Shown here: positions 1 to 64,000 of the stretch, one piece after another
Numbering within the stretch: the first letter of the stretch is position 1
Layout: each line of letters begins with the position of its first letter
Origin: Pseudophaeobacter arcticus DSM 23566
Lineage (GTDB): Bacteria > Pseudomonadota > Alphaproteobacteria > Rhodobacterales > Rhodobacteraceae
DNA: 64,000 nucleotides
Reading direction: 5' to 3'
Assembly: GCF_000473205.1 (NCBI RefSeq)
Contig: NZ_AXBF01000006.1
Span: forward strand, 124,001 to 188,000
Notes under the pieces: model-generated
What the model saw: only the letters and a program-made list of their open reading frames with translations
The model's database searches: none
What the model was told of the DNA's origin: nothing
Made by a program: the position numbers and the translations under genes

Positions 1-2
1 AA

Positions 3-866
3 CGTAACGGTCACCTTCGACGAGACATATCCATTACTGTGATCCGCCAGTTCATCCTGAGTGCCATGAACTGGACCGTGGAATGGTACGATGTCGAAAA
101 GTATCCGGTGCACATCCTCGCTGAACGTATGAGCAAGCTGATACTTGACGGTATGTGTTTGGATCGCAGAGCTGAAACAGAAGGTCTGAAGCTGACCCCC
201 GCCGCTCCCGTCAATATCCCTGATACCAACGGCAAGGCCGCGAAGACCCGCGCAGAGATCCTGCGAGTGGCGGCGCGCGTTCTGAGGGACAATGGCTACA
301 AGGCGACAACGCTGCGGAAGATCGCTGACGAATCGGACATGAAGGCGGGTAGCGTCTACTACCATTTCAAATCCAAGGAAGCGATCGTGGACGAGGTACT
401 CAACGAAGGGTTAAGCGATCTGCTATCCGGTGTCAGTGCAGCCGTTCAGAAGTTCGATTCCCCATGCGATCATCACACCAGAATAGCAACCGCAATCTGG
501 ACGCATCTCGATTTTCTCTTTAAGGCAAGCGAGTTCACCTCAGCGAACATCAGAAGTTATGGGATGCTGCCCAACCACTTTCGGGAAAGGCACCGAGGCA
601 TTCGCCACGACTACGGACGACTTTGGGACATGATCCTTCGCGAAGCGCAGCAAGACGGTGCCATAAGGTCGGATATCAAGATCGTTCCTTTGCGCCAGGT
701 GATGTTGGGTGCCTTGAACTGGACGGTAGAGTGGTTCGACCCGAACAAGGCAGGAGTGGAAGGGTATCTCTCACTGCCTGAGTTCTCCGGTATGCTCATC
801 AAGCTTCTGCTGGAAGGAATTTGCAACCGGGAAACCGCCCCGTCCACAGGACAAGGCACGACCTGA
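3..866 (+). CDS. Tandem TetR-family regulator, 5' end outside window
   Basis: DNA-binding transcriptional regulator. The frame is open to the left edge, so the true start lies outside the window. Reading from base 3, the first ~45 residues (MNWTVEWYD..., ...LILDGMC) closely resemble the C-terminal end of the same protein (LNWTVEWFD..., ...LLLEGIC). A complete TetR module follows: a helix-turn-helix around TTLRKIADESDMKAGSVYYHF, then an all-alpha ligand/dimer domain. The gene therefore appears to encode two TetR units in one chain, of which only the end of the first is visible. It converges on the thioesterase genes with a 15-bp gap. The GTG at 39 would be an internal start and would cut the first unit, so I do not prefer it. 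A likely role is control of the neighbouring acyl-CoA genes with a CoA ester as ligand (inference). Confidence 0.8.
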   Translation, partial: RNGHLRRDISITVIRQFILSAMNWTVEWYDVEKYPVHILAERMSKLILDGMCLDRRAETEGLKLTPAAPVNIPDTNGKAAKTRAEILRVAARVLRDNGYKATTLRKIADESDMKAGSVYYHFKSKEAIVDEVLNEGLSDLLSGVSAAVQKFDSPCDHHTRIATAIWTHLDFLFKASEFTSANIRSYGMLPNHFRERHRGIRHDYGRLWDMILREAQQDGAIRSDIKIVPLRQVMLGALNWTVEWFDPNKAGVEGYLSLPEFSGMLIKLLLEGICNRETAPSTGQGTT

Positions 867-881
867 AAGCAGTCGCAGTGG

Positions 882-1286
882 TCAGACCAGAAGGAAGTGA
901 TACAGCCCTTCCGCAACCGCCTTTTCCCGGTCCGTCTGCCAGGTGATCACGCTGACGCTCGCCATCCGCTTGCCCTTGCGCGTCACGTTGGCGCGGGCAA
1001 AAAGCGGGCCCTTCACGCCAGGTCGGAGGTAATCGACGGTCAGGTTAATCGGCTTGGCCGGGACATCCGCGAAGTCGGGCTGTACCGCGATCGCGGCCGT
1101 GGCTTCCATGAAACTCGCGATGATTCCGCCATGGTAGTACTCCATGACAGGGTTACCGATATGGCGGTCATCAAAGGTCATTTCAGCCTCGGCATGAAGG
1201 TTGTCCAAGCTTCGGATCTCAAAATTGAGAAATCGGAAGAACGGCACCCTGGATACATTGGCATTGGCAGTTTGCACATCCATCAC
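882..1286 (-). CDS. PaaI-type hotdog thioesterase
   Basis: Predicted acyl-CoA thioesterase of 134 residues, the usual length for single hotdog-fold PaaI/YdiI-like enzymes. The hotdog helix region reads GNPVMEYYHGGIIASFMEATAA, with the HGG motif typical of the family, followed by the strand INLTVDYLRP that is also characteristic. Its start overlaps the stop of the upstream thioesterase gene by 4 bp (ATGA), so the two are translationally coupled and may act as a pair. It probably hydrolyses a CoA ester, recycling CoA during branched acyl-CoA breakdown; the substrate cannot be read from sequence. Two adjacent ATG codons make the exact start uncertain by one residue. Confidence 0.75.
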   Translation of the reverse strand: MMDVQTANANVSRVPFFRFLNFEIRSLDNLHAEAEMTFDDRHIGNPVMEYYHGGIIASFMEATAAIAVQPDFADVPAKPINLTVDYLRPGVKGPLFARANVTRKGKRMASVSVITWQTDREKAVAEGLYHFLLV

Positions 1287-1765
1287 GAGGTTTTTCCTTT
1301 AGTCATCGCATCAAACAGGTCAGTGCCGCCGCGCGTCAAAGCAAACGAGGCGGTTCCACGGGCTATTTCAGCATTCTCATGGCCCTCGAACCAGACGCTG
1401 CCGGAATTGAAGGCAATATGGCGGGTCTTCCGAAAACAATGCGCGCGAACGATGACATCCGCGCGCGAATAGGCGGGGCGCAGGTAATCAACTCTGAGGT
1501 CGAGAGTGGCCATGGTGCTGACGCCCTCGATTGCCACAAAGTTTGCCAGTCCGAAGACACTGTCCAGGAGAGCCGTCAGGATACCACCATGAAGCAGGGT
1601 CTGGTCCGCATCGACGCAAAAATCCGGATTAAACGGCATCCGAACCCGAACACCTTCGCTCGAAACCTCTTCGATCTCAAGCGCCATATGCGTAATCAGG
1701 CCCTTGCCGCGCGCATTCCACATTTGCGCGATTTGCTCCATCTTCTTCTTGGTGATGTCAGACAT
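1283..1765 (-). CDS. PaaI-type hotdog thioesterase
   Basis: Second hotdog-fold thioesterase, 160 residues. The motif DQTLLHGGILTALLDSVFGLA is the family's catalytic helix, with HGG and an acidic residue (D) a few positions later. The strand LDLRVDYLRPA follows. It lies 12 bp downstream of the enoyl-CoA hydratase gene and overlaps the next thioesterase by 4 bp, so it sits in the leftward operon that begins near 5869. The two thioesterases are clearly diverged and are not a recent duplication. Substrate unknown; CoA-ester hydrolysis in the cytoplasm is inferred from the family. Confidence 0.75.
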   Translation of the reverse strand: MSDITKKKMEQIAQMWNARGKGLITHMALEIEEVSSEGVRVRMPFNPDFCVDADQTLLHGGILTALLDSVFGLANFVAIEGVSTMATLDLRVDYLRPAYSRADVIVRAHCFRKTRHIAFNSGSVWFEGHENAEIARGTASFALTRGGTDLFDAMTKGKTS

Positions 1766-1777
1766 GCGATCTTTCCT

Positions 1778-2581
1778 TTAACGCCCAGTGAAGTTGGGTT
1801 TTCGTTTCTCGATGAAAGCAGCAACCGCCTCGTGGTGGTCTTCGGTCTGATGCATGAGTGCCTGATAGGCCGCCGCGGAATTCAGGAAATCCGGTAGGTC
1901 CATCCGTTCGGCATTGCGCATCAGACGTTTGGCGACCCGCACCGCGCGCGGTGGTTTCGCTGCGATGACGGCGGCCCGCTCGCGGGCCCGTTCCATCAAT
2001 TTTTCATGGGGCACAAGTTCAAGCACCATGCCAAGCTCCAGCGCCTCTTCGGCCTCGACCATGCGCCCCGAGAAGGTCAGATCGGCGGCCATCTGGTGGC
2101 CCAGACGACGCAACAGGAACCAGCTGCCTGCATCGCCCGGAATGATCCCGAGATTCAGAAACACCTCGCCGAACTTTGCTTTCTCCGAGGCGATGCGCAT
2201 GTCGCACATCATGGTCAGGTCGCACCCCGCGCCGACCGCGGGTCCGTTGACCGCGGCGATCGTCGGAACATCCAGGTTATAGAGCGCCTGTGGCAGGCGC
2301 TGCACCCCATCGACATAGCTCTGCGCCGCCGCAAGCGGCTCCTTGCGGAAGACGCTGTCGGGGTCGTTCATCTCCTTGATGTCGCCGCCGGCACAAAAGG
2401 CCGGGTCGGCGCCGGTCAGGATCATGACGCTGACTTGCGGGTCTGCCTGCACCTTGGCGAATGTGTCCAAAAGAGCGGCGATCATTTCATTACCGGTGAT
2501 CGGGTTGCGACGCTCGGGATCGTTCAGCGTGACCGTGGCGATCCTGTCGGAAATGTCCAAAAGGACGGGTTGCTTACTCAT
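1778..2581 (-). CDS. Enoyl-CoA hydratase/isomerase (crotonase) family protein
   Basis: Crotonase-superfamily enzyme of about 267 residues. The oxyanion-hole sequences AFCAGGDIKEM and AAVNGPAVGAGCDL are clear. The two usual catalytic glutamates are altered: the first position is Asp (GAGCDLTMMCD). The second reads FGEVFLNLGIIPGDAG, without Glu at the standard site but with an Asp in the following loop. It may therefore be an isomerase, hydrolase or atypical hydratase. I chose ATG 2581, which has a GGAG-type ribosome site upstream; ATG 2590 is an alternative. The 5' end overlaps the SDR gene end by 8 bp, so the genes are coupled in one operon. Confidence 0.8.
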   Translation of the reverse strand: MSKQPVLLDISDRIATVTLNDPERRNPITGNEMIAALLDTFAKVQADPQVSVMILTGADPAFCAGGDIKEMNDPDSVFRKEPLAAAQSYVDGVQRLPQALYNLDVPTIAAVNGPAVGAGCDLTMMCDMRIASEKAKFGEVFLNLGIIPGDAGSWFLLRRLGHQMAADLTFSGRMVEAEEALELGMVLELVPHEKLMERARERAAVIAAKPPRAVRVAKRLMRNAERMDLPDFLNSAAAYQALMHQTEDHHEAVAAFIEKRKPNFTGR

Positions 2582-3428
2582 TCTTTCCATCTCCGCGTTC
2601 GCGTTTTTCGAACATGTCGGGATTGATCATGTCGCGGGCATCGTGGCCCATATGCAGGGTTTCCCCACCGTCCACATAGATATCTTCGCCGGTGATGAAA
2701 TTCCCCAGATCGGACGCAAGGAAGATAATCGTCCCAGCGATGTCCTCGGCCATACCCATCCGGTTCAGGACCGAGCGGTTAAGCTCTTTCCATCGATCCG
2801 GTGAAATGGGGTAGCGGCCAAGCGCCTCGGTCTTGATCGTGCCCGGCGCGACACAGTTCAGACGGATGCCATACTCGCCCCATTCGGCGGCCAGCGTCTT
2901 CATCATGCCGGTCACACCGGCGCGCGCGGCGACGGTGTGTGTAAAGCCGCTGAGCGCGGTGCGCGCCGAGATGGCGGTGACAAACACGACCGATCCACCG
3001 TTGTCATACATGAAGTGATCGGCGGCGGCGCGGGTCATCTGCCATGACCCGATCAGGTTGTTGCGGATCACGGCTTCGAAGCCCTTGTTGGTGATATCGC
3101 GGGCGGCCGCGATATACTGGCCGCCGGCATTGTTCACCAGAACGTCGAGCTGTCCGTAGTGGTCCTTGATGCGTCCCATCGCGGCTTCGATACTGTCCTC
3201 GTCGCGGGTATCGCCGGGCACCACAAACGCCTCGCCCCCCGCAGCCCGGATCATCTCGGCGGTCTCCTCCAGCGGCTCTTCCCGGCGCGCAAACAGCGCA
3301 AGTCTGGCCCCGCAAGAGGCCATTTCAAGCGCCGTCGCCCGGCCCATACCTGATCCGGATCCCGTGACCAGGGCAACCTGTCCCGCCATGAGGTCCGCTG
3401 CGTAACGTCTTGATTTTTCTTCGCTCAT
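2574..3428 (-). CDS. SDR-family oxidoreductase, 2,4-dienoyl-CoA reductase-like, without the usual Tyr-Lys pair
   Basis: Short-chain dehydrogenase/reductase, 284 residues. The Rossmann glycine motif TGSGSGMG lies near residue 22 and NNAGG near residue 98. The place where classical SDRs carry YxxxK reads FTHTVAARAGV, so His and Arg stand where Tyr and Lys are expected. This resembles the peroxisomal/bacterial 2,4-dienoyl-CoA reductase branch, which uses other residues. The end reads FITGEDIYVDGGETL, normal for the family. It sits between an acyl-CoA dehydrogenase and a crotonase, which fits reduction of an unsaturated acyl-CoA. Function beyond NAD(P)H-dependent reduction is inferred. Confidence 0.78.
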   Translation of the reverse strand: MSEEKSRRYAADLMAGQVALVTGSGSGMGRATALEMASCGARLALFARREEPLEETAEMIRAAGGEAFVVPGDTRDEDSIEAAMGRIKDHYGQLDVLVNNAGGQYIAAARDITNKGFEAVIRNNLIGSWQMTRAAADHFMYDNGGSVVFVTAISARTALSGFTHTVAARAGVTGMMKTLAAEWGEYGIRLNCVAPGTIKTEALGRYPISPDRWKELNRSVLNRMGMAEDIAGTIIFLASDLGNFITGEDIYVDGGETLHMGHDARDMINPDMFEKRERGDGKNE

Positions 3429-3439
3429 GTTCAGCCCCC

Positions 3440-4639
3440 TTAGTTTTTCAGAAGTTCGCCAGAGATGATGAGCTTGCGCACCTCCTGGGTGCCCGCGCCG
3501 ACCTCGAGCACGCGACCGGTACGGTAGAGCCGGTTCACTTCGGTATCGCGCATATAGCCCGAACCGCCGTGAATCTGGACGGCCTTGTCCAGCACGAAGG
3601 ATGTCGCCTCGGCGGCCTTGTAGATTGCCGCAGCGGTGAGCTTGTGGATCTCGCCACGCCCGCCTTCGCCCTCTTCAAGGCCCTCACACATGGCCGCGGT
3701 ACGCAAGGACAGGCTGCGCGCCGCCTCGATCTGGGTGTACATGTCGGCCAGCATCGCCTGCACCATCTGGAAACTGGCGATCGGCTTGCCGAATTGCTGC
3801 CGTGTCTTGGCGTAGTCGATGGAAATATCCAGCGCCCGCTGCGCAATGCCCATTGCGTTGAAGCAGACGATGGCACGTTCCAGATCCAGCCCGGACATCG
3901 TCACGGCAACGCCGCCATCCAGTTTGCCGACCATATTCTTGGCCGGAACGCGGCAATCTTCGAACACCAGTTCCCCGGTGGGCGAGCCACGGAAGCCCAT
4001 CTTGTTGAGCTTCTGGGCAACCTTGAAACCTGGCGTGTCGGTTTCAACGATGAAGGCGGAAATTCCCTTGGCCCCTTTTTCCGGCGAGGTCTTGGCATAG
4101 ACCAGGACCAGATCGGCAATCGGTCCGTTGGTGATGTAGATCTTGGAACCGTTCAGGATGTAGTCGTCTCCATCCTTTTTGGCCGTGGTCCGCATCGAAC
4201 CGAGCGCGTCAGACCCCGCGCCGGGTTCGGTCAGACCCAGGGCGCCGATCAGCGTGCCGTCGCAAAGGCCCGGCAGATACTTGCGGCGCAGGTCGTCACT
4301 GGCGTTGCGATAGATGTTGTTGACGCACAAGTTGTCGTGGGCCACATGGGTTAGCCCGATGGCGGCAGAGGACCGCGAAAGCTGTTCGGTGATGATACAG
4401 GCCGAGGTAAAATCCAGCCCCGCACCGCCGAATTCAGGCGGCACGTTCAGGCCCAGATAGCCCATCTCGCCAAGCTTGGGAAAGACCGAAGGCGGCAGGT
4501 CATCAGTGTCGTCCATTTCCGCATTCAGATGGTGAAACTCGGACATGAAGAACTTGCCGGCCTGATCGGCCAGAGCCTGTTGCTCCTCCGTCATGAAATG
4601 TGTTGGCAAAGCGGTGTCGTTGCGAAGTTGCTTGTTCAT
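3440..4639 (-). CDS. Acyl-CoA dehydrogenase, isovaleryl-CoA dehydrogenase-like
   Basis: FAD-dependent acyl-CoA dehydrogenase, 399 residues, full length for the family. Visible signatures are LTEPGAGSDALGSM and YILNGSKIYITNG (FAD/substrate region), a catalytic-base motif GLDLERA like that of isovaleryl-CoA dehydrogenase, and the C-terminal IHGGSGYMRDTEVNRLYR. It should introduce a double bond into a short or branched acyl-CoA and pass electrons to ETF. It lies 15 bp downstream of a close paralogue in the same operon, so the pair probably arose by duplication and may handle different chain lengths or branch patterns. The exact substrate cannot be set from sequence. Confidence 0.88.
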   Translation of the reverse strand: MNKQLRNDTALPTHFMTEEQQALADQAGKFFMSEFHHLNAEMDDTDDLPPSVFPKLGEMGYLGLNVPPEFGGAGLDFTSACIITEQLSRSSAAIGLTHVAHDNLCVNNIYRNASDDLRRKYLPGLCDGTLIGALGLTEPGAGSDALGSMRTTAKKDGDDYILNGSKIYITNGPIADLVLVYAKTSPEKGAKGISAFIVETDTPGFKVAQKLNKMGFRGSPTGELVFEDCRVPAKNMVGKLDGGVAVTMSGLDLERAIVCFNAMGIAQRALDISIDYAKTRQQFGKPIASFQMVQAMLADMYTQIEAARSLSLRTAAMCEGLEEGEGGRGEIHKLTAAAIYKAAEATSFVLDKAVQIHGGSGYMRDTEVNRLYRTGRVLEVGAGTQEVRKLIISGELLKN

Positions 4640-4654
4640 GGTTTCGTCCCCCCC

Positions 4655-5869
4655 TCAGGCGCGCAGAAGTTCTTCGGCAATGATGATCTTGCGGACTTCG
4701 CTTGTGCCCGCGCCGATTTCCAACAACTTGTTGGCGCGGAACAACCGGTTGATCTCGGTGTCCTGCATGTAGCCAGAGCCACCATGGATATGGCAGGCTT
4801 CGGTCACCGCCTTGTTGAATGCCTCGCCGGCGTACAGACAGGCCGCCGCAGTCAGTTTGTGAATTTCGCCGCGGCCTCCGGCCCCTTTTGGCAGGCCCGT
4901 ACAGGCGGCCAGCGCTCGATACCCGAAGGCGCGCGCCGTCTCGACCTCGATGTAGATCTCGGCCAGTTTCGACTGCATCATCTGGAAACTTGCGATCGGC
5001 TTGCCGAACTGTTCGCGAATTTTGGCGTATTCCAGACCCAGTTCCAGCGCGCGTTCGGCCATGCCAACGCAGACTGAGGCAACCATAGCACGCTCCAGAT
5101 CCAGCCCGCTCATTACCACCGAAACGCCGGTGTTTTCCTCACCCACCATGGCGGATGCGGGCACGCGGCAATCTTCGAACACCAACTCTCCGGTCGGAGA
5201 GCCTCGGAAGCCCATTTTATCGAGCTTTTGCGCCACCTTGAAGCCGGGATTGTCGGTCTCAATGATGAAGGCGGAAATGCCCTTGGCGCCCTTCGATTTG
5301 TCGGTCTTTGCGTAAAGCAGAATCACGTCGGCAATCGGGCCGTTGGTGATGTAGATCTTAGAGCCGTTGATGACGTAGTCATCACCGTCACGGCGCGCGG
5401 TGGTCGCCATGGACCCAAGCGCATCGGATCCCGCACCCGGTTCGGTCAGACCCAGAGCACCGACAAGCTCGCCCGAGCAAAGGCCCGGTACGTATTTCTT
5501 TACCTGCTCTTCGGACCCGTTGCGCAGCAGGTTGTTCAGGCACAGGTTGTCATGCGCGCCATGCGACAACCCCACAGCCGGGTTCCATTTCGAGATCACC
5601 TCGGACACCAGCGCCTGGGTGAATTCATCTTGTCCCGATCCGCCCAGCTCCTCGGGAGCGGTGATTCCCAGCAGGCCCAGCTCACCCATTTGCTTGAACA
5701 GGTCTTCGGGCCACCATTCTTCCTCGTCCATGCGCGCCTGCAACGGGTGCAGTACCTCGCGCGACACACGATCCACGTGATCGACAATCTGGCGTTGCTC
5801 GTCGGTCAACGAATAGTTTGCCCTGATGGCTTCCAGGTCAGCCGCGATAGCCTCACTTTGAGTCGTCAT
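4655..5869 (-). CDS. Acyl-CoA dehydrogenase, isovaleryl-CoA dehydrogenase-like
   Basis: First gene of the leftward operon; 404 residues from ATG 5869, which is preceded by a strong GGGAGGATG-type ribosome site. The open frame extends further upstream to 5980, but that part lacks family similarity and crosses the putative operator. Motifs: LTEPGAGSDALGSM, VINGSKIYITNG, catalytic Glu in GLDLERA, and HGGSGYMQDTEINRLFR. It is a paralogue of the downstream dehydrogenase. Predicted to oxidise a branched short acyl-CoA, feeding the carboxylase system on the opposite strand. Control is probably through the palindrome at 5912-5925 in the divergent promoter. Confidence 0.88.
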   Translation of the reverse strand: MTTQSEAIAADLEAIRANYSLTDEQRQIVDHVDRVSREVLHPLQARMDEEEWWPEDLFKQMGELGLLGITAPEELGGSGQDEFTQALVSEVISKWNPAVGLSHGAHDNLCLNNLLRNGSEEQVKKYVPGLCSGELVGALGLTEPGAGSDALGSMATTARRDGDDYVINGSKIYITNGPIADVILLYAKTDKSKGAKGISAFIIETDNPGFKVAQKLDKMGFRGSPTGELVFEDCRVPASAMVGEENTGVSVVMSGLDLERAMVASVCVGMAERALELGLEYAKIREQFGKPIASFQMMQSKLAEIYIEVETARAFGYRALAACTGLPKGAGGRGEIHKLTAAACLYAGEAFNKAVTEACHIHGGSGYMQDTEINRLFRANKLLEIGAGTSEVRKIIIAEELLRA

Positions 5870-5911
5870 ATCATCCTCCCGAGAAATGTCGTTTGTGGTG
5901 TTGACCAAAAT

Positions 5912-5925
5912 CAAACACATGTTAG
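5912..5925. promoter_or_regulatory. Putative operator, site 1 of a shared 6-2-6 palindrome
   Basis: CAAACACATGTTAG, a near-palindrome with two 6-bp half sites and a 2-bp spacer. It lies in the gap between divergent genes starting at 5869 (minus) and 6004 (plus). The surrounding sequence ATCAAACACA-N-GTTAGAAAATAG recurs almost exactly at 13029-13050. It is probably bound by one of the TetR proteins encoded nearby (inference). Confidence 0.6.
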
Positions 5926-6003
5926 AAAATAGATCAAGCCAAGCTTTTTGCGACCTGACGTTAGAAGGCACGGCGCACAAACTATTTTGGGGGAGCTTCG
6001 GAA

Positions 6004-6789
6004 ATGGGTGAGAGCGTTGTTCAATCGCAGATGCGTGGCGACGAAGTTCGTATCACGATTCGACGTCCTGAGAATCGAAATGCCCTAAACCGTGAAGTCG
6101 CAGACGGGATCATGGCCGCCATATATGCTGCCGAGAAGGACAGCGATTGCCGTGTGATCGTTCTGACCGGCGAGGGAGATCGCGCCTTCTGCGCCGGCGG
6201 CGACATCAAGGCGGGTGCGGACGGTGGTCCGTTCGTTCAGGATCCGGCCGATCCTGATCATTTCGCCGGAAGGTTGTTCGAAACGATACAGGCCTGCCGA
6301 AAGCCGACGATCGCGCGTGTCAACGGCGTCGCGATGGGGGCAGGGGCGGGCATTATCTGTGCCTGCGATCTGGCTGTGATGGCGGACCACGCCCGCATCG
6401 GAACGCCGGAAGTGAAGGTGGGTTTGTTTCCCATGACGATCGTACCACCGATGATGCGTGTTTTGCCTCGGCGGAGGCTGATGGAGATGTTCATCACCGG
6501 CGTTCCTCTGACGGCCGAGGAAGCCCTGCAATTCAATCTGGTCAACTATGTGACCGATGCCGCAGGGTTGGACGACAAGGTTGCAGAACTGGTTGCCCAG
6601 ATTGCTGCGCAGTCGCCGAGCGCGATCCGGCTGGGAAAATACGCCTGTCACGCGATGGAGGACATGACCTATCCGCAGCAAATGCGGTTTGCAGAAACAC
6701 TTTTACCGCGAGTAGCACAGACCGAAGACGCGCGCGAAGGCTTTGATGCCTTCATTGCGAAGCGCAAACCTGAATGGACAGGCCGCTAA
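6004..6789 (+). CDS. Enoyl-CoA hydratase (crotonase) family protein
   Basis: Crotonase-fold protein, 261 residues. Oxyanion-hole motifs are AFCAGGDIK and ARVNGVAMGAGAG. The second catalytic Glu is kept (IGTPEVKVGLFP), while the first-Glu position is Gly (GAGAGIICACD), a pattern common in hydratases acting on branched or glutaconyl-type CoA esters. It opens the rightward operon that continues with the AtuA-type gene and the first carboxylase, 21 bp upstream of the next start. A hydratase for the carboxylated (glutaconyl-type) product is plausible, but no substrate is assigned. Transcription probably starts in the operator-containing gap at 5870-6003. Confidence 0.83.
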   Translation: MGESVVQSQMRGDEVRITIRRPENRNALNREVADGIMAAIYAAEKDSDCRVIVLTGEGDRAFCAGGDIKAGADGGPFVQDPADPDHFAGRLFETIQACRKPTIARVNGVAMGAGAGIICACDLAVMADHARIGTPEVKVGLFPMTIVPPMMRVLPRRRLMEMFITGVPLTAEEALQFNLVNYVTDAAGLDDKVAELVAQIAAQSPSAIRLGKYACHAMEDMTYPQQMRFAETLLPRVAQTEDAREGFDAFIAKRKPEWTGR

Positions 6790-6810
6790 ACAAGCGGGGA
6801 GGAGAAGCAT

Positions 6811-8610
6811 ATGTCAGATCGAAAACTGCGCATCGGATGCGCATCGGGATTCTGGGGCGACACGCCTGAAGCGATCGGTCAACTGGTCTCCAAGGGCGAG
6901 ATCAACTATCTGGTGTTCGACTATCTGGCCGAGGTGACAATGTCGCTGATGGCGCGTGCCCGCGCAAAGACGCCCGAGGCGGGTTATGCGCCGGATTTCG
7001 TCAAGGCGCTGGTTCCGTGGCTGCCTGAAATCAAACGTCAGGGCATCAAGGTCGTTACCAATGCCGGGGGCGTGAACCCGCGCGGCTGCCGCGATGCGCT
7101 TGCCAAAGCCGCCGCCGAGGTCGGGATCGATTTGTCCATCGGAGTCGTGCTGGGCGATGATTTGTCGGCGCGGGCCGACGACATCCGCGCCGCCGGCCAG
7201 ACGGAGATGTTCTCGGATGTCGCGTTTCCGGGCGACATCTGGAGCATGAACGCCTATCTGGGTGCCCGCCCCATCGCGGCCGCGCTGGATGCCGGGGCCG
7301 ACATCGTAATCACGGGGCGCTGCGCCGACAGCGCGGTCGCGCTTGGCCCCCTGATGCACGAATACGGCTGGGGCGATGACGACTGGGACAAGCTCAGCCA
7401 GGGATCACTGGCCGGCCACCTGATCGAATGCGGCCCCCAGGGAACGGGCGGCAACTTTACCGACTGGCAGGACGTGCCGGGGTGGGACAATATGGGGATG
7501 CCCATCGTCGAGGTGTCGGAAGACGGCAGTTTCGTCATGACCAAGACGCCTGACACCGGCGGGCTGGTCGTGCCGGGATCGGTCGGAGAGCAGATGCTCT
7601 ATGAAATCGGTGATCCGCGCGCTTACCTGTTGCCCGACGTGACCTGCGACTGGTCCGGGGTTACCCTTGAACAGGTCGGACCCGATCGGGTGTTGGTCAA
7701 GGGCGGCAAGGGTCTCGGGCGCACCGACAGCTACAAGGTGTCGGCGACCCATGCCGATGGCTGGCGCGCGGTCTCTACCCTGACACTGGCCGCGATTGAT
7801 GCCCCCGCCAAGGCCGAGCGCGTGGCCGAGGCGATCCTGACCCGCTGCCGCCGAATTTTCCGCGACCGCAACATGGGCGATTTCCGGCAGGTTAGCGTCG
7901 AAGTGCTGGGCGCCGAGGCCGCCTATGGCGCCAACGCCCGCGCCCTGACGCGCGAAGTGGTGCTCAAGATCGGCGCGGTCCATGATGATCGCGCCGCGCT
8001 GAACATCTTTGCCGGAGAAATCGCACCCATGGCGATTTCGACCGCGCAGGGTCTGACCGGGTTCTTCGCCGGACGGCCAAAGGTACAGCCGGTGGTCCGT
8101 CTGTTCTCCTTCCTTCAGGACAAGGCCGACACCCCCGTCGCGGTTGAGGTTGATGGCAAGGATGTGCCCGTCACAGTGGCCACCAAACCTGTGCAACTTG
8201 ATCCGCCTGCCGCGCCGCCCACAGATAGCCGCGCGCCCGGTCCGGACGCGGTCAAGGTGCGCCTCGTCGACCTGGCGTGGGGCCGTTCGGGCGACAAGGG
8301 CGATATCGCCAACATCGGCATCCTTGCGCGCAAGCCGGAGTATCTGCCCTATATCCGGTCGGCCCTGACCGAAGACACGGTGAAAGCCTATTTCGCCCAC
8401 CTGTGTGACGGCGCGGTCGAACGCTTTGATTTGCCCGGAAGCCATGCGCTGAACTTCCTGCTGCATGAATCGCTGGGCGGGGGCGGCATCGCCTCGGTCC
8501 GCATCGATCCGCAAGGCAAAGGGTTTGCGCAGATGCTGCTTGATATTGAAATTCCTGTGCCGGTCGATCTGGCCGCGCGCGACGGGCTGAACGCCTCGGA
8601 CCGGAACTAA
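6811..8610 (+). CDS. atuA: AtuA-type acyclic terpene utilisation protein (DUF1446)
   Basis: Cytoplasmic protein of 599 residues, matching the length of AtuA of acyclic terpene (citronellol/geraniol) catabolism. The N-terminal DUF1446 domain begins RIGCASGFWGDTPEAIGQL and contains TNAGGVNPRGC and ADIVITGRCADSAVALGPL. A C-terminal domain of about 100 residues begins near VRLVDLAWGRSGDKGDIANIGI, the AtuA-like ferredoxin-fold extension. AtuA is known genetically to be needed for terpene use, but its reaction is not settled. The start has a GGGGAGGAG ribosome site. The position directly before a biotin-dependent carboxylase follows the pairing seen in atu-like clusters. The symbol denotes family membership and does not prove a terpene substrate. 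Confidence 0.82.
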   Translation: MSDRKLRIGCASGFWGDTPEAIGQLVSKGEINYLVFDYLAEVTMSLMARARAKTPEAGYAPDFVKALVPWLPEIKRQGIKVVTNAGGVNPRGCRDALAKAAAEVGIDLSIGVVLGDDLSARADDIRAAGQTEMFSDVAFPGDIWSMNAYLGARPIAAALDAGADIVITGRCADSAVALGPLMHEYGWGDDDWDKLSQGSLAGHLIECGPQGTGGNFTDWQDVPGWDNMGMPIVEVSEDGSFVMTKTPDTGGLVVPGSVGEQMLYEIGDPRAYLLPDVTCDWSGVTLEQVGPDRVLVKGGKGLGRTDSYKVSATHADGWRAVSTLTLAAIDAPAKAERVAEAILTRCRRIFRDRNMGDFRQVSVEVLGAEAAYGANARALTREVVLKIGAVHDDRAALNIFAGEIAPMAISTAQGLTGFFAGRPKVQPVVRLFSFLQDKADTPVAVEVDGKDVPVTVATKPVQLDPPAAPPTDSRAPGPDAVKVRLVDLAWGRSGDKGDIANIGILARKPEYLPYIRSALTEDTVKAYFAHLCDGAVERFDLPGSHALNFLLHESLGGGGIASVRIDPQGKGFAQMLLDIEIPVPVDLAARDGLNASDRN

Positions 8611-8622
8611 AAGGACAATACC

Positions 8623-10092
8623 ATGACCATTTCAAAACTCCTGGTCGCCAATCGGGGTGAAATCGCGGCGCGCGTTTTGCGTACTGCCAAGGCCCGCGGC
8701 CTTGCGACGGCTGTGTTGCGCCACGTCGCTGAACAAGAGGGGCCGGCCCATCTGATCGCAGACGAGATTGTGATGATCGACGGCCCGACGCCTGTGGCCG
8801 CCTATCTCGATATTCCGCAGATCGTCGATGCCGCAAAAAAGATCGGCGCTGATGCGGTGCATCCCGGCTATGGCTTTTTGTCCGAGAATGCGGCCTTCGT
8901 CGCGGCGCTGGAAGAGGCCGGTGTGACATTTGTCGGCCCGACGTCCGAGACCATCGACCTGATGGGCGACAAGATCCGTGCGCGCGCCTTTGTTGAAGAG
9001 CGCGGCTTTCCGGTGGCGCCTTCGGCCATCGAGGATGACGATCCGGCGACGTTTGTCGAACGCGCCCGCGCCGTTGGCTATCCGCTACTCATCAAACCCT
9101 CGGCCGGAGGCGGCGGCAAGGGCATGCGCGTCGTGCGCGAGGATAGCACGTTGGAGACCGAAATCGAAACCGCGCGCCGCGAAGGCCAGCGGTATTTCGG
9201 CGACGGTCGTCTGTTCGTCGAATGCTATATCGAACGTCCGCGCCATATCGAGGTGCAGGTGATGGGCGACGGGCAAGGCAACGTGGTCCATTTCTGGGAA
9301 CGCGAATGCTCGATCCAGCGCCGGTTCCAGAAGATTATCGAGGAAACGCCGTCACCGGCGCTGACCCCAGAACAGCGGGACGAGATATGTGAAACCGCTG
9401 CGGGGATTGCCCGCGCCGTCAAATACCGCGGGGCAGGGACCGTCGAATTCATTTATGCGCAGGACGGGGCCTTTTACTTCCTCGAAATGAACACCCGCCT
9501 TCAGGTCGAACATCCGGTGACCGAACTGGTGACTGGCTTCGATCTGGTCGCCGAGCAACTGCGCATCGCTGCAGGCGAGGGGCTGAGCGCGACGCAGGCG
9601 AATATTCCCCAGACTGGCCATTCAATCGAACTACGCATCTGTGCCGAGGACGCGACGGCCGATTTCCGCCCCTCGATCGGGGATCTCCTGCTGCTGGATG
9701 AACCCTCCGGCCCCGGCGTGCGCGTGGACAGCGGCATTCTGGACGGCGGCAAGGTGACCACCGATTTCGACCCGATGCTGTCTAAGCTGATCGTGCATGG
9801 CCGCGACCGCGTGGAGGCCATCGCCCGTGCGCGGCAAGCGGTGCAAAACTATGTGGTTCTCGGGGTGACGACCAACACCGGATACCTAGATGCAATCCTT
9901 GCACATCCAGATTTTGCCTCGGGCGATGTTTCAACCGGCTTCCTAGCTGAACAATCCGAAACGCTGACTGCACCGGGGGAAGATATCTCTGACCTGCTGA
10001 TGGCGGCGGCGGCCCTGTCAGACGAACGGCTGGTGAGCGACGTAATGCAAATACCGGAAATGCACCGCAAGATGGGCGGGTGGAGAAACTGA
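8623..10092 (+). CDS. Acyl-CoA carboxylase, biotin carboxylase subunit (separate polypeptide)
   Basis: ATP-grasp biotin carboxylase, 489 residues. It starts with LLVANRGEIAARVLRTAKARGL and carries the lid glycine loop KPSAGGGGKGM, ERECSIQRRFQKIIEE, and the catalytic LEMNTRLQVEHPVTE segment. It carboxylates biotin on the carrier encoded by the next gene, using ATP and bicarbonate. In MCC, PCC and GCC alpha subunits the biotin carrier is fused to this domain; here the chain stops and the carrier is a separate gene whose ATG overlaps this stop (TGATG). With the carboxyltransferase that follows it should form one full acyl-CoA carboxylase. Confidence 0.9.
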   Translation: MTISKLLVANRGEIAARVLRTAKARGLATAVLRHVAEQEGPAHLIADEIVMIDGPTPVAAYLDIPQIVDAAKKIGADAVHPGYGFLSENAAFVAALEEAGVTFVGPTSETIDLMGDKIRARAFVEERGFPVAPSAIEDDDPATFVERARAVGYPLLIKPSAGGGGKGMRVVREDSTLETEIETARREGQRYFGDGRLFVECYIERPRHIEVQVMGDGQGNVVHFWERECSIQRRFQKIIEETPSPALTPEQRDEICETAAGIARAVKYRGAGTVEFIYAQDGAFYFLEMNTRLQVEHPVTELVTGFDLVAEQLRIAAGEGLSATQANIPQTGHSIELRICAEDATADFRPSIGDLLLLDEPSGPGVRVDSGILDGGKVTTDFDPMLSKLIVHGRDRVEAIARARQAVQNYVVLGVTTNTGYLDAILAHPDFASGDVSTGFLAEQSETLTAPGEDISDLLMAAAALSDERLVSDVMQIPEMHRKMGGWRN

Positions 10093-10595
10093 TGCAACGG
10101 ATTTTTCAGATCGACGGAGTAGAGACTGATTGCTGGCTGGGTCATGATGGCAGCCGGTTCGTGCTCAATACCCCCACTGGCGCTGTTGCCTGCCAATTGG
10201 ACCCGACGGGTCTGCCGGGCGGTTACAAGCTGCGGGCCAAGGGTGTTGTGCGCGAATTGCGACTGGCCGTGGGGCCGGAAGCAACTTTTATGCACATGGA
10301 CGGGCGAACCTACGAAGTCGGGCGGGTTGATCCCGCCGAACGCCTGGCCGGAAGCGACGGTGGCGCGAGCGACGACCGATTGGTGGCGCCCATGCCGGGT
10401 GTCGTGGTGTCAGTTGCGGTTAAACCCGGCGATGCGGTTGAAGAAGGCCAGCCGCTTCTGGTGATCGAAAGCATGAAGTTGGAAACCACACTGACGGCGC
10501 CGCGCGACGGGGTCGTTGCCGAAATGCCATTCGCCGAAGGCGACAGTTTCGGTCTGAAAGACATCTTGGCCCAATTGGCTCCGGAGGAGGAGTGA
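10092..10595 (+). CDS. Biotin carboxyl carrier subunit of acyl-CoA carboxylase
   Basis: Protein of 167 residues. The C-terminal 70 residues form a biotinyl domain: MPGVVVSVAVKPGDAVEEGQ, then the biotin-accepting Lys in IESMKLETTL and the closing APRDGVVAEM. The N-terminal ~80 residues probably dock onto its partner subunits, equivalent to the BT domain in fused alpha chains (inference). ATG 10092 overlaps the biotin carboxylase stop; a GTG at 10080 is an alternative. Its own stop lies just before the carboxyltransferase start. It shuttles carboxybiotin between the two catalytic subunits. Confidence 0.88.
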   Translation: MQRIFQIDGVETDCWLGHDGSRFVLNTPTGAVACQLDPTGLPGGYKLRAKGVVRELRLAVGPEATFMHMDGRTYEVGRVDPAERLAGSDGGASDDRLVAPMPGVVVSVAVKPGDAVEEGQPLLVIESMKLETTLTAPRDGVVAEMPFAEGDSFGLKDILAQLAPEEE

Positions 10596-10597
10596 CC

Positions 10598-12205
10598 ATG
10601 CGCAGAATTGAAAGTCAGATCGACACCAATGCCGCCGACTACAAGGCAAATTATGCCGCCATGTCCGAACGGCTGAAGGAATTTCACGCCCGCCAGCACG
10701 CTGCACGCTATGAGCGCCCGCAGCGCGACTTTGACCGCCTTGCCCGCCAGAACAAACTGGGCGTGCGCGAGCGGCTGGAATTGTTGCTGGACCCCGGCAC
10801 GCCGTTCCTGGAGTTTTCGACCCTCGCGGCCTGTCGTGAATATGACGGCGCGGTGCCCGGCGCAGGTGTGGTTACGGGGATCGGCATCGTGCAAGGCCGC
10901 GAGGTCGCCATCCACGCCAACGATGCCAGCGTCAAGGGCGGTGCCTGGTATCCGCATACCGTGAAAAAGATCGTGCGCCTTCTGGATGTCGCCTTGGAAA
11001 ACCGCCTGCCGGTCATCCATATCTGCGACAGCGCGGGCGGATTCCTGCCGCTGCAGCACGGGGTGTTTCCCGACCGGTATCTGGGCGGGCGGGTGTTCCG
11101 CAACCAGGTCAAGCTGAGCCAGGCCAATATCCCGCAGATTGCCGTGGTTGGCGGACACTGTACGGCTGGCGGCGCCTATGTGCCGACGCTGAGCGACTAC
11201 AACATCATCATCGAAGGCACAGGCGCGATTTTTCTTGGCGGTCCGCCGCTGGTCAAGGCGGCCACCGGCGAAGAGGTCGGTGTTCAGGAGCTTGGCGGCG
11301 CGGTCATGCACACCTCGGTCTCGGGCACGGGCGATTATCGCGCCGCGACCGAACAGCATGCCTTTTCACTGGCGCGCGAAATTGTCAGCCAGTGGAAGCG
11401 CACACCGAAAACGATCATCGAAACCGCATCTTTTGAGGAACCGTATTACGACCCTAAAGAACTCTACGGGATCATTCCGAAGGACCGGAAAACCCAGTTC
11501 GACATGCGCGAGGTTCTGGCCCGGATCGTGGACGGATCGCGGTTCCACGAATATCAGCCGGACTATGGCACCACGATGGTGTGCGGCTTTGCCCATATCT
11601 GGGGCTACAAGGTCGGCATTCTTGCCAACAACGGGGTGCTGTTCAACGACAGTTCTCTGAAGGCAGCGCATTTCATGCAGCTGTGCAATCAGAACCGCAC
11701 GCCTCTGGTCTTCTTCCAGAACATCACCGGCTATATGGTGGGCCGCGAATACGAAGAACGCGGCATCGCCAAGGACGGCGCCAAGATGCTGATGGCACAG
11801 GGTGGCTCGGTCGTGCCGAAGTTCACCGTGATCGCCAATGCCTCTTACGGGGCAGGCAATTACGGCATGTGCGGGCGGGCCTGGGATGCGCGCACGTTAT
11901 TCATGTGGCCCCAGGCCGAGATCGGCGTGATGGGTGCGGATCAGGCCGCCAATACTATGGCTGACGTCAAGATCCGGCAGCTTCAGCGCGAAGGCAAGGA
12001 ATTGACCGAAGAAGAAATCGCCGCGATCCGCGAACCGGTGCTGGAAAAATACAAGCGCGATGTCGAGGCTTATACCTCGACCTCGGAATTGTGGGACGAC
12101 GGCATCCTCGATCCGGCGGACACACGCAACGCGCTTGGCATGTCGATTTCCGCCTCGCTCAATGCACCGATCGAGGAACCACACTACGGGATCTTCCGGC
12201 TGTAA
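10598..12205 (+). CDS. Acyl-CoA carboxylase carboxyltransferase (beta) subunit
   Basis: Carboxyltransferase of 535 residues, the length of MCC/GCC beta subunits. The N half has AGVVTGIGIVQGREVAIHAND and the oxyanion region GGHCTAGGAYVPTLSDY. The C half has GYKVGILANNGVLFNDSSLKAAHF, FFQNITGYMVG and SYGAGNYGMCGRAWDARTLFMWP. It transfers the carboxyl from biotin to the acyl-CoA gamma or alpha carbon. It is clearly diverged from the second beta subunit at 16036 (for example TGDYRAATEQHAF where the other has SDHLAEDEYHAL), so the two enzymes probably act on different CoA esters. ATG 10598 follows GGAGGAGG with good spacing. Confidence 0.9.
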   Translation: MRRIESQIDTNAADYKANYAAMSERLKEFHARQHAARYERPQRDFDRLARQNKLGVRERLELLLDPGTPFLEFSTLAACREYDGAVPGAGVVTGIGIVQGREVAIHANDASVKGGAWYPHTVKKIVRLLDVALENRLPVIHICDSAGGFLPLQHGVFPDRYLGGRVFRNQVKLSQANIPQIAVVGGHCTAGGAYVPTLSDYNIIIEGTGAIFLGGPPLVKAATGEEVGVQELGGAVMHTSVSGTGDYRAATEQHAFSLAREIVSQWKRTPKTIIETASFEEPYYDPKELYGIIPKDRKTQFDMREVLARIVDGSRFHEYQPDYGTTMVCGFAHIWGYKVGILANNGVLFNDSSLKAAHFMQLCNQNRTPLVFFQNITGYMVGREYEERGIAKDGAKMLMAQGGSVVPKFTVIANASYGAGNYGMCGRAWDARTLFMWPQAEIGVMGADQAANTMADVKIRQLQREGKELTEEEIAAIREPVLEKYKRDVEAYTSTSELWDDGILDPADTRNALGMSISASLNAPIEEPHYGIFRL

Positions 12206-12214
12206 AGGCTTGAG

Positions 12215-12246
12215 GGACGGCACACCGGGTCGGGGAGTGCCGTTCC
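12215..12246. terminator. Stem-loop after carboxylase operon
   Basis: GGACGGCAC ... GTGCCGTTCC forms a stem directly after the carboxyltransferase stop and before the convergent gene. No T tract follows, so its role as a terminator is uncertain. Confidence 0.4.
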
Positions 12247-12288
12247 GCATCAAGGCGCTTCCAACTGGCGCTTTCGAAAGCTGAAGTA

Positions 12289-12323
12289 GTCCTGACCGGT
12301 CCGGTTCCCGGACAGGTCAGGAC
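12289..12323. terminator. Bidirectional stem-loop between convergent genes
   Basis: Arms GTCCTGACC and GGTCAGGAC pair perfectly around a second GGTCCGG/CCGGAC stem. The hairpin includes the stop codon of the PaaY-like gene (12317-12319). It lies between convergent transcription units, which fits a shared terminator. Confidence 0.45.
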
Positions 12324-12928
12324 GATGTCTGCCGCGCCTCCTGAATCGAAACGACGTCAGAGGCCGCCATGCCGGGCCGGTCTGCCTCGACCGCCTTCAG
12401 CGGCTCGACCGGCGTCAATCCGGCCAGACAATCGCGCGCAAGTTGCTGGTATTCCGCGGTGCCGCGCGTTTTCCACGCGATTTCTTTCTCGCTGACCTCG
12501 CGGATCACCTTTGCCGGCGATCCCACCACCATCGAACGCGACGGAATCACGGTTTCGCCACGCACAAACGCCTGCGCGCCGACAATCGATTCCGCCCCAA
12601 GCTCTACACCATCCATAATGACGGAATTCATTCCGACCAGAGCGTTCCGGCCCACCGTGCAACCGTGCAGGATCGCGCCATGGCCGATGTGGCCGTCGCT
12701 TTCCACCACGGCGTCGCGGCCGGGAAAGGAATGGATGATGCAATTGTCCTGAACATTGGCTCCATCCCCGATCACGATCCTGCCGAAATCGCCCCGCAAG
12801 CTTGCCCCGGGGCCGATGTAGCATCCATGACCCAGGATGACATTCCCGATCAGAACGGCCTGAGGGTGGACATATGTATCCTCGGGCACGACGGGTATAA
12901 AACCCTTGAACTCATAACAGTATGCCAT
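12317..12928 (-). CDS. paaY: PaaY-like hexapeptide-repeat protein (gamma-carbonic anhydrase fold)
   Basis: Left-handed beta-helix protein of about 203 residues. It begins [20 protein letters not shown] and runs through hexapeptide repeats ([29 protein letters not shown]), a zinc-type [19 protein letters not shown] segment, and [15 protein letters not shown]. This closely follows PaaY, a gamma-carbonic-anhydrase-fold thioesterase that removes dead-end CoA esters in phenylacetate degradation. Here it lies among branched acyl-CoA genes, so a similar CoA-recycling role is inferred. I prefer the start at 12928; the open frame extends to a TTG at 12997 without family similarity. The promoter faces the operator-bearing gap shared with the thiolase gene. 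Confidence 0.82.
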
Positions 12929-13030
12929 TCCGACCACCTTTCGTAAGCTGAGTGCTAAACGCTTGTCGGCGGTTGCGCCGGGACCAGAATCCCTCAATTG
13001 TGCCGCCGATCAGGGCGTGTGGCCCGAAAT

Positions 13031-13044
13031 CAAACACAAGTTAG
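13031..13044. promoter_or_regulatory. Putative operator, site 2
   Basis: CAAACACAAGTTAG in the gap between divergent genes at 12928 and 13182. Together with its flank (GTTAGAAAATAG) it is nearly identical to site 1 at 5912. Confidence 0.55.
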
Positions 13045-13097
13045 AAAATAGCGCAAGCTCCCTACGTCACAGCTTGGCGATATTGACACTTCCCAAG

Positions 13098-13126
13098 GTT
13101 AGAATTAAAAATCTAACAAATGGTAG
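13098..13126. promoter_or_regulatory. Putative operator, site 3, with overlapping longer inverted repeat
   Basis: CTAACAAATGGTAG (13113-13126) is a further copy of the 6-2-6 palindrome. It overlaps a second repeat, GTTAGA-N8-TCTAAC (13098-13117). TAGAAAATAG follows, as at sites 1 and 2. It lies about 55 bp upstream of the thiolase start. Confidence 0.55.
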
Positions 13127-13181
13127 AAAATAGACTGGCGGACCGATTAGGGTGGCCTGACCGAACTTGGGAGAGAGAGAA

Positions 13182-14366
13182 ATGACAGACAAAGCCTATG
13201 TTGCAGGCGTTGGGATGGTCCCGTTCCAGAAGCCGGGAAAATCCGAAAGCTACGATGTGATGGCGACCGCTGCGACCCGGTCCGCTCTGGCTGACGCGGG
13301 GTTGGATTATGATAAAGTCCAACAGGCCTATGTTGGCTATGTCTATGGCGACAGCACCTGCGGTCAGCGCGCCCTGTACCATGTCGGAATGACAGGCATC
13401 CCGGTTCTGAATGTGAACAACAACTGCTCGACCGGATCGTCCGCCCTGTTCCTGGCCAGGCAGGCAGTTGAAAGCGGCGCGGTCGAATGTGCTCTGGCAC
13501 TAGGGTTCGAACAGATGCAGCCCGGCGCAATCGGTGCGATGTTCCATGACCGGGTCAGCCCCTTTGCGGCATTCGACAGAGAAACCGACGAACTGGTTGG
13601 CAGTGCCGAGATCCCGCTGGCGCTGCGGTACTTCGGCGGTGCGGGCAAGGCGCATATGGACGAGTTCGGCACCCCCCTGGAAACCTTCGCAAAAATCCGC
13701 GCCAAGGCCAGCCGACATGCTGCGAAGAATCCGGTTGCCCTGTTCCGGCAGGAGGTGACGGCGGAAGACGTCATGGCCACCCAGGTCGTCTGGCCCGGCA
13801 TCATGACCAAGCTCATGGCCTGTCCGCCAACCTGTGGCGCGGCCGCCGCGATCATTTGTTCCAAGGAATTCGCCGACAAGCACGGACTGGACAGTTCGGT
13901 TCGGATCGCGGCGCAGGCCATGACGACGGACGGCCCGGAAACTTTCGAAGCCCATGACATGCGCGAAGTGGTCGGCTTTTCGATGGCCAAGCGCGCCGCC
14001 GATCAGGTTTACGAGGACGCGGGCATCGGGCCCGAGGACGTGGATGTGGTCGAACTGCACGACTGTTTCGCCCACAACGAGCTGATCACCTATGAGGCGC
14101 TTGGCCTTTGCGGTCGCGGCGAAGCGGCGAAATTCGTTGATGATGGCGACAACACCTACGGCGGAAAATACGTGACCAACCCGTCGGGCGGTCTATTGTC
14201 CAAAGGCCATCCGCTTGGGGCGACCGGCCTAGCGCAATGTACCGAGCTCGTTCAGCAGCTTCGCGGCCAGGCAGATGCGCGCCAGGTTGATGGCGCACGT
14301 CTGGCGCTTCAGCACAATCTGGGCCTCGGCGGGGCCTGCGTCACCACGCTTTATGAAAAAGCCTGA
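13182..14366 (+). CDS. SCP-x-type thiolase (thiolase family lipid-transfer protein)
   Basis: Thiolase-superfamily enzyme, 394 residues. The nucleophilic Cys lies in NVNNNCSTGSSALFLARQAV near residue 85. The second-half motifs are VELHDCFAHNELITYEALGL and SKGHPLGATGLAQC, which mark the SCP-x/thiolase II branch rather than FadA or PhaA. It should cleave a (branched) 3-oxoacyl-CoA with CoA. ATG 13182 follows GGGAGAGA. The following SDR, 24 bp downstream, could supply the 3-oxoacyl-CoA, giving a two-gene oxidation/cleavage module. The module is probably controlled by operators 2 and 3. Confidence 0.85.
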   Translation: MTDKAYVAGVGMVPFQKPGKSESYDVMATAATRSALADAGLDYDKVQQAYVGYVYGDSTCGQRALYHVGMTGIPVLNVNNNCSTGSSALFLARQAVESGAVECALALGFEQMQPGAIGAMFHDRVSPFAAFDRETDELVGSAEIPLALRYFGGAGKAHMDEFGTPLETFAKIRAKASRHAAKNPVALFRQEVTAEDVMATQVVWPGIMTKLMACPPTCGAAAAIICSKEFADKHGLDSSVRIAAQAMTTDGPETFEAHDMREVVGFSMAKRAADQVYEDAGIGPEDVDVVELHDCFAHNELITYEALGLCGRGEAAKFVDDGDNTYGGKYVTNPSGGLLSKGHPLGATGLAQCTELVQQLRGQADARQVDGARLALQHNLGLGGACVTTLYEKA

Positions 14367-14390
14367 TAGCGACTTTCGGGAGGAATCAAT

Positions 14391-15221
14391 ATGACTGGAA
14401 AACTCGACGGGCGCGTGGCGCTGGTCTCGGGCTCGGGCCGGGGCATTGGCCGCGAAATCGCTCTCAAACTGGCCTCGGAAGGGGCCCGGCTGGTGATCAA
14501 CGATCTGGATGCGGATCCGGCCAATGAAACCGCCGAGGCGGTACGCGCAACGGGAGCCGAGGCCGTGGTCTGTGCCGGCAGCGTCACCGAAGACGGTTTT
14601 GCCGAACGGTTCATCAAGACCGGCATGGACAGCTTTGGCGGGCTGGACATCATCGTGAACAATGCGGGCTATACTTGGGACAGCGTCGTTCAGAAAATGA
14701 CCGACGAACAATGGCAGGCGATCATCGACGTTCACCTGACGGCCCCCTTCAGGATCCTGCGCGCCGCGCAGCCGGTGATCAGCGCCAAGGCCAAGGAAGA
14801 GGCCGCCGCCGGACAGGAAGTGTTCCGCAAGGTGGTCAACATCTCGTCCATCGCAGGGACCGGCGGCAATGCTGGCCAGATCAACTATTCCGCCGCCAAG
14901 GCCGGCATTCTGGGTGTCACCCGGACGATGGCCAAGGAATGGGGCCGCTACAAGGTCAACGTCAATGCCGTGGCTTTCGGCCCGATCCGCACCCGCCTGA
15001 CCGAGGGCAGCGCCGACGGAGACAGCACGATCCAGGTCGAGGAAAAAGAGATCAAGGTCGGCGTGAATCCCGATCTCCTGTCCCAGATGGAGCACATGAT
15101 CCCGCTGGGCCGGGTCGGCACTCCGGAAGAAGCTGCCGGTGCTGTCTATCTGTTCTGTGCGCCGGAATCGAACTTCATTTCAGGCCAACACATCATCTGC
15201 GGTGGCGGTTTCGTGATCTAA
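14391..15221 (+). CDS. SDR-family 3-hydroxyacyl-CoA dehydrogenase
   Basis: Classical SDR of 276 residues: SGSGRGIGREIAL glycine motif, NNAGYTWDSVVQKMTDEQW, the Ser-Tyr-Lys site (ISSIAGTGGNAGQINYSAAKAGI) and ISGQHIICGGGF at the end. Unlike the SDR at 2574 it keeps YxxxK. Similarity in layout to FabG/multifunctional-enzyme-2 dehydrogenase domains suggests NAD-linked oxidation of a 3-hydroxyacyl-CoA before thiolytic cleavage by the upstream thiolase. ATG follows GGGAGGAATC. A hairpin-rich 180-bp gap separates it from the next TetR gene. Confidence 0.83.
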   Translation: MTGKLDGRVALVSGSGRGIGREIALKLASEGARLVINDLDADPANETAEAVRATGAEAVVCAGSVTEDGFAERFIKTGMDSFGGLDIIVNNAGYTWDSVVQKMTDEQWQAIIDVHLTAPFRILRAAQPVISAKAKEEAAAGQEVFRKVVNISSIAGTGGNAGQINYSAAKAGILGVTRTMAKEWGRYKVNVNAVAFGPIRTRLTEGSADGDSTIQVEEKEIKVGVNPDLLSQMEHMIPLGRVGTPEEAAGAVYLFCAPESNFISGQHIICGGGFVI

Positions 15222-15228
15222 GGCATTT

Positions 15229-15258
15229 GCCCGGACCCCGTCATCGGGCCCGGGCAAG
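15229..15258. terminator. Stem-loop after thiolase-SDR module
   Basis: TTGCCCGG... pairs with ...CCGGGCAA just after the SDR stop. It is GC-rich but followed by GCACATT rather than a T run, so it is only a possible terminator. Coordinates are approximate. Confidence 0.35.
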
Positions 15259-15360
15259 CACATTAATGTCTGGGCGGCCTCTTGGCGGTCGCCAATGCGG
15301 AATTTTCCGCAGACTCTAGTCTGGCACGATCACGACGATTTACTCACTTGGGCTATTAAC

Positions 15361-15374
15361 CTAACAGGCGTTAG
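15361..15374. promoter_or_regulatory. Putative operator, site 4, upstream of tetR
   Basis: CTAACAGGCGTTAG is the most symmetric copy of the 6-2-6 palindrome (5 of 6 half-site bases pair). It lies 27 bp before the TetR-family start at 15402, as expected for autoregulation. Confidence 0.6.
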
Positions 15375-15401
15375 TTAGGCGTTGGGGCGATACGAAAGTC
15401 T

Positions 15402-16031
15402 ATGGCACAAAACACGGCAATCAAAGTCAACGAGACATCGCGCAGCGCGGTTGGACGGGACGGGGTGCTGGACATTGCCGCGCGGCTTTTCCGCGAACAA
15501 GGCTACGGGTCCGTTTCGCTCCGAAAAATTGCCGAGGCCGCCGGGATCAAGGCGGGTAGCATATACTATCATTTCGGTTCCAAGGACGAGATCGTCGCGG
15601 CCGTTCTTGATGCAGGGATTCGGGTCGTTCACGCGAGTATGAGAGACGCCATCACCGACCTGCCAGCCGATACCGATGGCGAAACGATCCTGCGCTCTGC
15701 GATCCGGGCGCATTTGCGCGCGCTTCTTGATGTGAGCGATTATACATCGGCGAATGTGCGTATTTTCGGGCAGGTGCCGCAATCCGTCCGGGATGCCAAC
15801 TTGCCCACGCGCAGGACCTATGAGGCTGAGTGGGACAGTCTTCTGTCCCAGCTTAAGAAAGATGGCACGCTGAAGCAAGACGTCGATATCCGTCGCCTGC
15901 GCCTGATGCTGATCGGTACATTGAACGCCACGCTCGATTGGTTCGACCCGGACCGCGGTAGCGCCGATGCGTTGTCACGCACCTATGCCGATGTGTTCCT
16001 CAACGGGATACTCCAAAGACAGGATACCTGA
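15402..16031 (+). CDS. TetR-family regulator of the acyl-CoA carboxylase operon
   Basis: TetR protein of 209 residues. The N-terminal helix-turn-helix reads SVSLRKIAEAAGIKAGSIYYHFGSKDEIV. The C-terminal ligand domain ends LNATLDWFDPDRGSADALSRTYADVFLNGIL, recognisably related to both halves of the tandem TetR at 3-866. It leads the operon of second carboxyltransferase, hydratase, carboxylase alpha and acyl-CoA dehydrogenase, with only 4 bp to the next start. This is the position occupied by LiuR/AtuR-type regulators. The palindrome just upstream and its copies at three other sites suggest that it controls the whole region, with a CoA ester as the likely inducer (inference). Confidence 0.87.
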   Translation: MAQNTAIKVNETSRSAVGRDGVLDIAARLFREQGYGSVSLRKIAEAAGIKAGSIYYHFGSKDEIVAAVLDAGIRVVHASMRDAITDLPADTDGETILRSAIRAHLRALLDVSDYTSANVRIFGQVPQSVRDANLPTRRTYEAEWDSLLSQLKKDGTLKQDVDIRRLRLMLIGTLNATLDWFDPDRGSADALSRTYADVFLNGILQRQDT

Positions 16032-16035
16032 CTTC

Positions 16036-17634
16036 ATGGCACGTCTTGAAACAGCGGTGCTGACCGCATCAGAGACCTACACCCGCAACCACGCCGCACA
16101 AAGCGAGCGCGTCGAAACGCTGCGCGCGCGGATCGCCGAAGCAACGGCTGGCGGCCGCCCCGACATGGTCGCGCGGCATCGCAAGCGCAGCAAGCTGTTG
16201 GTTCGCGAACGGATCGACCTGCTGGTAGATACGGGCACTGCGTTTCTTGAGCTGTCGTCGCTTGCCGCCTACGGTCAATACGGGGGCGAGGTGCCCGGTG
16301 CGGGAATCGTGACCGGTATCGGGATCGTCCACGGGCTTCCCTGCGTTGTGATCGCCAACGATGCGACAGTGAAGGGTGGGTCTTTCTATCACGAAACCGT
16401 GCAGAAACACATCCGCGCCCAGGAAATCGCAGCCGAGAACCGGCTGCCCTGCCTCTATCTGGTGGATTGCGGCGGTGCCTATCTGCCAGAGCAGGACCGG
16501 GTTTTCCCCGATGCCCGCCATTTCGGCAATTCCTTTTATCGTCAAACCAACATGTCCGCGAGCGGCCTGCCGCAGATCGCGGCGGTCTTTGGAGGCTGCA
16601 CGGCCGGTGGGGCCTATATCCCGGCCCTGTCGGACGAAGTCATCATGGTACGCGGCAACGCACGCATCCATCTGGGCGGCCCCTCGATCGTCAAGGTGGC
16701 GATCAACGAAGAGGTTGATGGAGAAACATTGGGGGGGGCCGAGATGCATTCGCGCGTCTCCGGTGTGTCTGACCATCTGGCCGAGGACGAGTATCATGCG
16801 CTTGCTCTGATGCGCGACATCGTATCCGAACTGGGCCTGTCGCGCCCGATGGGTCCCGATGCAACCTGCGCGCCGCCGGCGCGCAACCCAGAGGAACTGC
16901 TTGGCGTCATCAGCGCCGATCGCAAACAGCCCTATGACATGCGCGAGGTTCTACTGCGCATGATCGACGCCGGCGAATTCCGCGAATTCAAGCCCGGATG
17001 GGGTGAGACGCTGGTCTGCGGCACCGCGCGGATTCACGGCTATCGAGTGGGCATTCTCGCAAATAATGGGGCGCTTGTGTCCGACAGTTCGCTCAAGGGC
17101 GCGCAATTCGTGTCGATGTGCGATCAACGCAACATCCCGCTTTTGTTCCTCCACAACATCTCGGGCTTCATGGTCGGCACCGAAGCCGAGCGCGGCGGCA
17201 TTGCCAAAGACAGTGCCAAGCTGGTCTATGCCATGTCGGTTGCCAAGGTGCCGCGCCTGTCGGTCCTCTTGGGCGGCTCATACGGGGCAGGCAACTACGG
17301 CATGTGCGGACGTGGTTTCGCCCCGAATTTTCTCTTTGCCTGGCCCACGGCGGAACTGGCCACCATGTCTGCCGACATCGCTACAAATGTGATGCTGGAA
17401 CTGCGCCGCCAGAAAGGGGGCGACCCGGGCAAGATGGAGGCCGACATGAAGCTGATCGAGGAGCAGGTTCGGGCCCAGTATGGTGAACAGTCCGATCCCT
17501 ATTATGCCACCTCGCGGCTTTGGGATGACGGGCTGATCGAACCCGCGCAAACCCGCGATATCCTTGGCCTGTGCCTGGCCATCGTGACATCGGTGCCCGA
17601 AGCCGGTCGCCATACGCCTGTATTCAGAATGTGA
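16036..17634 (+). CDS. Methylcrotonyl-/geranyl-CoA carboxylase-like beta subunit
   Basis: Carboxyltransferase of 532 residues. Signatures: GIVTGIGIVHGLPCVVIANDATVKGGSFY, CLYLVDCGGAYLPEQDRVFPD, FGGCTAGGAYIPALSDE, SGVSDHLAEDEYHAL, LFLHNISGFMVG and SYGAGNYGMCGRGFAPNFLFAWP. These match classical MCC/GCC beta subunits more closely than the gene at 10598. With the alpha subunit two genes downstream it should carboxylate an alpha,beta-unsaturated branched acyl-CoA at the gamma carbon. MCC (leucine) and GCC (terpene) cannot be separated by eye. ATG 16036 is chosen because the open frame upstream overlaps tetR in another frame. Confidence 0.88.
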   Translation: MARLETAVLTASETYTRNHAAQSERVETLRARIAEATAGGRPDMVARHRKRSKLLVRERIDLLVDTGTAFLELSSLAAYGQYGGEVPGAGIVTGIGIVHGLPCVVIANDATVKGGSFYHETVQKHIRAQEIAAENRLPCLYLVDCGGAYLPEQDRVFPDARHFGNSFYRQTNMSASGLPQIAAVFGGCTAGGAYIPALSDEVIMVRGNARIHLGGPSIVKVAINEEVDGETLGGAEMHSRVSGVSDHLAEDEYHALALMRDIVSELGLSRPMGPDATCAPPARNPEELLGVISADRKQPYDMREVLLRMIDAGEFREFKPGWGETLVCGTARIHGYRVGILANNGALVSDSSLKGAQFVSMCDQRNIPLLFLHNISGFMVGTEAERGGIAKDSAKLVYAMSVAKVPRLSVLLGGSYGAGNYGMCGRGFAPNFLFAWPTAELATMSADIATNVMLELRRQKGGDPGKMEADMKLIEEQVRAQYGEQSDPYYATSRLWDDGLIEPAQTRDILGLCLAIVTSVPEAGRHTPVFRM

Positions 17635-17643
17635 GGCTTCAAG

Positions 17644-18438
17644 TTGAACAATACCTACAACACGATCCTTGTCGAAACTGATGCGCGCGGCGTCGCCACG
17701 CTGACGCTCAACCGCCCCGACAAACACAATGCGCTGAATGGCGAATTGATCGCAGAGCTATACGATGCCGCCGAAAAGCTGGCTGCAGATGACGATGTGC
17801 GTATTGTGGTCCTGACCGGCGCGGGCAAGAGCTTCTGCGCGGGCGGCGATTTCAACTGGTTCTCGTCAAACATCGAAAAGTCCCGTGCCGAACGGGTAGA
17901 CCAGAGCGCCACGCTGGCGCGGTTGTTGCGCCGTCTCGACACGCTGCCCAAACCCTTGATCGGGCGGATCAACGGCCCGGCCTACGGTGGCGGTGTCGGC
18001 ATGATTTCCGTCTGCGACTACACCATCGGCGCCGAAGGCGCGCGCTTCGGTCTGACCGAGGTCAAGCTGGGCCTTCTGCCCGCGAATATATCGCCTTATG
18101 TGGTGGCCCGCATCGGCAAGGTGCATTCGCGTGAGACCATGCTGTCGGGGGCGTTGTTCGACACCGCCCGCGCCGAGCGGATCGGTCTGTTGACCGAAGT
18201 TGTCGCGTCGGGCGACTTGGACGCCACGGTGAACCGGGTGGTGCATGATCACCTTCAGGCCGCGCCGGGTGCCGTGGCCGATACCAAGGCGCTGATCGCC
18301 TATGTCGCGTCCCACGATCTGGAGACCAACATGATCTACACCGCCGACCGGCTGGCCGATGCGTGGGAGACGGAGGAAGGTATCGAAGGCATCAACAGCT
18401 TCATCAACAAGGGCGTTCCGTCATGGCGGGTGAAATGA
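17644..18438 (+). CDS. Methylglutaconyl-/isohexenylglutaconyl-CoA hydratase-like crotonase
   Basis: Crotonase-fold hydratase, 264 residues, starting at a TTG. Oxyanion motifs SFCAGGDFNWF and RINGPAYGGGVGM. The catalytic Glu lies in ARFGLTEVKLGLLPANISPYVVARIG, the pattern seen in LiuC/AtuE hydratases. The first-Glu position is Gly, as usual for that group. Lying between the carboxylase beta and alpha genes, it is placed to hydrate the carboxylated glutaconyl-type CoA ester. Its stop overlaps the alpha start (ATGA), giving tight coupling. The next enzyme expected, an HMG-CoA-type lyase, is not in this window. Confidence 0.87.
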   Translation: MNNTYNTILVETDARGVATLTLNRPDKHNALNGELIAELYDAAEKLAADDDVRIVVLTGAGKSFCAGGDFNWFSSNIEKSRAERVDQSATLARLLRRLDTLPKPLIGRINGPAYGGGVGMISVCDYTIGAEGARFGLTEVKLGLLPANISPYVVARIGKVHSRETMLSGALFDTARAERIGLLTEVVASGDLDATVNRVVHDHLQAAPGAVADTKALIAYVASHDLETNMIYTADRLADAWETEEGIEGINSFINKGVPSWRVK

Positions 18439-20438
18439 GCTTCACCCGCGTTCTGATCGCCAACCGGGGCGAGATTGCCCGGCGCATCCAGCGCGGGTGC
18501 CGCAAACTGGGGCTGGAAAGCGTAGCGGTGTTTTCGGACGCGGACCGCGACGCGCCCTTCGTGGCCGAGGCCGATCATGCCGTCTGCATCGGTGGGGCCG
18601 CCCCGTCGGACAGTTATTTGAACGTCGAGGCCATCCTTGAGGCTGCGCGGGCGACGGGCGCGGGTGCGGTGCACCCGGGCTATGGTTTTCTGTCTGAGAA
18701 TGCCGGTTTCGCGGCGGCGGTCGAGGCGGCGGGCCTTGTGTTCATCGGGCCGGAACCCGACGCTATCGCGCGGATGGGCTCCAAGATCGAGGCCAAGGCT
18801 GCCGCCGAAGCCGCAGGCGTGCCCGTCCTGCCCGGCTATCGCGGCGAGGATCAGTCCGACGCGCGCCTGCTGCAAGAGGCCGAGGCGCTTGGCACCCCCT
18901 TTCTGGTCAAGGCCAGCGCCGGCGGCGGCGGACGCGGGATGCGGCTTGTCTCCGATCTGGGCGACGCACCCGAAGCGATTGCATCTGCCCGGGCCGAAGC
19001 GCAGAGCGCCTTCGGCGATCCGGCGGTGTTCCTCGAACGCTATGCGCCCCGTGCCCGCCACGTCGAAGTGCAGGTTCTGGGCGACACTCACGGCACCGTG
19101 CTGCATCTGGGCGACCGCGATTGTTCGCTGCAACGCAACCACCAAAAGCTGATCGAAGAAGCCCCCGCCGCCGATCTTCCCGAGGCTGTGCGCGACCGCA
19201 TGCGTGCGGCAGCGGTGCGGTTGGCGCAGGCGATCGGCTATCGCTCCGCCGGGACGGTGGAATACCTCTATGACCCCGGGCGCGGTGAATACTACTTTCT
19301 GGAAATGAATACCCGGTTGCAGGTGGAACACCCCGTGACCGAGGCGATCACCGGCATCGATCTGGTCGAATGGCAGTTGCGCATCGCGCGGGGCGAGCCG
19401 CTGGCGCTGACGCAAGGCGATGTGCAGTTTGACGGGCACGCCATTGAAATCCGCATCGCCGCCGAAAACCCGGACGAGAATTTCCGCCCCGAAACGGGCG
19501 AGATCAGCCTTTGGGCTCCGCCCGCCGGCGTGCGGCTCGATACCGGGGTCGAGGCAGGCTCGGTCGTCAGCCACCATTACGATTCGATGATTGCCAAGCT
19601 GATCGTCCACGCGCCGGACCGGGCCGGTGCGATCCGTCAGGCGGTTGTCGCAATGGATGCCTTTGCAGTCGGTGGCGTCGGTCTGAACCTGGCCTATCAG
19701 CGCGCGTTGCTGACACACCCGGATTTTGCGGCGTTCCGGCACCATACCTCGGGCCTGCCCGAGATGTTCTCAGGCGGCTGGAGTGAACCGTCCGCTGATC
19801 CCCGGGACATGGCCCTTGCCGCGATGGCGCTGCATCTGCATCTCGCCCCGGCGGGCGCGTCGCCCTGGGAAAGCCTGGGGTCATGGCGGCTCACGGCCCC
19901 TGCGGGGTGGCCCGGTGCAGCATCCTATTGGGCGACGACCAAAGACGACCAGATCCGCGTAAACGGCTCCGGGTCGGTGTTGACAGCCGTACAGCCGGAC
20001 GGCCAGGCCATAACGGTCGAGAGCGCCGCTTTAGCCGAATGCCGTCTGAGCGGACGCTTCGACGGGGTTCCATTTTCGCGCATCGCTTACGTCGTGCGCG
20101 CGCCGAGTCACTGGCGAGTGCACCTGCAAACCCCTGCTGGAATGACCGCGACAGACCTGCGTACGCTGGAAGACCAGCATCTGCAACGTGCCACCGGCGG
20201 GTCTGGCGTCGCTGACCTGTTGTCCGCACCCATGCCCGGCGCCGTGGCCGAGGTGCGCGTCGCACTCGGCGACCGCGTCAAAGCCGGTGACACACTGGTG
20301 GTGCTTGAGGCCATGAAGCTGTTGCAAAGCCTGCCCGCGCCGGTCGCGGGCGTGGTGACGGAAATCTATTGTGCACCGGGCGACACGGTTGCCGGGCACG
20401 CCCCACTTATCAAGCTCGATCCAGAGGAAAACACATGA
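18435..20438 (+). CDS. Acyl-CoA carboxylase alpha subunit (biotin carboxylase-BCCP fusion)
   Basis: Fused alpha chain of 667 residues. The biotin carboxylase domain covers ~1-450 (RVLIANRGEIARRI, KASAGGGGRGM, RDCSLQRNHQKLIEEAPA, LEMNTRLQVEHPVTEAITG), followed by a linker/BT domain. The biotinyl domain is at the end (MPGAVAEVRVALGDRVKAGD, biotin Lys in LEAMKLLQSL). This is the MCC/GCC alpha layout and contrasts with the split subunits at 8623-10595. ATG 18435 overlaps the preceding stop; ATG 18423 is possible. It pairs with the beta subunit at 16036. Biotin demand from both enzymes fits the BioY gene at the operon end. Confidence 0.9.
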   Translation: MSFTRVLIANRGEIARRIQRGCRKLGLESVAVFSDADRDAPFVAEADHAVCIGGAAPSDSYLNVEAILEAARATGAGAVHPGYGFLSENAGFAAAVEAAGLVFIGPEPDAIARMGSKIEAKAAAEAAGVPVLPGYRGEDQSDARLLQEAEALGTPFLVKASAGGGGRGMRLVSDLGDAPEAIASARAEAQSAFGDPAVFLERYAPRARHVEVQVLGDTHGTVLHLGDRDCSLQRNHQKLIEEAPAADLPEAVRDRMRAAAVRLAQAIGYRSAGTVEYLYDPGRGEYYFLEMNTRLQVEHPVTEAITGIDLVEWQLRIARGEPLALTQGDVQFDGHAIEIRIAAENPDENFRPETGEISLWAPPAGVRLDTGVEAGSVVSHHYDSMIAKLIVHAPDRAGAIRQAVVAMDAFAVGGVGLNLAYQRALLTHPDFAAFRHHTSGLPEMFSGGWSEPSADPRDMALAAMALHLHLAPAGASPWESLGSWRLTAPAGWPGAASYWATTKDDQIRVNGSGSVLTAVQPDGQAITVESAALAECRLSGRFDGVPFSRIAYVVRAPSHWRVHLQTPAGMTATDLRTLEDQHLQRATGGSGVADLLSAPMPGAVAEVRVALGDRVKAGDTLVVLEAMKLLQSLPAPVAGVVTEIYCAPGDTVAGHAPLIKLDPEENT

Positions 20439-21601
20439 CCAAACAAGACAACATCACCGCGGCCTCCGGCCTGTTCAACGAAGACCTCCAGATGATCCGC
20501 AACCAGCTGCGCCGGTTCATCGAAACCGAGGTGACCGCCAAGGCCGAGCCCTGGGAAGAGGAGGGCAAGGTACCCCGCGACGTGCTGCGCCGGATGGGTG
20601 ATCTCGGCGTGCTGGGGATGCGCTATGACGAACAGTATGGCGGCGCGGGGCTGGACGTGATGTCCAGCGTGGTTTTGGCCGAAGAGGTCGGGCGATCCAC
20701 TTTCGGCGGGTTCTCGGCCACGGTTCTGGTCCACACCGACATGGCCTCGCCGCATCTGGAAAACGCCGGCACGCCCGAACAGAAGGCGCGCTGGATGCCG
20801 TCGATCGTCTCGGGCGAAATGATCACCGCCGTTGCTGTGACCGAACCGGGCGCGGGCTCGGACGTGGCGGGCATGCGCTCCCGCGCGGTGCGGGACGGGT
20901 CGGATTGGGTGCTGAACGGCACCAAGATGTTCATCACCAACGGCGTGCATGGCGATCTCTACATTGTCGGTGCCAAGACCGATCCCGATGCCAAGGGGTC
21001 GCGCGGGATCACCATATTTGCGGTCGAAAAAGGCACGCCGGGCTTTTCGGTCGGACGGGCGTTGAACAAGACCGGCTGGCTGTGCTCGGACACTGCCGAA
21101 CTGATCTTCGAAGATGTCCGCATCCCGGCCGAAAACGTCTTGGGCGAGGTCAACCGCGGTTTCTATTCGGTAATGAAGAACTTCCAGAACGAACGCATTG
21201 TGCTGGGTGCGATGGCCTGTGCCGAAGCGCAAACCGCGCTGGACATGACCGTGGATTATGTCAAGCAGCGCAGGGCCTTTGGCGGCGTTCTGTGGGACAA
21301 GCAGGCCGTGCGCCAACGGCTGGCCGACTGTCAGACGCGGATCGCTGCAGGACGTCAGCTGGTCTATCACGCCGCCGGTCTGGATGCCGCGGGCGGTGAC
21401 TGCGTTAAAGAGGTCTCGATGGTCAAAGCCTATTGCGGCGAACTGGTGAACAGCGTGCTTTATGACTGCGTCCAGTTTCACGGCGGCATGGGTTATATGC
21501 GCGAAACACCGGTGGAACGCATGTCACGCGATGCCCGTGTGCAGGCCATCGGCGGCGGGGCGAGCGAAGTCATGTTGGAAGAAGTCGCCAAGCGCATGTG
21601 A
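20435..21601 (+). CDS. Acyl-CoA dehydrogenase, citronellyl-CoA dehydrogenase-like
   Basis: FAD enzyme of 388 residues. Motifs: VTEPGAGSDVAGMRSRAV, VLNGTKMFITNG, NKTGWLCSDTAELIFEDVRIPAENVLG, a Glu in NFQNERIV at the IVD-type catalytic-base position, and QFHGGMGYMRETPVERMSRD. It is more distant from the pair at 3440-5869 than those are from each other. In the atu pathway AtuD oxidises citronellyl-CoA, and its position directly after the carboxylase alpha gene fits that kind of role, though substrate is inferred. Start overlaps the alpha stop (ATGA). Confidence 0.85.
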   Translation: MTKQDNITAASGLFNEDLQMIRNQLRRFIETEVTAKAEPWEEEGKVPRDVLRRMGDLGVLGMRYDEQYGGAGLDVMSSVVLAEEVGRSTFGGFSATVLVHTDMASPHLENAGTPEQKARWMPSIVSGEMITAVAVTEPGAGSDVAGMRSRAVRDGSDWVLNGTKMFITNGVHGDLYIVGAKTDPDAKGSRGITIFAVEKGTPGFSVGRALNKTGWLCSDTAELIFEDVRIPAENVLGEVNRGFYSVMKNFQNERIVLGAMACAEAQTALDMTVDYVKQRRAFGGVLWDKQAVRQRLADCQTRIAAGRQLVYHAAGLDAAGGDCVKEVSMVKAYCGELVNSVLYDCVQFHGGMGYMRETPVERMSRDARVQAIGGGASEVMLEEVAKRM

Positions 21602-21649
21602 GCTTACTATCCCAAAAAGTAACAATCTACAGAAACAAGGACGAAAAAG

Positions 21650-22216
21650 ATGAATCTGGAAACCAGTCAAAGCCAAACACTCGCAAAACTTATCCAAGAG
21701 ATCTCGATAATACTCGTCGGCACAATTCTTCTGACACTATCCGCCAAAATCGTGGTGCCGTTCTACCCCGTACCTATGTCTACACAGACCCTGGTTGTCT
21801 TGGGTCTGGGTCTTTTCCTGGGGCCGGTGCGTAGTAGTCTTGTTGTTGTGACATACCTTTTCGAAGGTCTGCTTGGCCTGCCGGTCTTCGCAGGCACGCC
21901 TCCGGCGCCGGCCGGACTGGCGTATATTGCGGGTCCCACAGGCGGATACCTGGTAGGCTTCGCACTTGCAGCGGCGGCTGCTGGATGGATTGTTCAAGCA
22001 CTGGAAGGACTTCGGCCTGCCTTCAGGGCATCTGTCGCGGTCCTTTTTGGGTCGATACTGATGTATTGCGCCGGGCTAGTCTGGTTGGGTAGCTTTATCG
22101 GCTATGGCGAAAATTTGCTGAGCGCAGGACTTTACCCGTTCCTTCTTGGGGATCTGACAAAAGCGGCGATCGCTGTGGCTCTGTATACAGGCTTCCAAAA
22201 TTGGGGCCGTGATTGA
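21650..22216 (+). CDS. bioY: BioY, biotin transporter substrate-binding membrane subunit
   Basis: Integral membrane protein of 188 residues with about six hydrophobic segments. BioY hallmarks are IVVPFYPVPMSTQTLVVLGLG near the N terminus and GLAYIAGPTGGYLVGFALA in the middle. BioY is the S component of an ECF-type biotin uptake system, and in some bacteria works without the energising module. It follows the carboxylase operon by 48 bp and probably shares its transcript, raising biotin supply when the two biotin enzymes are made. No BioR-type operator was recognised just upstream. A hairpin follows the gene. Confidence 0.9.
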   Translation: MNLETSQSQTLAKLIQEISIILVGTILLTLSAKIVVPFYPVPMSTQTLVVLGLGLFLGPVRSSLVVVTYLFEGLLGLPVFAGTPPAPAGLAYIAGPTGGYLVGFALAAAAAGWIVQALEGLRPAFRASVAVLFGSILMYCAGLVWLGSFIGYGENLLSAGLYPFLLGDLTKAAIAVALYTGFQNWGRD

Positions 22217-22238
22217 CTGCCGGGCTTCTCTGCATTGT

Positions 22239-22266
22239 TCCAGCGCCGGTGAAACACGGCGCTGGA
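22239..22266 (+). terminator. Hairpin after bioY
   Basis: TCCAGCGCCG and CGGCGCTGGA pair perfectly (10 bp) around an 8-nt loop, 22 bp after the bioY stop. The T run (CCTTTTAT) is about 15 bp further on, so it is a likely but imperfect terminator. Confidence 0.5.
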
Positions 22267-22443
22267 CGCCAGACCCAGCCTTTTATCGCTATACAAAAGC
22301 AAAAGACGGCGTCGCGTCTTCCGGGTTTTGCACTGTCAAAAGGTTTTTGAATTCAATGACACAAAAGCATGTTTTTCACAGAGCCGGAACCGCCTCGCGC
22401 GCAATGTATACAGGTGGCAGAGGGCATCCAGAGGATTGTCGCG

Positions 22444-22451
22444 AACAATCC
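22444..22451 (+). repeat. Left 8-bp target duplication AACAATCC
   Basis: Exact copy of 25182-25189. Removing 22452-25189 restores a continuous reading frame through VANNPGEMT, which confirms it as the target-site duplication. Confidence 0.88.
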
Positions 22452-22573
22452 GGTAGTGTCCGCGCACGTGGTGTAATTTCAGCGCCGTCGACGGTGTAAT
22501 CCCGGGTGGTCACCGAGGTGTATGATCGAGGTGGAGTTTGGCGACTTCAACCACGGTTCACACGGAGACCCCG

Positions 22574-23779
22574 ATGACCAAGACCAACATGGACATGTCC
22601 GAGCTTCTGGCCAAGCATGACCAGGGCGATTTCCTTCGCACCATCGCCGAGGCGGTGCTGCAACTGATCATGGAGGCCGATGTTGACGGCCCGATCGGCG
22701 CAGGGCGACACGAACGCAGCGGTGAACGCACGACATGGAGAAACGGGTATCGAGAGCGCGCGCTCGATACCCGTTTGGGCACACTGAACTTGCGGGTGCC
22801 GAAGCTGCGGCAGGGCAGCTATTTCCCGGGCTTCCTCGAGGCCCGCAAGACCTCGGAGCAAGCGCTGGTGGCCGTCATCCAAGAGGCGTGGATCGGGGGC
22901 GTCTCGACCCGCCGCGTGGACGAGCTGGTGCAGGCCATGGGCCTCTCCGGCATCTCGAAGAGCACGGTGTCGAAGCTCTGCAAGGACATCGACGAGCGCG
23001 TTGGCGAGTTACTGAACCGGCCGCTCGCCGGCGACTGGCCCTACGTCTGGCTCGACGCGACTTACCTGAAGGTCCGCCAAGGCGGGCGCATCGTGCCGGT
23101 CGCGGCCATAATCTCCGTCGCCGCGAACACTGAAGGCCGCCGCGAGATCATCGGCCTGGGTATCGGTCCCTCTGAGGCCGAGACCTTCTGGACCGAGTTC
23201 CTGAGGTCCCTGAAGGCCCGGGGCCTCGGCGGAGTCAGGCTGGTGATCAGCGATGCGCACACTGGCTTGAGGACTGCGATCTCGCGGGTGTTCGAAGCCA
23301 CCTGGCAGAGGTACCGCGTTCACTGGATGCGCAATGCTCTCGCCCATGTGTCGAAGGGTCAGCATACCGTCGTCGCCGCCGTGATCCGCCAGGCATTCGA
23401 TCAACCCGACCGCACCCATGCTGGCGAGATCTGGCACAAGGTCGCGGAACAGCTGCGCACCCGCTGGCCCAAGCTCGCCGACCTCATGGACGCCAGCGAG
23501 CATGACGTGCTCGCCTACATGTCCTTCCCCCGGCAGCATCGGACGAAGCTTCACAGCACGAACCCGATCGAGCGCCTGAACAAGGAAGTGAAGCGCCGTG
23601 CCGATGTCGTCGGGATCTTTCCGAACGAGGCCTCCATCATGCGCCTGATCGGAGCCGTCCTGTTCGAAGCCAACGACGACTGGCAGACCTCGAGCCGCTA
23701 CATGATGGTCGAGGCTTTCGCCCAAATCGACAAGGAGGAGATGGACCCCATTCTCAGCATAACCACGAAAGCCGCCTGA
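22574..23779 (+). CDS. IS256-family transposase
   Basis: Mutator-type DDE transposase of about 401 residues, apparently intact. Early motifs: GRHERSGERTTWRNGYRER and LNLRVPKLRQGSYFPGFLE. The catalytic Asp residues are in WLDATYLKV and VISDAHTGLR, and the Glu in NKEVKRRADVVGIFP. STNPIERLNKE is the standard C-terminal signature. ATG 22574 is preferred over the upstream ATG 22538, which lacks family similarity. It sits inside the insertion that splits the MBL gene. Confidence 0.9.
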   Translation: MTKTNMDMSELLAKHDQGDFLRTIAEAVLQLIMEADVDGPIGAGRHERSGERTTWRNGYRERALDTRLGTLNLRVPKLRQGSYFPGFLEARKTSEQALVAVIQEAWIGGVSTRRVDELVQAMGLSGISKSTVSKLCKDIDERVGELLNRPLAGDWPYVWLDATYLKVRQGGRIVPVAAIISVAANTEGRREIIGLGIGPSEAETFWTEFLRSLKARGLGGVRLVISDAHTGLRTAISRVFEATWQRYRVHWMRNALAHVSKGQHTVVAAVIRQAFDQPDRTHAGEIWHKVAEQLRTRWPKLADLMDASEHDVLAYMSFPRQHRTKLHSTNPIERLNKEVKRRADVVGIFPNEASIMRLIGAVLFEANDDWQTSSRYMMVEAFAQIDKEEMDPILSITTKAA

Positions 23780-23908
23780 TCATGCCCTCAGGCCATCCGG
23801 GAAATTACACCATTTAGCGTAATCGCCAGACCGGTCTACCTCATATCGTATCGAGAGAAACACCGGACGCTTTGGCAGCTGCTGAAGCCAGGAAACGGAG
23901 GATTTGGA

Positions 23909-24929
23909 ATGGGTGTATTTGCAGCGTTGGATGTGTCGCAGGACGAGACAGCGATTTGCGTGGTTGACGGGGACGGCATGATCCTGGGCGAAGCGAAGGT
24001 GCCGACGTGCCCCGACGCCATCGTCCGTTGGCTGCGTGACCGGTTCGACAACCTTGAACGGATCGGGATGGAAACCGGTCCGCTTGCTGTCTGGCTCTGG
24101 AACGCCTTGACTGAACGGGACCTCCCGATCGTTTGCCTGGATGCACGGCGTGCTGAAGATGATGCCGAACAAGACGGACCGGCATGATGCCCGAGGGCTT
24201 GCCCAGATTGTACGAACGGGCTGGTTCAAGGCCGTGCAGATCAAGAGCCACGATGCCTATGTCAACCGGGCCATGTTAACGGCGCGCGAAGCGCTCGTCG
24301 GCATGCGCGTTCGGCTGGAGAACGAGATTCGCGGGCTCCTGAGGACGTTCGGCGTGATGTTCGGCAAACGGGTGGGCGGGTTCAAGCGTCGCGCCGAGGA
24401 AATTCTCGACAAGGAATTGTCGGTCGCGCCCGAACTCGTTCCTGTCTTCGCGGCCCTCATGCAGGCAAGGCGAGACATCATTGCCCAGATCGCGGCTTTG
24501 GACAGCCGCATCCGGGCCGTTGCCAAGACCCACGAGACCGTTCGTCTCTTGATGACGGCTCCGGGTGTCGGGGCCATCACGGCAATGGCGGTGGTCGCGG
24601 CCTTCGATGATGCCTCACGCTTCCGAAAATCCTCTAGCGTAGGGGCCTATCTGGGACTGACACCGAGGCGATACGAATCCGGTGAAATCAGCCGGAACGG
24701 CTGCGTTTCGAAGTGGGGAGACACATTTACGCGAAAATGCCTGTACGAGGCAGCAAACGCGATCTTCTGCCGTGCCATAGGAGGCCACCGTCTCCGTGAC
24801 TGGGCCAAGGCGATTGCCGGGAGAACTGGCCCGCGGAAAGCCAAGGTGGCGCTCGCGAGGAAGCTCGCAGTCATCCTGCATGTCATGTGGACCACCAACA
24901 CGCCCTACCAGGAGGCAATACCCTCGTGA
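23909..24929 (+). pseudogene. IS110-family transposase, frameshifted
   Basis: The DEDD N-terminal half (LDVSQDETAICVVDGDG, GMETGPLAVWL, CLDARR) is in one frame from 23909. The continuation, KMMPNKTDRHDARGLAQIVRTGW through the Ser-containing C-terminal domain (TAPGVGAITAMAVVAAFDD, LGLTPRRYESGEISRNG), is one frame over from about 24146. A small deletion near 24146-24150, at the CLDAR-KMMP junction where intact relatives read through, explains it. Both halves are otherwise well conserved, so the lesion is probably recent. No active transposase is expected unless frameshifting occurs. Confidence 0.8.
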
Positions 24930-26024
24930 CAGAGCCGCTGAAACCGGCGCTGTTCCATCGCGTGTAGACATGCGTCCAGCCGGGACGCGCGGCGAGGAAG
25001 AGATCGCTCCATCAACTGCGGTGCCGACCGCGCACACCATTTCGATCCTTCCAACCCTGAACGCAAATATGCGGCCCCACGCGGTGACCGCGGAGAGAAT
25101 CTCAGAGCCCGGCGCGCAGGACTAAACGCAGACCGATCAGCACTTGACCAAGGCGATTAGAGAAACTTGACGGACGTGACCAACAATCCCGGAGAGATGA
25201 CCTATCATGGTACGAATACCTATATCGTCGATACATCCGAGGGCCGGTTCATTATCGACTCCGGTCGGGTGGAAGACAGCCTTCATCTCGACGCGATTAT
25301 CGACAGTTTGGGACCCAATCCAGCCGGTATTCTCGTCACTCATCACCATTCTGATCACTTCGGCGCAGCCCCGATATTGCGCGAGCGAACCGGTCTGCCC
25401 GTTTATGTGTCGCAGGCATTTCCGGACGACGCCTTTCAACCTGACGCGTTCCTAGAGGACGGCGAGGTAATCGCTGGTCTTACCGTCCTGCACACACCGG
25501 GCCATGTCAGCGATCACCTTTGCTTTGCGCGACCGGACAGGGTTTTGTTTACAGGCGATCATATCATGAGTTGGAACAGCTCAATCGTGAGCCCGCCCGA
25601 CGGCAACATGCATGATTACTGTGCTCACCTTAAGCGTCTGATAGAACGTGATGACAAGATTTGCCTGCCGGGACACGGTCCGGTTCTCCCGCATCCGCAA
25701 CCCTATGCAAAAAAGCTGCTCGCCAACCGGATGCGTCGGGAAGCGGAGATCCTTGAACACCTGGCGGACACCCCTGATACAGTCAAAAACACTGCCGCTT
25801 TGTTTACAAGAAATCCGATCCGCATATTGCGATGGCCGCCGAACGAAATGTTGCGGCACATCTTGAAAAGCTTCTCTCAGAATCGCGAGTGGCACAGGAT
25901 GGAAATATCTTGAAAGTTACTTAACATAACTACTATTACCGGATGAATGTGTTTAGCCGCAAAGCTAAAATGTAACCCATGAGCAATTCAGGAATGTCAC
26001 TCTCCGTTCATATACTGAGGGAGA

Positions 26025-27377
26025 ATGGGCATGGGATGGGTGATGATGAGCGAGCGCGAGTTGAACCGCGTTGAGGTTTTGGCACAGGTCGATGACTGTC
26101 GGTTGAGCGTCGACAATGCGGCGAACATGCTGGCACTGACGCGTCGGCAGATCTTCCGGCTGTTGAAGCTGTATCGTCAGGATGGCGCGGCGGCGATCCG
26201 TCACAAGGCACGTGGCAAACCCCCGAACAATCGCATCCACAAAGCCAAACGGGATTACGCGCTGTCGCTGATCAAAGAGAACTATCCCGACTTTGGGCCG
26301 ACCCTGGCAGCGGAGATGCTGGCCGAGCATCATGGGTTCAAGGTGTCGCGCGAGACGGTTCGCAAGTGGATGCAGGAAGACGGTCTTTGGCTTTCGCGCA
26401 AACAGCGTCGTACATTTCATCAGCCGAGATTGCGCAGAGAATGCTTTGGCGAGCTCATACAAATTGACGGCTCCGATCACCGCTGGTTCGAGGATCGGGG
26501 CGGTCCCTGCACCCTGCTCGTGTTCATCGACGATGCCACCAGCACGTTGATGGACCTGCGGTTTGTCAAATCCGAGAGCACCTTCAGTTACTTCGAAGCG
26601 CTTGAGAGCTACCTGCATACCCATGGGAGGCCGGTTGCATTTTACAGTGGCAAGCACACGGTGTTTCGCGTGGCCAAGGAAGACGCCAAGGGCGGCGCGC
26701 GGATCACCCAGTTCGGGCGCGCTTTGAGTGAGCTGAACATTGAGATTTTGTGCGCCAACTCAAGCCAGGCGAAGGGCCGCGTGGAACGCGCCAACCGCAC
26801 GCTTCAGGACCGGCTTGTCAAAGAGCTGAGACTGGCAGGTGTTTCGAATATGGAGGCCGGAAACGCCTTTCGGGAAGGCTTCAAGGCCCGCTTCAACGCC
26901 AAGTTTGCCAAGGCCCCGGCCAAACCGGACAACCTGCACCGGGCGCTGAATGTGGAACCGGATCGTTTGGCGGAAGTGCTGTGCTGGCGTGAGAACCGAT
27001 ACGTCGGAAAGCAGCTTACATTTTCCTATGACCGCAAGCGGATCATGCTCGAGGAAAGCGAGATCACACGCGGCCTGGTCGGCAAGTATGTAGACACCTA
27101 CGCCTTCGTGGATGGCCGGTTTGAGGTGCGCTGGAAAGGCCGTTCCCTGCCCTACAAAATCTTCGACATGGATCAGCGCGTGACCCATGCGGCTATCACC
27201 AGCAACAAACGCCTGAGCGCTGTCCTCGAACACATCAAAGAGATGCAGGAGGCCGCCCCACCCAAGCCCAAGGTGCGGACCAATTCAGAGAAGATGGGTT
27301 ATAAACCGAATGGCCGGAGACCAGGTCGACCGTCAGGGTCGCGGGCCAAGAAGAAGATTGTGCACGTGGCTGAATAG
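26025..27377 (+). CDS. ISNCY-family transposase with altered catalytic Asp
   Basis: Transposase of 450 residues. An N-terminal helix-turn-helix (LSVDNAANMLALTRRQIFRLL) and second DNA-binding region precede an integrase-like core: first Asp in LIQIDGSDHRWFEDRG, Glu in GRVERANRTLQDRLVKELRL. The second catalytic position reads FYSGKHTVFRV; relatives I know have FYSDKH, so GGC at 26649-26651 looks like a GAC-to-GGC change that would kill activity. A Lys/Arg-rich tail ends the protein. ATG 26031 is an alternative start with better ribosome-site spacing. Confidence 0.85.
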   Translation: MGMGWVMMSERELNRVEVLAQVDDCRLSVDNAANMLALTRRQIFRLLKLYRQDGAAAIRHKARGKPPNNRIHKAKRDYALSLIKENYPDFGPTLAAEMLAEHHGFKVSRETVRKWMQEDGLWLSRKQRRTFHQPRLRRECFGELIQIDGSDHRWFEDRGGPCTLLVFIDDATSTLMDLRFVKSESTFSYFEALESYLHTHGRPVAFYSGKHTVFRVAKEDAKGGARITQFGRALSELNIEILCANSSQAKGRVERANRTLQDRLVKELRLAGVSNMEAGNAFREGFKARFNAKFAKAPAKPDNLHRALNVEPDRLAEVLCWRENRYVGKQLTFSYDRKRIMLEESEITRGLVGKYVDTYAFVDGRFEVRWKGRSLPYKIFDMDQRVTHAAITSNKRLSAVLEHIKEMQEAAPPKPKVRTNSEKMGYKPNGRRPGRPSGSRAKKKIVHVAE

Positions 27378-27393
27378 GCCCAAGAATGCAGGC

Positions 27394-27666
27394 ATGACTG
27401 CCGACGACGATCCAGAAATCATCTTCTCCGATTACACGCAATCCGTCGTCATCGACGGGCATCATTTCGATGTTGAGATCTACCGGACCAGCATCGATCC
27501 CGGCTGGATCCTGTCCGTGGAGAACCAGTTCGGCACGTTGACGGTTTCCGATAACCCGCCCTTTTTCGGTGATGGCCTCGCCTGGCGCGCCTTTGAAGAG
27601 ATCCTGCGCGAAGACGGCATCAAAGCATTCTACAATAAGAAAGAGCGGCGAAAGCTCGGTTTATGA
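27394..27666 (+). CDS. Small protein of unknown function inside the ISNCY element
   Basis: A 90-residue acidic protein starting MTADDDPEIIFSDYTQSVVI and ending REDGIKAFYNKKERRKLGL. No family recognised. It begins 17 bp after the transposase stop and lies before the right inverted repeat, so it is carried by the element as a passenger or accessory gene. No membrane segment or signal peptide is seen. Codon use is similar to the transposase gene. Whether it helps or limits transposition cannot be told from sequence. Confidence 0.55.
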   Translation: MTADDDPEIIFSDYTQSVVIDGHHFDVEIYRTSIDPGWILSVENQFGTLTVSDNPPFFGDGLAWRAFEEILREDGIKAFYNKKERRKLGL

Positions 27667-27731
27667 CCTGAGCCCCGCAAGGCTTTTCTGCCCTCCGATA
27701 TTTGGGGTCTACGGGCTGCTAAGCCTTGCTT

Positions 27732-27753
27732 ACGTCACGCCTCTTGGTGACGT
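27732..27753 (+). terminator. Terminator-like hairpin near right end of ISNCY element
   Basis: ACGTCAC and GTGACGT pair perfectly, followed by TTCTGTTTT. It would end transcripts from the transposase and passenger genes. Confidence 0.55.
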
Positions 27754-28143
27754 TTCTGTTTTGCGCAGCCGGTGACATTTCTGGATGGTTGCAACAAGCT
27801 CTGTGTAGCGGGGCACATTCTAAACTGGGTTGCGAAATTTCCCCTATCTTGCTGGAAAGCAAGGAGAATGAAAGATGGTCCATACAGAGCTAAACCTGCG
27901 TGAACGGCGCACGATTGAAGATATGTTGAATGCTAAGATACCTGTACGAGAGATAGCAGCGCAGATCGGCAGGCATGTTTCGACGATTCATCGTGACATC
28001 AAGCGCAACGGCTATGCCGACGAAGACCTGCCGGAATTGAACGGATACTATGGTGTTGTTGCTCAACGCGCTGCGGTTCAAAGGCGTGCGCGCCGTCGCA
28101 AATTGGTGCGCCTTGTCGGCCTGCGAAAGGCTGTGATCAAACA

Positions 28144-28151
28144 GCTCAAAG
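28144..28151 (+). repeat. Left 8-bp target duplication GCTCAAAG of IS66
   Basis: Identical to 32094-32101 on the other side of the IS66 element; 8 bp is the usual IS66 duplication length. Confidence 0.92.
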
Positions 28152-28249
28152 GTAACCACCTGATTGACACCGTCTGCCTGACGGCGGGGTTCTGAGCTAA
28201 GACACGTGCATAACGACGTCCTTAACGACGTGTCTTATTCGGAGGAGCC

Positions 28250-28618
28250 ATGCTGGGCGAGGTTCTGGGCGTTGAGCGGCGCCGGCGGTGGAGCGAAGAC
28301 GAGAAGCTCGAGATCCTGTCGGAGGTCGGCGTCGGCGGTGCGTCGGTGACGCAGATCGCGCAGCGCCACGAGATCACGCGCTCCCAGATCTACGGCTGGC
28401 GGCGCGATATGAAGAAGAAGGGCCTATGGTCGCGGGATCGCGGGGCCGTTTTCTTGCCGGTGGATTTCAGCGGGGCTCAGGCGCCGGGAAGCGCATCCGC
28501 GCCGTCACGGTCTGGCCCTGTCGAACTGCGGCTGAGCAACGGCCGCTGCCTGAGGTTCGACAGCGGCATGGATGGAGAGGTGCTGACCCGATTGATCCGG
28601 GCGGTGGAAGCGGCATGA
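28250..28618 (+). CDS. tnpA: IS66 accessory protein TnpA
   Basis: Small accessory protein of 122 residues with an N-terminal helix-turn-helix (RRRRWSEDEKLEILSEV, SVTQIAQRHEITRSQIYGWRRDM), as in IS66 TnpA. A variable linker and a conserved C-terminal strand-rich part (GPVELRLSNGRCLRFD) follow. It is needed with TnpB and TnpC for IS66 transposition in studied elements. The stop overlaps the tnpB start (ATGA). The gene seems intact. Confidence 0.88.
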   Translation: MLGEVLGVERRRRWSEDEKLEILSEVGVGGASVTQIAQRHEITRSQIYGWRRDMKKKGLWSRDRGAVFLPVDFSGAQAPGSASAPSRSGPVELRLSNGRCLRFDSGMDGEVLTRLIRAVEAA

Positions 28619-28962
28619 TCGGACCGGGAACGGGGGTTCGGGTCTACTTGGCCTGCGCGCCCACCGACATGCGCAAGGGGATCGCCGGTTTGGCCGCGCT
28701 CGCCCAGGACGTTCTGCGCCAAAACCCGGCGAGCGGCGCGGTCTTCGCGTTCCGTGGGCGCCGGGGAGACCGGCTGAAGCTTCTCTACTGGGATGGTCAG
28801 GGGTTCTGCCTCTACTACAAGGTCCTGGAGCGAGGCCGCTTCCCGTGGCCCGCCGCCGGAGACGGCGCCGTGAGGCTGACCTCGGCGCAGCTGGCGATGC
28901 TCTGGGAAGGCATCGACTGGCGCCGTCCGGACTGGGGTGCGCCTCCGGCCCGGGTGAGCTGA
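28615..28962 (+). CDS. tnpB: IS66 accessory protein TnpB
   Basis: Protein of 115 residues with the IS66 Orf2 signature: VRVYLACAPTDMRKGIAGLAALAQDVL, then FAFRGRRGDRLKLLYWDGQGFCLYYKVLERGRFPWP. It is full length and translationally coupled to tnpA. The exact molecular role in transposition is unknown in the family. ATG 28615 is set by the overlap with the tnpA stop and by the conserved N terminus. Confidence 0.9.
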   Translation: MIGPGTGVRVYLACAPTDMRKGIAGLAALAQDVLRQNPASGAVFAFRGRRGDRLKLLYWDGQGFCLYYKVLERGRFPWPAAGDGAVRLTSAQLAMLWEGIDWRRPDWGAPPARVS

Positions 28963-29856
28963 TACTTCTCTCAACCCCCTTGTTTTACTGGTTATGGACC
29001 GCACGGGATGGTAAGGTCCCGCATGTCCGAAGCCGCCTCCCTTCCGCCTGACGATCCTGCCAAGTTGCGCGCAATGATCGCCGCGCTCGAGGCCGAGAAC
29101 GCGGCCATGCGGGCGGAGACGACACGGCTTACGGCCGTCCTGAAGGCGCACGAAGCCCTCGTCCAGGCGCTCCAGATCCGGATCGCCAAGCTCCAGCGCC
29201 AGAAGTTCGGTGCAAGCTCGGAGAAGATCGAACGCGAGATCGAACAACTCGAGCTGGCCCTCGAGGCGCTGGAGGTCGCGGCTTCCGCCGCCCGGGAGCC
29301 CGAGGAGGAGCCGAAGGCAGAGCCCGCAGTCGCGGAACCTTCTTCCATGCGGCGAAAACCGAAGGTCTCGGAGGCAACGCCCCGCGAGCGCATCGTGCTC
29401 GACCCCGGTGATGCCTGCCCCGACTGCGGGGGCGAACTGCGGCTCGTCGGTGAAGACATGAGCGAGATCCTCGAGCTGATCAGCGCGCGGCTGAAGGTGA
29501 TCGAGACGGCGCGCCCGAAGAAGTCCTGCCGACGATGCGAGAAGATCACCCAGACCCCGGCGCCTTCGCGGCCGATCCCGCGCAGCATGGCGGGACCCGG
29601 TCTACTGGCGCACATCCTCGTCTCCAAGTTCGACGACCATCTGCCCCTGTATCGACAGAACGAGATCTTCGCTCGCATGGGGGCGGAGATCCCGGCCTCG
29701 ACGCTCGTCGACTGGTGCGGCCAGGGCGTGCGGGTGCTCGATCGGGCCAGGCGGCTCGAAGGCCTGGGCAAGGGCGTGAAGGAGGGCCGGATCTGGACCT
29801 ACCTCCGGGATGACCGGCCCTGGGGCGGGACTGCGCCGCCCGGCATCGCCTACTTC

Positions 29857-31351
29857 GTCGCCCCTGAACATCACGCAGCTGCGGCTCTGATGCCGCATTT
29901 CGGCCGCGGTAGAGCGATGATCGCACCGATCGCGGCGATGAGAGCGGCGAGGATTTCGGCCACGAGAGCCCTCAGATGGGCCAGGATCATGCGGATGTTG
30001 TGCCCGCAGCCGCAGAGCACAGCGTGGAGCGCGTCTCCGAGCGTGCCCTTGAGAGCGCAGCGGGCAAGGCGGCCGTCGGTCTTCATGTGCCCGATCACAG
30101 GTTCGATTGCGCTGCGCCGGCGCAGGTCGCGCCGGAGCGCCGGCGTCATCCCGCGGCGCTGGCCCGAGATGAACGCCTCGGTCGTCTGCACACCGTGGCC
30201 GCGGTAGCCGCGGTCGACGAAGGCCCTCCTGGGCCGGGTCTCGGTCAGGATCTCCACCTGCTCCAGCGCCTCGCGAAGGGTGTGCCCGTCATAGGGGTTG
30301 CCGGGCATCGACCGCATGCCGACGACGAAGCCCTCCCGGTGCGTGGTTGCCACCGACACCTTAGTGCCGAACTCGTAACGGACCCGCGCCTTGCCCTTGG
30401 AGATGCAGTCCACCTCGGGCTCGTGCAGTGCGTAGAGCTTGCCCTTGTCCTTCGGCTTCTGCCGCAAGAGCCGGCCCGACAAGGCAATCTCCGCCTCGAT
30501 CCGCTCCCGCAAACCGGCGTCGGCCACACGGCCCAACTGGCGCTGGATGTCGCGCAGGACGCGCCCGGTATAGCCCTTCAGCCGCCGCAGGGCCTTGCGC
30601 ATCCGCTTGAACTGGCGCGCATGCGCGTAGCGCCCGACCTGGCCCGACAGCCGCGGCGCAAGCCGCGCGTAGCTCTGGCGCAGGGACAGGCCTGCCTCCT
30701 GCGCGAGCGCCACCAGGCGCCGGCGCGCCTTCTCGCAGAGCCGCGCGTCCGTGGGATGCGCGATCGCCTTCTCCATCACCGTCGTGTCCACGATCACCGC
30801 CTCGACACTCCGCTCGGAGATCACTCCAGCTTCACGGCCCGCCTCGATCGTCTTGGTCAGAAGCCATTCGACGCCCTCTTCCCCGATCCGCTTGCGCCAC
30901 CGCGTCAGCGACGAAGGATCGAGCGGGAAGCAATGCTGGAAGAACGTCTCGCCACAGAAGTGCTGGTAATAGGGGTTCTCCACCCACCGCGCCACCACCG
31001 CCTCGTCCGAGAGCCGGTAGGCATGCTGCAAATAGAGCAACCCCGCCACCAGTCGCGGCGACGTCGCCGGGCGGCCGGTGTGCGACGTGAAGAACCCCGC
31101 CCACTCATCCTCGAAGAACTCCCAGTCGATCAGGGCGGCCAGCTTCACCAGCTCGTGGCGCATGTCGATCATGTCCGTCAGGCGTGGGCGCAACAGGTCG
31201 TCCTGTTCAGGGGCGCGGGATTTGGGCTTCATACGTTGATCCGAAATTGCAGGCTTCTCGCCCGAAACCTACCAAATCCTGCAGTTCCAGAATACTGAAA
31301 ACGCCGCTTCATAAAACAAAATCAATGCGTTGGGACTTGTTCAGGGTGAAC
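29857..31351 (-). mobile_element. IS5-type element inside IS66 tnpC
   Basis: Left end GTCGCCCCTGAACA (29857-29870) and right end TGTTCAGGGTGAAC (31338-31351) are inverted repeats, 11 of 14 matching with CCCTGAACA perfect. TACTTC flanks both sides (29851-29856 and 31352-31357). Exact boundaries may be off by one or two bases because the duplication overlaps similar sequence. Confidence 0.8.
29871..31232 (-). CDS. IS5-family transposase
   Basis: DDE transposase of 453 residues, apparently intact. The N terminus holds DMIDMRHELVKLAALIDWEFFED and GLLYLQHAYRLSDEAVVARW. The first Asp lies in VIVDTTVMEKAIAHPTDARL, the second in RAFVDRGYRGHGV, and the Glu in RRRSAIEPVIGHMKTDGRLARC. A Lys/Arg-rich insert sits between the first two catalytic regions. 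The gene is antisense to the interrupted tnpC and fills nearly all of the element. It is the innermost and so the most recent insertion of the nest. Confidence 0.9.
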   Translation of the reverse strand: MKPKSRAPEQDDLLRPRLTDMIDMRHELVKLAALIDWEFFEDEWAGFFTSHTGRPATSPRLVAGLLYLQHAYRLSDEAVVARWVENPYYQHFCGETFFQHCFPLDPSSLTRWRKRIGEEGVEWLLTKTIEAGREAGVISERSVEAVIVDTTVMEKAIAHPTDARLCEKARRRLVALAQEAGLSLRQSYARLAPRLSGQVGRYAHARQFKRMRKALRRLKGYTGRVLRDIQRQLGRVADAGLRERIEAEIALSGRLLRQKPKDKGKLYALHEPEVDCISKGKARVRYEFGTKVSVATTHREGFVVGMRSMPGNPYDGHTLREALEQVEILTETRPRRAFVDRGYRGHGVQTTEAFISGQRRGMTPALRRDLRRRSAIEPVIGHMKTDGRLARCALKGTLGDALHAVLCGCGHNIRMILAHLRALVAEILAALIAAIGAIIALPRPKCGIRAAAA

Positions 31352-32093
31352 TACTTCTTCTCACCGGACCGGAAGAGTGCGCATCCGCACCGCCATTTGG
31401 CCGAGTTCAGCGGCATCCTTCAGGCGGACGCCTATACGGGCTTCAAGGCGCTCTATGAGCCCGATGCTACCGGCGCGGTGCGCATCCGGGAGGCCGCCTG
31501 CTGGGCACACCTGCGCCGGGACTTCCACGATGTCTGGACCGGCACCAAGTCGGAGATCGCCCGGGAGGCGCTGGACCGTATCGGCGCGCTTTACGACATC
31601 GAACGCGAGATCACCGGCTGCTCCGCCGAAGAGCGGCGACGCGTTAGGCAGACCCGCACGCGCCCGCTGGCGGAGGACTTCAAGGCGTGGTCGGAGGCCC
31701 AGCTCGGCCGGGTCTCCGGCAAGAGCGCACTGGCCAAAGCCTTCCGCTACGCGCTCCGCCGCTGGCCCTCCTTCACGCTCTTCCTGGAGGACGGCCGCGT
31801 GGCCATCGACAACAACCCGGCCGAGCGTGCGATCAAGCCCGTGGTGATTGGTCGGAAGAATTGGCTCTTCGCCGGGGCCGATGCCGGGGGTGAAACCCTC
31901 GCGAAAGCCATGACGATCATCGAAAGCGCGAAGCTCAGCGGCCACGACCCCGAAGCCTACCTGGCAGACATCCTTGCCCGCATCGGAGATCACAAGATCA
32001 ATCGCCTCGACGAGCTCCTGCCGTGGAACTGGGTGCCACAATCCAAAGAGGCAAAGGCCGTCGCCTAAGCTGCGGTCCTTACCGGCCGGTTAC

Positions 32094-32101
32094 GCTCAAA
32101 G
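32094..32101 (+). repeat. Right 8-bp target duplication GCTCAAAG of IS66
   Basis: Partner of 28144-28151; deletion of one copy plus the element restores the IS30 reading frame. Confidence 0.92.
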
Positions 32102-32849
32102 AAGGTTGGTCTCCCGAACAGATCGCGGGTCGATTGCACTTTGAAGGCCAGACAGTTCGTGTGAGCTACGAGACAATTTATGCTTATGTCTACAGTCCAG
32201 ACGGCCAATCCAAAGAGCTGGCCCGATACCTACCAAACCGGCGCAAGAAACGGAGACCGCACCATTCACGCAGGTCCCGTGGCCTTGTTTTCCCGCCAGA
32301 TCGGTCCATCCATGAACGACCCGACTACGTTGATACTCGTGAGACTTTTGGCGAATGGGAAGGCGATTTGATGATTTTCGAGCGTGCTCAGGGTAAGATG
32401 AACGTCGCCTCGCTCGTTGAGCGGAAGACCCGCTTCGCCGTCCTGTTCCGTAACAACGACCGCAGCACAACGCATCTGATGGACAAGCTAATGACTGTGA
32501 TGGAACCCCTGCTCCAAACAGCCCGTAAATCGATCACCTTTGATAGAGGTATTGAGTTTGGAAACGGCGCAAGCTGAAACCTGGAATCGGAACCGAGGCA
32601 TGGTTCTGTGATCCTCAAGCCCCGTGGCAAAAGGGTTCCGTCGAAAACCTGAACAAGCGTGCTCGGCGCTACTTACCAAGAGATGCGCCTGTCGCCGCGC
32701 TCTCAAATCGAGATATGAAGTCGATTTTTGCCCGCTTGAACGGCACGCCCAGAAAGTGTCTGGGATGGCGCACACCAACTGAAGCATTCAGGGAAGAACT
32801 GATGAAACTGAGATAGCGGAAACCGTCGCAACGACCCTTGAGCCATCAT

Positions 32850-35102
32850 TTAATGGAGCGGTTTGCCGGTCCGAAGCATGTGGCCAATCCGCGCAAGCGT
32901 TTCAGGCGTCGCGACCAGCGCCATGAACACCTCGCTCTCAAGAGCAGCCAGATCGGCCTCCGACGTCCCTGCCCCTCCTGCGGCGAAAATCTCGGCAATG
33001 CGCGACTGAAGCGCAAAAGCGTTCGGCGTAATCCGCCCATCGTCTCGGGCAGTTTCGCGCTCCGACAACAACCCGCTCAGAACCGCCTGCCGATCCAGAC
33101 GCAATGTCACCACCTCTTGCGCGCCCTGCCTCGGCTCCAATGTGTCGAGATGCGCAAGGGCTGCGGCAAAGACATCGTCGTCACGCATGACCACCGGTTG
33201 AGACGGATCCAACAAAGCCAAATCCCCCGCCTCACGCGCCGACCCAGCGGGGGCCTCAAGTGTGGCCGCGTGAAAGGCCCTCGTGATCCGGTCCGACAAA
33301 TCCGCCTCGTGCGATGCTGTGGCGCGGGCTCGGTCCAACAGTCGCCGACATCCGCCCCAGCCCGGCACCAGACCGACAAGATGTTCGGGCAGACCGATCC
33401 GCGTCTCGGCATGGGCCACTGTGCCCGTGCAATGCATCGCCAACTCGCACCCACCGCCAAGCGCCAGCCCGTGCATCGCGGCGACGCTGGGCGTGTGGGC
33501 CGTCCGCAGGGCGGCGAGAACCATTTGCCCGCGCGTGATGAAGGCCTCGATCGCCGCCCATTTTCCGCCCTCGATCCACGCCACCACCTTTGACAGATCG
33601 GCACCTGCGGAGAACACCCGCGGATTGTGATTGCCGACAACCATCCCGCGCGCAGCGCCGTTCAAGCGGCTCACCCCCTCTTCGAGAATGTCGAAGACCG
33701 CGGGGGCAAGGGCGTGCATTTTGCTCCGAATATCCAAGCAGATCACATCATCGCCCAGATCCCAAAGCGCTGCAGAGGAATTTTGGGCCAGTGCTTGGCC
33801 TGCGGCCTGTGCCCGGCTCAGCCGGTCCGCCTCGCCACTCCGCACGACCGGAGTCGCCAGCGCCTCGAACGGCACGCCTTCGGGCATCTGCGCCCGCAGA
33901 CGCGCCTGCGTTTCAGGGCTCAGCTCCCGCCACAACGCTACCGGTCCCGCGCGCCAAGCATAGCCCAACTCCATCCCGAGATCCGTCTCCTTGAGCGAGG
34001 GCGCAATCTCACCCGCGTGGATCAAAGCATAGTCCACCACCTGCGCCAGAACCGCCCGCGCATAGGCCCCAGAGGCCGTGTCATTATTCAACAAAAGATC
34101 GAGATCGCGCCCCGCCCCCGGCAGGTCTTTCTGCGCGAACCCGCTATGCGCACGATACACGCCGGAGTTCAGGTCAAGCGCCTCCAACGCACCGCTCTCG
34201 GACTTACGGTAAAACCCGGCACGGCTTTTGCGCCCGAACCGCCCGGCAGAAACAAGATCCGTAATTACCCCCTGCCCCGGCAGATCGAACGCATTGATCG
34301 CGTCCGTCCGGGGCAGCGCCGCCATCAACGAGCCCCAGATGGGTTTGACGACATCAAGCCCGACCAAATCCAGCAGGCCGAAGACGCCCGTGCGCGGCAC
34401 GCCAAAGGCCATGTGCACCGCATCTGCCTCCTCGACCGTCAGCCCAAGCCGCAACGCCTCGACCACCGCCACCGAAAGCCAGGTACAGCCCAGTCGGTTG
34501 GCGATGAAACCCGGCGTGTCGCGGCATTCGATCACGGTTTTGCCAAGCGCCTTTCGCCCAATCTCGGCAGCGCGGTCGAACGCCACCCGGTCCTCAGATC
34601 CGATCAGTTCCAATAGTGCCATGCGCCGGGGCGGGTTGAAGAAATGGCTGATCAAGAAATGATCCTGAAACGCCGCACCGCGCCCTTCGATCAGCCGTCC
34701 GCGCAGAATGGTCGAGGTGTTGGAGGAGACAATCGCATCGGGTTTGCGCAAAGGCTCGATCCGTTCGTAAAGTGCACGTTTTAGGTCGAGGTCTTCAAGG
34801 ATGGCTTCGACGATCCAATCCGCCTCCGCCACACGTTCCAGATGGTCCTCGGTATTGCCGACCCGCACCAGGCTGACGGGCGCCTCCCCCATGAACGCCT
34901 GTCGCGCGATCTGTTGCGCAAGGCCTCGTTCAGCGGGCGCATCTCGCACCCCATCCGGCCCCGCCCGATCCAGCAGATCGACGGCAATCCCCGCATTGGC
35001 AAACTGCGCTGCGATCCCGCCGCCCATATTTCCCGCGCCGATCACCGCTACGCGCCGGCATCCCAAATCCTCGACCCCGAAGGCCGTCTTGATCGTGCTC
35101 AT
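32850..35102 (-). CDS. fadN: Bifunctional 3-hydroxyacyl-CoA dehydrogenase/enoyl-CoA hydratase, FadN type
   Basis: Beta-oxidation enzyme of 750 residues. The order is dehydrogenase first and hydratase last, as in Bacillus FadN and opposite to E. coli FadB. The NAD site is RVAVIGAGNMGGGIAAQFANAG. Dehydrogenase motifs include SSNTSTI, HFFNPPRRMALLELI, CRDTPGFIANRLG and GRFGRKSRAGFY. The hydratase part holds FSAGADLSKV, HGLALGGGCELAMHCTG (first Glu) and RIGLPEHLVGLVPGWGG (second Glu). The C terminus TLARIGHMLRTGKPLH is complete although the IS30 end lies 7 bp past the stop. ATG 35102 follows GGAG. It is the last gene of the leftward alk/fad run and completes the chain shortening of alkane-derived acyl-CoA. 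Confidence 0.9.
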   Translation of the reverse strand: MSTIKTAFGVEDLGCRRVAVIGAGNMGGGIAAQFANAGIAVDLLDRAGPDGVRDAPAERGLAQQIARQAFMGEAPVSLVRVGNTEDHLERVAEADWIVEAILEDLDLKRALYERIEPLRKPDAIVSSNTSTILRGRLIEGRGAAFQDHFLISHFFNPPRRMALLELIGSEDRVAFDRAAEIGRKALGKTVIECRDTPGFIANRLGCTWLSVAVVEALRLGLTVEEADAVHMAFGVPRTGVFGLLDLVGLDVVKPIWGSLMAALPRTDAINAFDLPGQGVITDLVSAGRFGRKSRAGFYRKSESGALEALDLNSGVYRAHSGFAQKDLPGAGRDLDLLLNNDTASGAYARAVLAQVVDYALIHAGEIAPSLKETDLGMELGYAWRAGPVALWRELSPETQARLRAQMPEGVPFEALATPVVRSGEADRLSRAQAAGQALAQNSSAALWDLGDDVICLDIRSKMHALAPAVFDILEEGVSRLNGAARGMVVGNHNPRVFSAGADLSKVVAWIEGGKWAAIEAFITRGQMVLAALRTAHTPSVAAMHGLALGGGCELAMHCTGTVAHAETRIGLPEHLVGLVPGWGGCRRLLDRARATASHEADLSDRITRAFHAATLEAPAGSAREAGDLALLDPSQPVVMRDDDVFAAALAHLDTLEPRQGAQEVVTLRLDRQAVLSGLLSERETARDDGRITPNAFALQSRIAEIFAAGGAGTSEADLAALESEVFMALVATPETLARIGHMLRTGKPLH

Positions 35103-35160
35103 GATATCTCCAGACTTCACTATGTGTTGGCGTGGGCGAAGATACCCGCGCCGAAGGACC

Positions 35161-36948
35161 TCAGATCGCGAGGTCGAAATCCGCCGCCGTCAGCGCAAGC
35201 GTCGCGCCATTGCCAGTCTTGGAAATCGCATGAAGTGCCGCCGCCATGGGGAAGACATTTGAGGCATAGAACCGCACCATGCTCAGCTTGGCCTTTGCAT
35301 GGGTCGTGTTGCGCCCTTCTGCAAGACGCTTGGACGCCGAAATTGCGGCATCGCCCATCACCCAGGCGCCGAGGCAAATCCCAAAAGCCTCAAGGATATT
35401 GACAGCTGCCGACAGGGGCTCCGTACCGTTTTGCGCCACTAGCCAGTCGGTCAGATCGCCGACGATTCCGGCAGCCTCTTCGACCATCGCGCTCAGTCCG
35501 GACCAATCGGCGTCCCCGCCGCTCTGCGTCTTCAGCCCCTCGGCGGTCGCATTCATCTCGGCGATCAGCTCGCGCGCGGCGGTGCCGTTGTCGCGTTTGA
35601 TCTTGCGGCCCACTAGGTCGAGCGCCTGAATGCCGGTCGTGCCCTCGTATATCGTGGTGATCCGCGCATCCCGCAGGTGCTGCGCAGCGCCCGTTTCCTC
35701 AATATAGCCCATGCCACCATGGATTTGGACGCCCAAAGATGCCACATGCACCGATAGTTCCGTTGACCAGGCTTTCACCACCGGAATCAAAAGATCTACG
35801 CGCCGCTGATGGTGCGCACGAGTCTTGTCTTCCTCTGCGCGATGCGCAAAATCCAGAGACCGCGCCGCGCGAAATGCCAAAGCCCTTGCCGCTTCAGTCC
35901 GCGCTTTCATCAGGCCCAGCATCCGGCGAATATCCGGGTGTCCCATAATGGCCGCTTCCGCGCCCTCGGGCGTGCCGCCCTGCACACGGTCCATCGCGTA
36001 GCGCACCGCATGTTGCGTGGCCGCCTCGGAAATACCGACACCTTGCAGGCCCACGCCCAAACGCGCGTTATTCATCATGGTGAACATGTACTGAAGCCCT
36101 TTGTTGGGCTCACCCACCAGATAGCCGATGGCACCGCCCTCATCGCCATAAGACATGGTGCAGGTCGGACTGGCGTGAATGCCCAGTTTATGTTCAATCG
36201 ACACACAACGCAGGTCATTGCGCAACCCCGGAGTGCCCTCGGCATCGGGAATAAATTTCGGCACAATGAAAAGCGAAATTCCTTTGACGCCTGCGGGCGC
36301 ATCTGGCAGGCGCGCGAGCACGAGATGGATGATGTTTTCCGCCAGGTCATGTTCGCCATAGGTAATGAAAATTTTCTGCCCGCTGATCCGGTAGTGATCC
36401 CCCTCCGGCACCGCTTTCGTGCGGATAGCGGCCAGATCAGACCCGGCCTGCGGTTCAGTCAAGTTCATCGTCCCGGTCCATTCCCCGGTCACGAGTTTCG
36501 GCAGGTAGAGCGTTTTGAGATCATCGGAGGCATAGCCGTTGATCGCCTCAATCGCGCCCTGGGTCAAAAGCGGACAGAGCTGAAACGCCGTGTTCGCGCC
36601 ATTGAACATTTCGATAATGGCGGCGTTCACCACCTCCGGCAGGCCCATTCCTCCGTGATCCGGCGCCGCCGTGGGCGCGTTCCAACCCATCTCGACCAGC
36701 GTGTCATAGGCGACACGCCAGCCTTCCGGTGTCGTCACCTGCCCCATGGCAAAACCGAGCCCAGCCTGATCGCCCGCAGCGTTGAGCGGTCCGAGCACAT
36801 CGCCTGCAAATTTCCCCGCCTCTTCGAGGATCGCTCCCACTATGTCGGGACTGGCTTCCTCAAGCCCGGGTAGTTGCGAAATTTCGTCCAGCCCGCAAAG
36901 TTCTTCAAGGACGAACATCATTTCTTCTGTTGGCGCAACATAGGTCAT
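35161..36948 (-). CDS. Long acyl-CoA dehydrogenase (FadE5-like, ~595 residues)
   Basis: Acyl-CoA dehydrogenase of 595 residues, about 200 longer than the short-chain enzymes in region 1. It has the extended N terminus (TYVAPTEEMMFVLEELCGL) and C-terminal domain typical of the group acting on medium and long chains. Motifs: MNLTEPQAGSDLAAIRT, RISGQKIFITYGEHDLAENI, CTMSYGDEGGAIGYLVGEPNKGLQYMF, and QIHGGMGYIEETGAAQHLRDARI. It introduces the first double bond and reduces ETF. It lies 18 bp after the ETF chimera. With thiolase and FadN it forms the same enzyme set as the Bacillus fadNAE operon. Confidence 0.9.
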   Translation of the reverse strand: MTYVAPTEEMMFVLEELCGLDEISQLPGLEEASPDIVGAILEEAGKFAGDVLGPLNAAGDQAGLGFAMGQVTTPEGWRVAYDTLVEMGWNAPTAAPDHGGMGLPEVVNAAIIEMFNGANTAFQLCPLLTQGAIEAINGYASDDLKTLYLPKLVTGEWTGTMNLTEPQAGSDLAAIRTKAVPEGDHYRISGQKIFITYGEHDLAENIIHLVLARLPDAPAGVKGISLFIVPKFIPDAEGTPGLRNDLRCVSIEHKLGIHASPTCTMSYGDEGGAIGYLVGEPNKGLQYMFTMMNNARLGVGLQGVGISEAATQHAVRYAMDRVQGGTPEGAEAAIMGHPDIRRMLGLMKARTEAARALAFRAARSLDFAHRAEEDKTRAHHQRRVDLLIPVVKAWSTELSVHVASLGVQIHGGMGYIEETGAAQHLRDARITTIYEGTTGIQALDLVGRKIKRDNGTAARELIAEMNATAEGLKTQSGGDADWSGLSAMVEEAAGIVGDLTDWLVAQNGTEPLSAAVNILEAFGICLGAWVMGDAAISASKRLAEGRNTTHAKAKLSMVRFYASNVFPMAAALHAISKTGNGATLALTAADFDLAI

Positions 36949-36966
36949 TGCCTCAATTCCTTTTTA

Positions 36967-37266
36967 TCACAGTTTCTCAGTCAATTCCGGGACAACATCA
37001 AACAGATCTGCGACGAGGCCGAAGTCCGCGCCCATGGCCAAAGCGTTGCGAATAGTGTCGGTGGTTTTCTTTTCACCTATGGACACGATCACCACCTCGG
37101 AAGCCACACCGGCTTCTTTCATACGGATCGCCTCTTCGACAGAAATCTCGTCGAACGGGTTCATCGACATCTTCACATTGGCAAGATCGACACCCGTGCC
37201 GTCCGCCTTAACCTTGACCTTAACGTTGTAATCAATCACCCGTTTGACGGGAACGAGCACCTTCAT
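36967..37266 (-). pseudogene. etfB-etfA fusion remnant (deletion chimera)
   Basis: A 99-residue frame whose first ~80 residues are the N terminus of electron-transfer flavoprotein beta ([46 protein letters not shown]). Its last ~19 residues, [18 protein letters not shown], are the C terminus of ETF alpha. A deletion from inside etfB to the end of an adjacent etfA gives exactly this in-frame joint. The AMP site, most of beta and nearly all of alpha with its FAD site are lost, so it cannot carry electrons. The ATG and ribosome site are kept, so a short peptide could still be made. Electrons from the dehydrogenase must use ETF encoded elsewhere. Confidence 0.85.
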
Positions 37267-37289
37267 GGGTCTATTCCTTTCTTCAAGGG

Positions 37290-37555
37290 TCAGCGGGTTG
37301 GAACGGGAATCGTGTCCTCGCCGCGAAAATCGTAAAATCCGAGTTTGGTCCTTTGTCCGAGCCAGCCGACTTCGACGTATTTCACCAATAGCGGACAGGG
37401 TCGGTATTTGCTGTAGGCGAGCCCGTCGTTAAGCACGCCCATGGAGAGTCCGGGGCCGATGATCAAGTTCGATCCCATCAGCTGACTGAGCTGGGTGATC
37501 GGCGCGGCCAGAACAACCCTGTAGCCATCGACAAGCGTGTTCAAAAGCGGCACGT
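37290..37555 (-). pseudogene. 3-hydroxybutyryl-CoA dehydrogenase C-terminal remnant
   Basis: The last ~40 codons, [20 protein letters not shown] then [17 protein letters not shown] and IPVPTR, match the C terminus of short-chain 3-hydroxyacyl-CoA dehydrogenases (Hbd/PaaH). Upstream of this a weakly similar part (VPLLNTLVDG, MGSNLIIGP) seems shortened by an internal deletion of about 12 residues. The Rossmann NAD domain is absent. It lies between the thiolase and the ETF chimera, in the order hbd-etfB-etfA, suggesting that a once longer operon was eroded. No product function is expected. Confidence 0.7.
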
Positions 37556-38743
37556 TTACGTCGAAGGCCTGATAGCTTCCAGAGCAACCGCGATGCCCTG
37601 CCCACCACCAATGCACATGGTTGCCAGAGCCCGTTTCAAACCTGTACGCTCTAGCTCGTAGAGCGCCTTTAGAAAGATTATAACCCCCGATGCCCCGATC
37701 GGGTGTCCAAGTGCTATTGCGCCACCATTGGGATTCACCTTGTTATTGTCCAAACCAAGAGTCTTGCTCACAGCTAGAGCTTGCGCCGCGAAAGCCTCAT
37801 TCGACTCGATCACATCAAAATCTGAAATTGTCAGTCCTGTTCTCTTTAGAAGACCTGATACCGCTGGAATTGGCCCAATCCCCATGATGTCCGGACGCAC
37901 GCCTGCTATATGATAGCCGAGCAGCCTTGCTCGCGGTTTCAATCTCGCTCTGGCTGCAGTATCTGCAGTCGCTAATACAACTGCGGCGGCCCCGTCATTT
38001 AGGCCCGAAGCATTTCCCGCCGTGACTGTACCATCCTTCTGGAAGGCTGGGCGCAGGTTTCCAAGCGATTCCAGTGTACTTGCCTTAGGATGTTCATCAG
38101 TATCAAAAGACACCATGTTGCGTTTGCCCTTCACCTCGACGGGAACAATCTGGGATTTGAAATACCCGTTATTGATCGCGTTCAGGGCGCGCTCCTGACT
38201 TTGCAGTGCAAACTCGTCTTGAGCCTCGCGGGTAATTGCATATTCTAAGGCAACATTTTCCGCCGTGACCCCCATATGCCCTGTGCCAAACGGACAATTG
38301 AGTGCGCCGAGCATCATGTCGGTTGCACCAGTGTCGCCCATTTTTTGCCCCCAGCGGATGGCCGGCATGATATACGGCGAGCGGCTCATGCTTTCGCTGC
38401 CACCGGCAAGTGCTATGGCCGCATCTCCCTGAATCAACGACTGCGCCGCAGACACGATGGCTTGAAGCCCAGAACCGCAGAGCCGGTTTACGTTCATTGC
38501 GGGCGCTTCTTCTGGCACTCCGGACCCAATTGCGACCGCGCGGCTAAGATACATATCACGCGGCTCAGTATTAATAACATGACCAAACACCACATTTTCA
38601 ATTTGCCTGCCATCAATGCCAGAGCGAGCAATCGCCTCCTTCGCCACGATCTCCCCAAGCTCGATAGGCGACGTGTTGGCAAGAGCCCCTCCAAAGGTTC
38701 CGATGGCTGTTCGCGCACCGTCCAATACTACGATATCTTTCAT
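37556..38743 (-). CDS. fadA: Acetyl-CoA acyltransferase (thiolase)
   Basis: Thiolase of 395 residues. The nucleophilic Cys lies in NVNRLCGSGLQAIVSA near residue 89. The C-terminal motifs are PNGGAIALGHPIGASG (His) and ATMCIGGGQGIAVALE (second Cys). Also visible: AGGSESMSRSPYIMP and TAGNASGLNDGAAAVVLA. It releases acetyl-CoA from 3-oxoacyl-CoA; whether it prefers long chains or acetoacetyl-CoA is not visible. It follows alkL by 143 bp on the same strand. Its codon use is noticeably more AT-rich than fadN, suggesting a different origin. It overlaps nothing, but the hbd remnant begins right after its stop. Confidence 0.88.
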   Translation of the reverse strand: MKDIVVLDGARTAIGTFGGALANTSPIELGEIVAKEAIARSGIDGRQIENVVFGHVINTEPRDMYLSRAVAIGSGVPEEAPAMNVNRLCGSGLQAIVSAAQSLIQGDAAIALAGGSESMSRSPYIMPAIRWGQKMGDTGATDMMLGALNCPFGTGHMGVTAENVALEYAITREAQDEFALQSQERALNAINNGYFKSQIVPVEVKGKRNMVSFDTDEHPKASTLESLGNLRPAFQKDGTVTAGNASGLNDGAAAVVLATADTAARARLKPRARLLGYHIAGVRPDIMGIGPIPAVSGLLKRTGLTISDFDVIESNEAFAAQALAVSKTLGLDNNKVNPNGGAIALGHPIGASGVIIFLKALYELERTGLKRALATMCIGGGQGIAVALEAIRPST

Positions 38744-38886
38744 TTTTTCACCGTTGCTTCGTTCTGCATCAAGAAGACCGCGTTGGTCCGTTGCCCAGTA
38801 CAGAAATCATTTTTCAAGAAGTTCGGAAGTAAATGTTCCGAGGCGCGACACGCGCGCTCCGGGTTACTTCCGTCAGAAACGAGACC

Positions 38887-39573
38887 CTAGAACCGGTAGG
38901 CAACACCGATATTCAAGATTGTTGGGTCCACCGAAACCTTGCCTCTGACCGGTGCCCCGCCGAGTGTCCCAGAGATATCTGTTTCGAATGGCGTGTAACG
39001 TATATCGGCATTAGCAAACCAATTATCGCTCATTTGATAGCGCATTCCAACTTGGAGAGCAGGCGCCCAAGCGTCTTTCAAGTCGAAGTCCGCAAGTGCA
39101 TCCCCTTGTTCTTCCAGAAACAAGATTCGAGCGATACCGGCACCAACATAAGGGCTAACGGATGAATTAGTCGGAAAGTGATATTGAAGCGACAAGATGG
39201 CAGGGCCGTATTTTGTCTCTCCGACGGTCATCCCCCCCAAGCTGCCGGTTCCTGTAAGATCGGCGGTTGCAGGAAAACCACCAAAAAAATTCAATGCCAA
39301 AGATGAATTCAAGAAATAAGAAACATCGAAACTCAGTGTGGTGTCATCGGAGATATCGATACCAGACCCCGGTATTGGCGCACCGCCCGCGCTGATTGAA
39401 TCCAACGTTTCGTTCGTGAATACTTTCGCCGCATTCAGGCCAAAAAGCCAGTCGCCTTTGGAGTAAAGCGGTTCCGCATTTGCGACGCTGAACGACGAAA
39501 AGCAACCAAGCATCGTGATTAACACAAACTTCGAGGCAAAAGGCCCCTTGGATTTTACATTAGATTGTTTCAT
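38887..39573 (-). CDS. alkL: Outer-membrane protein AlkL (OmpW family)
   Basis: OmpW-family eight-stranded beta barrel, 228 residues. The signal peptide is about 33 residues (hydrophobic FVLITMLGCFSS, probable cut after SVANA). Features: GDWLFGLNAAKVFTNE, an extended N-terminal region, SPYVGAGIARILF, DNWFANADIRYTPFETDI, and the terminal aromatic residue in NIGVAYRF. AlkL is known to pass long alkanes through the outer membrane of P. putida GPo1. It lies directly after alkK as in that operon. Its GC content looks lower than the surrounding fad genes. Confidence 0.9.
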   Translation of the reverse strand: MKQSNVKSKGPFASKFVLITMLGCFSSFSVANAEPLYSKGDWLFGLNAAKVFTNETLDSISAGGAPIPGSGIDISDDTTLSFDVSYFLNSSLALNFFGGFPATADLTGTGSLGGMTVGETKYGPAILSLQYHFPTNSSVSPYVGAGIARILFLEEQGDALADFDLKDAWAPALQVGMRYQMSDNWFANADIRYTPFETDISGTLGGAPVRGKVSVDPTILNIGVAYRF

Positions 39574-39666
39574 TTATTCCTCCCTTTTAGTCGTTCTTCC
39601 GCGCATTTTGCTCGGTCTCAAGGAGGCGGAACATGCGATCTGCAAATCCGCCTGCCTGTTTTCAGG

Positions 39667-41289
39667 CTACGCCAGAAGCACGTCTCCATATGCTTCCCGC
39701 AGCTTGTTCTTCAGCACTTTGCCAGTTGCGTTTCGTGGAAGTTCATCCACAAAAACGACCGCATCCGGGATCTGCCATTTGGCGACTTTGTCGGAGAAGA
39801 AGGAAATCACATCCTTCTCTGACACTTTTGCCCCTGGTGCCTTGACAGCGACAAGGACCGGCCGTTCGTCCCATTTTACATGCTTCGCCGCAATTGCGGC
39901 GGCATCTGCAATACCGGGATGAGCGACCGCGATTCCTTCAAGTTCGACGGTGGAAATCCATTCCCCGCCCGATTTGATGATGTCCTTGGAGCGGTCTCGA
40001 ATCGTCATGAACCCATCGGCATCAATCGAGGCCACATCGCCGGTTTCAAACCATCCATCGGATTCCAAAGTCGTACCCGGTTCCGCACCGAAATAGCTGT
40101 CTACGACCCAATGGCCGCGAATGCGAAGATTGCCTTGCGCCGCCCCATCCTCGGGAAGTGTACTGCCTTCATCGTCGACGATCTTGAGTTCCACGCCATA
40201 GGGCGGGCGGCCCTGGCTTTCGCGCACTTTGGCCTGTTCTTCCTTGGTCATGCCCGCATGGCGTTCCAGCAAGGCATTCGCGGTCCCGAGAGGCGAGGTT
40301 TCGGTCATGCCCCAAGCGTGCACGACTTCGGTGCCATATTTGTCGCGGAATTCGGCGATCATCGAAGGCGGGCAGGCCGATCCGCCGACCACCGTCCGTG
40401 TGAGGGTCTCGGCTTTGGAGCCGAGTTTGTCGAGCGATGCGAGAAGCCCCTGCCAGATTGTAGGAACACCAAGCGCGACCGTCACGCCTTCGTCGTCGAT
40501 CAGCCGTGCGAGGCTGTCACCGTCAAGCCCCGGACCGGGCAGGACCAGTTTTGCGCCGACCATCGCGGCGGCATAGGGGATGCCCCAGGCATTAACGTGG
40601 AACATCGGAACCACCGGCATCATCACTTCGCGCGCTGAAATATTCAGCGTATCGGGAAGGGCCGCGCCCAAGGAATGCAACACCGTAGAGCGGTGCGAAT
40701 AAAGAACGCCCTTGGGATTACCCGTGGTGCCGGAGGTATAGCAAAGGCTGGAGGCGTCATTCTCGTCGACATCCACCCAATCGGCGTTTTCGTCCCCCGT
40801 GGCCAGGAAGTCCTCGTAGAATATAAGTCCGGGGATCTTGCTGGCTGCCTTTTCGTCACGCGCGGACATGAGAACGAAGGTGTCGACCGTCGTCAGGTTT
40901 TCCCTGATCCCTTCGATGATCGGCAGGAACGTCTTGTCAAAAAAGATGACCCGGTCTTCCGCGTGGTTGATGATATAGACAAGCTGTTCGGGGAAGAGGC
41001 GTGGATTGATCGTGTGGCACACCATTCCACCGCAGGAAATGCCGAAGTAGCATTCCAGATGCCGCGCGTTGTTCCACGCGATCGTCGCCACGCGATCCCC
41101 TTGGAAGAGCCCCAGCTTTGTCAGCGCGGAGCCGAGCTGACGGGCTCTATCCGAAATCCCTTTCCAGTTCGTCTTTGTCTTTGTGCCATCTGTTTCCACC
41201 GACACAATCTCGGTGTTGCCATGATAGCGAGCGCCGTGATCAATGAGTGAGTGTATTGTGAGGGGCATCGCCATCATTTGTCCGCGCAT
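39667..41289 (-). CDS. alkK: Medium-chain acyl-CoA synthetase AlkK
   Basis: AMP-forming fatty-acid CoA ligase of 540 residues. ATP motif [20 protein letters not shown] near residue 180, [27 protein letters not shown], and the C-terminal [19 protein letters not shown] and [20 protein letters not shown]. The start MRGQMM corresponds to the GPo1 AlkK start, so I kept 41289. It activates alkanoic acids made by AlkB, AlkJ and AlkH to acyl-CoA for the adjacent beta-oxidation enzymes. It is separated from alkJ by 150 bp that holds a strong stem-loop, and from alkL by 93 bp. Confidence 0.93.
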
Positions 41290-41347
41290 TTAGCTTCCTT
41301 TCCGGATTTGTGTTTAGGAGCGGCTATTTGGTCGGTCTGGTAGGCTC

Positions 41348-41370
41348 GCAAGCCGCTAGTCGCGGCTTGC
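41348..41370. other. Perfect stem-loop between alkJ and alkK
   Basis: GCAAGCCGC and GCGGCTTGC pair perfectly (9 bp, 5-nt loop) in the 150-bp intergenic gap of an otherwise compact operon. No T run follows in the direction of transcription, so a role in mRNA processing, stability or attenuation is more likely than simple termination. Confidence 0.55.
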
Positions 41371-41439
41371 AGTTTCTTACAACAAACCCCATCGCATCCT
41401 TGGCAACTGGCTGTTTTTTCATGATTTTCGTAAGATTTT

Positions 41440-43068
41440 TTAGGCAACAGACCGGCTCCTGTCAAAAATACGCACCTGCCCCAGAATGATCTCGGCCGCA
41501 TTCTCAGCGATGACCATGGTCGGGGCGTTGGTGTTTCCAGCGACAAGGCTTGGCATGATGGATGCGTCCACCACTCGCAGCCCAGATACACCGCGAACCT
41601 TAAGCTCGGGGTCGACCACAGAATCCTTGTCCGCACCCATTCGGCATGTACCAACCGGATGATAGATTGTTTCTGCGCTTTCCCGAATGAATGCCGCGAT
41701 CTCATCGTCGGTCTGTACAGATTTACCGGGGTGCACTTCGTATTTGCTGTGCGCAGACATTGCCGGCGCTTCGAGTATCCTGCGCCCAGCTTTGAAGGCT
41801 GCAATCATCGTTCCCATATCTTCCGGATCGCTAAGATAATTCGGCTGAATCAGAGGATCGTCCATCGGATCCGGGCTTTTGAGGCCGATATAGCCGCGGC
41901 TCTTGGGCAAAAGATCGCAGATGTGAAGCGTATAGCCATAACCAAAAGCGATCTTGCGGCCATGATCTTTCAGATATGTGGGCAGGAAGTGAAACTGAAC
42001 ATTCGGCCTATCGCGTTCAGGGGACGACTTAATGAACCCACCGCTTTCCGCAACATTTGACGTGAGAAACCCTTTACGTCTGAAGATGTAGGAAAACAAA
42101 CCACCAATGCCACGCGGCAGAAAGCTGGGCGCGACACCGATCGGGCGCCGTGAGCTAGCAGCATGCATAATCGTTACATCGAGGTGGTCGGCCATGTTCT
42201 TGCCAACCTCGGGAAGGTCGTGAACGACGGCTAGACCATGCCGTTTAATTTCTTGGGCATCCCCGATACCCGACAGAAGGAGGAGTTGAGGCGAATTCAC
42301 GGCCCCGCCGGACAGGATCACTTCGCCGCCGGCATTGAGACGCAGTTGGCGATATTCGCCACTTTGCTGTAAGGTGACACCGGTTGCCGTCTTTTCCTCC
42401 ATGACAACGCGGGTCACGCGGGCGTCGGTGAAAATCTCAAGGTTGGACCGGGCCTCAGCCCCGCGCAGGAAAGCTTGCGCCGAGCTCCAACGCCGACCAT
42501 CCTTTTGCGTGACCTGATACATGCCCAGGCCCTCTTGTTCGGCGCTGTTGAAATCGCCGTTGTGGGGGATCTGCAGTTCGCGCCCAGCCTGTACGAAATC
42601 ACGGCTCAGAGGGTTCACGGTTTTCAGCTCACTCACGGAGAGCTCGCCGCCCCTACCGTGGGTTTCGGTTGCACCGAACCGATGGTTGTCTTCGATGCGC
42701 TTGAACAGGTCGGTCATGCGGTCCCAGCCCCAGACATCCGTGCCTGCCTCGGACGCCCAGTAGTCGTAATCGGCCTTGTGGCCACGAATATAGACCATGG
42801 CGTTGATGGACGACGACCCGCCCAGCGTCTTGCCGCGTGGCCAGAACAGTTTGCGGCCATTCAGGTGCTCTTGCGGTTCGGTGTCGAATGCCCAGTTCAG
42901 CTTTTTGCTGTTGGCCAGCAAGGCGATCCCCAATGGCATGTGGATCAGGGGGCTCTTGTCCTTTGGGCCTGCTTCGATAAGCGCGACGCGTTTTGCCGGG
43001 TTTGCCGACAGCCGGTTGGCCAGAACGCAACCAGCGGATCCGGCGCCGACGATGATATAGTCGTACAT
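41440..43068 (-). CDS. alkJ: Alcohol dehydrogenase AlkJ (GMC family, FAD)
   Basis: Membrane-associated FAD alcohol dehydrogenase, 542 residues. FAD-binding [20 protein letters not shown] at the N terminus; GMC signature [21 protein letters not shown] near residue 80; second signature [18 protein letters not shown]-terminal catalytic His region [13 protein letters not shown] and [20 protein letters not shown]. Long stretches match GPo1 AlkJ in layout and motif. It oxidises medium-chain 1-alkanols to aldehydes, passing electrons to the quinone pool. It begins 31 bp after alkH. Confidence 0.94.
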
Positions 43069-43099
43069 TTCTTCTCTCCCTATTGGTTACGGGCGGCTG

Positions 43100-44545
43100 T
43101 TATCCAAGCACCCGGACCACGATGTTGATAAGACGGCGTACAAAGCCCGTGTAAGGCGGGAAAAGCATATGCGTGATCGAATGCTTTTCCTCCAGAACGG
43201 CTTTTTCATGGGAAAAGGCCTTGAAGCCGTGTTCGCCATGGGCCGACCCAATGCCGGAGTTGTTGACGCCGCCAAATGGAAGGTTCGGGTGCAGGAAATG
43301 CACCACTGTAAGGTTTACGCCCACCGCGCCCGAAGAGGTGCGCGTGATGATCTGATCAGCGAAGCCCTTGCTTTTGTCGAAGATATACAGGGCAAGCGGC
43401 TTGGGGTTTGCGTTGATCTTGTCGATAACTTTATCCAGATCGACATATTCGATGATCGGCAAGATCGGCCCAAACAGTTCTTCGTGAGTGATTTCCATAT
43501 CGTCCGAAACCTCGGAGATCAGCGTCGGGGCAACGAAATTCTGGGCCGCGTCTGTCTGCCCGCCCTGAAGGATGCTTGCGCCTTTGGCACGGGCATCCTC
43601 GATCAGGTTGCGAACCCTGTCAAAGTGACGTTCGTTCACAATCCGGCAATAGTCGGGCGTTGCTTTTTGAGCCTCGGGCGTCTTTCCATAGACCCGGCCG
43701 ATCTCGGCCTGAAGCGCAGCCTTGAACGCAGTCGAAACATCGCGATGTACATACACATGATCCGGTGCGATACAGGTCTGACCGTTGTTTGCGAACTTAC
43801 CCCAGACGATGTTGCGCGCGGCCTTCTTGATATTGGCGTTGGGCCCGACGATTGTGGGCGACTTACCACCAAGTTCCAGAGTGACCGATGTCAGGTTTTT
43901 TGCCGCCGCCTCCATCACGACCTTGCCGATTGCCGGGCTGCCCGTGAAGAAAATGTGGTCAAACGGAAGCGACAGTAGCTCTTGGGAAACCGTGGCGTCG
44001 CCTTCGATGACCCTGACCAGATCCGGTGTGAACGCCTCTTCCACGATGTCGATGATGACACGGGACGCATTTGGCGTCATTTCTGACGGCTTGATGATGG
44101 CACTGTTGCCGGCCGCGATTGCCGAAACCAGCGGCCCGAGCGAAAGATTCACTGGATAGTTCCAGGGCGCGATGATCAGGCACACACCCTTGGCCTCGGG
44201 GCGAACCCGTGCCTTGGTGCCAAACACCCCCAAAGTGGCGCGCGCCCGTTTGGGGCGCATCCACGACTTCAAATGGTGTTTGGTGTGCCGGATTTCCTGA
44301 AGCACAGGGAAGATCTCGGTCAGTTTCACTTCTTCGGCGGGTTTGCGAAAATCAGCGGCGCAAGCCGCGATGATTTTGTCCTCGTTCCGTTTGACGGCCT
44401 CTGCTAGGCGGTCCAGCTGTGCAATGCGTGCCTTGCGGTCAAAACTGGCACGCCGGGCAAGTTGTGCCCGAATCTGGGTGTCAAACGCCGCTCGGATGTC
44501 ATCGGCACTGGCTGTTTTTGCGTGAAATGATGCAACCTGATTCAT
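43100..44545 (-). CDS. alkH: Aldehyde dehydrogenase AlkH
   Basis: Membrane-anchored type aldehyde dehydrogenase, 481 residues from ATG 44545 (GGAG upstream; the longer open frame overlaps alkG in a different frame). Motifs: [29 protein letters not shown], the catalytic Glu in [13 protein letters not shown] and catalytic Cys in [15 protein letters not shown]. The C-terminal hydrophobic stretch [21 protein letters not shown] could anchor it to the membrane. It converts medium-chain aldehydes to acids. It starts 10 bp after the alkG stop. Confidence 0.92.
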
Positions 44546-44555
44546 GTTCACGCTC

Positions 44556-45026
44556 CTACTTCTCTTCGTAGAGGACATAGTCCTCTTTCGTGGCGCCACA
44601 GTCCGGACAGCACCAATCATCGGGGATCTGACTGAACAGAGTTCCCGGCGGGAAACCTTCGTGTTCGTCGCCAAGGGCTTCGTCGTAGATATGACCGCAT
44701 GTTATGCAAAGCCATTTCCGGTAGGTGGTTCCGGCGGCGGGGGCCGCCTGTGCCACCGGAGCAGGCGCTTGCGGTGCGGCGGCAGGAGCGTCAACCGCCA
44801 CGGGTTCGGGTGCCGGGGCCGGAGCGAGTGTCGGTGCCGGGGTTGGTGCTAGCGCTGCGGCTTCGCCGATCAGCACAAAGTCCTCTTTGTCGCGGACCGC
44901 GCAATCGGGGCACGAAAAGTCTTCGGGCACTTGTGACCACGGCGTTCCCGGCGGGAACCCCTCATGCGGGTGGCCCTGGATTTCATCGTAGGTGTAACCG
45001 CAATCCGGGCATTGATATTTAGCCAT
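44556..45026 (-). CDS. alkG: Two-domain rubredoxin AlkG
   Basis: Electron carrier of 156 residues with two rubredoxin domains. The first covers 1-52 with [10 protein letters not shown]...CPDCAVRDK. The second covers ~103-156 with [14 protein letters not shown]...[19 protein letters not shown] low-complexity Ala/Pro linker (residues ~56-98) joins them. The last 20 residues match GPo1 AlkG as I recall it. Rubredoxin passes electrons from AlkT to the di-iron centre of AlkB. The single-domain alkF gene found between alkB and alkG in GPo1 is absent; the 170-bp gap to alkB holds no rubredoxin frame. Confidence 0.93.
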
Positions 45027-45199
45027 TGTTCATTCCTCCCTTACACACGTGCGTTGACAGGCAAGCACATGCGTCGTTCCAGATTTTCTGTCGGTTGTGT
45101 CTGCGGCCCCGTCATCGAGTGAGAGCAAGGGGCTGTTTGTCAGGTCAGTGTTGGCCCCATCGGGGCCAACTCCTTAGTCTGAGGCGCCATGCGAGGGTT

Positions 45200-46411
45200 T
45201 TATTCGGCAGGCATGGCGGCAGGTTGCGCAGGTGCGACCGACCCGAATTTACGGTCATAGTACTCACGCATGCCAGGCTCGATCTGAATCTTGTTCAGGT
45301 CACCTTTGGCCCAGTCCAAGACACGATGATCCATGATCGATCGGAACCACGAGGGGACCAGCGCCGCAAAGAACATCCCGGGATAGCCCGAAGGAAGCGC
45401 AGGCAGATCCTTGAAGTCGCGCAGCGATTGATAGGACCGCGTCGGGTGCGCGTGGTGGTCCGAGTGCCGCTGCAGGTGGAACAGGATCAGGTTGGACATG
45501 ATATGGTTCGAGTTCCACGAATGGTGCGGCTTCTGATGCTCGTATTTGCCGTTGGGCAGTTTTTCGCGCAGCAGGCCATAGTGTTCGATATAGTTGGCCG
45601 AGGTCAGCTGCCACCATCCGTACGCCATCTGAATGGGCAGGAACACAAGCATGATCGGCCCGAAGAATGCCAGCAGTCCGGCGTAAAGAACGACGGTAAT
45701 GATCAGCGGCTGAAGGATCTCGTTGTCCAGGCTCCAGACACTCTTGCCACTCCGCTCAAGGCGAACTTCTTCGAGCTCCCAGGCGCGTTTGAAGGCACCG
45801 GGGATTTCGCGGGTTGCGAAAGAATAGATGTTTTCACCCATACGCGATGTTGCCGGATCTTTCGGGGTCGCCACGTCGCGGTGGTGCCCTTTGTTATGCT
45901 CGATGAAAAAGTGGCCATAGCCCACGACTGCCAGCACCAGTTTGGCCATCCAGCGGTCAAATGTTTCTTTCTTGTGGCCCAGTTCATGGCCGGTGTTCAG
46001 TGCCAAACCGTTGACGATACCCAGCGACAGTGCAAGCGCAATGAACTCAAAGGCATTGACCGATTGGGTTGCCACCCACCAGCAGGATCCGACAAGAGCC
46101 GCATAGTGCATGGGCACGGTCAGATAAGTGAGCACGCGATAGTAGCGGTCTTTTTCAAGATCAGGCACGGCCGACTCGGGGGGATTCGAGAAATCCTCTC
46201 CGAACATCGCGTCCAGCAGCGGTACCGCCAGATACCACAGAATCAAGACCGTTCCGTACCAGATGCTCCATCCGGTTTCCGAGACCAGGTAAAGTCCGAT
46301 CAGCGGCGTTGCCGGCCAGAATACGGACAAAATCCAAAAATACCGTTTCTTATCAACGTATGCTTCAGTGGCGCCGGCTTCTGCCGCGGCCGTTTCGTTC
46401 AAATCCTTCAT
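45200..46411 (-). CDS. alkB: Alkane 1-monooxygenase AlkB
   Basis: Integral-membrane non-haem di-iron hydroxylase, 403 residues from ATG 46411 (good GGGAGG site; upstream extension dropped). His motifs: HELGHKKE (142-149), EHNKGHHRD (171-179), LQRHSDHHA (313-321), plus the AlkB-specific NYIEHYGL (273-280). About six hydrophobic helices. A Trp at residue 59 (LILWYLAVPLLD) matches the bulky residue (W55 in GPo1) that limits substrate length to medium chains. It hydroxylates terminal carbons of n-alkanes using O2 and rubredoxin. Near-collinear with GPo1 AlkB throughout. Transcribed divergently from alkS. Confidence 0.96.
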   Translation of the reverse strand: MKDLNETAAAEAGATEAYVDKKRYFWILSVFWPATPLIGLYLVSETGWSIWYGTVLILWYLAVPLLDAMFGEDFSNPPESAVPDLEKDRYYRVLTYLTVPMHYAALVGSCWWVATQSVNAFEFIALALSLGIVNGLALNTGHELGHKKETFDRWMAKLVLAVVGYGHFFIEHNKGHHRDVATPKDPATSRMGENIYSFATREIPGAFKRAWELEEVRLERSGKSVWSLDNEILQPLIITVVLYAGLLAFFGPIMLVFLPIQMAYGWWQLTSANYIEHYGLLREKLPNGKYEHQKPHHSWNSNHIMSNLILFHLQRHSDHHAHPTRSYQSLRDFKDLPALPSGYPGMFFAALVPSWFRSIMDHRVLDWAKGDLNKIQIEPGMREYYDRKFGSVAPAQPAAMPAE

Positions 46412-46532
46412 CAGTCTGTTCCTCCCTGAAAGGCTGTCACTTGGCCATACGGTGGTCAGAAGCATGATTGCATTGCTTCCTCCTGCCGACTGACGCTGAG
46501 ACGGCAAAATCCTCACAGACAGGCCAGCTAAC

Positions 46533-46552
46533 AACTACACGTTCGTGTAGTT
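46533..46552. promoter_or_regulatory. Perfect inverted repeat in alkB-alkS intergenic region
   Basis: AACTACACGTTCGTGTAGTT: 9-bp perfect arms with a 2-nt centre, 121 bp before the alkB start and 66 bp before the alkS start. It is the only strong palindrome in the gap and the best candidate for an AlkS site. Binding is inferred. Confidence 0.6.
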
Positions 46553-46618
46553 TTGAGTTTCGCGTGCTATAGTTATGGAGTCGGGACACCAACGATACAT
46601 CGCTTCGGGGAGGGAGGG

Positions 46619-49234
46619 ATGACAACGCCCTCCAGAGCAAACCCAGACGACATTTCGGGCTTTCTGAAACGGATGAATACCCGTCGCACAAAGTATTCTC
46701 AGGGTTGTCTAAAGCGCGACAGGCTGAGTTTTACAGGAAACCCGACGGCCAAGTGTCTTCTTTACAAAGCGCCTCCCGGCTTTGGCAAGTCGGTCCAGGT
46801 CGCCCAGTGCGCCCAAGCCGCGCTCGAAAGAAACGAAGACTGCATCTACCTGGATTTTTCGTCTTTCTGGCCAAAAGACCTATCTGAAACCGATTTGATT
46901 GCGAATTCGATTGTCGCGGCGCTTTCCTCCGAAGGATTCTCCGAGAAAACGACCACGAGTAGTGTGAATATCCTCGCGCTGCGCCTGCTCACGGATCATG
47001 AAAGACCCGTCACGATCTGCCTGGATGGCGTAGCAGACGCTGCCACTACGCAAAGGTTTCTGAGAACGATCACACTGGAAACGCCGGAAACCGTTCGATT
47101 GGTCATAAGCGAAGGCTTGCCCGACGCGACGGTCTCTCTGTCGGTCCTCTCGGATGTCGTTACGATCGGCCCGGACGATTTGGGTTTCACCCTCGATGAG
47201 ACTGGCTTGTTTCTGTCACTGGACGCAGACCAGGCAAAGAGAGTGTTCGATTTGACGGGCGGCTGGCCGCTTCTGTGCGCGCTGGCGGGAAAATCAAATA
47301 CCCCAGGCGTAGGCATCGCCCATCTGCCCGAGGTTCAAGCCTATTTCGAAAACGATGTGCTGGCGCAGGTGCCGCAACCGCTCCGCGATTGCCTGATGAA
47401 AGCCAGCTGGCTGGAAGAAATCAATGAAGATGTCTGCAACTACGTGTTCAAGACGGACGCTGCAGGCCTTAAACTGGCTAAACTTGAATCGCACTATCGC
47501 CTTTTGGCGTCCAGCACTGCAACGCCAAACCGCTATGAAATGAACCGGGCGCTGAAAGAGTATCTGCGCAATCGTTTCATAGAGGCAAACGGATCGCGCC
47601 AGTCGTATTTCCTGAAACGTATCGCATTCTGGCATTGGCGAAGAAGAGAATACCGCTTGGTCATTAAAGTGGCCCTGCGGGCCCAAGATCATAATTGGGC
47701 CCAACGTCTGGGCGAACAAGCTCTGCTGGACCTTGCCCTGAGGCAGGGAGAGATCGAGGCCTTGATAACTTGGTTCACCGGCATTCCTCGGTTCAAATTA
47801 ATCCAGACACCATCCTTGGCCATCGGATATGCTTGGGTGCTGTACTTCGGCCAACGTGCTCAGGAAGCTCAAGAGGTGCTGGACAGACTGAACGTCTTGC
47901 CAGCTTCAGATCCCGCGAAACAGGACGACCCGAATGGATGGGGGGAACTGGTCCACGCCATTGGTCTGGCCACACATGATGAAATGAAAGAAAGCGATGA
48001 AGGCTGCACTGCATGGGTTGACACCTATGGGTTGGTCAACCCCGTCGGGCAGGCGGCTGCACAGACCTGCAGAGCCTTCATTGCCGCCTCTGACAGGCAG
48101 TTCACTATCCTCTCGGATCAAATCGCCACGGCCACGGTCACAAGCGGAGCAGTCCGTCACCGCTATGCTTTTGGCTGGCTTGCTGCGGCCGGTATCCTGG
48201 CCAGACTGCTCAATGGCGACATTTATGGCGCGCGCGCCGAAATCCGACGGGCACAGAAAGATGAAAACGTCGCCCACGAGCGCACGCCGTTTGTCAAAGG
48301 AATGTTCACCTCCTTCGAATTTCAGGTCCAGGCAGAAGACGGATCAATCACACCTGACGACGGCCTCCTGCATGAGGCTCTCGATTTCGCGCTGGCATTC
48401 GGGGTGACGGATGTGGTGTGGAACACGGTTCGAAGCGCGGTCGAGGTATATATTCGCCGAGGTGACACATCCCGGGCCTTCTTGTTGCTGGAACGCTGCC
48501 GCCTTACGGCAAACGAGCGCGGCTTGAAGCGGTTGGGTATCCTGATTCGGTTGGGTACCGAAGTCTTTGCCATGGGATCCCGAACGAGTACCTCGCTCGG
48601 GATCGGACCTCTCCCATCGGACGAAGACTTGGTCTTCTTGCCAAACCAAAATCGCGCTATTCGAGCGGAACGTGAGTTGCTCGAAGCCTCAAGGTTTCTG
48701 CGTGACGGGAAACTGGGTCTGGCCGAGAGGCAGGCGCGAAAAGCTTTGACAAACTTTGCCGCCATCAGGGACCAACGCGGTGAGATCAGGGCGCAATGTA
48801 CGCTTGCGGCCACTATCCATCTGATGGGCGACGAGAAGCAGGCAATAAAAAGAATGGTCGATGCCAATCTGCAAGCACAACAACTGGGTGCATTCAGGTC
48901 TTTGGAAAACAGGCGGCATTTTCTGAGGGTCATCAGCCCAACAGCAAAAGCGTTCCTGGGTCAAAAGGCAGACCAAGTTTCGATTGCCGGAAAAACGGCG
49001 CATGAACTGACGATCTCTAAGCTCCCCGCTGCACATATATCTGCCCCGATCAGCCGAAAGCAAATCGGGGTTTTGCAGCATGCGGCACTCGGGTTGAGCA
49101 ACAAGGAAATTGCAGCGCGCCTGCATGTCACGGAAGACACTGTGAAATGGCATTTCCGGAGAATCTTATCCTCCCTAAATGCCAGCAACCGTACCGAGGC
49201 CGTGTTAATCGCACGCTCGAAAGGCCTCATTTAA
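46619..49234 (+). CDS. alkS: AlkS, MalT/LuxR-type alkane-responsive activator
   Basis: Large regulator of 871 residues from ATG 46619 (GGGAGGGAG just upstream). Order: P-loop KAPPGFGKS near 50-58, NTPase region with CLDGVAD, winged-helix and TPR-like repeats in the middle, and a C-terminal LuxR helix-turn-helix (LSNKEIAARLHVTEDTVKWHF, SSLNASNRTEAVLIA). This is the layout of MalT and AlkS, which switch on the alk promoter when alkanes are present. The gene is divergent from alkB and 33 bp upstream of alkT; in GPo1 alkST lie apart from the alkB operon. The early ATG at 46553 overlaps the palindrome and is not favoured. Confidence 0.9.
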   Translation: MTTPSRANPDDISGFLKRMNTRRTKYSQGCLKRDRLSFTGNPTAKCLLYKAPPGFGKSVQVAQCAQAALERNEDCIYLDFSSFWPKDLSETDLIANSIVAALSSEGFSEKTTTSSVNILALRLLTDHERPVTICLDGVADAATTQRFLRTITLETPETVRLVISEGLPDATVSLSVLSDVVTIGPDDLGFTLDETGLFLSLDADQAKRVFDLTGGWPLLCALAGKSNTPGVGIAHLPEVQAYFENDVLAQVPQPLRDCLMKASWLEEINEDVCNYVFKTDAAGLKLAKLESHYRLLASSTATPNRYEMNRALKEYLRNRFIEANGSRQSYFLKRIAFWHWRRREYRLVIKVALRAQDHNWAQRLGEQALLDLALRQGEIEALITWFTGIPRFKLIQTPSLAIGYAWVLYFGQRAQEAQEVLDRLNVLPASDPAKQDDPNGWGELVHAIGLATHDEMKESDEGCTAWVDTYGLVNPVGQAAAQTCRAFIAASDRQFTILSDQIATATVTSGAVRHRYAFGWLAAAGILARLLNGDIYGARAEIRRAQKDENVAHERTPFVKGMFTSFEFQVQAEDGSITPDDGLLHEALDFALAFGVTDVVWNTVRSAVEVYIRRGDTSRAFLLLERCRLTANERGLKRLGILIRLGTEVFAMGSRTSTSLGIGPLPSDEDLVFLPNQNRAIRAERELLEASRFLRDGKLGLAERQARKALTNFAAIRDQRGEIRAQCTLAATIHLMGDEKQAIKRMVDANLQAQQLGAFRSLENRRHFLRVISPTAKAFLGQKADQVSIAGKTAHELTISKLPAAHISAPISRKQIGVLQHAALGLSNKEIAARLHVTEDTVKWHFRRILSSLNASNRTEAVLIARSKGLI

Positions 49235-49267
49235 GAAGACTTCTATATACTCAGGGAGGAACGAAAA

Positions 49268-50449
49268 ATGGAAACAACCGTGATCATTGGCAATGGGGTC
49301 GCTGGGACGACTGCAGCCGCAACACTGCGCAGAAACGGCTACGAAGGCACCATTAAGCTGATAGGTGAAGAAGCGGCGCTCCCCTATCAACGCCCACCTC
49401 TGTCAAAGGCGTGGTTGCTGGATTCAGACAGACCGAAACCGACCCCTTTGCGGCCTCTTTCGTTCTATGAGTCTAACGGCATTGAACTGATGCGCGCGCG
49501 CAAGGTCGTCAAAATTGACAGGAACAAGCGTCGAATCCGCTTCTTGGATGGAAAAACAACGAAATTCGATAACTTGATCCTCGCAACGGGAGCAACGCCT
49601 CGCCGCCTCGATTTGGCGGGGGCCGATCTTAAAGGGATTCACTATCTAAGAGATTTGAGAGATTCTGCAGGACTCCGCCAAGCACTGAATCGCCCAGGCT
49701 GCCACGACGTCGTTATCGTCGGTGCCGGTGTGATCGGACTCGAGGTGGCCTCTGCCGCAATTGATAGTGGAAAGGCCGTCACGATCATAGAGGTTGGTGG
49801 ACGAGCAATGGCTCGCGTTGCCTCTCCGGCAGCGACAAACTTCATCACTGAAAAGCTATCAGATGCTGGGGTGCGTTTCATGTTCAACAAGCGTCTCGAA
49901 GAGTTTGGCGCTGCTAATCAACATGTTTCTTCCATTAACCTTGAAAACGGAATAGAGATTAAGGTCGATCTTGTCTTGGTGAGTATTGGAGCGACGCCGA
50001 ATATAACCTTAGCCCAGGACGCGGGCTTGGTTTGTGACAATGGAATCTGTGTGGATCAGGACATGCGGACATCCGACCCCAAGATTTTCGCGATTGGTGA
50101 TTGCGCGCGCGGTGACAACGCGTTCGTGTCGGGAAAGCCGCGCATTGAAACTGTCCATAACGCATCCTCCCAGGCACAAATCGCAGCAGCTACTATCTGC
50201 AATAAAACACGCCCAGCTCCCGTACCACCACGATTTTGGTCCGACCTCAAAGGCATGAAGGTTCAAGCCATAGGAATAGCGGCCGGTTACGATCTGGTAC
50301 GACGCGTTCCAACCCAGCCTCCGACGTCATTGGAGGTGCACCTAAAATACCGCGACCGTCTTGTTGCAGCCGAGGTTATAAACCTTCCCCATCGTCAAGG
50401 CGAACTGGTTAAAGAGATTTCTCCCGTATCATTTTCAGATACAAAGTAA
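49268..50449 (+). CDS. alkT: Rubredoxin reductase AlkT
   Basis: FAD/NADH-dependent rubredoxin reductase, 393 residues. The FAD motif VIIGNGVAGTTAAATLRRNG is at the start, with ATGATPRRLDL. The NADH motif VVIVGAGVIGLEVASAAIDSG lies near residue 150, and the second FAD motif KIFAIGDCARGDNAFVSG near 275. A C-terminal dimer/oxidoreductase domain follows. It transfers electrons from NADH to the rubredoxin AlkG and so to AlkB. It follows alkS closely in one operon. Base composition is more AT-rich than the secretion genes to the right. Confidence 0.93.
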   Translation: METTVIIGNGVAGTTAAATLRRNGYEGTIKLIGEEAALPYQRPPLSKAWLLDSDRPKPTPLRPLSFYESNGIELMRARKVVKIDRNKRRIRFLDGKTTKFDNLILATGATPRRLDLAGADLKGIHYLRDLRDSAGLRQALNRPGCHDVVIVGAGVIGLEVASAAIDSGKAVTIIEVGGRAMARVASPAATNFITEKLSDAGVRFMFNKRLEEFGAANQHVSSINLENGIEIKVDLVLVSIGATPNITLAQDAGLVCDNGICVDQDMRTSDPKIFAIGDCARGDNAFVSGKPRIETVHNASSQAQIAAATICNKTRPAPVPPRFWSDLKGMKVQAIGIAAGYDLVRRVPTQPPTSLEVHLKYRDRLVAAEVINLPHRQGELVKEISPVSFSDTK

Positions 50450-50807
50450 CTGAAAATCCCTGTCAAAACCATGCGACTTCCGAAGGGAGTGTGCTTCGGA
50501 TTTTATGGCCAACAGCAAATATGAATGCTGTGCAGCCTACAGCTAAAAGTCGCTTCCTTTAGAATTCGTCCTCTACAACCTCCCTGTGGACGACCAACTG
50601 GCGGCACCGGTATTGCCGGTGCCGCCCTTTTCCGAAAGAGTAATTGAACGGCCCATAATGTTTGCGAGACGGATCATCCCGTGACCTGCTTTTGGGCAGG
50701 CACCCCATTCCGGCGATCACGCGCCGTTCCAAGAATTCTACTCCGCACCTCCGAATGTAACATATATCGCGTGGCGATATTTCGCGCATCGTGTCCGTTT
50801 CGCGGGC
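50450..50807. other. Intergenic region after alkT
   Basis: About 360 bp without a supportable gene apart from the terminator at 50600-50626. A long minus-strand frame here is antisense to the XRE gene and has no recognisable protein. This gap is the boundary between the alkane island and the transfer region. Confidence 0.5.
50600..50626 (+). terminator. Rho-independent terminator-like hairpin
   Basis: GGCGGCACCGG and CCGGTGCCGCC pair perfectly (11 bp, 5-nt loop TATTG), followed by CTTTTCC. It is placed 150 bp after the alkT stop and would end alkST transcripts. Confidence 0.7.
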
Positions 50808-51017
50808 ATGAACTTGCGGGACCGTGTAGCACTGAACATCCAGGAATTGAGACGCGCCCGCGGCCTCAGCCAGGAGGAGCTTGCTCATCGGGCCGACGTG
50901 AGCCGCGGCCATATGGGCAAGGTCGAGAACGCCAAGTTCGCGGCCTCCCTCGACCTTCTCGAACGCATCGCTCGGGCGCTCAATGTCGACCCCGAAGAAC
51001 TCTTCGCGAAACGCTAG
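50808..51017 (+). CDS. Small XRE-family helix-turn-helix regulator
   Basis: A 69-residue protein that is almost entirely one lambda-repressor-like domain: NIQELRRARGLSQEELAHRADVSRGHMGKVENAKFAASLDLLERIARALNVDPEELF. Single-domain XRE proteins of this size often control transfer or mobile-element functions. It lies 1.2 kb upstream of the type IV secretion operon, near a 13-bp palindrome at 51873, which could be its target (inference). ATG 50808 is the only start that keeps the full domain. Confidence 0.85.
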   Translation: MNLRDRVALNIQELRRARGLSQEELAHRADVSRGHMGKVENAKFAASLDLLERIARALNVDPEELFAKR

Positions 51018-51095
51018 TCTGTTTCCTGCGGCTTTGATCCCGCCATTCCCCAACGAAAGAAAGAACGGCAAGAACAGTACGAGTGGCACGGGTAC

Positions 51096-51296
51096 ATGGC
51101 GAAAAGAAAGACAGGCTGGCCCTTTCAGGACGGGTTTCTGAACGATGGTACGCAGGAGATCCACCTGTTCACCGATTACCGTTGGAATGATGGTTCGGTG
51201 AGCCGCCGCTGGCATGTCGACCGAGAACGCTTCGATGTCAGCTTTGCCGAGCTTCGCCCGGTTTCCCTGAACACATCGGACCGTTCGGATCAGTAA
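51096..51296 (+). CDS. Small hypothetical protein
   Basis: A 66-residue protein, basic at the start (MAKRKTGWPFQDGF) and rich in aromatic residues (FTDYRWNDGSVSRRWHVD). No family recognised, no signal or membrane segment. It follows the XRE gene by 78 bp and its 3' end overlaps the end of the convergent gene at 51290 by 7 bp. Codon use looks normal for the region, which is the main reason for accepting it. Confidence 0.5.
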   Translation: MAKRKTGWPFQDGFLNDGTQEIHLFTDYRWNDGSVSRRWHVDRERFDVSFAELRPVSLNTSDRSDQ

Positions 51297-51856
51297 GAGA
51301 ACCACTCCGAGTGGCCCATGTTGCCCTCGTAGTCGCCGTATTCGACCATGATGCTGCGGGAATAGAAGTGCCAAAGGCCACCGCTGGTCGGATAGGCGAT
51401 CTCCTGACCGCTTTCCGAGATGAATGTCGAGGGCCAGGGCGTGTGGGATCCGTAGACCCGCTGGATGTAGCGGCAGGTCCGGTTCTCGCGATCGCAGGAA
51501 CGGATCTGCCGGGGTTCGTCGCGAGGCTCGTAGGATCGCCCGGCGAACCAGATCACATGGGTGCGATTCAGCCATTCATACTCCGGCAGGTTGGTGTCGA
51601 GTTCGCCCTCCCCGCCGGGACCGCCCAGCTCGACCGGCACATGGGCAAAGGTGCAGACCCCGAAGGGCGGCAGGCTTGGCCAGGGCGTGATGCGGCGGAT
51701 CATCGTGCGATAGGCCCGTGCGCAGACCGCGCTCGGCGGGAACCCTCCTGCCATGCAGAGCATGATGGCGCAGTCGATGTCATAGGCCTGCGCCTTCTCC
51801 GGGGATCCGAACACCGCCATCACACCCATCGTTGCCGCCATCACCTGTCGTCTCAT
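51290..51856 (-). CDS. Secreted Cys-containing protein associated with conjugation regions
   Basis: Protein of 188 residues with an N-terminal signal (MRRQVMAATMGVMAVFGSPEKAQA) and a mature part starting YDIDCAIMLCMAGGFPPSAVC. Several Cys residues follow (PPFGVCTF, IRSCDRENRTCRY), suggesting periplasmic disulfides. Proteins with this DIDCxxxLCxAGGFP pattern often lie beside conjugative transfer genes of alphaproteobacteria, but I know no function. It is divergent from the secretion operon, sharing the 51857-51988 promoter region. ATG 51856 has a GGGAGAG site; the longer frame was rejected. Confidence 0.7.
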   Translation of the reverse strand: MRRQVMAATMGVMAVFGSPEKAQAYDIDCAIMLCMAGGFPPSAVCARAYRTMIRRITPWPSLPPFGVCTFAHVPVELGGPGGEGELDTNLPEYEWLNRTHVIWFAGRSYEPRDEPRQIRSCDRENRTCRYIQRVYGSHTPWPSTFISESGQEIAYPTSGGLWHFYSRSIMVEYGDYEGNMGHSEWFSY

Positions 51857-51872
51857 GTCGCTCTCCCGCAAA

Positions 51873-51885
51873 AGTTGCGGCAACT
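51873..51885. promoter_or_regulatory. 13-bp palindrome in divergent promoter before secretion operon
   Basis: AGTTGC-G-GCAACT, a perfect inverted repeat 17 bp upstream of the gene starting at 51856. Direct repeats of GCAATATG follow at 51891 and 51908. Possible operator region for the nearby XRE protein (inference). Confidence 0.4.
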
Positions 51886-51988
51886 ATCGTGCAATATGCA
51901 ATTTTCTGCAATATGTCGTATTGACTCCATATGACTTTATGGCCTTAGTGTCGTGAAGTAGAAGGGCTCTCGTGGGGAGAGTCCGAAC

Positions 51989-52303
51989 ATGCCGATAGCG
52001 CGCAACCAGATCCTGATCACCATCGATGGTGTCAAAGACTTGTCCGAGAAGGGCATCGCGTTCCGCTGCCGGTATGAACTCGTGGGGTTCACGGACGATG
52101 GCAAGCCGCGCTACCAGTGCATCTACCTGCGCGAGGGCGAGCCGGAAGCCATTCTGGTCTCGACACGGATCACCCCGCACGGGCCAGAGCCTCGGTATTT
52201 CAACATATGGCCGGGGCTCTTCAAACATCATCTCGAGTTCGGTGACGGGCGCGATCTGCGCTTTGGTCCTGACTACAGCATCACCCTCGAGGAGCGCGGC
52301 TGA
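51989..52303 (+). CDS. Conserved-looking hypothetical protein before virB1
   Basis: A 104-residue protein: [20 protein letters not shown]..., with [23 protein letters not shown] and [36 protein letters not shown]. No signal peptide or membrane helix, and no family recognised. It is the first gene of the rightward secretion operon and its 3' end probably overlaps the start of the lytic transglycosylase gene. A cytoplasmic accessory or regulatory role in transfer is only a guess from position. Confidence 0.6.
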
Positions 52304-52940
52304 CGTCATCGCCTTCGGCCGCGACGGGACCGCCCGGACTTCGGGCTGGACGTTTCATGGTGAGCGGCCTGCCTGGGCAGGGCTGGATGATAGCGCTGAG
52401 GCCGAAGTCGTTCTGGCCTCGCTGGATGTTGCGCAGCCTTCCGGTCGTGACGACATCCTTTCCCTGATCCAGACGACTGCCGTCCGCCACCAGAGGAACC
52501 GTGCCCTGCGCCAAGTTAATCTGGGCGCCGACGACTGGCAGGTCCTGTTCCGCGCCCTTGTCGAGGCGGAAAGCAGCTACAACCCGACCGCCGTCAGTCC
52601 CAAGGGGGCCTATGGCCTGGGCCAGCTGATGCCGGACACGGCTCGCGCCCTGGGGGTTGATCCGCGCGATCCCACTCAGAACCTCGACGGCGCAGCGCGC
52701 TATCTGCTCGCGCAGCTTGCCACGTTCAAGGACATCGACTTGGCGCTCGCGGCTTACAATGCCGGGCCGCATCGGGTCGTCGAATATTCCGGCATCCCGC
52801 CTTTCACCGAGACCCGCGACTACATCGCGCGCATCCACCGGATTCGGTCCCGGCTGGCAGGCACCCCCGTTTCCGCGCCGGACACTCGCATCGCAGACCA
52901 GGTGCCAGCCCGCGCGCCCGTCCTTATCGATCTTCAGTAA
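52242..52940 (+). CDS. virB1: VirB1-like lytic transglycosylase
   Basis: Peptidoglycan-cleaving transglycosylase that opens the wall for the type IV apparatus. The SLT domain shows [26 protein letters not shown] (catalytic Glu), then [42 protein letters not shown]. In this frame there is no ATG, GTG or TTG between the end of the upstream gene and the SLT domain. The best start is GTG 52242, inside the previous gene, giving [14 protein letters not shown], a weak signal-peptide-like N terminus. The domain call is firm, but the start is uncertain. Confidence 0.75.
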
Positions 52941-52956
52941 AACAAGGGAACTTCGC

Positions 52957-53238
52957 ATGCTCAGACATCGCCTCAGCCGCCTCTTGCCCGTCTCCACAAC
53001 CTTGGCGGCTTTCGCAACGCCCGTTCTCGCGCAAGACTTGTCACCCATCCAGACCATGCTGGAAACCGTCGAGGCCGCGCTGACCGGTCCGATCGGGATT
53101 GCAGTCGCGACGCTCGCCGTCATCGGCACCGGTTTCATGTGCATGATGGGACGGCTGAACTGGGGCTGGTTCGCTTCGGTCATCATCGGGATCGTGCTGA
53201 TCTTCTCGGCGGGCACAATCGTCGACGGCTTCTCCTGA
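52957..53238 (+). CDS. virB2: VirB2-like pilin (TrbC/VirB2 family)
   Basis: Major pilin subunit of the secretion channel, 93 residues. Signal peptide (MLRHRLSRLLPVSTTLAAFATPVLA) is followed by DLSPIQTMLETVEAALTGPIGIAVATLAVIGTGFMCMMG and a second hydrophobic helix (FASVIIGIVLIFSAGTIVDGF). Two membrane helices joined by a short loop are typical of VirB2. ATG 52957 lies 16 bp after virB1. A 124-bp gap, the longest in the operon, follows before virB3, and no gene is supported there. Confidence 0.85.
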   Translation: MLRHRLSRLLPVSTTLAAFATPVLAQDLSPIQTMLETVEAALTGPIGIAVATLAVIGTGFMCMMGRLNWGWFASVIIGIVLIFSAGTIVDGFS

Positions 53239-53361
53239 GGTTGGCCGATGACTTTCCCGCAACCTCACATCCTACGTTCCTCTCGAACGCGTTTGCTCGG
53301 CAAACGCTGCCTCGAGACGACCTACGGATTCTTAATTTCAGCTAAGCGGGAAAGCATCTAG

Positions 53362-53640
53362 TTGGCAGAACGATCCCCCCTTTTTCTGGGCCTCGCCCGT
53401 CCCCCCAAGTATCTGGGTCTCCCTGTCGGATACCTGGTGGTTTTGGCGACTGGGGTCGTTCTGCCCTTCATCTGGACCAAGTCGATGGTCTTCTTCCTGA
53501 TCGGGATCATTGCCTATCCGATCCTCTGGTTCGTGGCCGACCGCGAGCCGCATTTCTTCGAGGTGCTGCGCGTCTCCTACGGCACGGTCCGCCCGACGAA
53601 GAACCGGGCCCTGCACGGAGGCGACAGCTTTGGCGCGTGA
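53362..53640 (+). CDS. virB3: VirB3-like inner membrane protein
   Basis: A 92-residue protein with one long hydrophobic region (LVVLATGVVLPFI, MVFFLIGIIAYPILWFVADREPHFFEVLRV) and the VirB3 N-terminal pattern SPLFLGLARPPKYLGLPVGYL. VirB3 works with VirB4 at the inner membrane in pilus assembly. It begins at TTG 53362 with a weak ribosome site, and its end overlaps the virB4 start by 11 bp, so the two are translationally coupled. Confidence 0.85.
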   Translation: MAERSPLFLGLARPPKYLGLPVGYLVVLATGVVLPFIWTKSMVFFLIGIIAYPILWFVADREPHFFEVLRVSYGTVRPTKNRALHGGDSFGA

Positions 53641-56008
53641 TGCAGGCACCCTGTCCACTTTTGGGGCCGCACTGCATCAAGCCGGCGGCGGGGAGTTCGC
53701 GCGGGAAAGCTATCTCGCCGAGCACCTGCCGTATTTTGGCCTCACCGATGACGATGTCATGGTGCTGCGCGAGGGCGATCTCCTCGCGACCCTGCGCCTC
53801 GACGGGCTCAACCCGATGACCAGCGAAGACGCCCGGCTCGATGCGCTCAAACGCGCGGTCGCGGCCATCGTCGCCCAGACCGGCAATGCCTTCGGCTTCT
53901 ACATCCACCGCATCTCTGTGCCGCAGGATCTCGGGATGCGCCCCATCGAGGGCGACAGTTTCGCCGCTGCGATCGACGCGCGCTGGCAGTCCCATGTGAA
54001 GGACCTTCGCCCGGCCAAGCGCCAGCTCTATCTCAGCGTCATCCGGCGCCCCGACATCTCCGCGCGCATTCCCCTCCTACGTGCGCTGGCCCGCAAGGCC
54101 TGGGTCAAGGACCGCGCGACACGGATGCAGGAACTCAACGAGGTCATGGGCTTCTTCGAGGTGGCGCTCTCCTCGGCAAACCCTGTGCGGCTCACAAAGT
54201 CAGGCGGTGAATGGCTGGGCTACCTCAACACGCTGAACGCCGGCAGCTTCTCTCCCATTGCCTACGGGCAAAGTGCCCTGCCCCTCTCGCATACCTTGAG
54301 CAACTGCCGCGCCACCTTTGATGGCGACGTCGTCACCCTGACCGATGCCGTGACCGGTCAGGTCAAATATGGCGCGCTCTTTTCGATGAAGACCTATCCG
54401 GCCCTCACGGATGTCACGCTCCTCGACGCGCTCGACCTGCCGCTCGACATCGTGCTGACGAACTCCTTCAGCCCGATCCCGAACAACATCATGGCCGAAC
54501 GCATCCAGCGGATCATCCGCCAGATGCATGCCTCCGACGATGCCGCTGTCTCCCTGCGGGAACAGCTCGGCCAGGCCGCCGATGACCAGGAGGCGGGGCG
54601 TATCGCCTTTGGCGACCATCACCTCTCCATCGCGGTCTACGCGCCGGACCGCGACACGCTGGAACGCGCCGCCGCCCAGATCAAACGCGTCGGCCAGGAG
54701 ATCATGTCGGTGATCGTGCGCGAGAACATGGCGCTGAAAGCCACCTACTTCGCGCAGTCGCCCGGCAACTTCGGCTACCGTGCGCGCAAGACGCCGATCT
54801 CCTCGATCAACTTCGCCGACTTCGCAGCCCTGCATGGCAGCGTCGAAGGGCGTGGCCCGGACCAGTCGCCCTGGGGCCAGACGATCTCGGTCCTGCCCAC
54901 GGTCGGCACCTCGGGCTATCGCTTCAATTTCCACGAGACGGGCAGCCCCGGCAAGGAACCAACCGTTGGCCATACCCTTGTGCTGGGGCGCACTGGCACC
55001 GGCAAGACACTGACCACTGCTTTCCTCGCAGCCCAAGCGCAGCGGGTCGGTGCGCGGCTCTTTTTCTTCGACAAAGATCGCGGTCTTGAGATGGCCGTCC
55101 GCGCCCTTGGCGGTCGCTATAACGAAATCCGAGCCGGTGTGCCCACGGGCTTGAACCCCCTCGATACCGAAATCGACGAACGTGGCCGCGCCTGGCTCTC
55201 GGATTGGCTGGCGACCCTTCTTTCCCGGGGCGGAACCCTGACCGGCGAGCAATCCCGCCATATCCAGAGCGCGGTCTCGCAAAATGCCCATGCCGAGGGC
55301 TCGCTCCGGCGCTTCACGAGTTTCGAGACCCTGTTCCAGTCGCTCGATGACGATGGCGAGCTACAGTCCCGCGTCGCCGAATGGGCCCCAGGCGGCCGCT
55401 ACGGATGGGTCTTCGATGAGCCGGAACAGGGTGCCGGGCTTGAACTGGCCTCCGACATCATCGGCTTCGACATGACCGAGATCCTCGATATGACCACCGA
55501 GCGGATGGCGGTGCTCTCCTACATCTTCCGCCAGATCGAACGCGTGGTCGAGGATCGCCGCCCCACCATCATCGTGCTCGACGAGGCCTGGAAGCTCTTG
55601 GACGATCCCTACTTCGGGGCGCGGCTGGAAAACTGGCTGGTGACGCTCAGGAAGATGAACTGCGTCGTGATCATGATGACGCAATACCCGAGCCAATTGC
55701 GCGACAGCCGCGTCGGCAAGACCATCGTCGAAACAGTGCCAACTCAGATCCTCTTCCCGAACGACCGCGCCACGGTCTCCGATTACGACTTCCTGCGCGT
55801 GAATGCCAAGGAGGCGGCACTCCTCGTGCAGCCGACCATTGGCCAGCGCATCGCGCTCGTGCGCTCGGCGGGCGACAGCGTCTTCATCGATGCCGATCTC
55901 TCCGCGCTCGGCAACCTCCTTCCCATCCTTGGCGGCGGCGCCACCGGCGAGGCCCGTGTGCCCGCCGATTGGCGCGCCAACCCCGATTTCTGGAGACATG
56001 TGATATGA
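53630..56008 (+). CDS. virB4: VirB4-like type IV secretion ATPase
   Basis: ATPase of 792 residues, the usual VirB4 length. N-terminal CagE/TrbE/VirB domain (LPYFGLTDDDVMVLREGDLLATLRLDG). Walker A LVLGRTGTGKTLTTAFLAAQ near residue 450, Walker B TIIVLDEAWKLLDDPYFG, and VVIMMTQYPSQL. It powers pilus assembly and substrate transfer. The start is TTG 53630, inside the virB3 end; the frame upstream belongs to another phase. The stop overlaps the next ATG (ATGA). Confidence 0.92.
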   Translation: MARDAGTLSTFGAALHQAGGGEFARESYLAEHLPYFGLTDDDVMVLREGDLLATLRLDGLNPMTSEDARLDALKRAVAAIVAQTGNAFGFYIHRISVPQDLGMRPIEGDSFAAAIDARWQSHVKDLRPAKRQLYLSVIRRPDISARIPLLRALARKAWVKDRATRMQELNEVMGFFEVALSSANPVRLTKSGGEWLGYLNTLNAGSFSPIAYGQSALPLSHTLSNCRATFDGDVVTLTDAVTGQVKYGALFSMKTYPALTDVTLLDALDLPLDIVLTNSFSPIPNNIMAERIQRIIRQMHASDDAAVSLREQLGQAADDQEAGRIAFGDHHLSIAVYAPDRDTLERAAAQIKRVGQEIMSVIVRENMALKATYFAQSPGNFGYRARKTPISSINFADFAALHGSVEGRGPDQSPWGQTISVLPTVGTSGYRFNFHETGSPGKEPTVGHTLVLGRTGTGKTLTTAFLAAQAQRVGARLFFFDKDRGLEMAVRALGGRYNEIRAGVPTGLNPLDTEIDERGRAWLSDWLATLLSRGGTLTGEQSRHIQSAVSQNAHAEGSLRRFTSFETLFQSLDDDGELQSRVAEWAPGGRYGWVFDEPEQGAGLELASDIIGFDMTEILDMTTERMAVLSYIFRQIERVVEDRRPTIIVLDEAWKLLDDPYFGARLENWLVTLRKMNCVVIMMTQYPSQLRDSRVGKTIVETVPTQILFPNDRATVSDYDFLRVNAKEAALLVQPTIGQRIALVRSAGDSVFIDADLSALGNLLPILGGGATGEARVPADWRANPDFWRHVI

Positions 56009-56214
56009 GTTCGAAACCCCTTGTCGCGCTTTGCGCCGCCGCGAGCCTTCTGGCCGCGTGCGAGAAATACACCGAGAAAACCTCGCCCTGCTTCGGACGC
56101 AATGGCGAGCCGCAGGTGACGCGATCCGCGCTTTCCTTCTCGACCATGGGCGCACCGGTTCAGGAGACGGCCAAACCCGACTGCAGCTTCGAACCCCTGC
56201 CCCGTCCGGAATGA
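56005..56214 (+). CDS. Small lipoprotein, VirB7-like position
   Basis: A 69-residue predicted lipoprotein: MSSKPLVALCAAASLLAACEKY gives a clear lipobox (LLAAC, Cys 19). The mature part contains two more Cys residues (SPCFGRNGEP, PDCSFEPLPRPE). It may act as VirB7 partner of VirB9, or in entry exclusion; in Ti-type systems VirB7 lies further downstream. It overlaps virB4 and the following gene by 4 bp each. Confidence 0.7.
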   Translation: MSSKPLVALCAAASLLAACEKYTEKTSPCFGRNGEPQVTRSALSFSTMGAPVQETAKPDCSFEPLPRPE

Positions 56215-57323
56215 GGCGCGCGGCGATCATATCCGCCGGGCTCTGCCTCGGTCTTGGTGCCCTGCCCGCGCTCGCCCAGGGCGTGCCGACGCAGGATAAT
56301 TCCGCGATCGGTCGTGCCATCGCGCGGGTGACGGCACTGGCCGAGGATCTGGGTGTCCAGCAGGACAAGGATCGCACGGAGACGACGCTCGCTGATGTCC
56401 AGGCCGACCAGTTGCGCGTCCTCGAGGAGATGACTGCGGCGATCACCGGTCCCGGCTTCGATATCCGCGCGCTCGAGGGCAATGCGGATTTCGGGGTGGC
56501 GGCGGTCTATCCCAATACCGATCCAAGCCCGATGAACAGCCGCCTCTTCGGCGAGGGCCGCGAGACGGTCGAGATGATGATCGTCGAGGTCGCGGGCGAG
56601 TTCGCGAGTGCGCCCGGTGTGGCCCGCGCCGGTCTCTCGGCCACCCAGTGGCGCTGCCTTTTCCAGGCCCTGATCAAGCAGGAAAGCCGGTTCAACGTCG
56701 CGGCCGAAAGCCACGTCGGCGCATACGGGTTGACCCAGCTCATGCCCGGCACCGCCTCCGACCTTGGCGTCGACCGCTATGACGTAAAGGACAACCTGCG
56801 CGGCGGCGCACGCTATATGACGACGCAGTTGGGCCGCTTCGGCAACATCCCCCATGCGCTCGCGGCCTATAACGCAGGGCCCGGTCGGGTCATCGAATAC
56901 GGCGGCGTGCCGCCCTTTGCCGAGACCCAAGGCTATGTGCGCAACATCTCCAAGTTTTACAACGAATACCTGGCTGTCGTGGGCGGCGCTGACGCGCTCG
57001 GCACGCTCTCGCCCTCGGACTTTGCGCTCGCTGAATATGCCAGCATCTCCGAGGCCGGCGTCTATTACGCCGCCGACAGCTCGGCCACGACCGAACAGGT
57101 CATCAACCGGTTGCGCGCGATCATCCTGCAGATCGATGCGCAACCCAATGCCAAGGCGGCCTGGGAGCTCAACACCTACGCCAAGGCCGAGATCGGCCGC
57201 ATCCTCAATCTTCGCGTCCGGCTGATGGCCGCCAACCAGCAGCGCGAGGCGGCCTATGCGCAGCACCTCGTCGCCGACCGGCTGGCCGAGCGCGACTTCA
57301 TGCAGATGGGAGTTCCCGAATGA
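56211..57323 (+). CDS. Second lytic transglycosylase with long C-terminal extension
   Basis: Protein of 370 residues. Signal peptide MRRAAIISAGLCLGLGALPALAQ, then ~110 residues without known domain. An SLT domain follows near 140-240: LIKQESRFNVAAESHVGAYGLTQLMPGTASDLGVD (catalytic Glu) and [31 protein letters not shown]. The C-terminal ~120 residues are mainly helical (EQVINRLRAIILQIDAQPNAKAAWELNTYAKAEIGRILNLRVRL) and resemble the tail of the VirB5-like protein next door. It may therefore be a transglycosylase-VirB5-like composite. It is the second such enzyme in one operon. ATG overlaps the previous stop. Confidence 0.8.
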   Translation: MRRAAIISAGLCLGLGALPALAQGVPTQDNSAIGRAIARVTALAEDLGVQQDKDRTETTLADVQADQLRVLEEMTAAITGPGFDIRALEGNADFGVAAVYPNTDPSPMNSRLFGEGRETVEMMIVEVAGEFASAPGVARAGLSATQWRCLFQALIKQESRFNVAAESHVGAYGLTQLMPGTASDLGVDRYDVKDNLRGGARYMTTQLGRFGNIPHALAAYNAGPGRVIEYGGVPPFAETQGYVRNISKFYNEYLAVVGGADALGTLSPSDFALAEYASISEAGVYYAADSSATTEQVINRLRAIILQIDAQPNAKAAWELNTYAKAEIGRILNLRVRLMAANQQREAAYAQHLVADRLAERDFMQMGVPE

Positions 57324-58087
57324 GACGACTTCTCCTGGCCGTCACCGCGGTCACCTCGCTCGGCCTGTCCGGGTCCACCTCGGCCCAGGGCGTGCCGACC
57401 TTTGATGGCTCACAGCTTGGTCAGCTCGTGGCGCAGCTTGAGCACATGGCCGAGGACCTGAACGTCCAGATGCAGCAACTCGCCACCATGCGTCTGGAAC
57501 TGGAAACCCAGCTGTCGCAACTCACGAACCTCGAGGCGCAACTGACCTCGTTGATCGAAGGCAGCGGGCTCGGCGAACTCTTTGCCACGGTCGAGGAATT
57601 CCGCGCCCTGCGCGGCAAGCTGGTCGCCCCCCTCAACACCGCGCAGTCCTTGGCGAGCGGCGATTTCCTGAGCGGGTTCAATCCCGGTGCAGAACTGTCG
57701 GCCTCGGTCGAGCGGGTGCTTTCGGGCAGCGGGTTTACTTCGGAGCGCCTGAGCACGCTCTCGGGCTCCGATCAGCCTGCCGACAACCGCATCGCCGCTT
57801 CCGCCGGAGCCAGCGCCATGCTCTCCGTTGCGGCGCAAGAAAGCCATGAAGAAGCGGGCCAAAGCCTCGAACGGCTCGAGACCATGGTCGGGCTCATCGA
57901 TGATCAGGACGGGCTGAAGGCTGCCGTCGATCTCAACACCCGCGTCACCGCCGAGCTTGGCATCATCCTGACCCAGATCTGGCGGCTGGAAGCGGCGCAA
58001 GGCGTCAGTGCCGGCCAGCTTGGCGTCGTCGATGCCGCGACCCTCGCGGACGAGCGCAAGTTCCGCTCGATGGCGGTGGATCCATGA
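57320..58087 (+). CDS. virB5: VirB5-like minor pilin
   Basis: A 255-residue periplasmic protein with signal peptide MRRLLLAVTAVTSLGLSGSTSAQ. A long coiled-coil region follows (LVAQLEHMAEDLNVQMQQLATMRLELETQLSQLTNLEAQL), then helical repeats and DLNTRVTAELGIILTQIWRLEAAQ, as in VirB5/TrbJ proteins found at the pilus tip. Both its start and stop overlap neighbours by 4 bp. Its mature N terminus (GVPTFD) resembles that of the transglycosylase just upstream (GVPTQD), suggesting a partial duplication. Confidence 0.8.
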   Translation: MRRLLLAVTAVTSLGLSGSTSAQGVPTFDGSQLGQLVAQLEHMAEDLNVQMQQLATMRLELETQLSQLTNLEAQLTSLIEGSGLGELFATVEEFRALRGKLVAPLNTAQSLASGDFLSGFNPGAELSASVERVLSGSGFTSERLSTLSGSDQPADNRIAASAGASAMLSVAAQESHEEAGQSLERLETMVGLIDDQDGLKAAVDLNTRVTAELGIILTQIWRLEAAQGVSAGQLGVVDAATLADERKFRSMAVDP

Positions 58088-58518
58088 GGAGATCCAAACG
58101 CACCCCGAGCCGCTTCGACCTGATGGAAGCCGGACTTCTGAGCCTTTCGCTTGCCCTGCCGCTCGGCTTCCTTGTCTTGCCCGACGCGGTGTCAGGTCAG
58201 GATCGGCCCTTCACCTCGATGGAAATCGCACGGGATGACGCCGATGCGTGCCGGGTCCCGAAACCGCCCACGGGTCTCGCCGAGACCGCGTACCTGCGCA
58301 ATGGCTACCGCGCGATCCTGCGCATCCTGATTGCCGAAGAGGCGCTGGCCACAGAGAACTGCGACTGCCTGCTCGACCAGTTCACCTGGGATCAGGCACT
58401 AGACGCCCTGCCCCGGTTCAAGACCTCGGACAACCCGCGCCTGCCCTTCAAGGTGCTGGACCTCTATGCGCAAGCCGATGCGCTCGAGGCGCAAGTCACG
58501 GAGGCCTGTGCGGAGTAG
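58084..58518 (+). CDS. Hypothetical secretion-operon protein
   Basis: A 144-residue protein with an N-terminal membrane or signal segment (LMEAGLLSLSLALPLGFLVLPDAVSGQ) and a soluble part with conserved-looking Cys residues (DDADACRVPKPP, TENCDCLLDQFTWDQALDAL, VTEACAE). No family recognised. It lies between virB5 and virB6 with no gap, so it is probably a periplasmic accessory of the channel. In other systems this slot holds an entry-exclusion lipoprotein, but no lipobox is visible here. Confidence 0.65.
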   Translation: MRRSKRTPSRFDLMEAGLLSLSLALPLGFLVLPDAVSGQDRPFTSMEIARDDADACRVPKPPTGLAETAYLRNGYRAILRILIAEEALATENCDCLLDQFTWDQALDALPRFKTSDNPRLPFKVLDLYAQADALEAQVTEACAE

Positions 58519-59532
58519 ATGGGGGTCATTCGCGATATCCTGGGACAGGTCGACGCCGCTGTGAACACCGTGGCGCAGGACGGCTTTGTCTCTTCCGCAG
58601 CCTCGGTCGGCAATGTCATCTCGGCAGGTGCGACCCTCCTCCTCGTCCTCCTGGGGATCAACGCCGTGATGCAACTCCGCCCCCTGCCCTTCGGCACCGG
58701 CTTTGCCTTCGGGATCAAGGTCGCACTTGTCGGGATCTTCGCGCAGAGCTGGGACAATTTCAGCGTGATCTATGGTATCGTCACGCAGGTCCCCGACTCT
58801 ATCGGCGCCTCCATCTTGGCCCTCACCGGTTCGGGCGACGAAGCTGGCGTCTATGAAAGCCTCGACAACATGGTCGCCCGCATCACCGCCTATGGTGACA
58901 CGATCGGCGACCGCGCGGGCTGGGTCTTCGGCGCGGTGCTGGGCGCGATCTTCTTCGTCCTTTCCGCCGTCTTTGCCGCCGTCACTGCCGGGATCATCGC
59001 CTTCGCCCGCATCGTCTTCGCGCTGATGATCGTCATCGCCCCCTTCATGATCGTGACCTCGCTCTTCAAGCCAACCCAGTCGCTTTTCGAGGCCTGGACC
59101 CGCGCCACCATCGGCTATGCGCTTATGCCCGTCGCCGCTGCAGGTGCCGCAGGCATCATCGTCGCCATCGCCGAGGCCATCGGCGATGCCTCCGCCGATC
59201 CGGGCGATGTTGAGACCGTCAGCCTCATCCTGCCCTTCCTTGTCATCCTGATCCTCAGCGCCGGGATCATGGCCTCGGTGCCCTATATCGCCTCCAACCT
59301 CACCGGTGTTGTCGGCATCGCTTCGAATGCAGTGGGGCTCACAGGCCTCGCGCGCCAGGGGTTCGTGAACACGCGCCAGTATGGCACCGGCACAGCCGCG
59401 CGCCTCGTCACCGGCAAATCCCCGCACGAGTTGAATCAGGCCGCCAATACCGGCGTCATAAGAACCGGCGAGCTCATCCGCCAGAGCCCCGGCGCGCTCC
59501 TCTCCGCCGCCAAATCCTTCCGCAAACCCTGA
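58519..59532 (+). CDS. virB6: VirB6-like polytopic membrane protein (TrbL/VirB6)
   Basis: Inner-membrane channel component, 337 residues, with at least five hydrophobic helices: VGNVISAGATLLLVLLGINAVM, FGAVLGAIFFVLSAVFAAVTAGIIAFARIVFALMIVIAPFMIVTSLF and YALMPVAAAGAAGIIVAIAEAI among them. The FxPTQSLFEAW-type segment (LFKPTQSLFEAWTRATIG) after the third helix is typical of the family. It starts directly after the preceding stop and shares the operon transcript. Confidence 0.88.
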   Translation: MGVIRDILGQVDAAVNTVAQDGFVSSAASVGNVISAGATLLLVLLGINAVMQLRPLPFGTGFAFGIKVALVGIFAQSWDNFSVIYGIVTQVPDSIGASILALTGSGDEAGVYESLDNMVARITAYGDTIGDRAGWVFGAVLGAIFFVLSAVFAAVTAGIIAFARIVFALMIVIAPFMIVTSLFKPTQSLFEAWTRATIGYALMPVAAAGAAGIIVAIAEAIGDASADPGDVETVSLILPFLVILILSAGIMASVPYIASNLTGVVGIASNAVGLTGLARQGFVNTRQYGTGTAARLVTGKSPHELNQAANTGVIRTGELIRQSPGALLSAAKSFRKP

Positions 59533-59549
59533 TGTGAAAGACAAGTACT

Positions 59550-60230
59550 TTGAAGAAGCTTGTTACCAGTTCTCCCGCGCCTGACCGCGACGCCTTTGAG
59601 GCGGATTTCATCTACGGGCCAAGACGGCGTGAGCGTTTCGCCTGGTTTGTCGCGGCGGCAGGGGTGCTGGTCGGCGTCGCCGGCATGGTCGCGGGCGCGA
59701 GCCTCTTTCCCCTCAAGACGACAGAGACCTTCGTGGTCGTCGTGGACAAGGAAACCGGCGAAATGGACCGAGTCGCCGCGGTTCAAGCGCTGACGCTTTC
59801 CGAGAGCGACGCTATCATCCAGGCCAATCTCGTCGCTTATGTCGATGATCGCGAGACCTATGACCTGACCGATGGCGAAAGCCGCATCAACTCGGTGCTC
59901 GACCGCTCCGACGGCGACGCCGCGCGCACGCTGCGCGATCTCTGGTCCTCCACCAACGAGGATTACCCGATCACCGTCTACGGGCGCGACGCCAAGATCG
60001 AGGTGGTCATCAAGTCGGTCAACCAGATCGAGCGCGGTGTGGCCCAGGTCCGTTTCACCCGCACGCTGCGCCGTCCCCGCGACACCCGCACCGTAACCCG
60101 GTCCTATGTCGCCACCGTTGGCTACGACTTCCAACCCGAAACCCGCCAGCGCCTTCAGGACGTCTGGGCCAACCCCTTGGGCTTCGTGGTGACCTCCTAC
60201 CGCGTCGACGCCGAGACCCTGGAGAACTGA
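59550..60230 (+). CDS. virB8: VirB8-like bitopic assembly protein
   Basis: A 226-residue protein: short cytoplasmic N terminus (FIYGPRRRERFAW), one membrane helix (FVAAAGVLVGVAGMVAGASLFPL), then the periplasmic VirB8 domain (FVVVVDKETGEMDRV, SINSVLDRSD-like region, RFTRTLRRP, and NPLGFVVTSYRVDAETL at the end). VirB8 nucleates the inner-membrane complex. The start is TTG 59550 with a weak ribosome site, 17 bp after virB6. Confidence 0.87.
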   Translation: MKKLVTSSPAPDRDAFEADFIYGPRRRERFAWFVAAAGVLVGVAGMVAGASLFPLKTTETFVVVVDKETGEMDRVAAVQALTLSESDAIIQANLVAYVDDRETYDLTDGESRINSVLDRSDGDAARTLRDLWSSTNEDYPITVYGRDAKIEVVIKSVNQIERGVAQVRFTRTLRRPRDTRTVTRSYVATVGYDFQPETRQRLQDVWANPLGFVVTSYRVDAETLEN

Positions 60231-60235
60231 CCAAG

Positions 60236-60958
60236 ATGAAATCCCTGCCCGCGCTCCTCCTGGCGTTTGCCATGCCTGTTGCCGCACTCGCCGAGGCCAC
60301 GCCGCAAGGCGGGTTGCTCGATATCCGCATCCGCACCGCCGTCTACAACGAGAACCAGGTCTACCGGATCGAGACCGATCTTCGGCATTCAACGACGATT
60401 CATTTCGGGGCGGGCGAACGGTTCGAGGCGGTGATCGTCGGCGACACCGAAAGTTTCCAGGTCGATCCGATCCCCGAGCTCGGCAATGTGCTCACGATCA
60501 AACCGCATGTGGCCAATGCCTCGACCAACATGACCGTCATCACCAATCGACGCACCTATTCCTTCCATCTGCGCGAGGGCTCGATCCCGAACCGCACCGG
60601 CATGTTCTTCGAGGTCCGCTTCCGCTACCCCGATGAGGAGCGCCGCGCGACAGGTGCTACCCAGCCCAAAGGCTTCGAGGCCCCGCGGAACTACAACTAC
60701 CGCGTCTCGGGCGAAGGGGATTTCCGCCCCAGCCATATCTATGACGACGGGCGTTATACGTATTTCGTCTTCCCGGAGAACGGTCGCCAACCCGCCCTCT
60801 TCAAGGCCGATGACCAGGGCCGTGAGCGCACGGTGAACTGGACGCAGGCAGGCAACACCGTCCGGGTGCTCGGGGTGAACACCTACTGGACGCTGCGCAT
60901 CGGCGACGAGGCGATCTGTGCCTGGCGCGACGAGAGCGCGATCTATGTGAGCAACTGA
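60236..60958 (+). CDS. virB9: VirB9-like outer-membrane core protein
   Basis: A 240-residue protein with signal peptide MKSLPALLLAFAMPVAALAEA. The N-terminal VirB9 domain holds IRTAVYNENQVYRIETDLRHSTTIHFGAGERFEAVIVGD and NMTVITNRRTYSFHL. The C-terminal OMP-binding domain holds RPSHIYDDGRYTYFVFPENGRQPALF and DEAICAWRDES. It forms the outer-membrane core with VirB7 and VirB10. It begins 5 bp after virB8 and ends 2 bp before virB10. Confidence 0.9.
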   Translation: MKSLPALLLAFAMPVAALAEATPQGGLLDIRIRTAVYNENQVYRIETDLRHSTTIHFGAGERFEAVIVGDTESFQVDPIPELGNVLTIKPHVANASTNMTVITNRRTYSFHLREGSIPNRTGMFFEVRFRYPDEERRATGATQPKGFEAPRNYNYRVSGEGDFRPSHIYDDGRYTYFVFPENGRQPALFKADDQGRERTVNWTQAGNTVRVLGVNTYWTLRIGDEAICAWRDESAIYVSN

Positions 60959-60960
60959 CC

Positions 60961-62385
60961 ATGGCCGATCAAACCCCTCCCGACCTGCAGGACCGCCTCG
61001 ACCAGTTCAACCAGCGCGGCAAGTCCCAACGCCGCGGCAACAGCCTTGGAGTCGGTGCGCTCGCCGCCGCCCTTGCCCTCGGCGGGGCTGGCGTCGCGTA
61101 TTTCCTGGCGACCGGCCTGCAGGAGGGCGACAGCGCACTCGAGACCTCCGATGTCGAGACCTTCCAGGACCGCCGCCCCGGCACCGGCGGGCGACTGGAG
61201 TTCCCGCCCGACGAGACCGAGCAACGGGTGAATGACGCGCTGATCGCTGTCGAGGAAGCGCTGGACGTGCCAGCCGCCCCTGCCCCGGAGCCAAGCAGCG
61301 AGGTGCTGGCCGAGATCGCCAAACTCCGCGAGGCCCTTGCCGCCAGCCAGGCCGCGCGGAATTCGGAAATCCAGTCCGCCGTCGCGGATCTGCGCGAGGC
61401 CTTCGACGAGCAGAAGACAGCACTGGAAGCACTCATCGCGGAGAAAGAGGCCGAGCTTGCCAACCTGCGGCGCCAGACCGAGACCCGCATCGAGGGGCTG
61501 CAGTCGATGCTCGATGCCGAACGGGCGCAGCGCGAGGGGCTCGAGGCCGAGCTCGACCGCGAAGGGCTGATCGCCGATCAGCGCCTGCTCGAAGAGCGCC
61601 GCCGGCAGGAAGAGGAACAACGCCAGCGCGAGGCCGAACGGGTCGCCGAGGAGCTTCTGACCGCGCAGATCAAATCCCCCGCAGTGGTCTATGCCGATGG
61701 TCCGCGCGGCGGCGCGAGTAGTGCGGCGGTGGCCGATCCTGCTGCCGCAGGCACCGGGGGGCCGGTCCTTTCGGGCAATGAGCAGTTCTTGCAAAGCGCG
61801 CGGCCACTCGAGGTGCAGGAGGCCGCGCGCCTCGCCCATCCTGAACGCACCCTGACCCAAGGGTCCGTCATCCAGGCCGCGCTCCAGACCGCCATCAACA
61901 GCGATCTGCCGGGCTCCGTTGTCGCGGTCGTCTCTGAGCCTGTTCCGGCGTTTTCCGGGGACCGGATCCTGATCCCCCGCGGCTCCCGCCTTTTTGGCCA
62001 ATACCGCTCCGGGATCGAGATGTATCAGAAGCGCATCCTGATCCTCTGGACCCGCGTCCTGACCCCGGACGGCACCTCGATGGAAATCGCCTCCGTGGGC
62101 GGAGACCAACTCGGCCGCTCGGGCCTCACCGGTCTCGTCGACACCAAGTTTGCCGAGCGCTTCGGCGGAGCGGCGCTGATTTCCGTAATCGGGGCGGCAC
62201 CGGCCGTCGCGGCAGAAAGTGCCAACAATGAAACCACAAGCATCGTCTTGGGCGATGTCGGCAGCGACCTGCAGGATGCGGTCGGATCGGTCATCGCAGA
62301 TCAGGTCTCGATCGCGCCGACGATCTATGTCGATCAGGGGGCCTCTGTCACCGTGCTCGTGGATCGGGATGTGGTGATCTATTGA
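60961..62385 (+). CDS. virB10: VirB10-like core channel protein
   Basis: A 474-residue protein. Short cytoplasmic part, one membrane helix (LGVGALAAALALGGAGVAYFLA), an unusually long Glu/Arg/Gln-rich coiled coil (EIAKLREALAASQAARNSE..., RRQEEEQRQREAERVAEELL), then the C-terminal TrbI/VirB10 barrel domain (GSVIQAALQTAINSDLPGSVVAVVSEPV, ILIPRGSRLFGQYRSG, VTVLVDRDVVIY). It links both membranes and senses ATPase state. The stop overlaps virB11 by 4 bp. Confidence 0.92.
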   Translation: MADQTPPDLQDRLDQFNQRGKSQRRGNSLGVGALAAALALGGAGVAYFLATGLQEGDSALETSDVETFQDRRPGTGGRLEFPPDETEQRVNDALIAVEEALDVPAAPAPEPSSEVLAEIAKLREALAASQAARNSEIQSAVADLREAFDEQKTALEALIAEKEAELANLRRQTETRIEGLQSMLDAERAQREGLEAELDREGLIADQRLLEERRRQEEEQRQREAERVAEELLTAQIKSPAVVYADGPRGGASSAAVADPAAAGTGGPVLSGNEQFLQSARPLEVQEAARLAHPERTLTQGSVIQAALQTAINSDLPGSVVAVVSEPVPAFSGDRILIPRGSRLFGQYRSGIEMYQKRILILWTRVLTPDGTSMEIASVGGDQLGRSGLTGLVDTKFAERFGGAALISVIGAAPAVAAESANNETTSIVLGDVGSDLQDAVGSVIADQVSIAPTIYVDQGASVTVLVDRDVVIY

Positions 62386-63365
62386 CCGAGGCGGCATCAC
62401 CAGCGTCCTACCTCGAGCGTTATCTCGACCCGTTCCGCGACCTCCTGAAGCGCGATGACGTGGTCGAGATCGCGATCAACCCGGATGGCAAGGTCTGGCT
62501 CGAGGTGGCAGGCGACGCCACAATGCGCCACGAAGGCCAGACCGTGGATCGCACCACCGCCCTCAACATGGCCCAGACCATCGTCGGCGACGCCAAGGCC
62601 CGCGTCTCTGAAAAGAACCCGCTCGTGTCCGGCAAGGTGGAATATGCAGGCCGGCCGCTTCGGGTCCAGGTCGCCGTGCCGCCCGCTATCGATCGCGGCG
62701 CCTCGATCACCATCCGCCTATTCGCCTCGGGCAGTGTCAGGGACTATGCTCCGGCCTATCTCTTCGGCAAGGCCGTCTCGCTCGATGCGCTCCGCGCCGA
62801 AAAGATGAAGAACATCGCCAGTCTCGCTGAAGAGAACCTTGAGGCCGCGCTGCAGACCCTGGTCGAGGCGCGGCTCAACGTCCTGATCAGCGGCGGCACC
62901 TCGACCGGCAAGACCACTTTCGCCCGCCACCTTCTGACGCATGTGAGCGAGCACGAACGGCTGATCACCATCGAAGACGCCTTCGAGCTATTCCCCGGCC
63001 AGCCCAACACCGTCGCCCTTCTGGCCGACCGCGGTGCCGGCTCGCAACGCATCGCCAATGCCCTCCTTCAGGCCTCCCTCCGCATGCGCCCCGACCGGAT
63101 TATCGTCGGCGAGTTGCGCGGCGCCGAGGCCCTGACCTATCTCGAAGCGATCAACACCGGTCATGGCGGGTCGGTCTCCACCATCCACGCCGAAACCGCG
63201 GAACTCGCCATCGACCGGCTTGCGATCATGGTGCTGCAGGCCGGCACACCGCTGACCTTCGCTGAGGTGCGGGAATACATCCGCAAGTCCATCGATGTGA
63301 TCGTGCAGCTCGGGCGGGCCGAGGGGAAGCGGGGGATTACGGAGTTCTATCTGCCGGGAAGGTGA
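62382..63365 (+). CDS. virB11: VirB11-like secretion ATPase
   Basis: Hexameric traffic ATPase, 327 residues. N-terminal domain begins YLERYLDPFRDLLKRDDVVEIAINPDGKVWLEVAGD. Walker A NVLISGGTSTGKTTFARHLL near residue 165, Asp box RLITIEDAFEL, Walker B RIIVGELRGAEALTYLEAINTGHGGSVSTIHAE. The last gene of the operon; no virD4 or relaxase gene follows within the window. The chain ends IDVIVQLGRAEGKRGITEFYL, the normal family end. Confidence 0.93.
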   Translation: MTEAASPASYLERYLDPFRDLLKRDDVVEIAINPDGKVWLEVAGDATMRHEGQTVDRTTALNMAQTIVGDAKARVSEKNPLVSGKVEYAGRPLRVQVAVPPAIDRGASITIRLFASGSVRDYAPAYLFGKAVSLDALRAEKMKNIASLAEENLEAALQTLVEARLNVLISGGTSTGKTTFARHLLTHVSEHERLITIEDAFELFPGQPNTVALLADRGAGSQRIANALLQASLRMRPDRIIVGELRGAEALTYLEAINTGHGGSVSTIHAETAELAIDRLAIMVLQAGTPLTFAEVREYIRKSIDVIVQLGRAEGKRGITEFYLPGR

Positions 63366-63661
63366 ATTCGGCAGACTGCACACGAAGCGCGCACAGACCC
63401 AGACTAGGCCTCTGAACTTCCGAAGGAATACTTCCGATCCTCCAAAGCCGGCTTCTACCCTGCTGCTTTTTAACCTGATGAGTGAATGCCGAAGGGATCA
63501 GGGCCGATATCCAACTTCTCCGCACTAAGGCATTGAGTTGAATGGACATGCAAGACCGCTACGCTGAAAGGACTAAAGTTCGTCCGCAAAGATTGGCCCT
63601 ATCGTGATGTCGGCAACGATGAGCGGCAGTCGGCTGCCTTGATCTTGGAGAGCACCCCTGA
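63366..63661. other. Intergenic region after virB11
   Basis: About 296 bp without a gene I can support. A short open plus-strand frame (reading LKFVRKDWPYRDVGNDERQS near 63570-63640) has no start or family and may be a remnant. Confidence 0.4.
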
Positions 63662-64000
63662 TCATCCACCAGCCACCCTCGGCGCCAACAGGATGACGGC
63701 CGCACCGATGAGGCAGATTGCGGCACCTGTCAGGTCCCAAGTATCCGGGCGCTGCTTCTCGATGAGCCACAGCCAGAGGAGCGAGGCTGCGATATAGACC
63801 CCGCCATAAGCTGCGTAGGCCCGCCCCGCGAAATCGGAGGGGGCAAGGGTCAGGAGCCAAGCGAAGACGGCCAGGCTCAGGAGGCCGGGGACCAGCCAGA
63901 GCACGCTCGCCCCTTGCCGCATCCAGGCCCAGACCGCAAAGCAGCCCGCAATCTCGGCCAGAGCGGCACCGATGTAGATGGCGAGGGTGCCGGGTGCGTT
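63662..64000 (-). CDS. YnfA-family (UPF0060) membrane protein, start outside window
   Basis: Small inner-membrane protein with four hydrophobic helices. The frame runs off the right edge: reading from base 64000 gives [20 protein letters not shown] then [34 protein letters not shown], and continues [24 protein letters not shown]...[21 protein letters not shown] to VAGG. This matches the YnfA/UPF0060 pattern throughout, with only the first few residues missing. The family is related to small multidrug-resistance transporters, but its function is unsettled. It converges on the secretion operon. The internal ATG at 63922 is not the real start, because helix 1 lies before it. Confidence 0.85.

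Follow-up and report, generated by a model that had tools for sequence, protein, structure and literature searches.

A probable AlkS-regulated alkane degradation island of the marine clustered type beside the virB operon of a Roseobacter plasmid

Pseudophaeobacter arcticus DSM 23566 carries a set of alk genes between insertion sequences and conjugation genes, which raises the question of where this alkane pathway belongs and how it moves. We analysed a window of 64,000 nucleotides around it and document directly the anatomy of the locus, the conservation of its operator, its near-identity across genera, its patchy distribution and the slot that it occupies. The locus is very probably an n-alkane degradation island under AlkS control that belongs to the marine clustered-alk type and is cargo of a Roseobacter plasmid equipped with a virB transfer operon. 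In the open-licence literature (titles and abstract openings), we found no publication on an alk island of roseobacter plasmids or on the virB slot.

Gene content and regulation

The island lies on a contig of 203 kb and consists of divergent alkTS and alkBGHJKL genes joined to genes for a thiolase, an acyl-CoA dehydrogenase and a fused hydroxyacyl-CoA dehydrogenase/hydratase. Every named gene is an open frame at its claimed position in ORF and family searches. The plus strand encodes alkS, a MalT/LuxR-type regulator (46619..49234; PF00196 and a MalT-like match), and alkT, a rubredoxin reductase (49268..50449; PF07992, PF14759). On the minus strand are the alkane 1-monooxygenase gene alkB (45200..46411; PF00487 and tree placement), alkG for a two-domain rubredoxin (44556..45026; PF00301 in two stretches), alkH for an aldehyde dehydrogenase (43100..44545; PF00171), alkJ for a GMC-type alcohol dehydrogenase (41440..43068; PF00732, PF05199), alkK for an acyl-CoA ligase (39667..41289; PF00501) and alkL for an OmpW-family outer-membrane protein (38887..39573; PF03922). 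The tail on the same strand comprises fadA, for a BktB-like thiolase (37556..38743; PF00108, PF02803, with NF006552 above cut-off), a fadE-like acyl-CoA dehydrogenase gene (35161..36948; PF00441, PF02770, PF12806) and a fadN-like gene for a 3-hydroxyacyl-CoA dehydrogenase/enoyl-CoA hydratase (32850..35120; PF02737, PF00725, PF16113). The PDB entry closest to AlkB by sequence is the alkane 1-monooxygenase 8sbb. The listed frames of alkB and alkS start upstream of the likely ATG, and the residue number attributed to the chain-length tryptophan of AlkB does not fit the Alcanivorax entry. There is no alkF, the gap between alkB and alkG being only 173 bp, and, judged by gene order, no candidate alkN between the named genes.

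To the left, IS genes abut fadN: IS66-type genes split by an IS5-type transposase, with IS30-type pieces (27875..32577). To the right lie an HTH gene and the virB transfer block, part of the plasmid backbone (50554..63358, plus strand). The gene set and both flanks are thus as the initial annotation had listed them. The alk genes have a GC content of 49–62%, the contig 60.9% and the genome of Phaeobacter sp. G2, whose plasmid carries a sister copy, 58.85% (PMC9872643); these values neither support nor oppose horizontal acquisition.

We infer enzyme activities, induction and transfer, taking the enzyme steps from known family functions. AlkL would pass alkanes across the outer membrane and AlkB would make the alcohol, with electrons from AlkT and the two-domain rubredoxin AlkG; AlkJ and AlkH would convert the alcohol to the fatty acid, AlkK would convert this to acyl-CoA, and FadE, FadN and FadA would shorten the acyl-CoA to acetyl-CoA. 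Electron-transfer flavoprotein would have to come from genes outside the unit, which has lost its own etfBA to a deletion. What is left of it between fadE and fadA is an in-frame etfB'-'etfA deletion fusion of 99 codons (36967..37266, minus strand), at a position where Thalassovita, which shares the alkT|virB junction of the window, has complete etfB and etfA. Next to it is a stretch that looks like the C-terminus of a 3-hydroxybutyryl-CoA dehydrogenase (about 37290..37555, minus strand), in line with the annotation of a Rhizobium match there. Together these relics show that the tail of the island is decaying. The G2 copy has a one-base frameshift in alkL. The fadN-like protein is 100% identical in G2 and Mesobacterium and 54% identical in Thalassovita, and a relative at E≤1e-100 occurs in only four of 20 genomes or records searched. 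The proposal that the unit takes alkanes fully to acetyl-CoA therefore holds for the presence of the enzyme genes, but is qualified by the loss of its own flavoprotein genes and by the rarity of FadN relatives. AtuA, encoded by an acyclic-isoprenoid gene, was considered as an obligate partner of the island and rejected: it is present in 11 of 16 genomes or records searched, in part as partial matches and mostly on other contigs, and was not found among these in Thalassovita, the Marinobacter plasmid or pSMR1-4.

Between alkB and alkS lies a perfect AlkS-type palindrome, AACTACAC-N4-GTGTAGTT (46533..46552), the putative AlkS operator for both operons. None is expected from 100 shuffles of the window, and the genome holds one exact copy. 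With up to three mismatches the palindrome occurs in all 46 loci L011–L056, and it was not found in the five loci for which the search gave only a distant AlkB (L057–L060 and L064). It is not a universal feature, because in the Sphingopyxis plasmid locus L010 it was not found at three mismatches although alkS and alkB are present. Alkane-loaded AlkS would bind this single palindrome between the divergent operons and turn both on.

Relation to the Pseudomonas and marine alk systems

Clustered alk systems have been defined by alkG, alkH and alkJ within 10 kb of alkB and by an AlkB in the clustered-AlkB clade (Wang et al. 2022). The island has all three genes within that distance, and on starred branches of a quick tree its AlkB falls together with the AlkBs of clustered systems from Marinobacter and alphaproteobacteria and with that of Alcanivorax. 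It sits in a starred clade of 20 rows (10 Rhodobacterales, eight Hyphomonadales, one Hoeflea and one gamma MAG); in this tree 15 of 39 inner branches are open and the outgroup branches are long. In the window, alkS is also accompanied by a putative operator, an inverted repeat lying upstream of alkB; studied members have this trait, but it is not part of the 2022 definition. Marine clustered alkST and alkBGHJKL loci of Marinobacter, Rhodobacterales and Hyphomonadales (PMC9526415) resemble the island in gene set, absence of alkF and alkN, AlkB clade and nearby IS elements, whereas the appended beta-oxidation genes, the virB neighbour and the near-identical DNA in two genera set it apart from the systems of Wang et al. 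The AlkB of Alcanivorax borkumensis (P0007) is 79% identical to that of the island; a review (PMC8784404) describes a site bound by its AlkS that contains a 20-bp inverted repeat, and lists one cluster, alkSB1GHJ, naming no adjacent alkT, alkK, alkL or beta-oxidation tail.

The OCT system of Pseudomonas putida GPo1 (alkBFGHJKL/alkST) shares pathway, regulator family and operator type with the island, and the initial annotation had matched the two in order and sequence. Our Pseudomonas reference was the alkF-bearing plasmid cluster of Pseudomonas sp. 7-41, not GPo1 itself; identity to it is 77% for AlkB, 71% for AlkJ, 70% for AlkK, 68% for AlkH, 52% for AlkG, 50% for AlkL, 45% for AlkT and 30% for AlkS, so that gene order and enzymes bear out the match but the regulator does not. 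Could the unit nevertheless be the very OCT/GPo1 island, taken up recently and rearranged by loss of alkF and movement of alkST? The common alkB-G-H-J-K-L order and the shared regulator and operator type would fit, yet the idea is highly improbable. A starred 33-row clade holds the AlkBs of the window, Marinobacter and Alcanivorax, while the Pseudomonas-type AlkBs (L009, L052, L053) form their own starred branch outside it, in a tree that represents Pseudomonas by 7-41, P. taeanensis and Halopseudomonas and does not include GPo1. Pseudomonas 7-41 has two operators and the window one. The island also departs from GPo1 in lacking alkF and in its adjacent, divergent alkST, but this same arrangement is found in Marinobacter plasmids and in the Rhodobacterales and Hyphomonadales loci having alkB, alkS and alkT, and alkF and alkN were reported to be almost confined to Pseudomonas (Wang et al. 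2022, PMC9526415). A loss of alkF and a move of alkST relative to the OCT plasmid, as first proposed, is not supported, since the divergent order without alkF is normal for the marine clustered type. On the AlkB tree and the divergence of AlkS (30% to 7-41, not GPo1), we rejected an OCT-plasmid origin.

Distribution and movement between genera

Over 14.8 kb (window 31300–46087), the DNA shows no differences from a Mesobacterium contig and two from the Phaeobacter sp. G2 plasmid, whereas a stretch containing rpoB is 81.2% identical between P. arcticus and Mesobacterium. At E≤1e-100 the island AlkB occurs in two of 12 genomes of the genus and four of 394 sampled genomes of the family (P. arcticus counted in both), so the island is not at a fixed locus throughout the genus. 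Another AlkB-like gene, on contig C6 of P. arcticus, is found in all 12 genus genomes; it is only 37% identical to the island AlkB, which speaks against a vertically inherited lineage for the latter. Horizontal spread of the island is, on these comparisons, well supported, and the initial view of an alkane module that moves horizontally and lies next to conjugation genes stands. Wang et al. (2022, PMC9526415), by contrast, saw only limited spread of clustered alk systems, in which plasmid transfer was perhaps not the main route. Plasmids are not the sole home of the island's relatives, since some are found on large contigs that are probably chromosomal (Oceanicaulis, 3.17 Mb).

Such near-identity might also arise from contamination of assemblies or from cultures that were shared. 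The genomes of strains 22II1-1F12B and 22II-s10i, with an island identity of 99.97% (16,088 bases) and an rpoB-stretch identity of 84.4%, have sister strain names and may come from one laboratory (a guess from the names). An artefact is nevertheless very unlikely, as G2 is a complete hybrid assembly of seven circular replicons (PMC9872643). Differences among the copies in the window, G2 and Mesobacterium take the form of bounded patches, and genome G017, whose island coordinates equal those of G2, has an AlkB-like protein 97% identical to that of contig C6; these are therefore different strains. Inside the island, the sole divergent patch between the window and the sister plasmid is alkS: over 46088..49315, covering alkS and the start of alkB, the window allele is unlike those of G2 and Mesobacterium. 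A 22II-like allele appears at 46.0–46.9 kb in the window and at 47.2–48.1 kb in G2.

What, then, is the moving unit? If the unit were an autonomously mobile element bounded by ISs, with the plasmid as just one carrier, this would explain why IS genes abut fadN and why the matches in 22II1-1F12B and 22II-s10i end at 37331 and 51285 beside putatively transposase-like sequence. The match in a Sulfitobacter faviae plasmid, which retains only fadA, alkL, alkK, alkJ and part of alkH, also ends at 37331, at an annotated transposase. We consider such an element unlikely. Identity among the window, G2 and Mesobacterium continues beyond the island into both the virB and the IS blocks, and therefore a longer stretch moved there; moreover, no repeat shared by 32301–32900 and 50301–50800 was found (blastn, E≤1e-5). 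We favour a unit that would travel between genera with its plasmid and that IS elements may trim further in some lineages.

The carrier shows traits expected of a Roseobacter RepABC plasmid with transfer genes. Contig C3 matches the repB-repC end of CP104101 at 24267–34866 (95.2–100%), and its virB block is matched too, placing a repABC module and a virB operon on one replicon; repA is absent from the CP104101 gene table. At the DNA level, C3 5368–10566 is 89% identical to CP104101 28713–33935, which contains genes for a relaxase and a coupling protein. In PLSDB the sister G2 plasmid is classed as mobilizable rather than conjugative. The island plasmid can probably pass between cells, judging from these genes. 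The conjugative RepABC plasmids of Dinoroseobacter shibae and syntenic Roseobacter plasmids are similar in having a virB operon and in being found in, or moved between, several genera, but in the sections of PMC5513947 and PMC4886583 that we drew on they carry other cargo and no alkane genes ('alkane' has no occurrences in PMC4886583). The description of the island as a self-contained transferable module is apt as regards horizontal movement and the adjoining conjugation genes; self-contained is too strong, because the island makes up just one part of a bigger catabolic plasmid.

The junction with virB

The island ends about 105 bp past alkT, and homology to alk-less plasmids begins at 50553..50572. 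All 18 related plasmids inspected (67 are known) have other genes beside the same virB block, oriented towards virB in 17, so the island seems to be cargo occupying a slot immediately upstream of virB. In the alkane plasmids and in 10 of 12 other aligned plasmids, homology breaks off close to a common point, from which the remaining two deviate, and junction edges vary by tens of bases among cargo types. A candidate 13-base att-like motif at the slot occurs once in the window against a chance expectation of 0.8 at two mismatches.

We tentatively propose, at somewhat below even confidence, that Roseobacter virB plasmids exchange whole substrate-use operons at a conserved cargo slot immediately before the transfer block, the alk island being one of about ten contents, and that alkS itself is swapped as alleles. 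In the boldest version, transfer would be set off in part by expression of the cargo. Immediately downstream of alkT, between it and virB, is a terminator-like hairpin (50479–50500; three such sites against 1.6 expected in the scanned stretch) that counts against simple read-through, which is weakened as an explanation.

A pathway of a known kind is thus caught in the act of spreading: with near-identical DNA in three strains of two genera, beside transfer genes, the way in which marine alkane degradation spreads can be put to a direct test. Exchange of alkS alleles, if true, could retune which alkanes induce the pathway, and further catabolic cargo in roseobacters may be sought in the slot next to virB.

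Gene content of the island and its decayed tail

The window (G000:C3:124001-188000, part of a 203,324-bp contig) carries the alkane island at approximately 32850-50449, with the listed genes open and in the order described by the initial annotation. alkB-G-H-J-K-L lie on the minus strand, followed by a BktB-like thiolase (fadA), a PF12806-type acyl-CoA dehydrogenase (fadE) and a fused hydroxyacyl-CoA dehydrogenase/enoyl-CoA hydratase (fadN), with alkS and alkT on the plus strand. The island is a known kind of cluster, since the accessible text of Wang et al. 2022 (PMC9526415) reports alkST with alkBGHJKL in Rhodobacterales, and alkF (like alkN) as almost restricted to Pseudomonas. We consider it real and probably functional.

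The decayed etfBA in the tail is among the less expected parts of the island. The gap between fadE and fadA holds a 99-codon frame in which the start of EtfB is fused to the end of EtfA, along with a piece resembling the end of a 3-hydroxybutyryl-CoA dehydrogenase. In the counterpart unit of Thalassovita taeanensis, full-length etfB and etfA frames are placed between fadA and fadE, and the 99-codon frame is therefore read as a deletion relic; at the joint, etfB and etfA have a short similar stretch in common. A search of 20 genomes or records gave FadN relatives (E≤1e-100) in four, namely the own genome, Phaeobacter sp. G2 (G017, the genome taken as G2), Mesobacterium pallidum T40-1 and Thalassovita. 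Outside the window, C3 73895-75564 gives a 79% alignment with the etfBA of a pcaF operon, and the annotation of G2 gives the genes matched there as complete; judging by sequence, this stretch could supply a partner for the island's acyl-CoA dehydrogenase.

Two further observations concern the flanks and alkL. Nested IS remnants occupy window 27875-32577, where an IS5-type transposase lies inside IS66-type genes with IS30-type pieces on both sides. The window and Mesobacterium copies of alkL match over their full length, unlike that of G2 (CP104101, L001 22038-22723), where one base is inserted or deleted and the annotation gives two proteins.

Ancestry of the Alk proteins and a putative AlkS operator

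A quickly computed AlkB tree of 51 rows, with stars on 13 of its 39 inner branches, places the window protein among 20 rows that make up a starred clade: 10 Rhodobacterales, eight Hyphomonadales, one Hoeflea and one gamma MAG. The adjacent branch, also starred, unites Marinobacter with Alcanivorax, and the Pseudomonas-type rows fall outside, so the initial proposal of a rearranged OCT-plasmid island does not hold. Two roseobacter rows (plasmid pSMR1-4 and HyVt-317) are placed elsewhere, nearest Bradyrhizobium and Afipia (support 85, unstarred), which suggests that roseobacters acquired the alk system more than once. Two trees of 28 rows, one from concatenated AlkHJ and one from AlkST, concur on the window's nearest kin, namely G2, Mesobacterium and then strains 22II1-1F12B and 22II-s10i (the 22II pair). 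Divergence is far greater in AlkS and AlkT than in the alk enzymes.

The clustered alk genes of the Pseudosulfitobacter plasmid pSMR1-4, which is typed conjugative, belong to another lineage: no alkL is annotated among them, a thiolase gene lies past alkT, and the encoded AlkB shows no difference from that of the MAG Roseobacter sp. HyVt-317. On a Marinobacter plasmid, a cytochrome P450/ferredoxin/reductase/dehydrogenase set (L007 20262-25003) follows the alk cluster and is perhaps a second alkane-oxidising system. The own genome has a second AlkB-like gene (G000:C1:117671-118693; 37% to the island AlkB) adjoining a frame that, by reading of the sequence, resembles a cytochrome P450; three other genomes of the genus have similar copies.

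When 16 alkB-alkS intergenic sequences are aligned, conservation is highest over a palindrome at 46533-46552, AACTACAC-N4-GTGTAGTT. At up to three mismatches, every one of the 46 loci from L011 to L056 has it, and the five with distant AlkB only (L057-L060 and L064) all lack it. Among other loci, it is present in L061, L063 and L066, which hold fragments, L062 has one unconvincing site, and it is absent at this threshold from L065 and from the Sphingopyxis plasmid locus L010, although the latter has alkS and alkB. The own genome contains one exact copy; a further match at two mismatches does not exceed what a reversed-pattern control yields. GPo1 AlkS works via operators at PalkB and PalkS2, and can cross-activate Alcanivorax alkB1, according to the text available of a review (PMC8784404). 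Pseudomonas 7-41 has two sites, placed, by position, ahead of alkS and alkB respectively; for the island, we infer that a single putative AlkS site may serve both divergent operons.

Apparent allele exchange and a putative cargo slot beside virB

Contig C3 matches the G2 plasmid CP104101 over 150 kb at 98.5%, with the differences confined to bounded patches of 4.5-17.5% and single changes between them. Within the window, sharply bounded patches of 4.5-11% lie at 912-5390, 10120-11665, 46088-49315 and 56525-62379, a pattern suggesting allele exchange between sister plasmids. The only one inside the island, 46088-49315, spans alkS and the start of alkB, and there G2 and Mesobacterium have 144 differences from the window in common; the patch is itself mosaic relative to the 22II allele. 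AlkS differs from that of G2 at 45 of 871 residues, with dN/dS of 0.27 (0.39 against 22II); the seven other genes that allowed a comparison with 22II give 0.02-0.33, some with few changes. The seemingly exchanged regulator allele is another less expected part of the island. Elsewhere in the window, block 8000-22200, with acyl-CoA, biotin carboxylase and lipid-transfer genes, recurs at 92-95% on several further plasmids of roseobacters (for example in Sulfitobacter, Marinovum, Sagittula and Roseovarius), and AtuA, at about 6826-8148, has further copies on contigs C2 and C6.

Window 49900-52300 matched 68 plasmid records, 67 of them other than G2. Among the 25 matches listed, only that of the G2 alk plasmid starts to the left of about 50553, a point roughly 105 bp past alkT. 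The genes left of this edge were examined in 18 of the 24 listed records. Eight have a pcaF thiolase at the operon end, and in the three whose flank reaches far enough the operon starts with an FAD oxidoreductase; that of L126, the only one tested, hits a Baeyer-Villiger monooxygenase model with a score under the cut-off. Two carry a semialdehyde dehydrogenase/Glu-Leu dehydrogenase/FAD oxidoreductase set and two a SagB/Glu-Leu dehydrogenase set. Single plasmids carry aspartate ammonia-lyase with etfBA, a CoA ligase/ABC/TetR set, a Tni transposon, a GMC oxidoreductase with a hydrolase, betaine-aldehyde dehydrogenase with an exporter, and an acyl-homoserine-lactone synthase; the last is oriented away from virB, and the slot-side genes of the other 17 point toward it. 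When the window, Thalassovita and 12 other junctions were aligned, 10 of the 12 had a common sequence starting near TAGAATTCG, its edge shifting between junctions by as much as tens of bases; the two exceptions were L135 and L137. From these comparisons, the site upstream of virB resembles a slot for cargo more than a place of random insertion; this, too, is among the less expected parts of the finding. Thalassovita has the window's alkT-to-virB junction (82.9% over 19 kb, reaching the end of the fetched stretch), so the linkage of the island to the transfer block is old.

Probable spread between genera

Across window 31300-46087 there are no differences from Mesobacterium and two from CP104101 (insertions in the other copy uncounted). 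Between the own genome and Mesobacterium, identity is 81.2% in an rpoB-containing stretch and 99.0% in the island including alkS. For the 22II pair the values are 84.4% and 99.97%, although a common laboratory origin may account for this similarity. Island-type AlkB (E≤1e-100) is found in two of 12 genomes of the genus (own and G017, whose coordinates coincide with those on CP104101) and, in a family-wide sample of 394, in four; all 12 genomes of the genus have the AlkB-like gene that lies on contig C6. A purely plasmid-borne picture is countered by relatives on large contigs, such as the related locus on a 3.17 Mb contig of Oceanicaulis sp. HTCC2633.

Conjugation of roseobacter plasmids across genera is already described in the portions available of earlier work (PMC5513947; PMC4886583), and the plasmid carrying the island is probably transferable. 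The initial annotation was right to propose transfer, given near-identical copies across genera despite distant rpoB. Wang et al. 2022 (PMC9526415), in the text accessible, tallied 120 of these clusters across 117 genomes of alpha- and gammaproteobacteria, with five located on plasmids and 91 in contigs or scaffolds, and judged their spread limited; in contrast, the near-identical copies seen here argue for recent plasmid-borne spread of the island among roseobacters.
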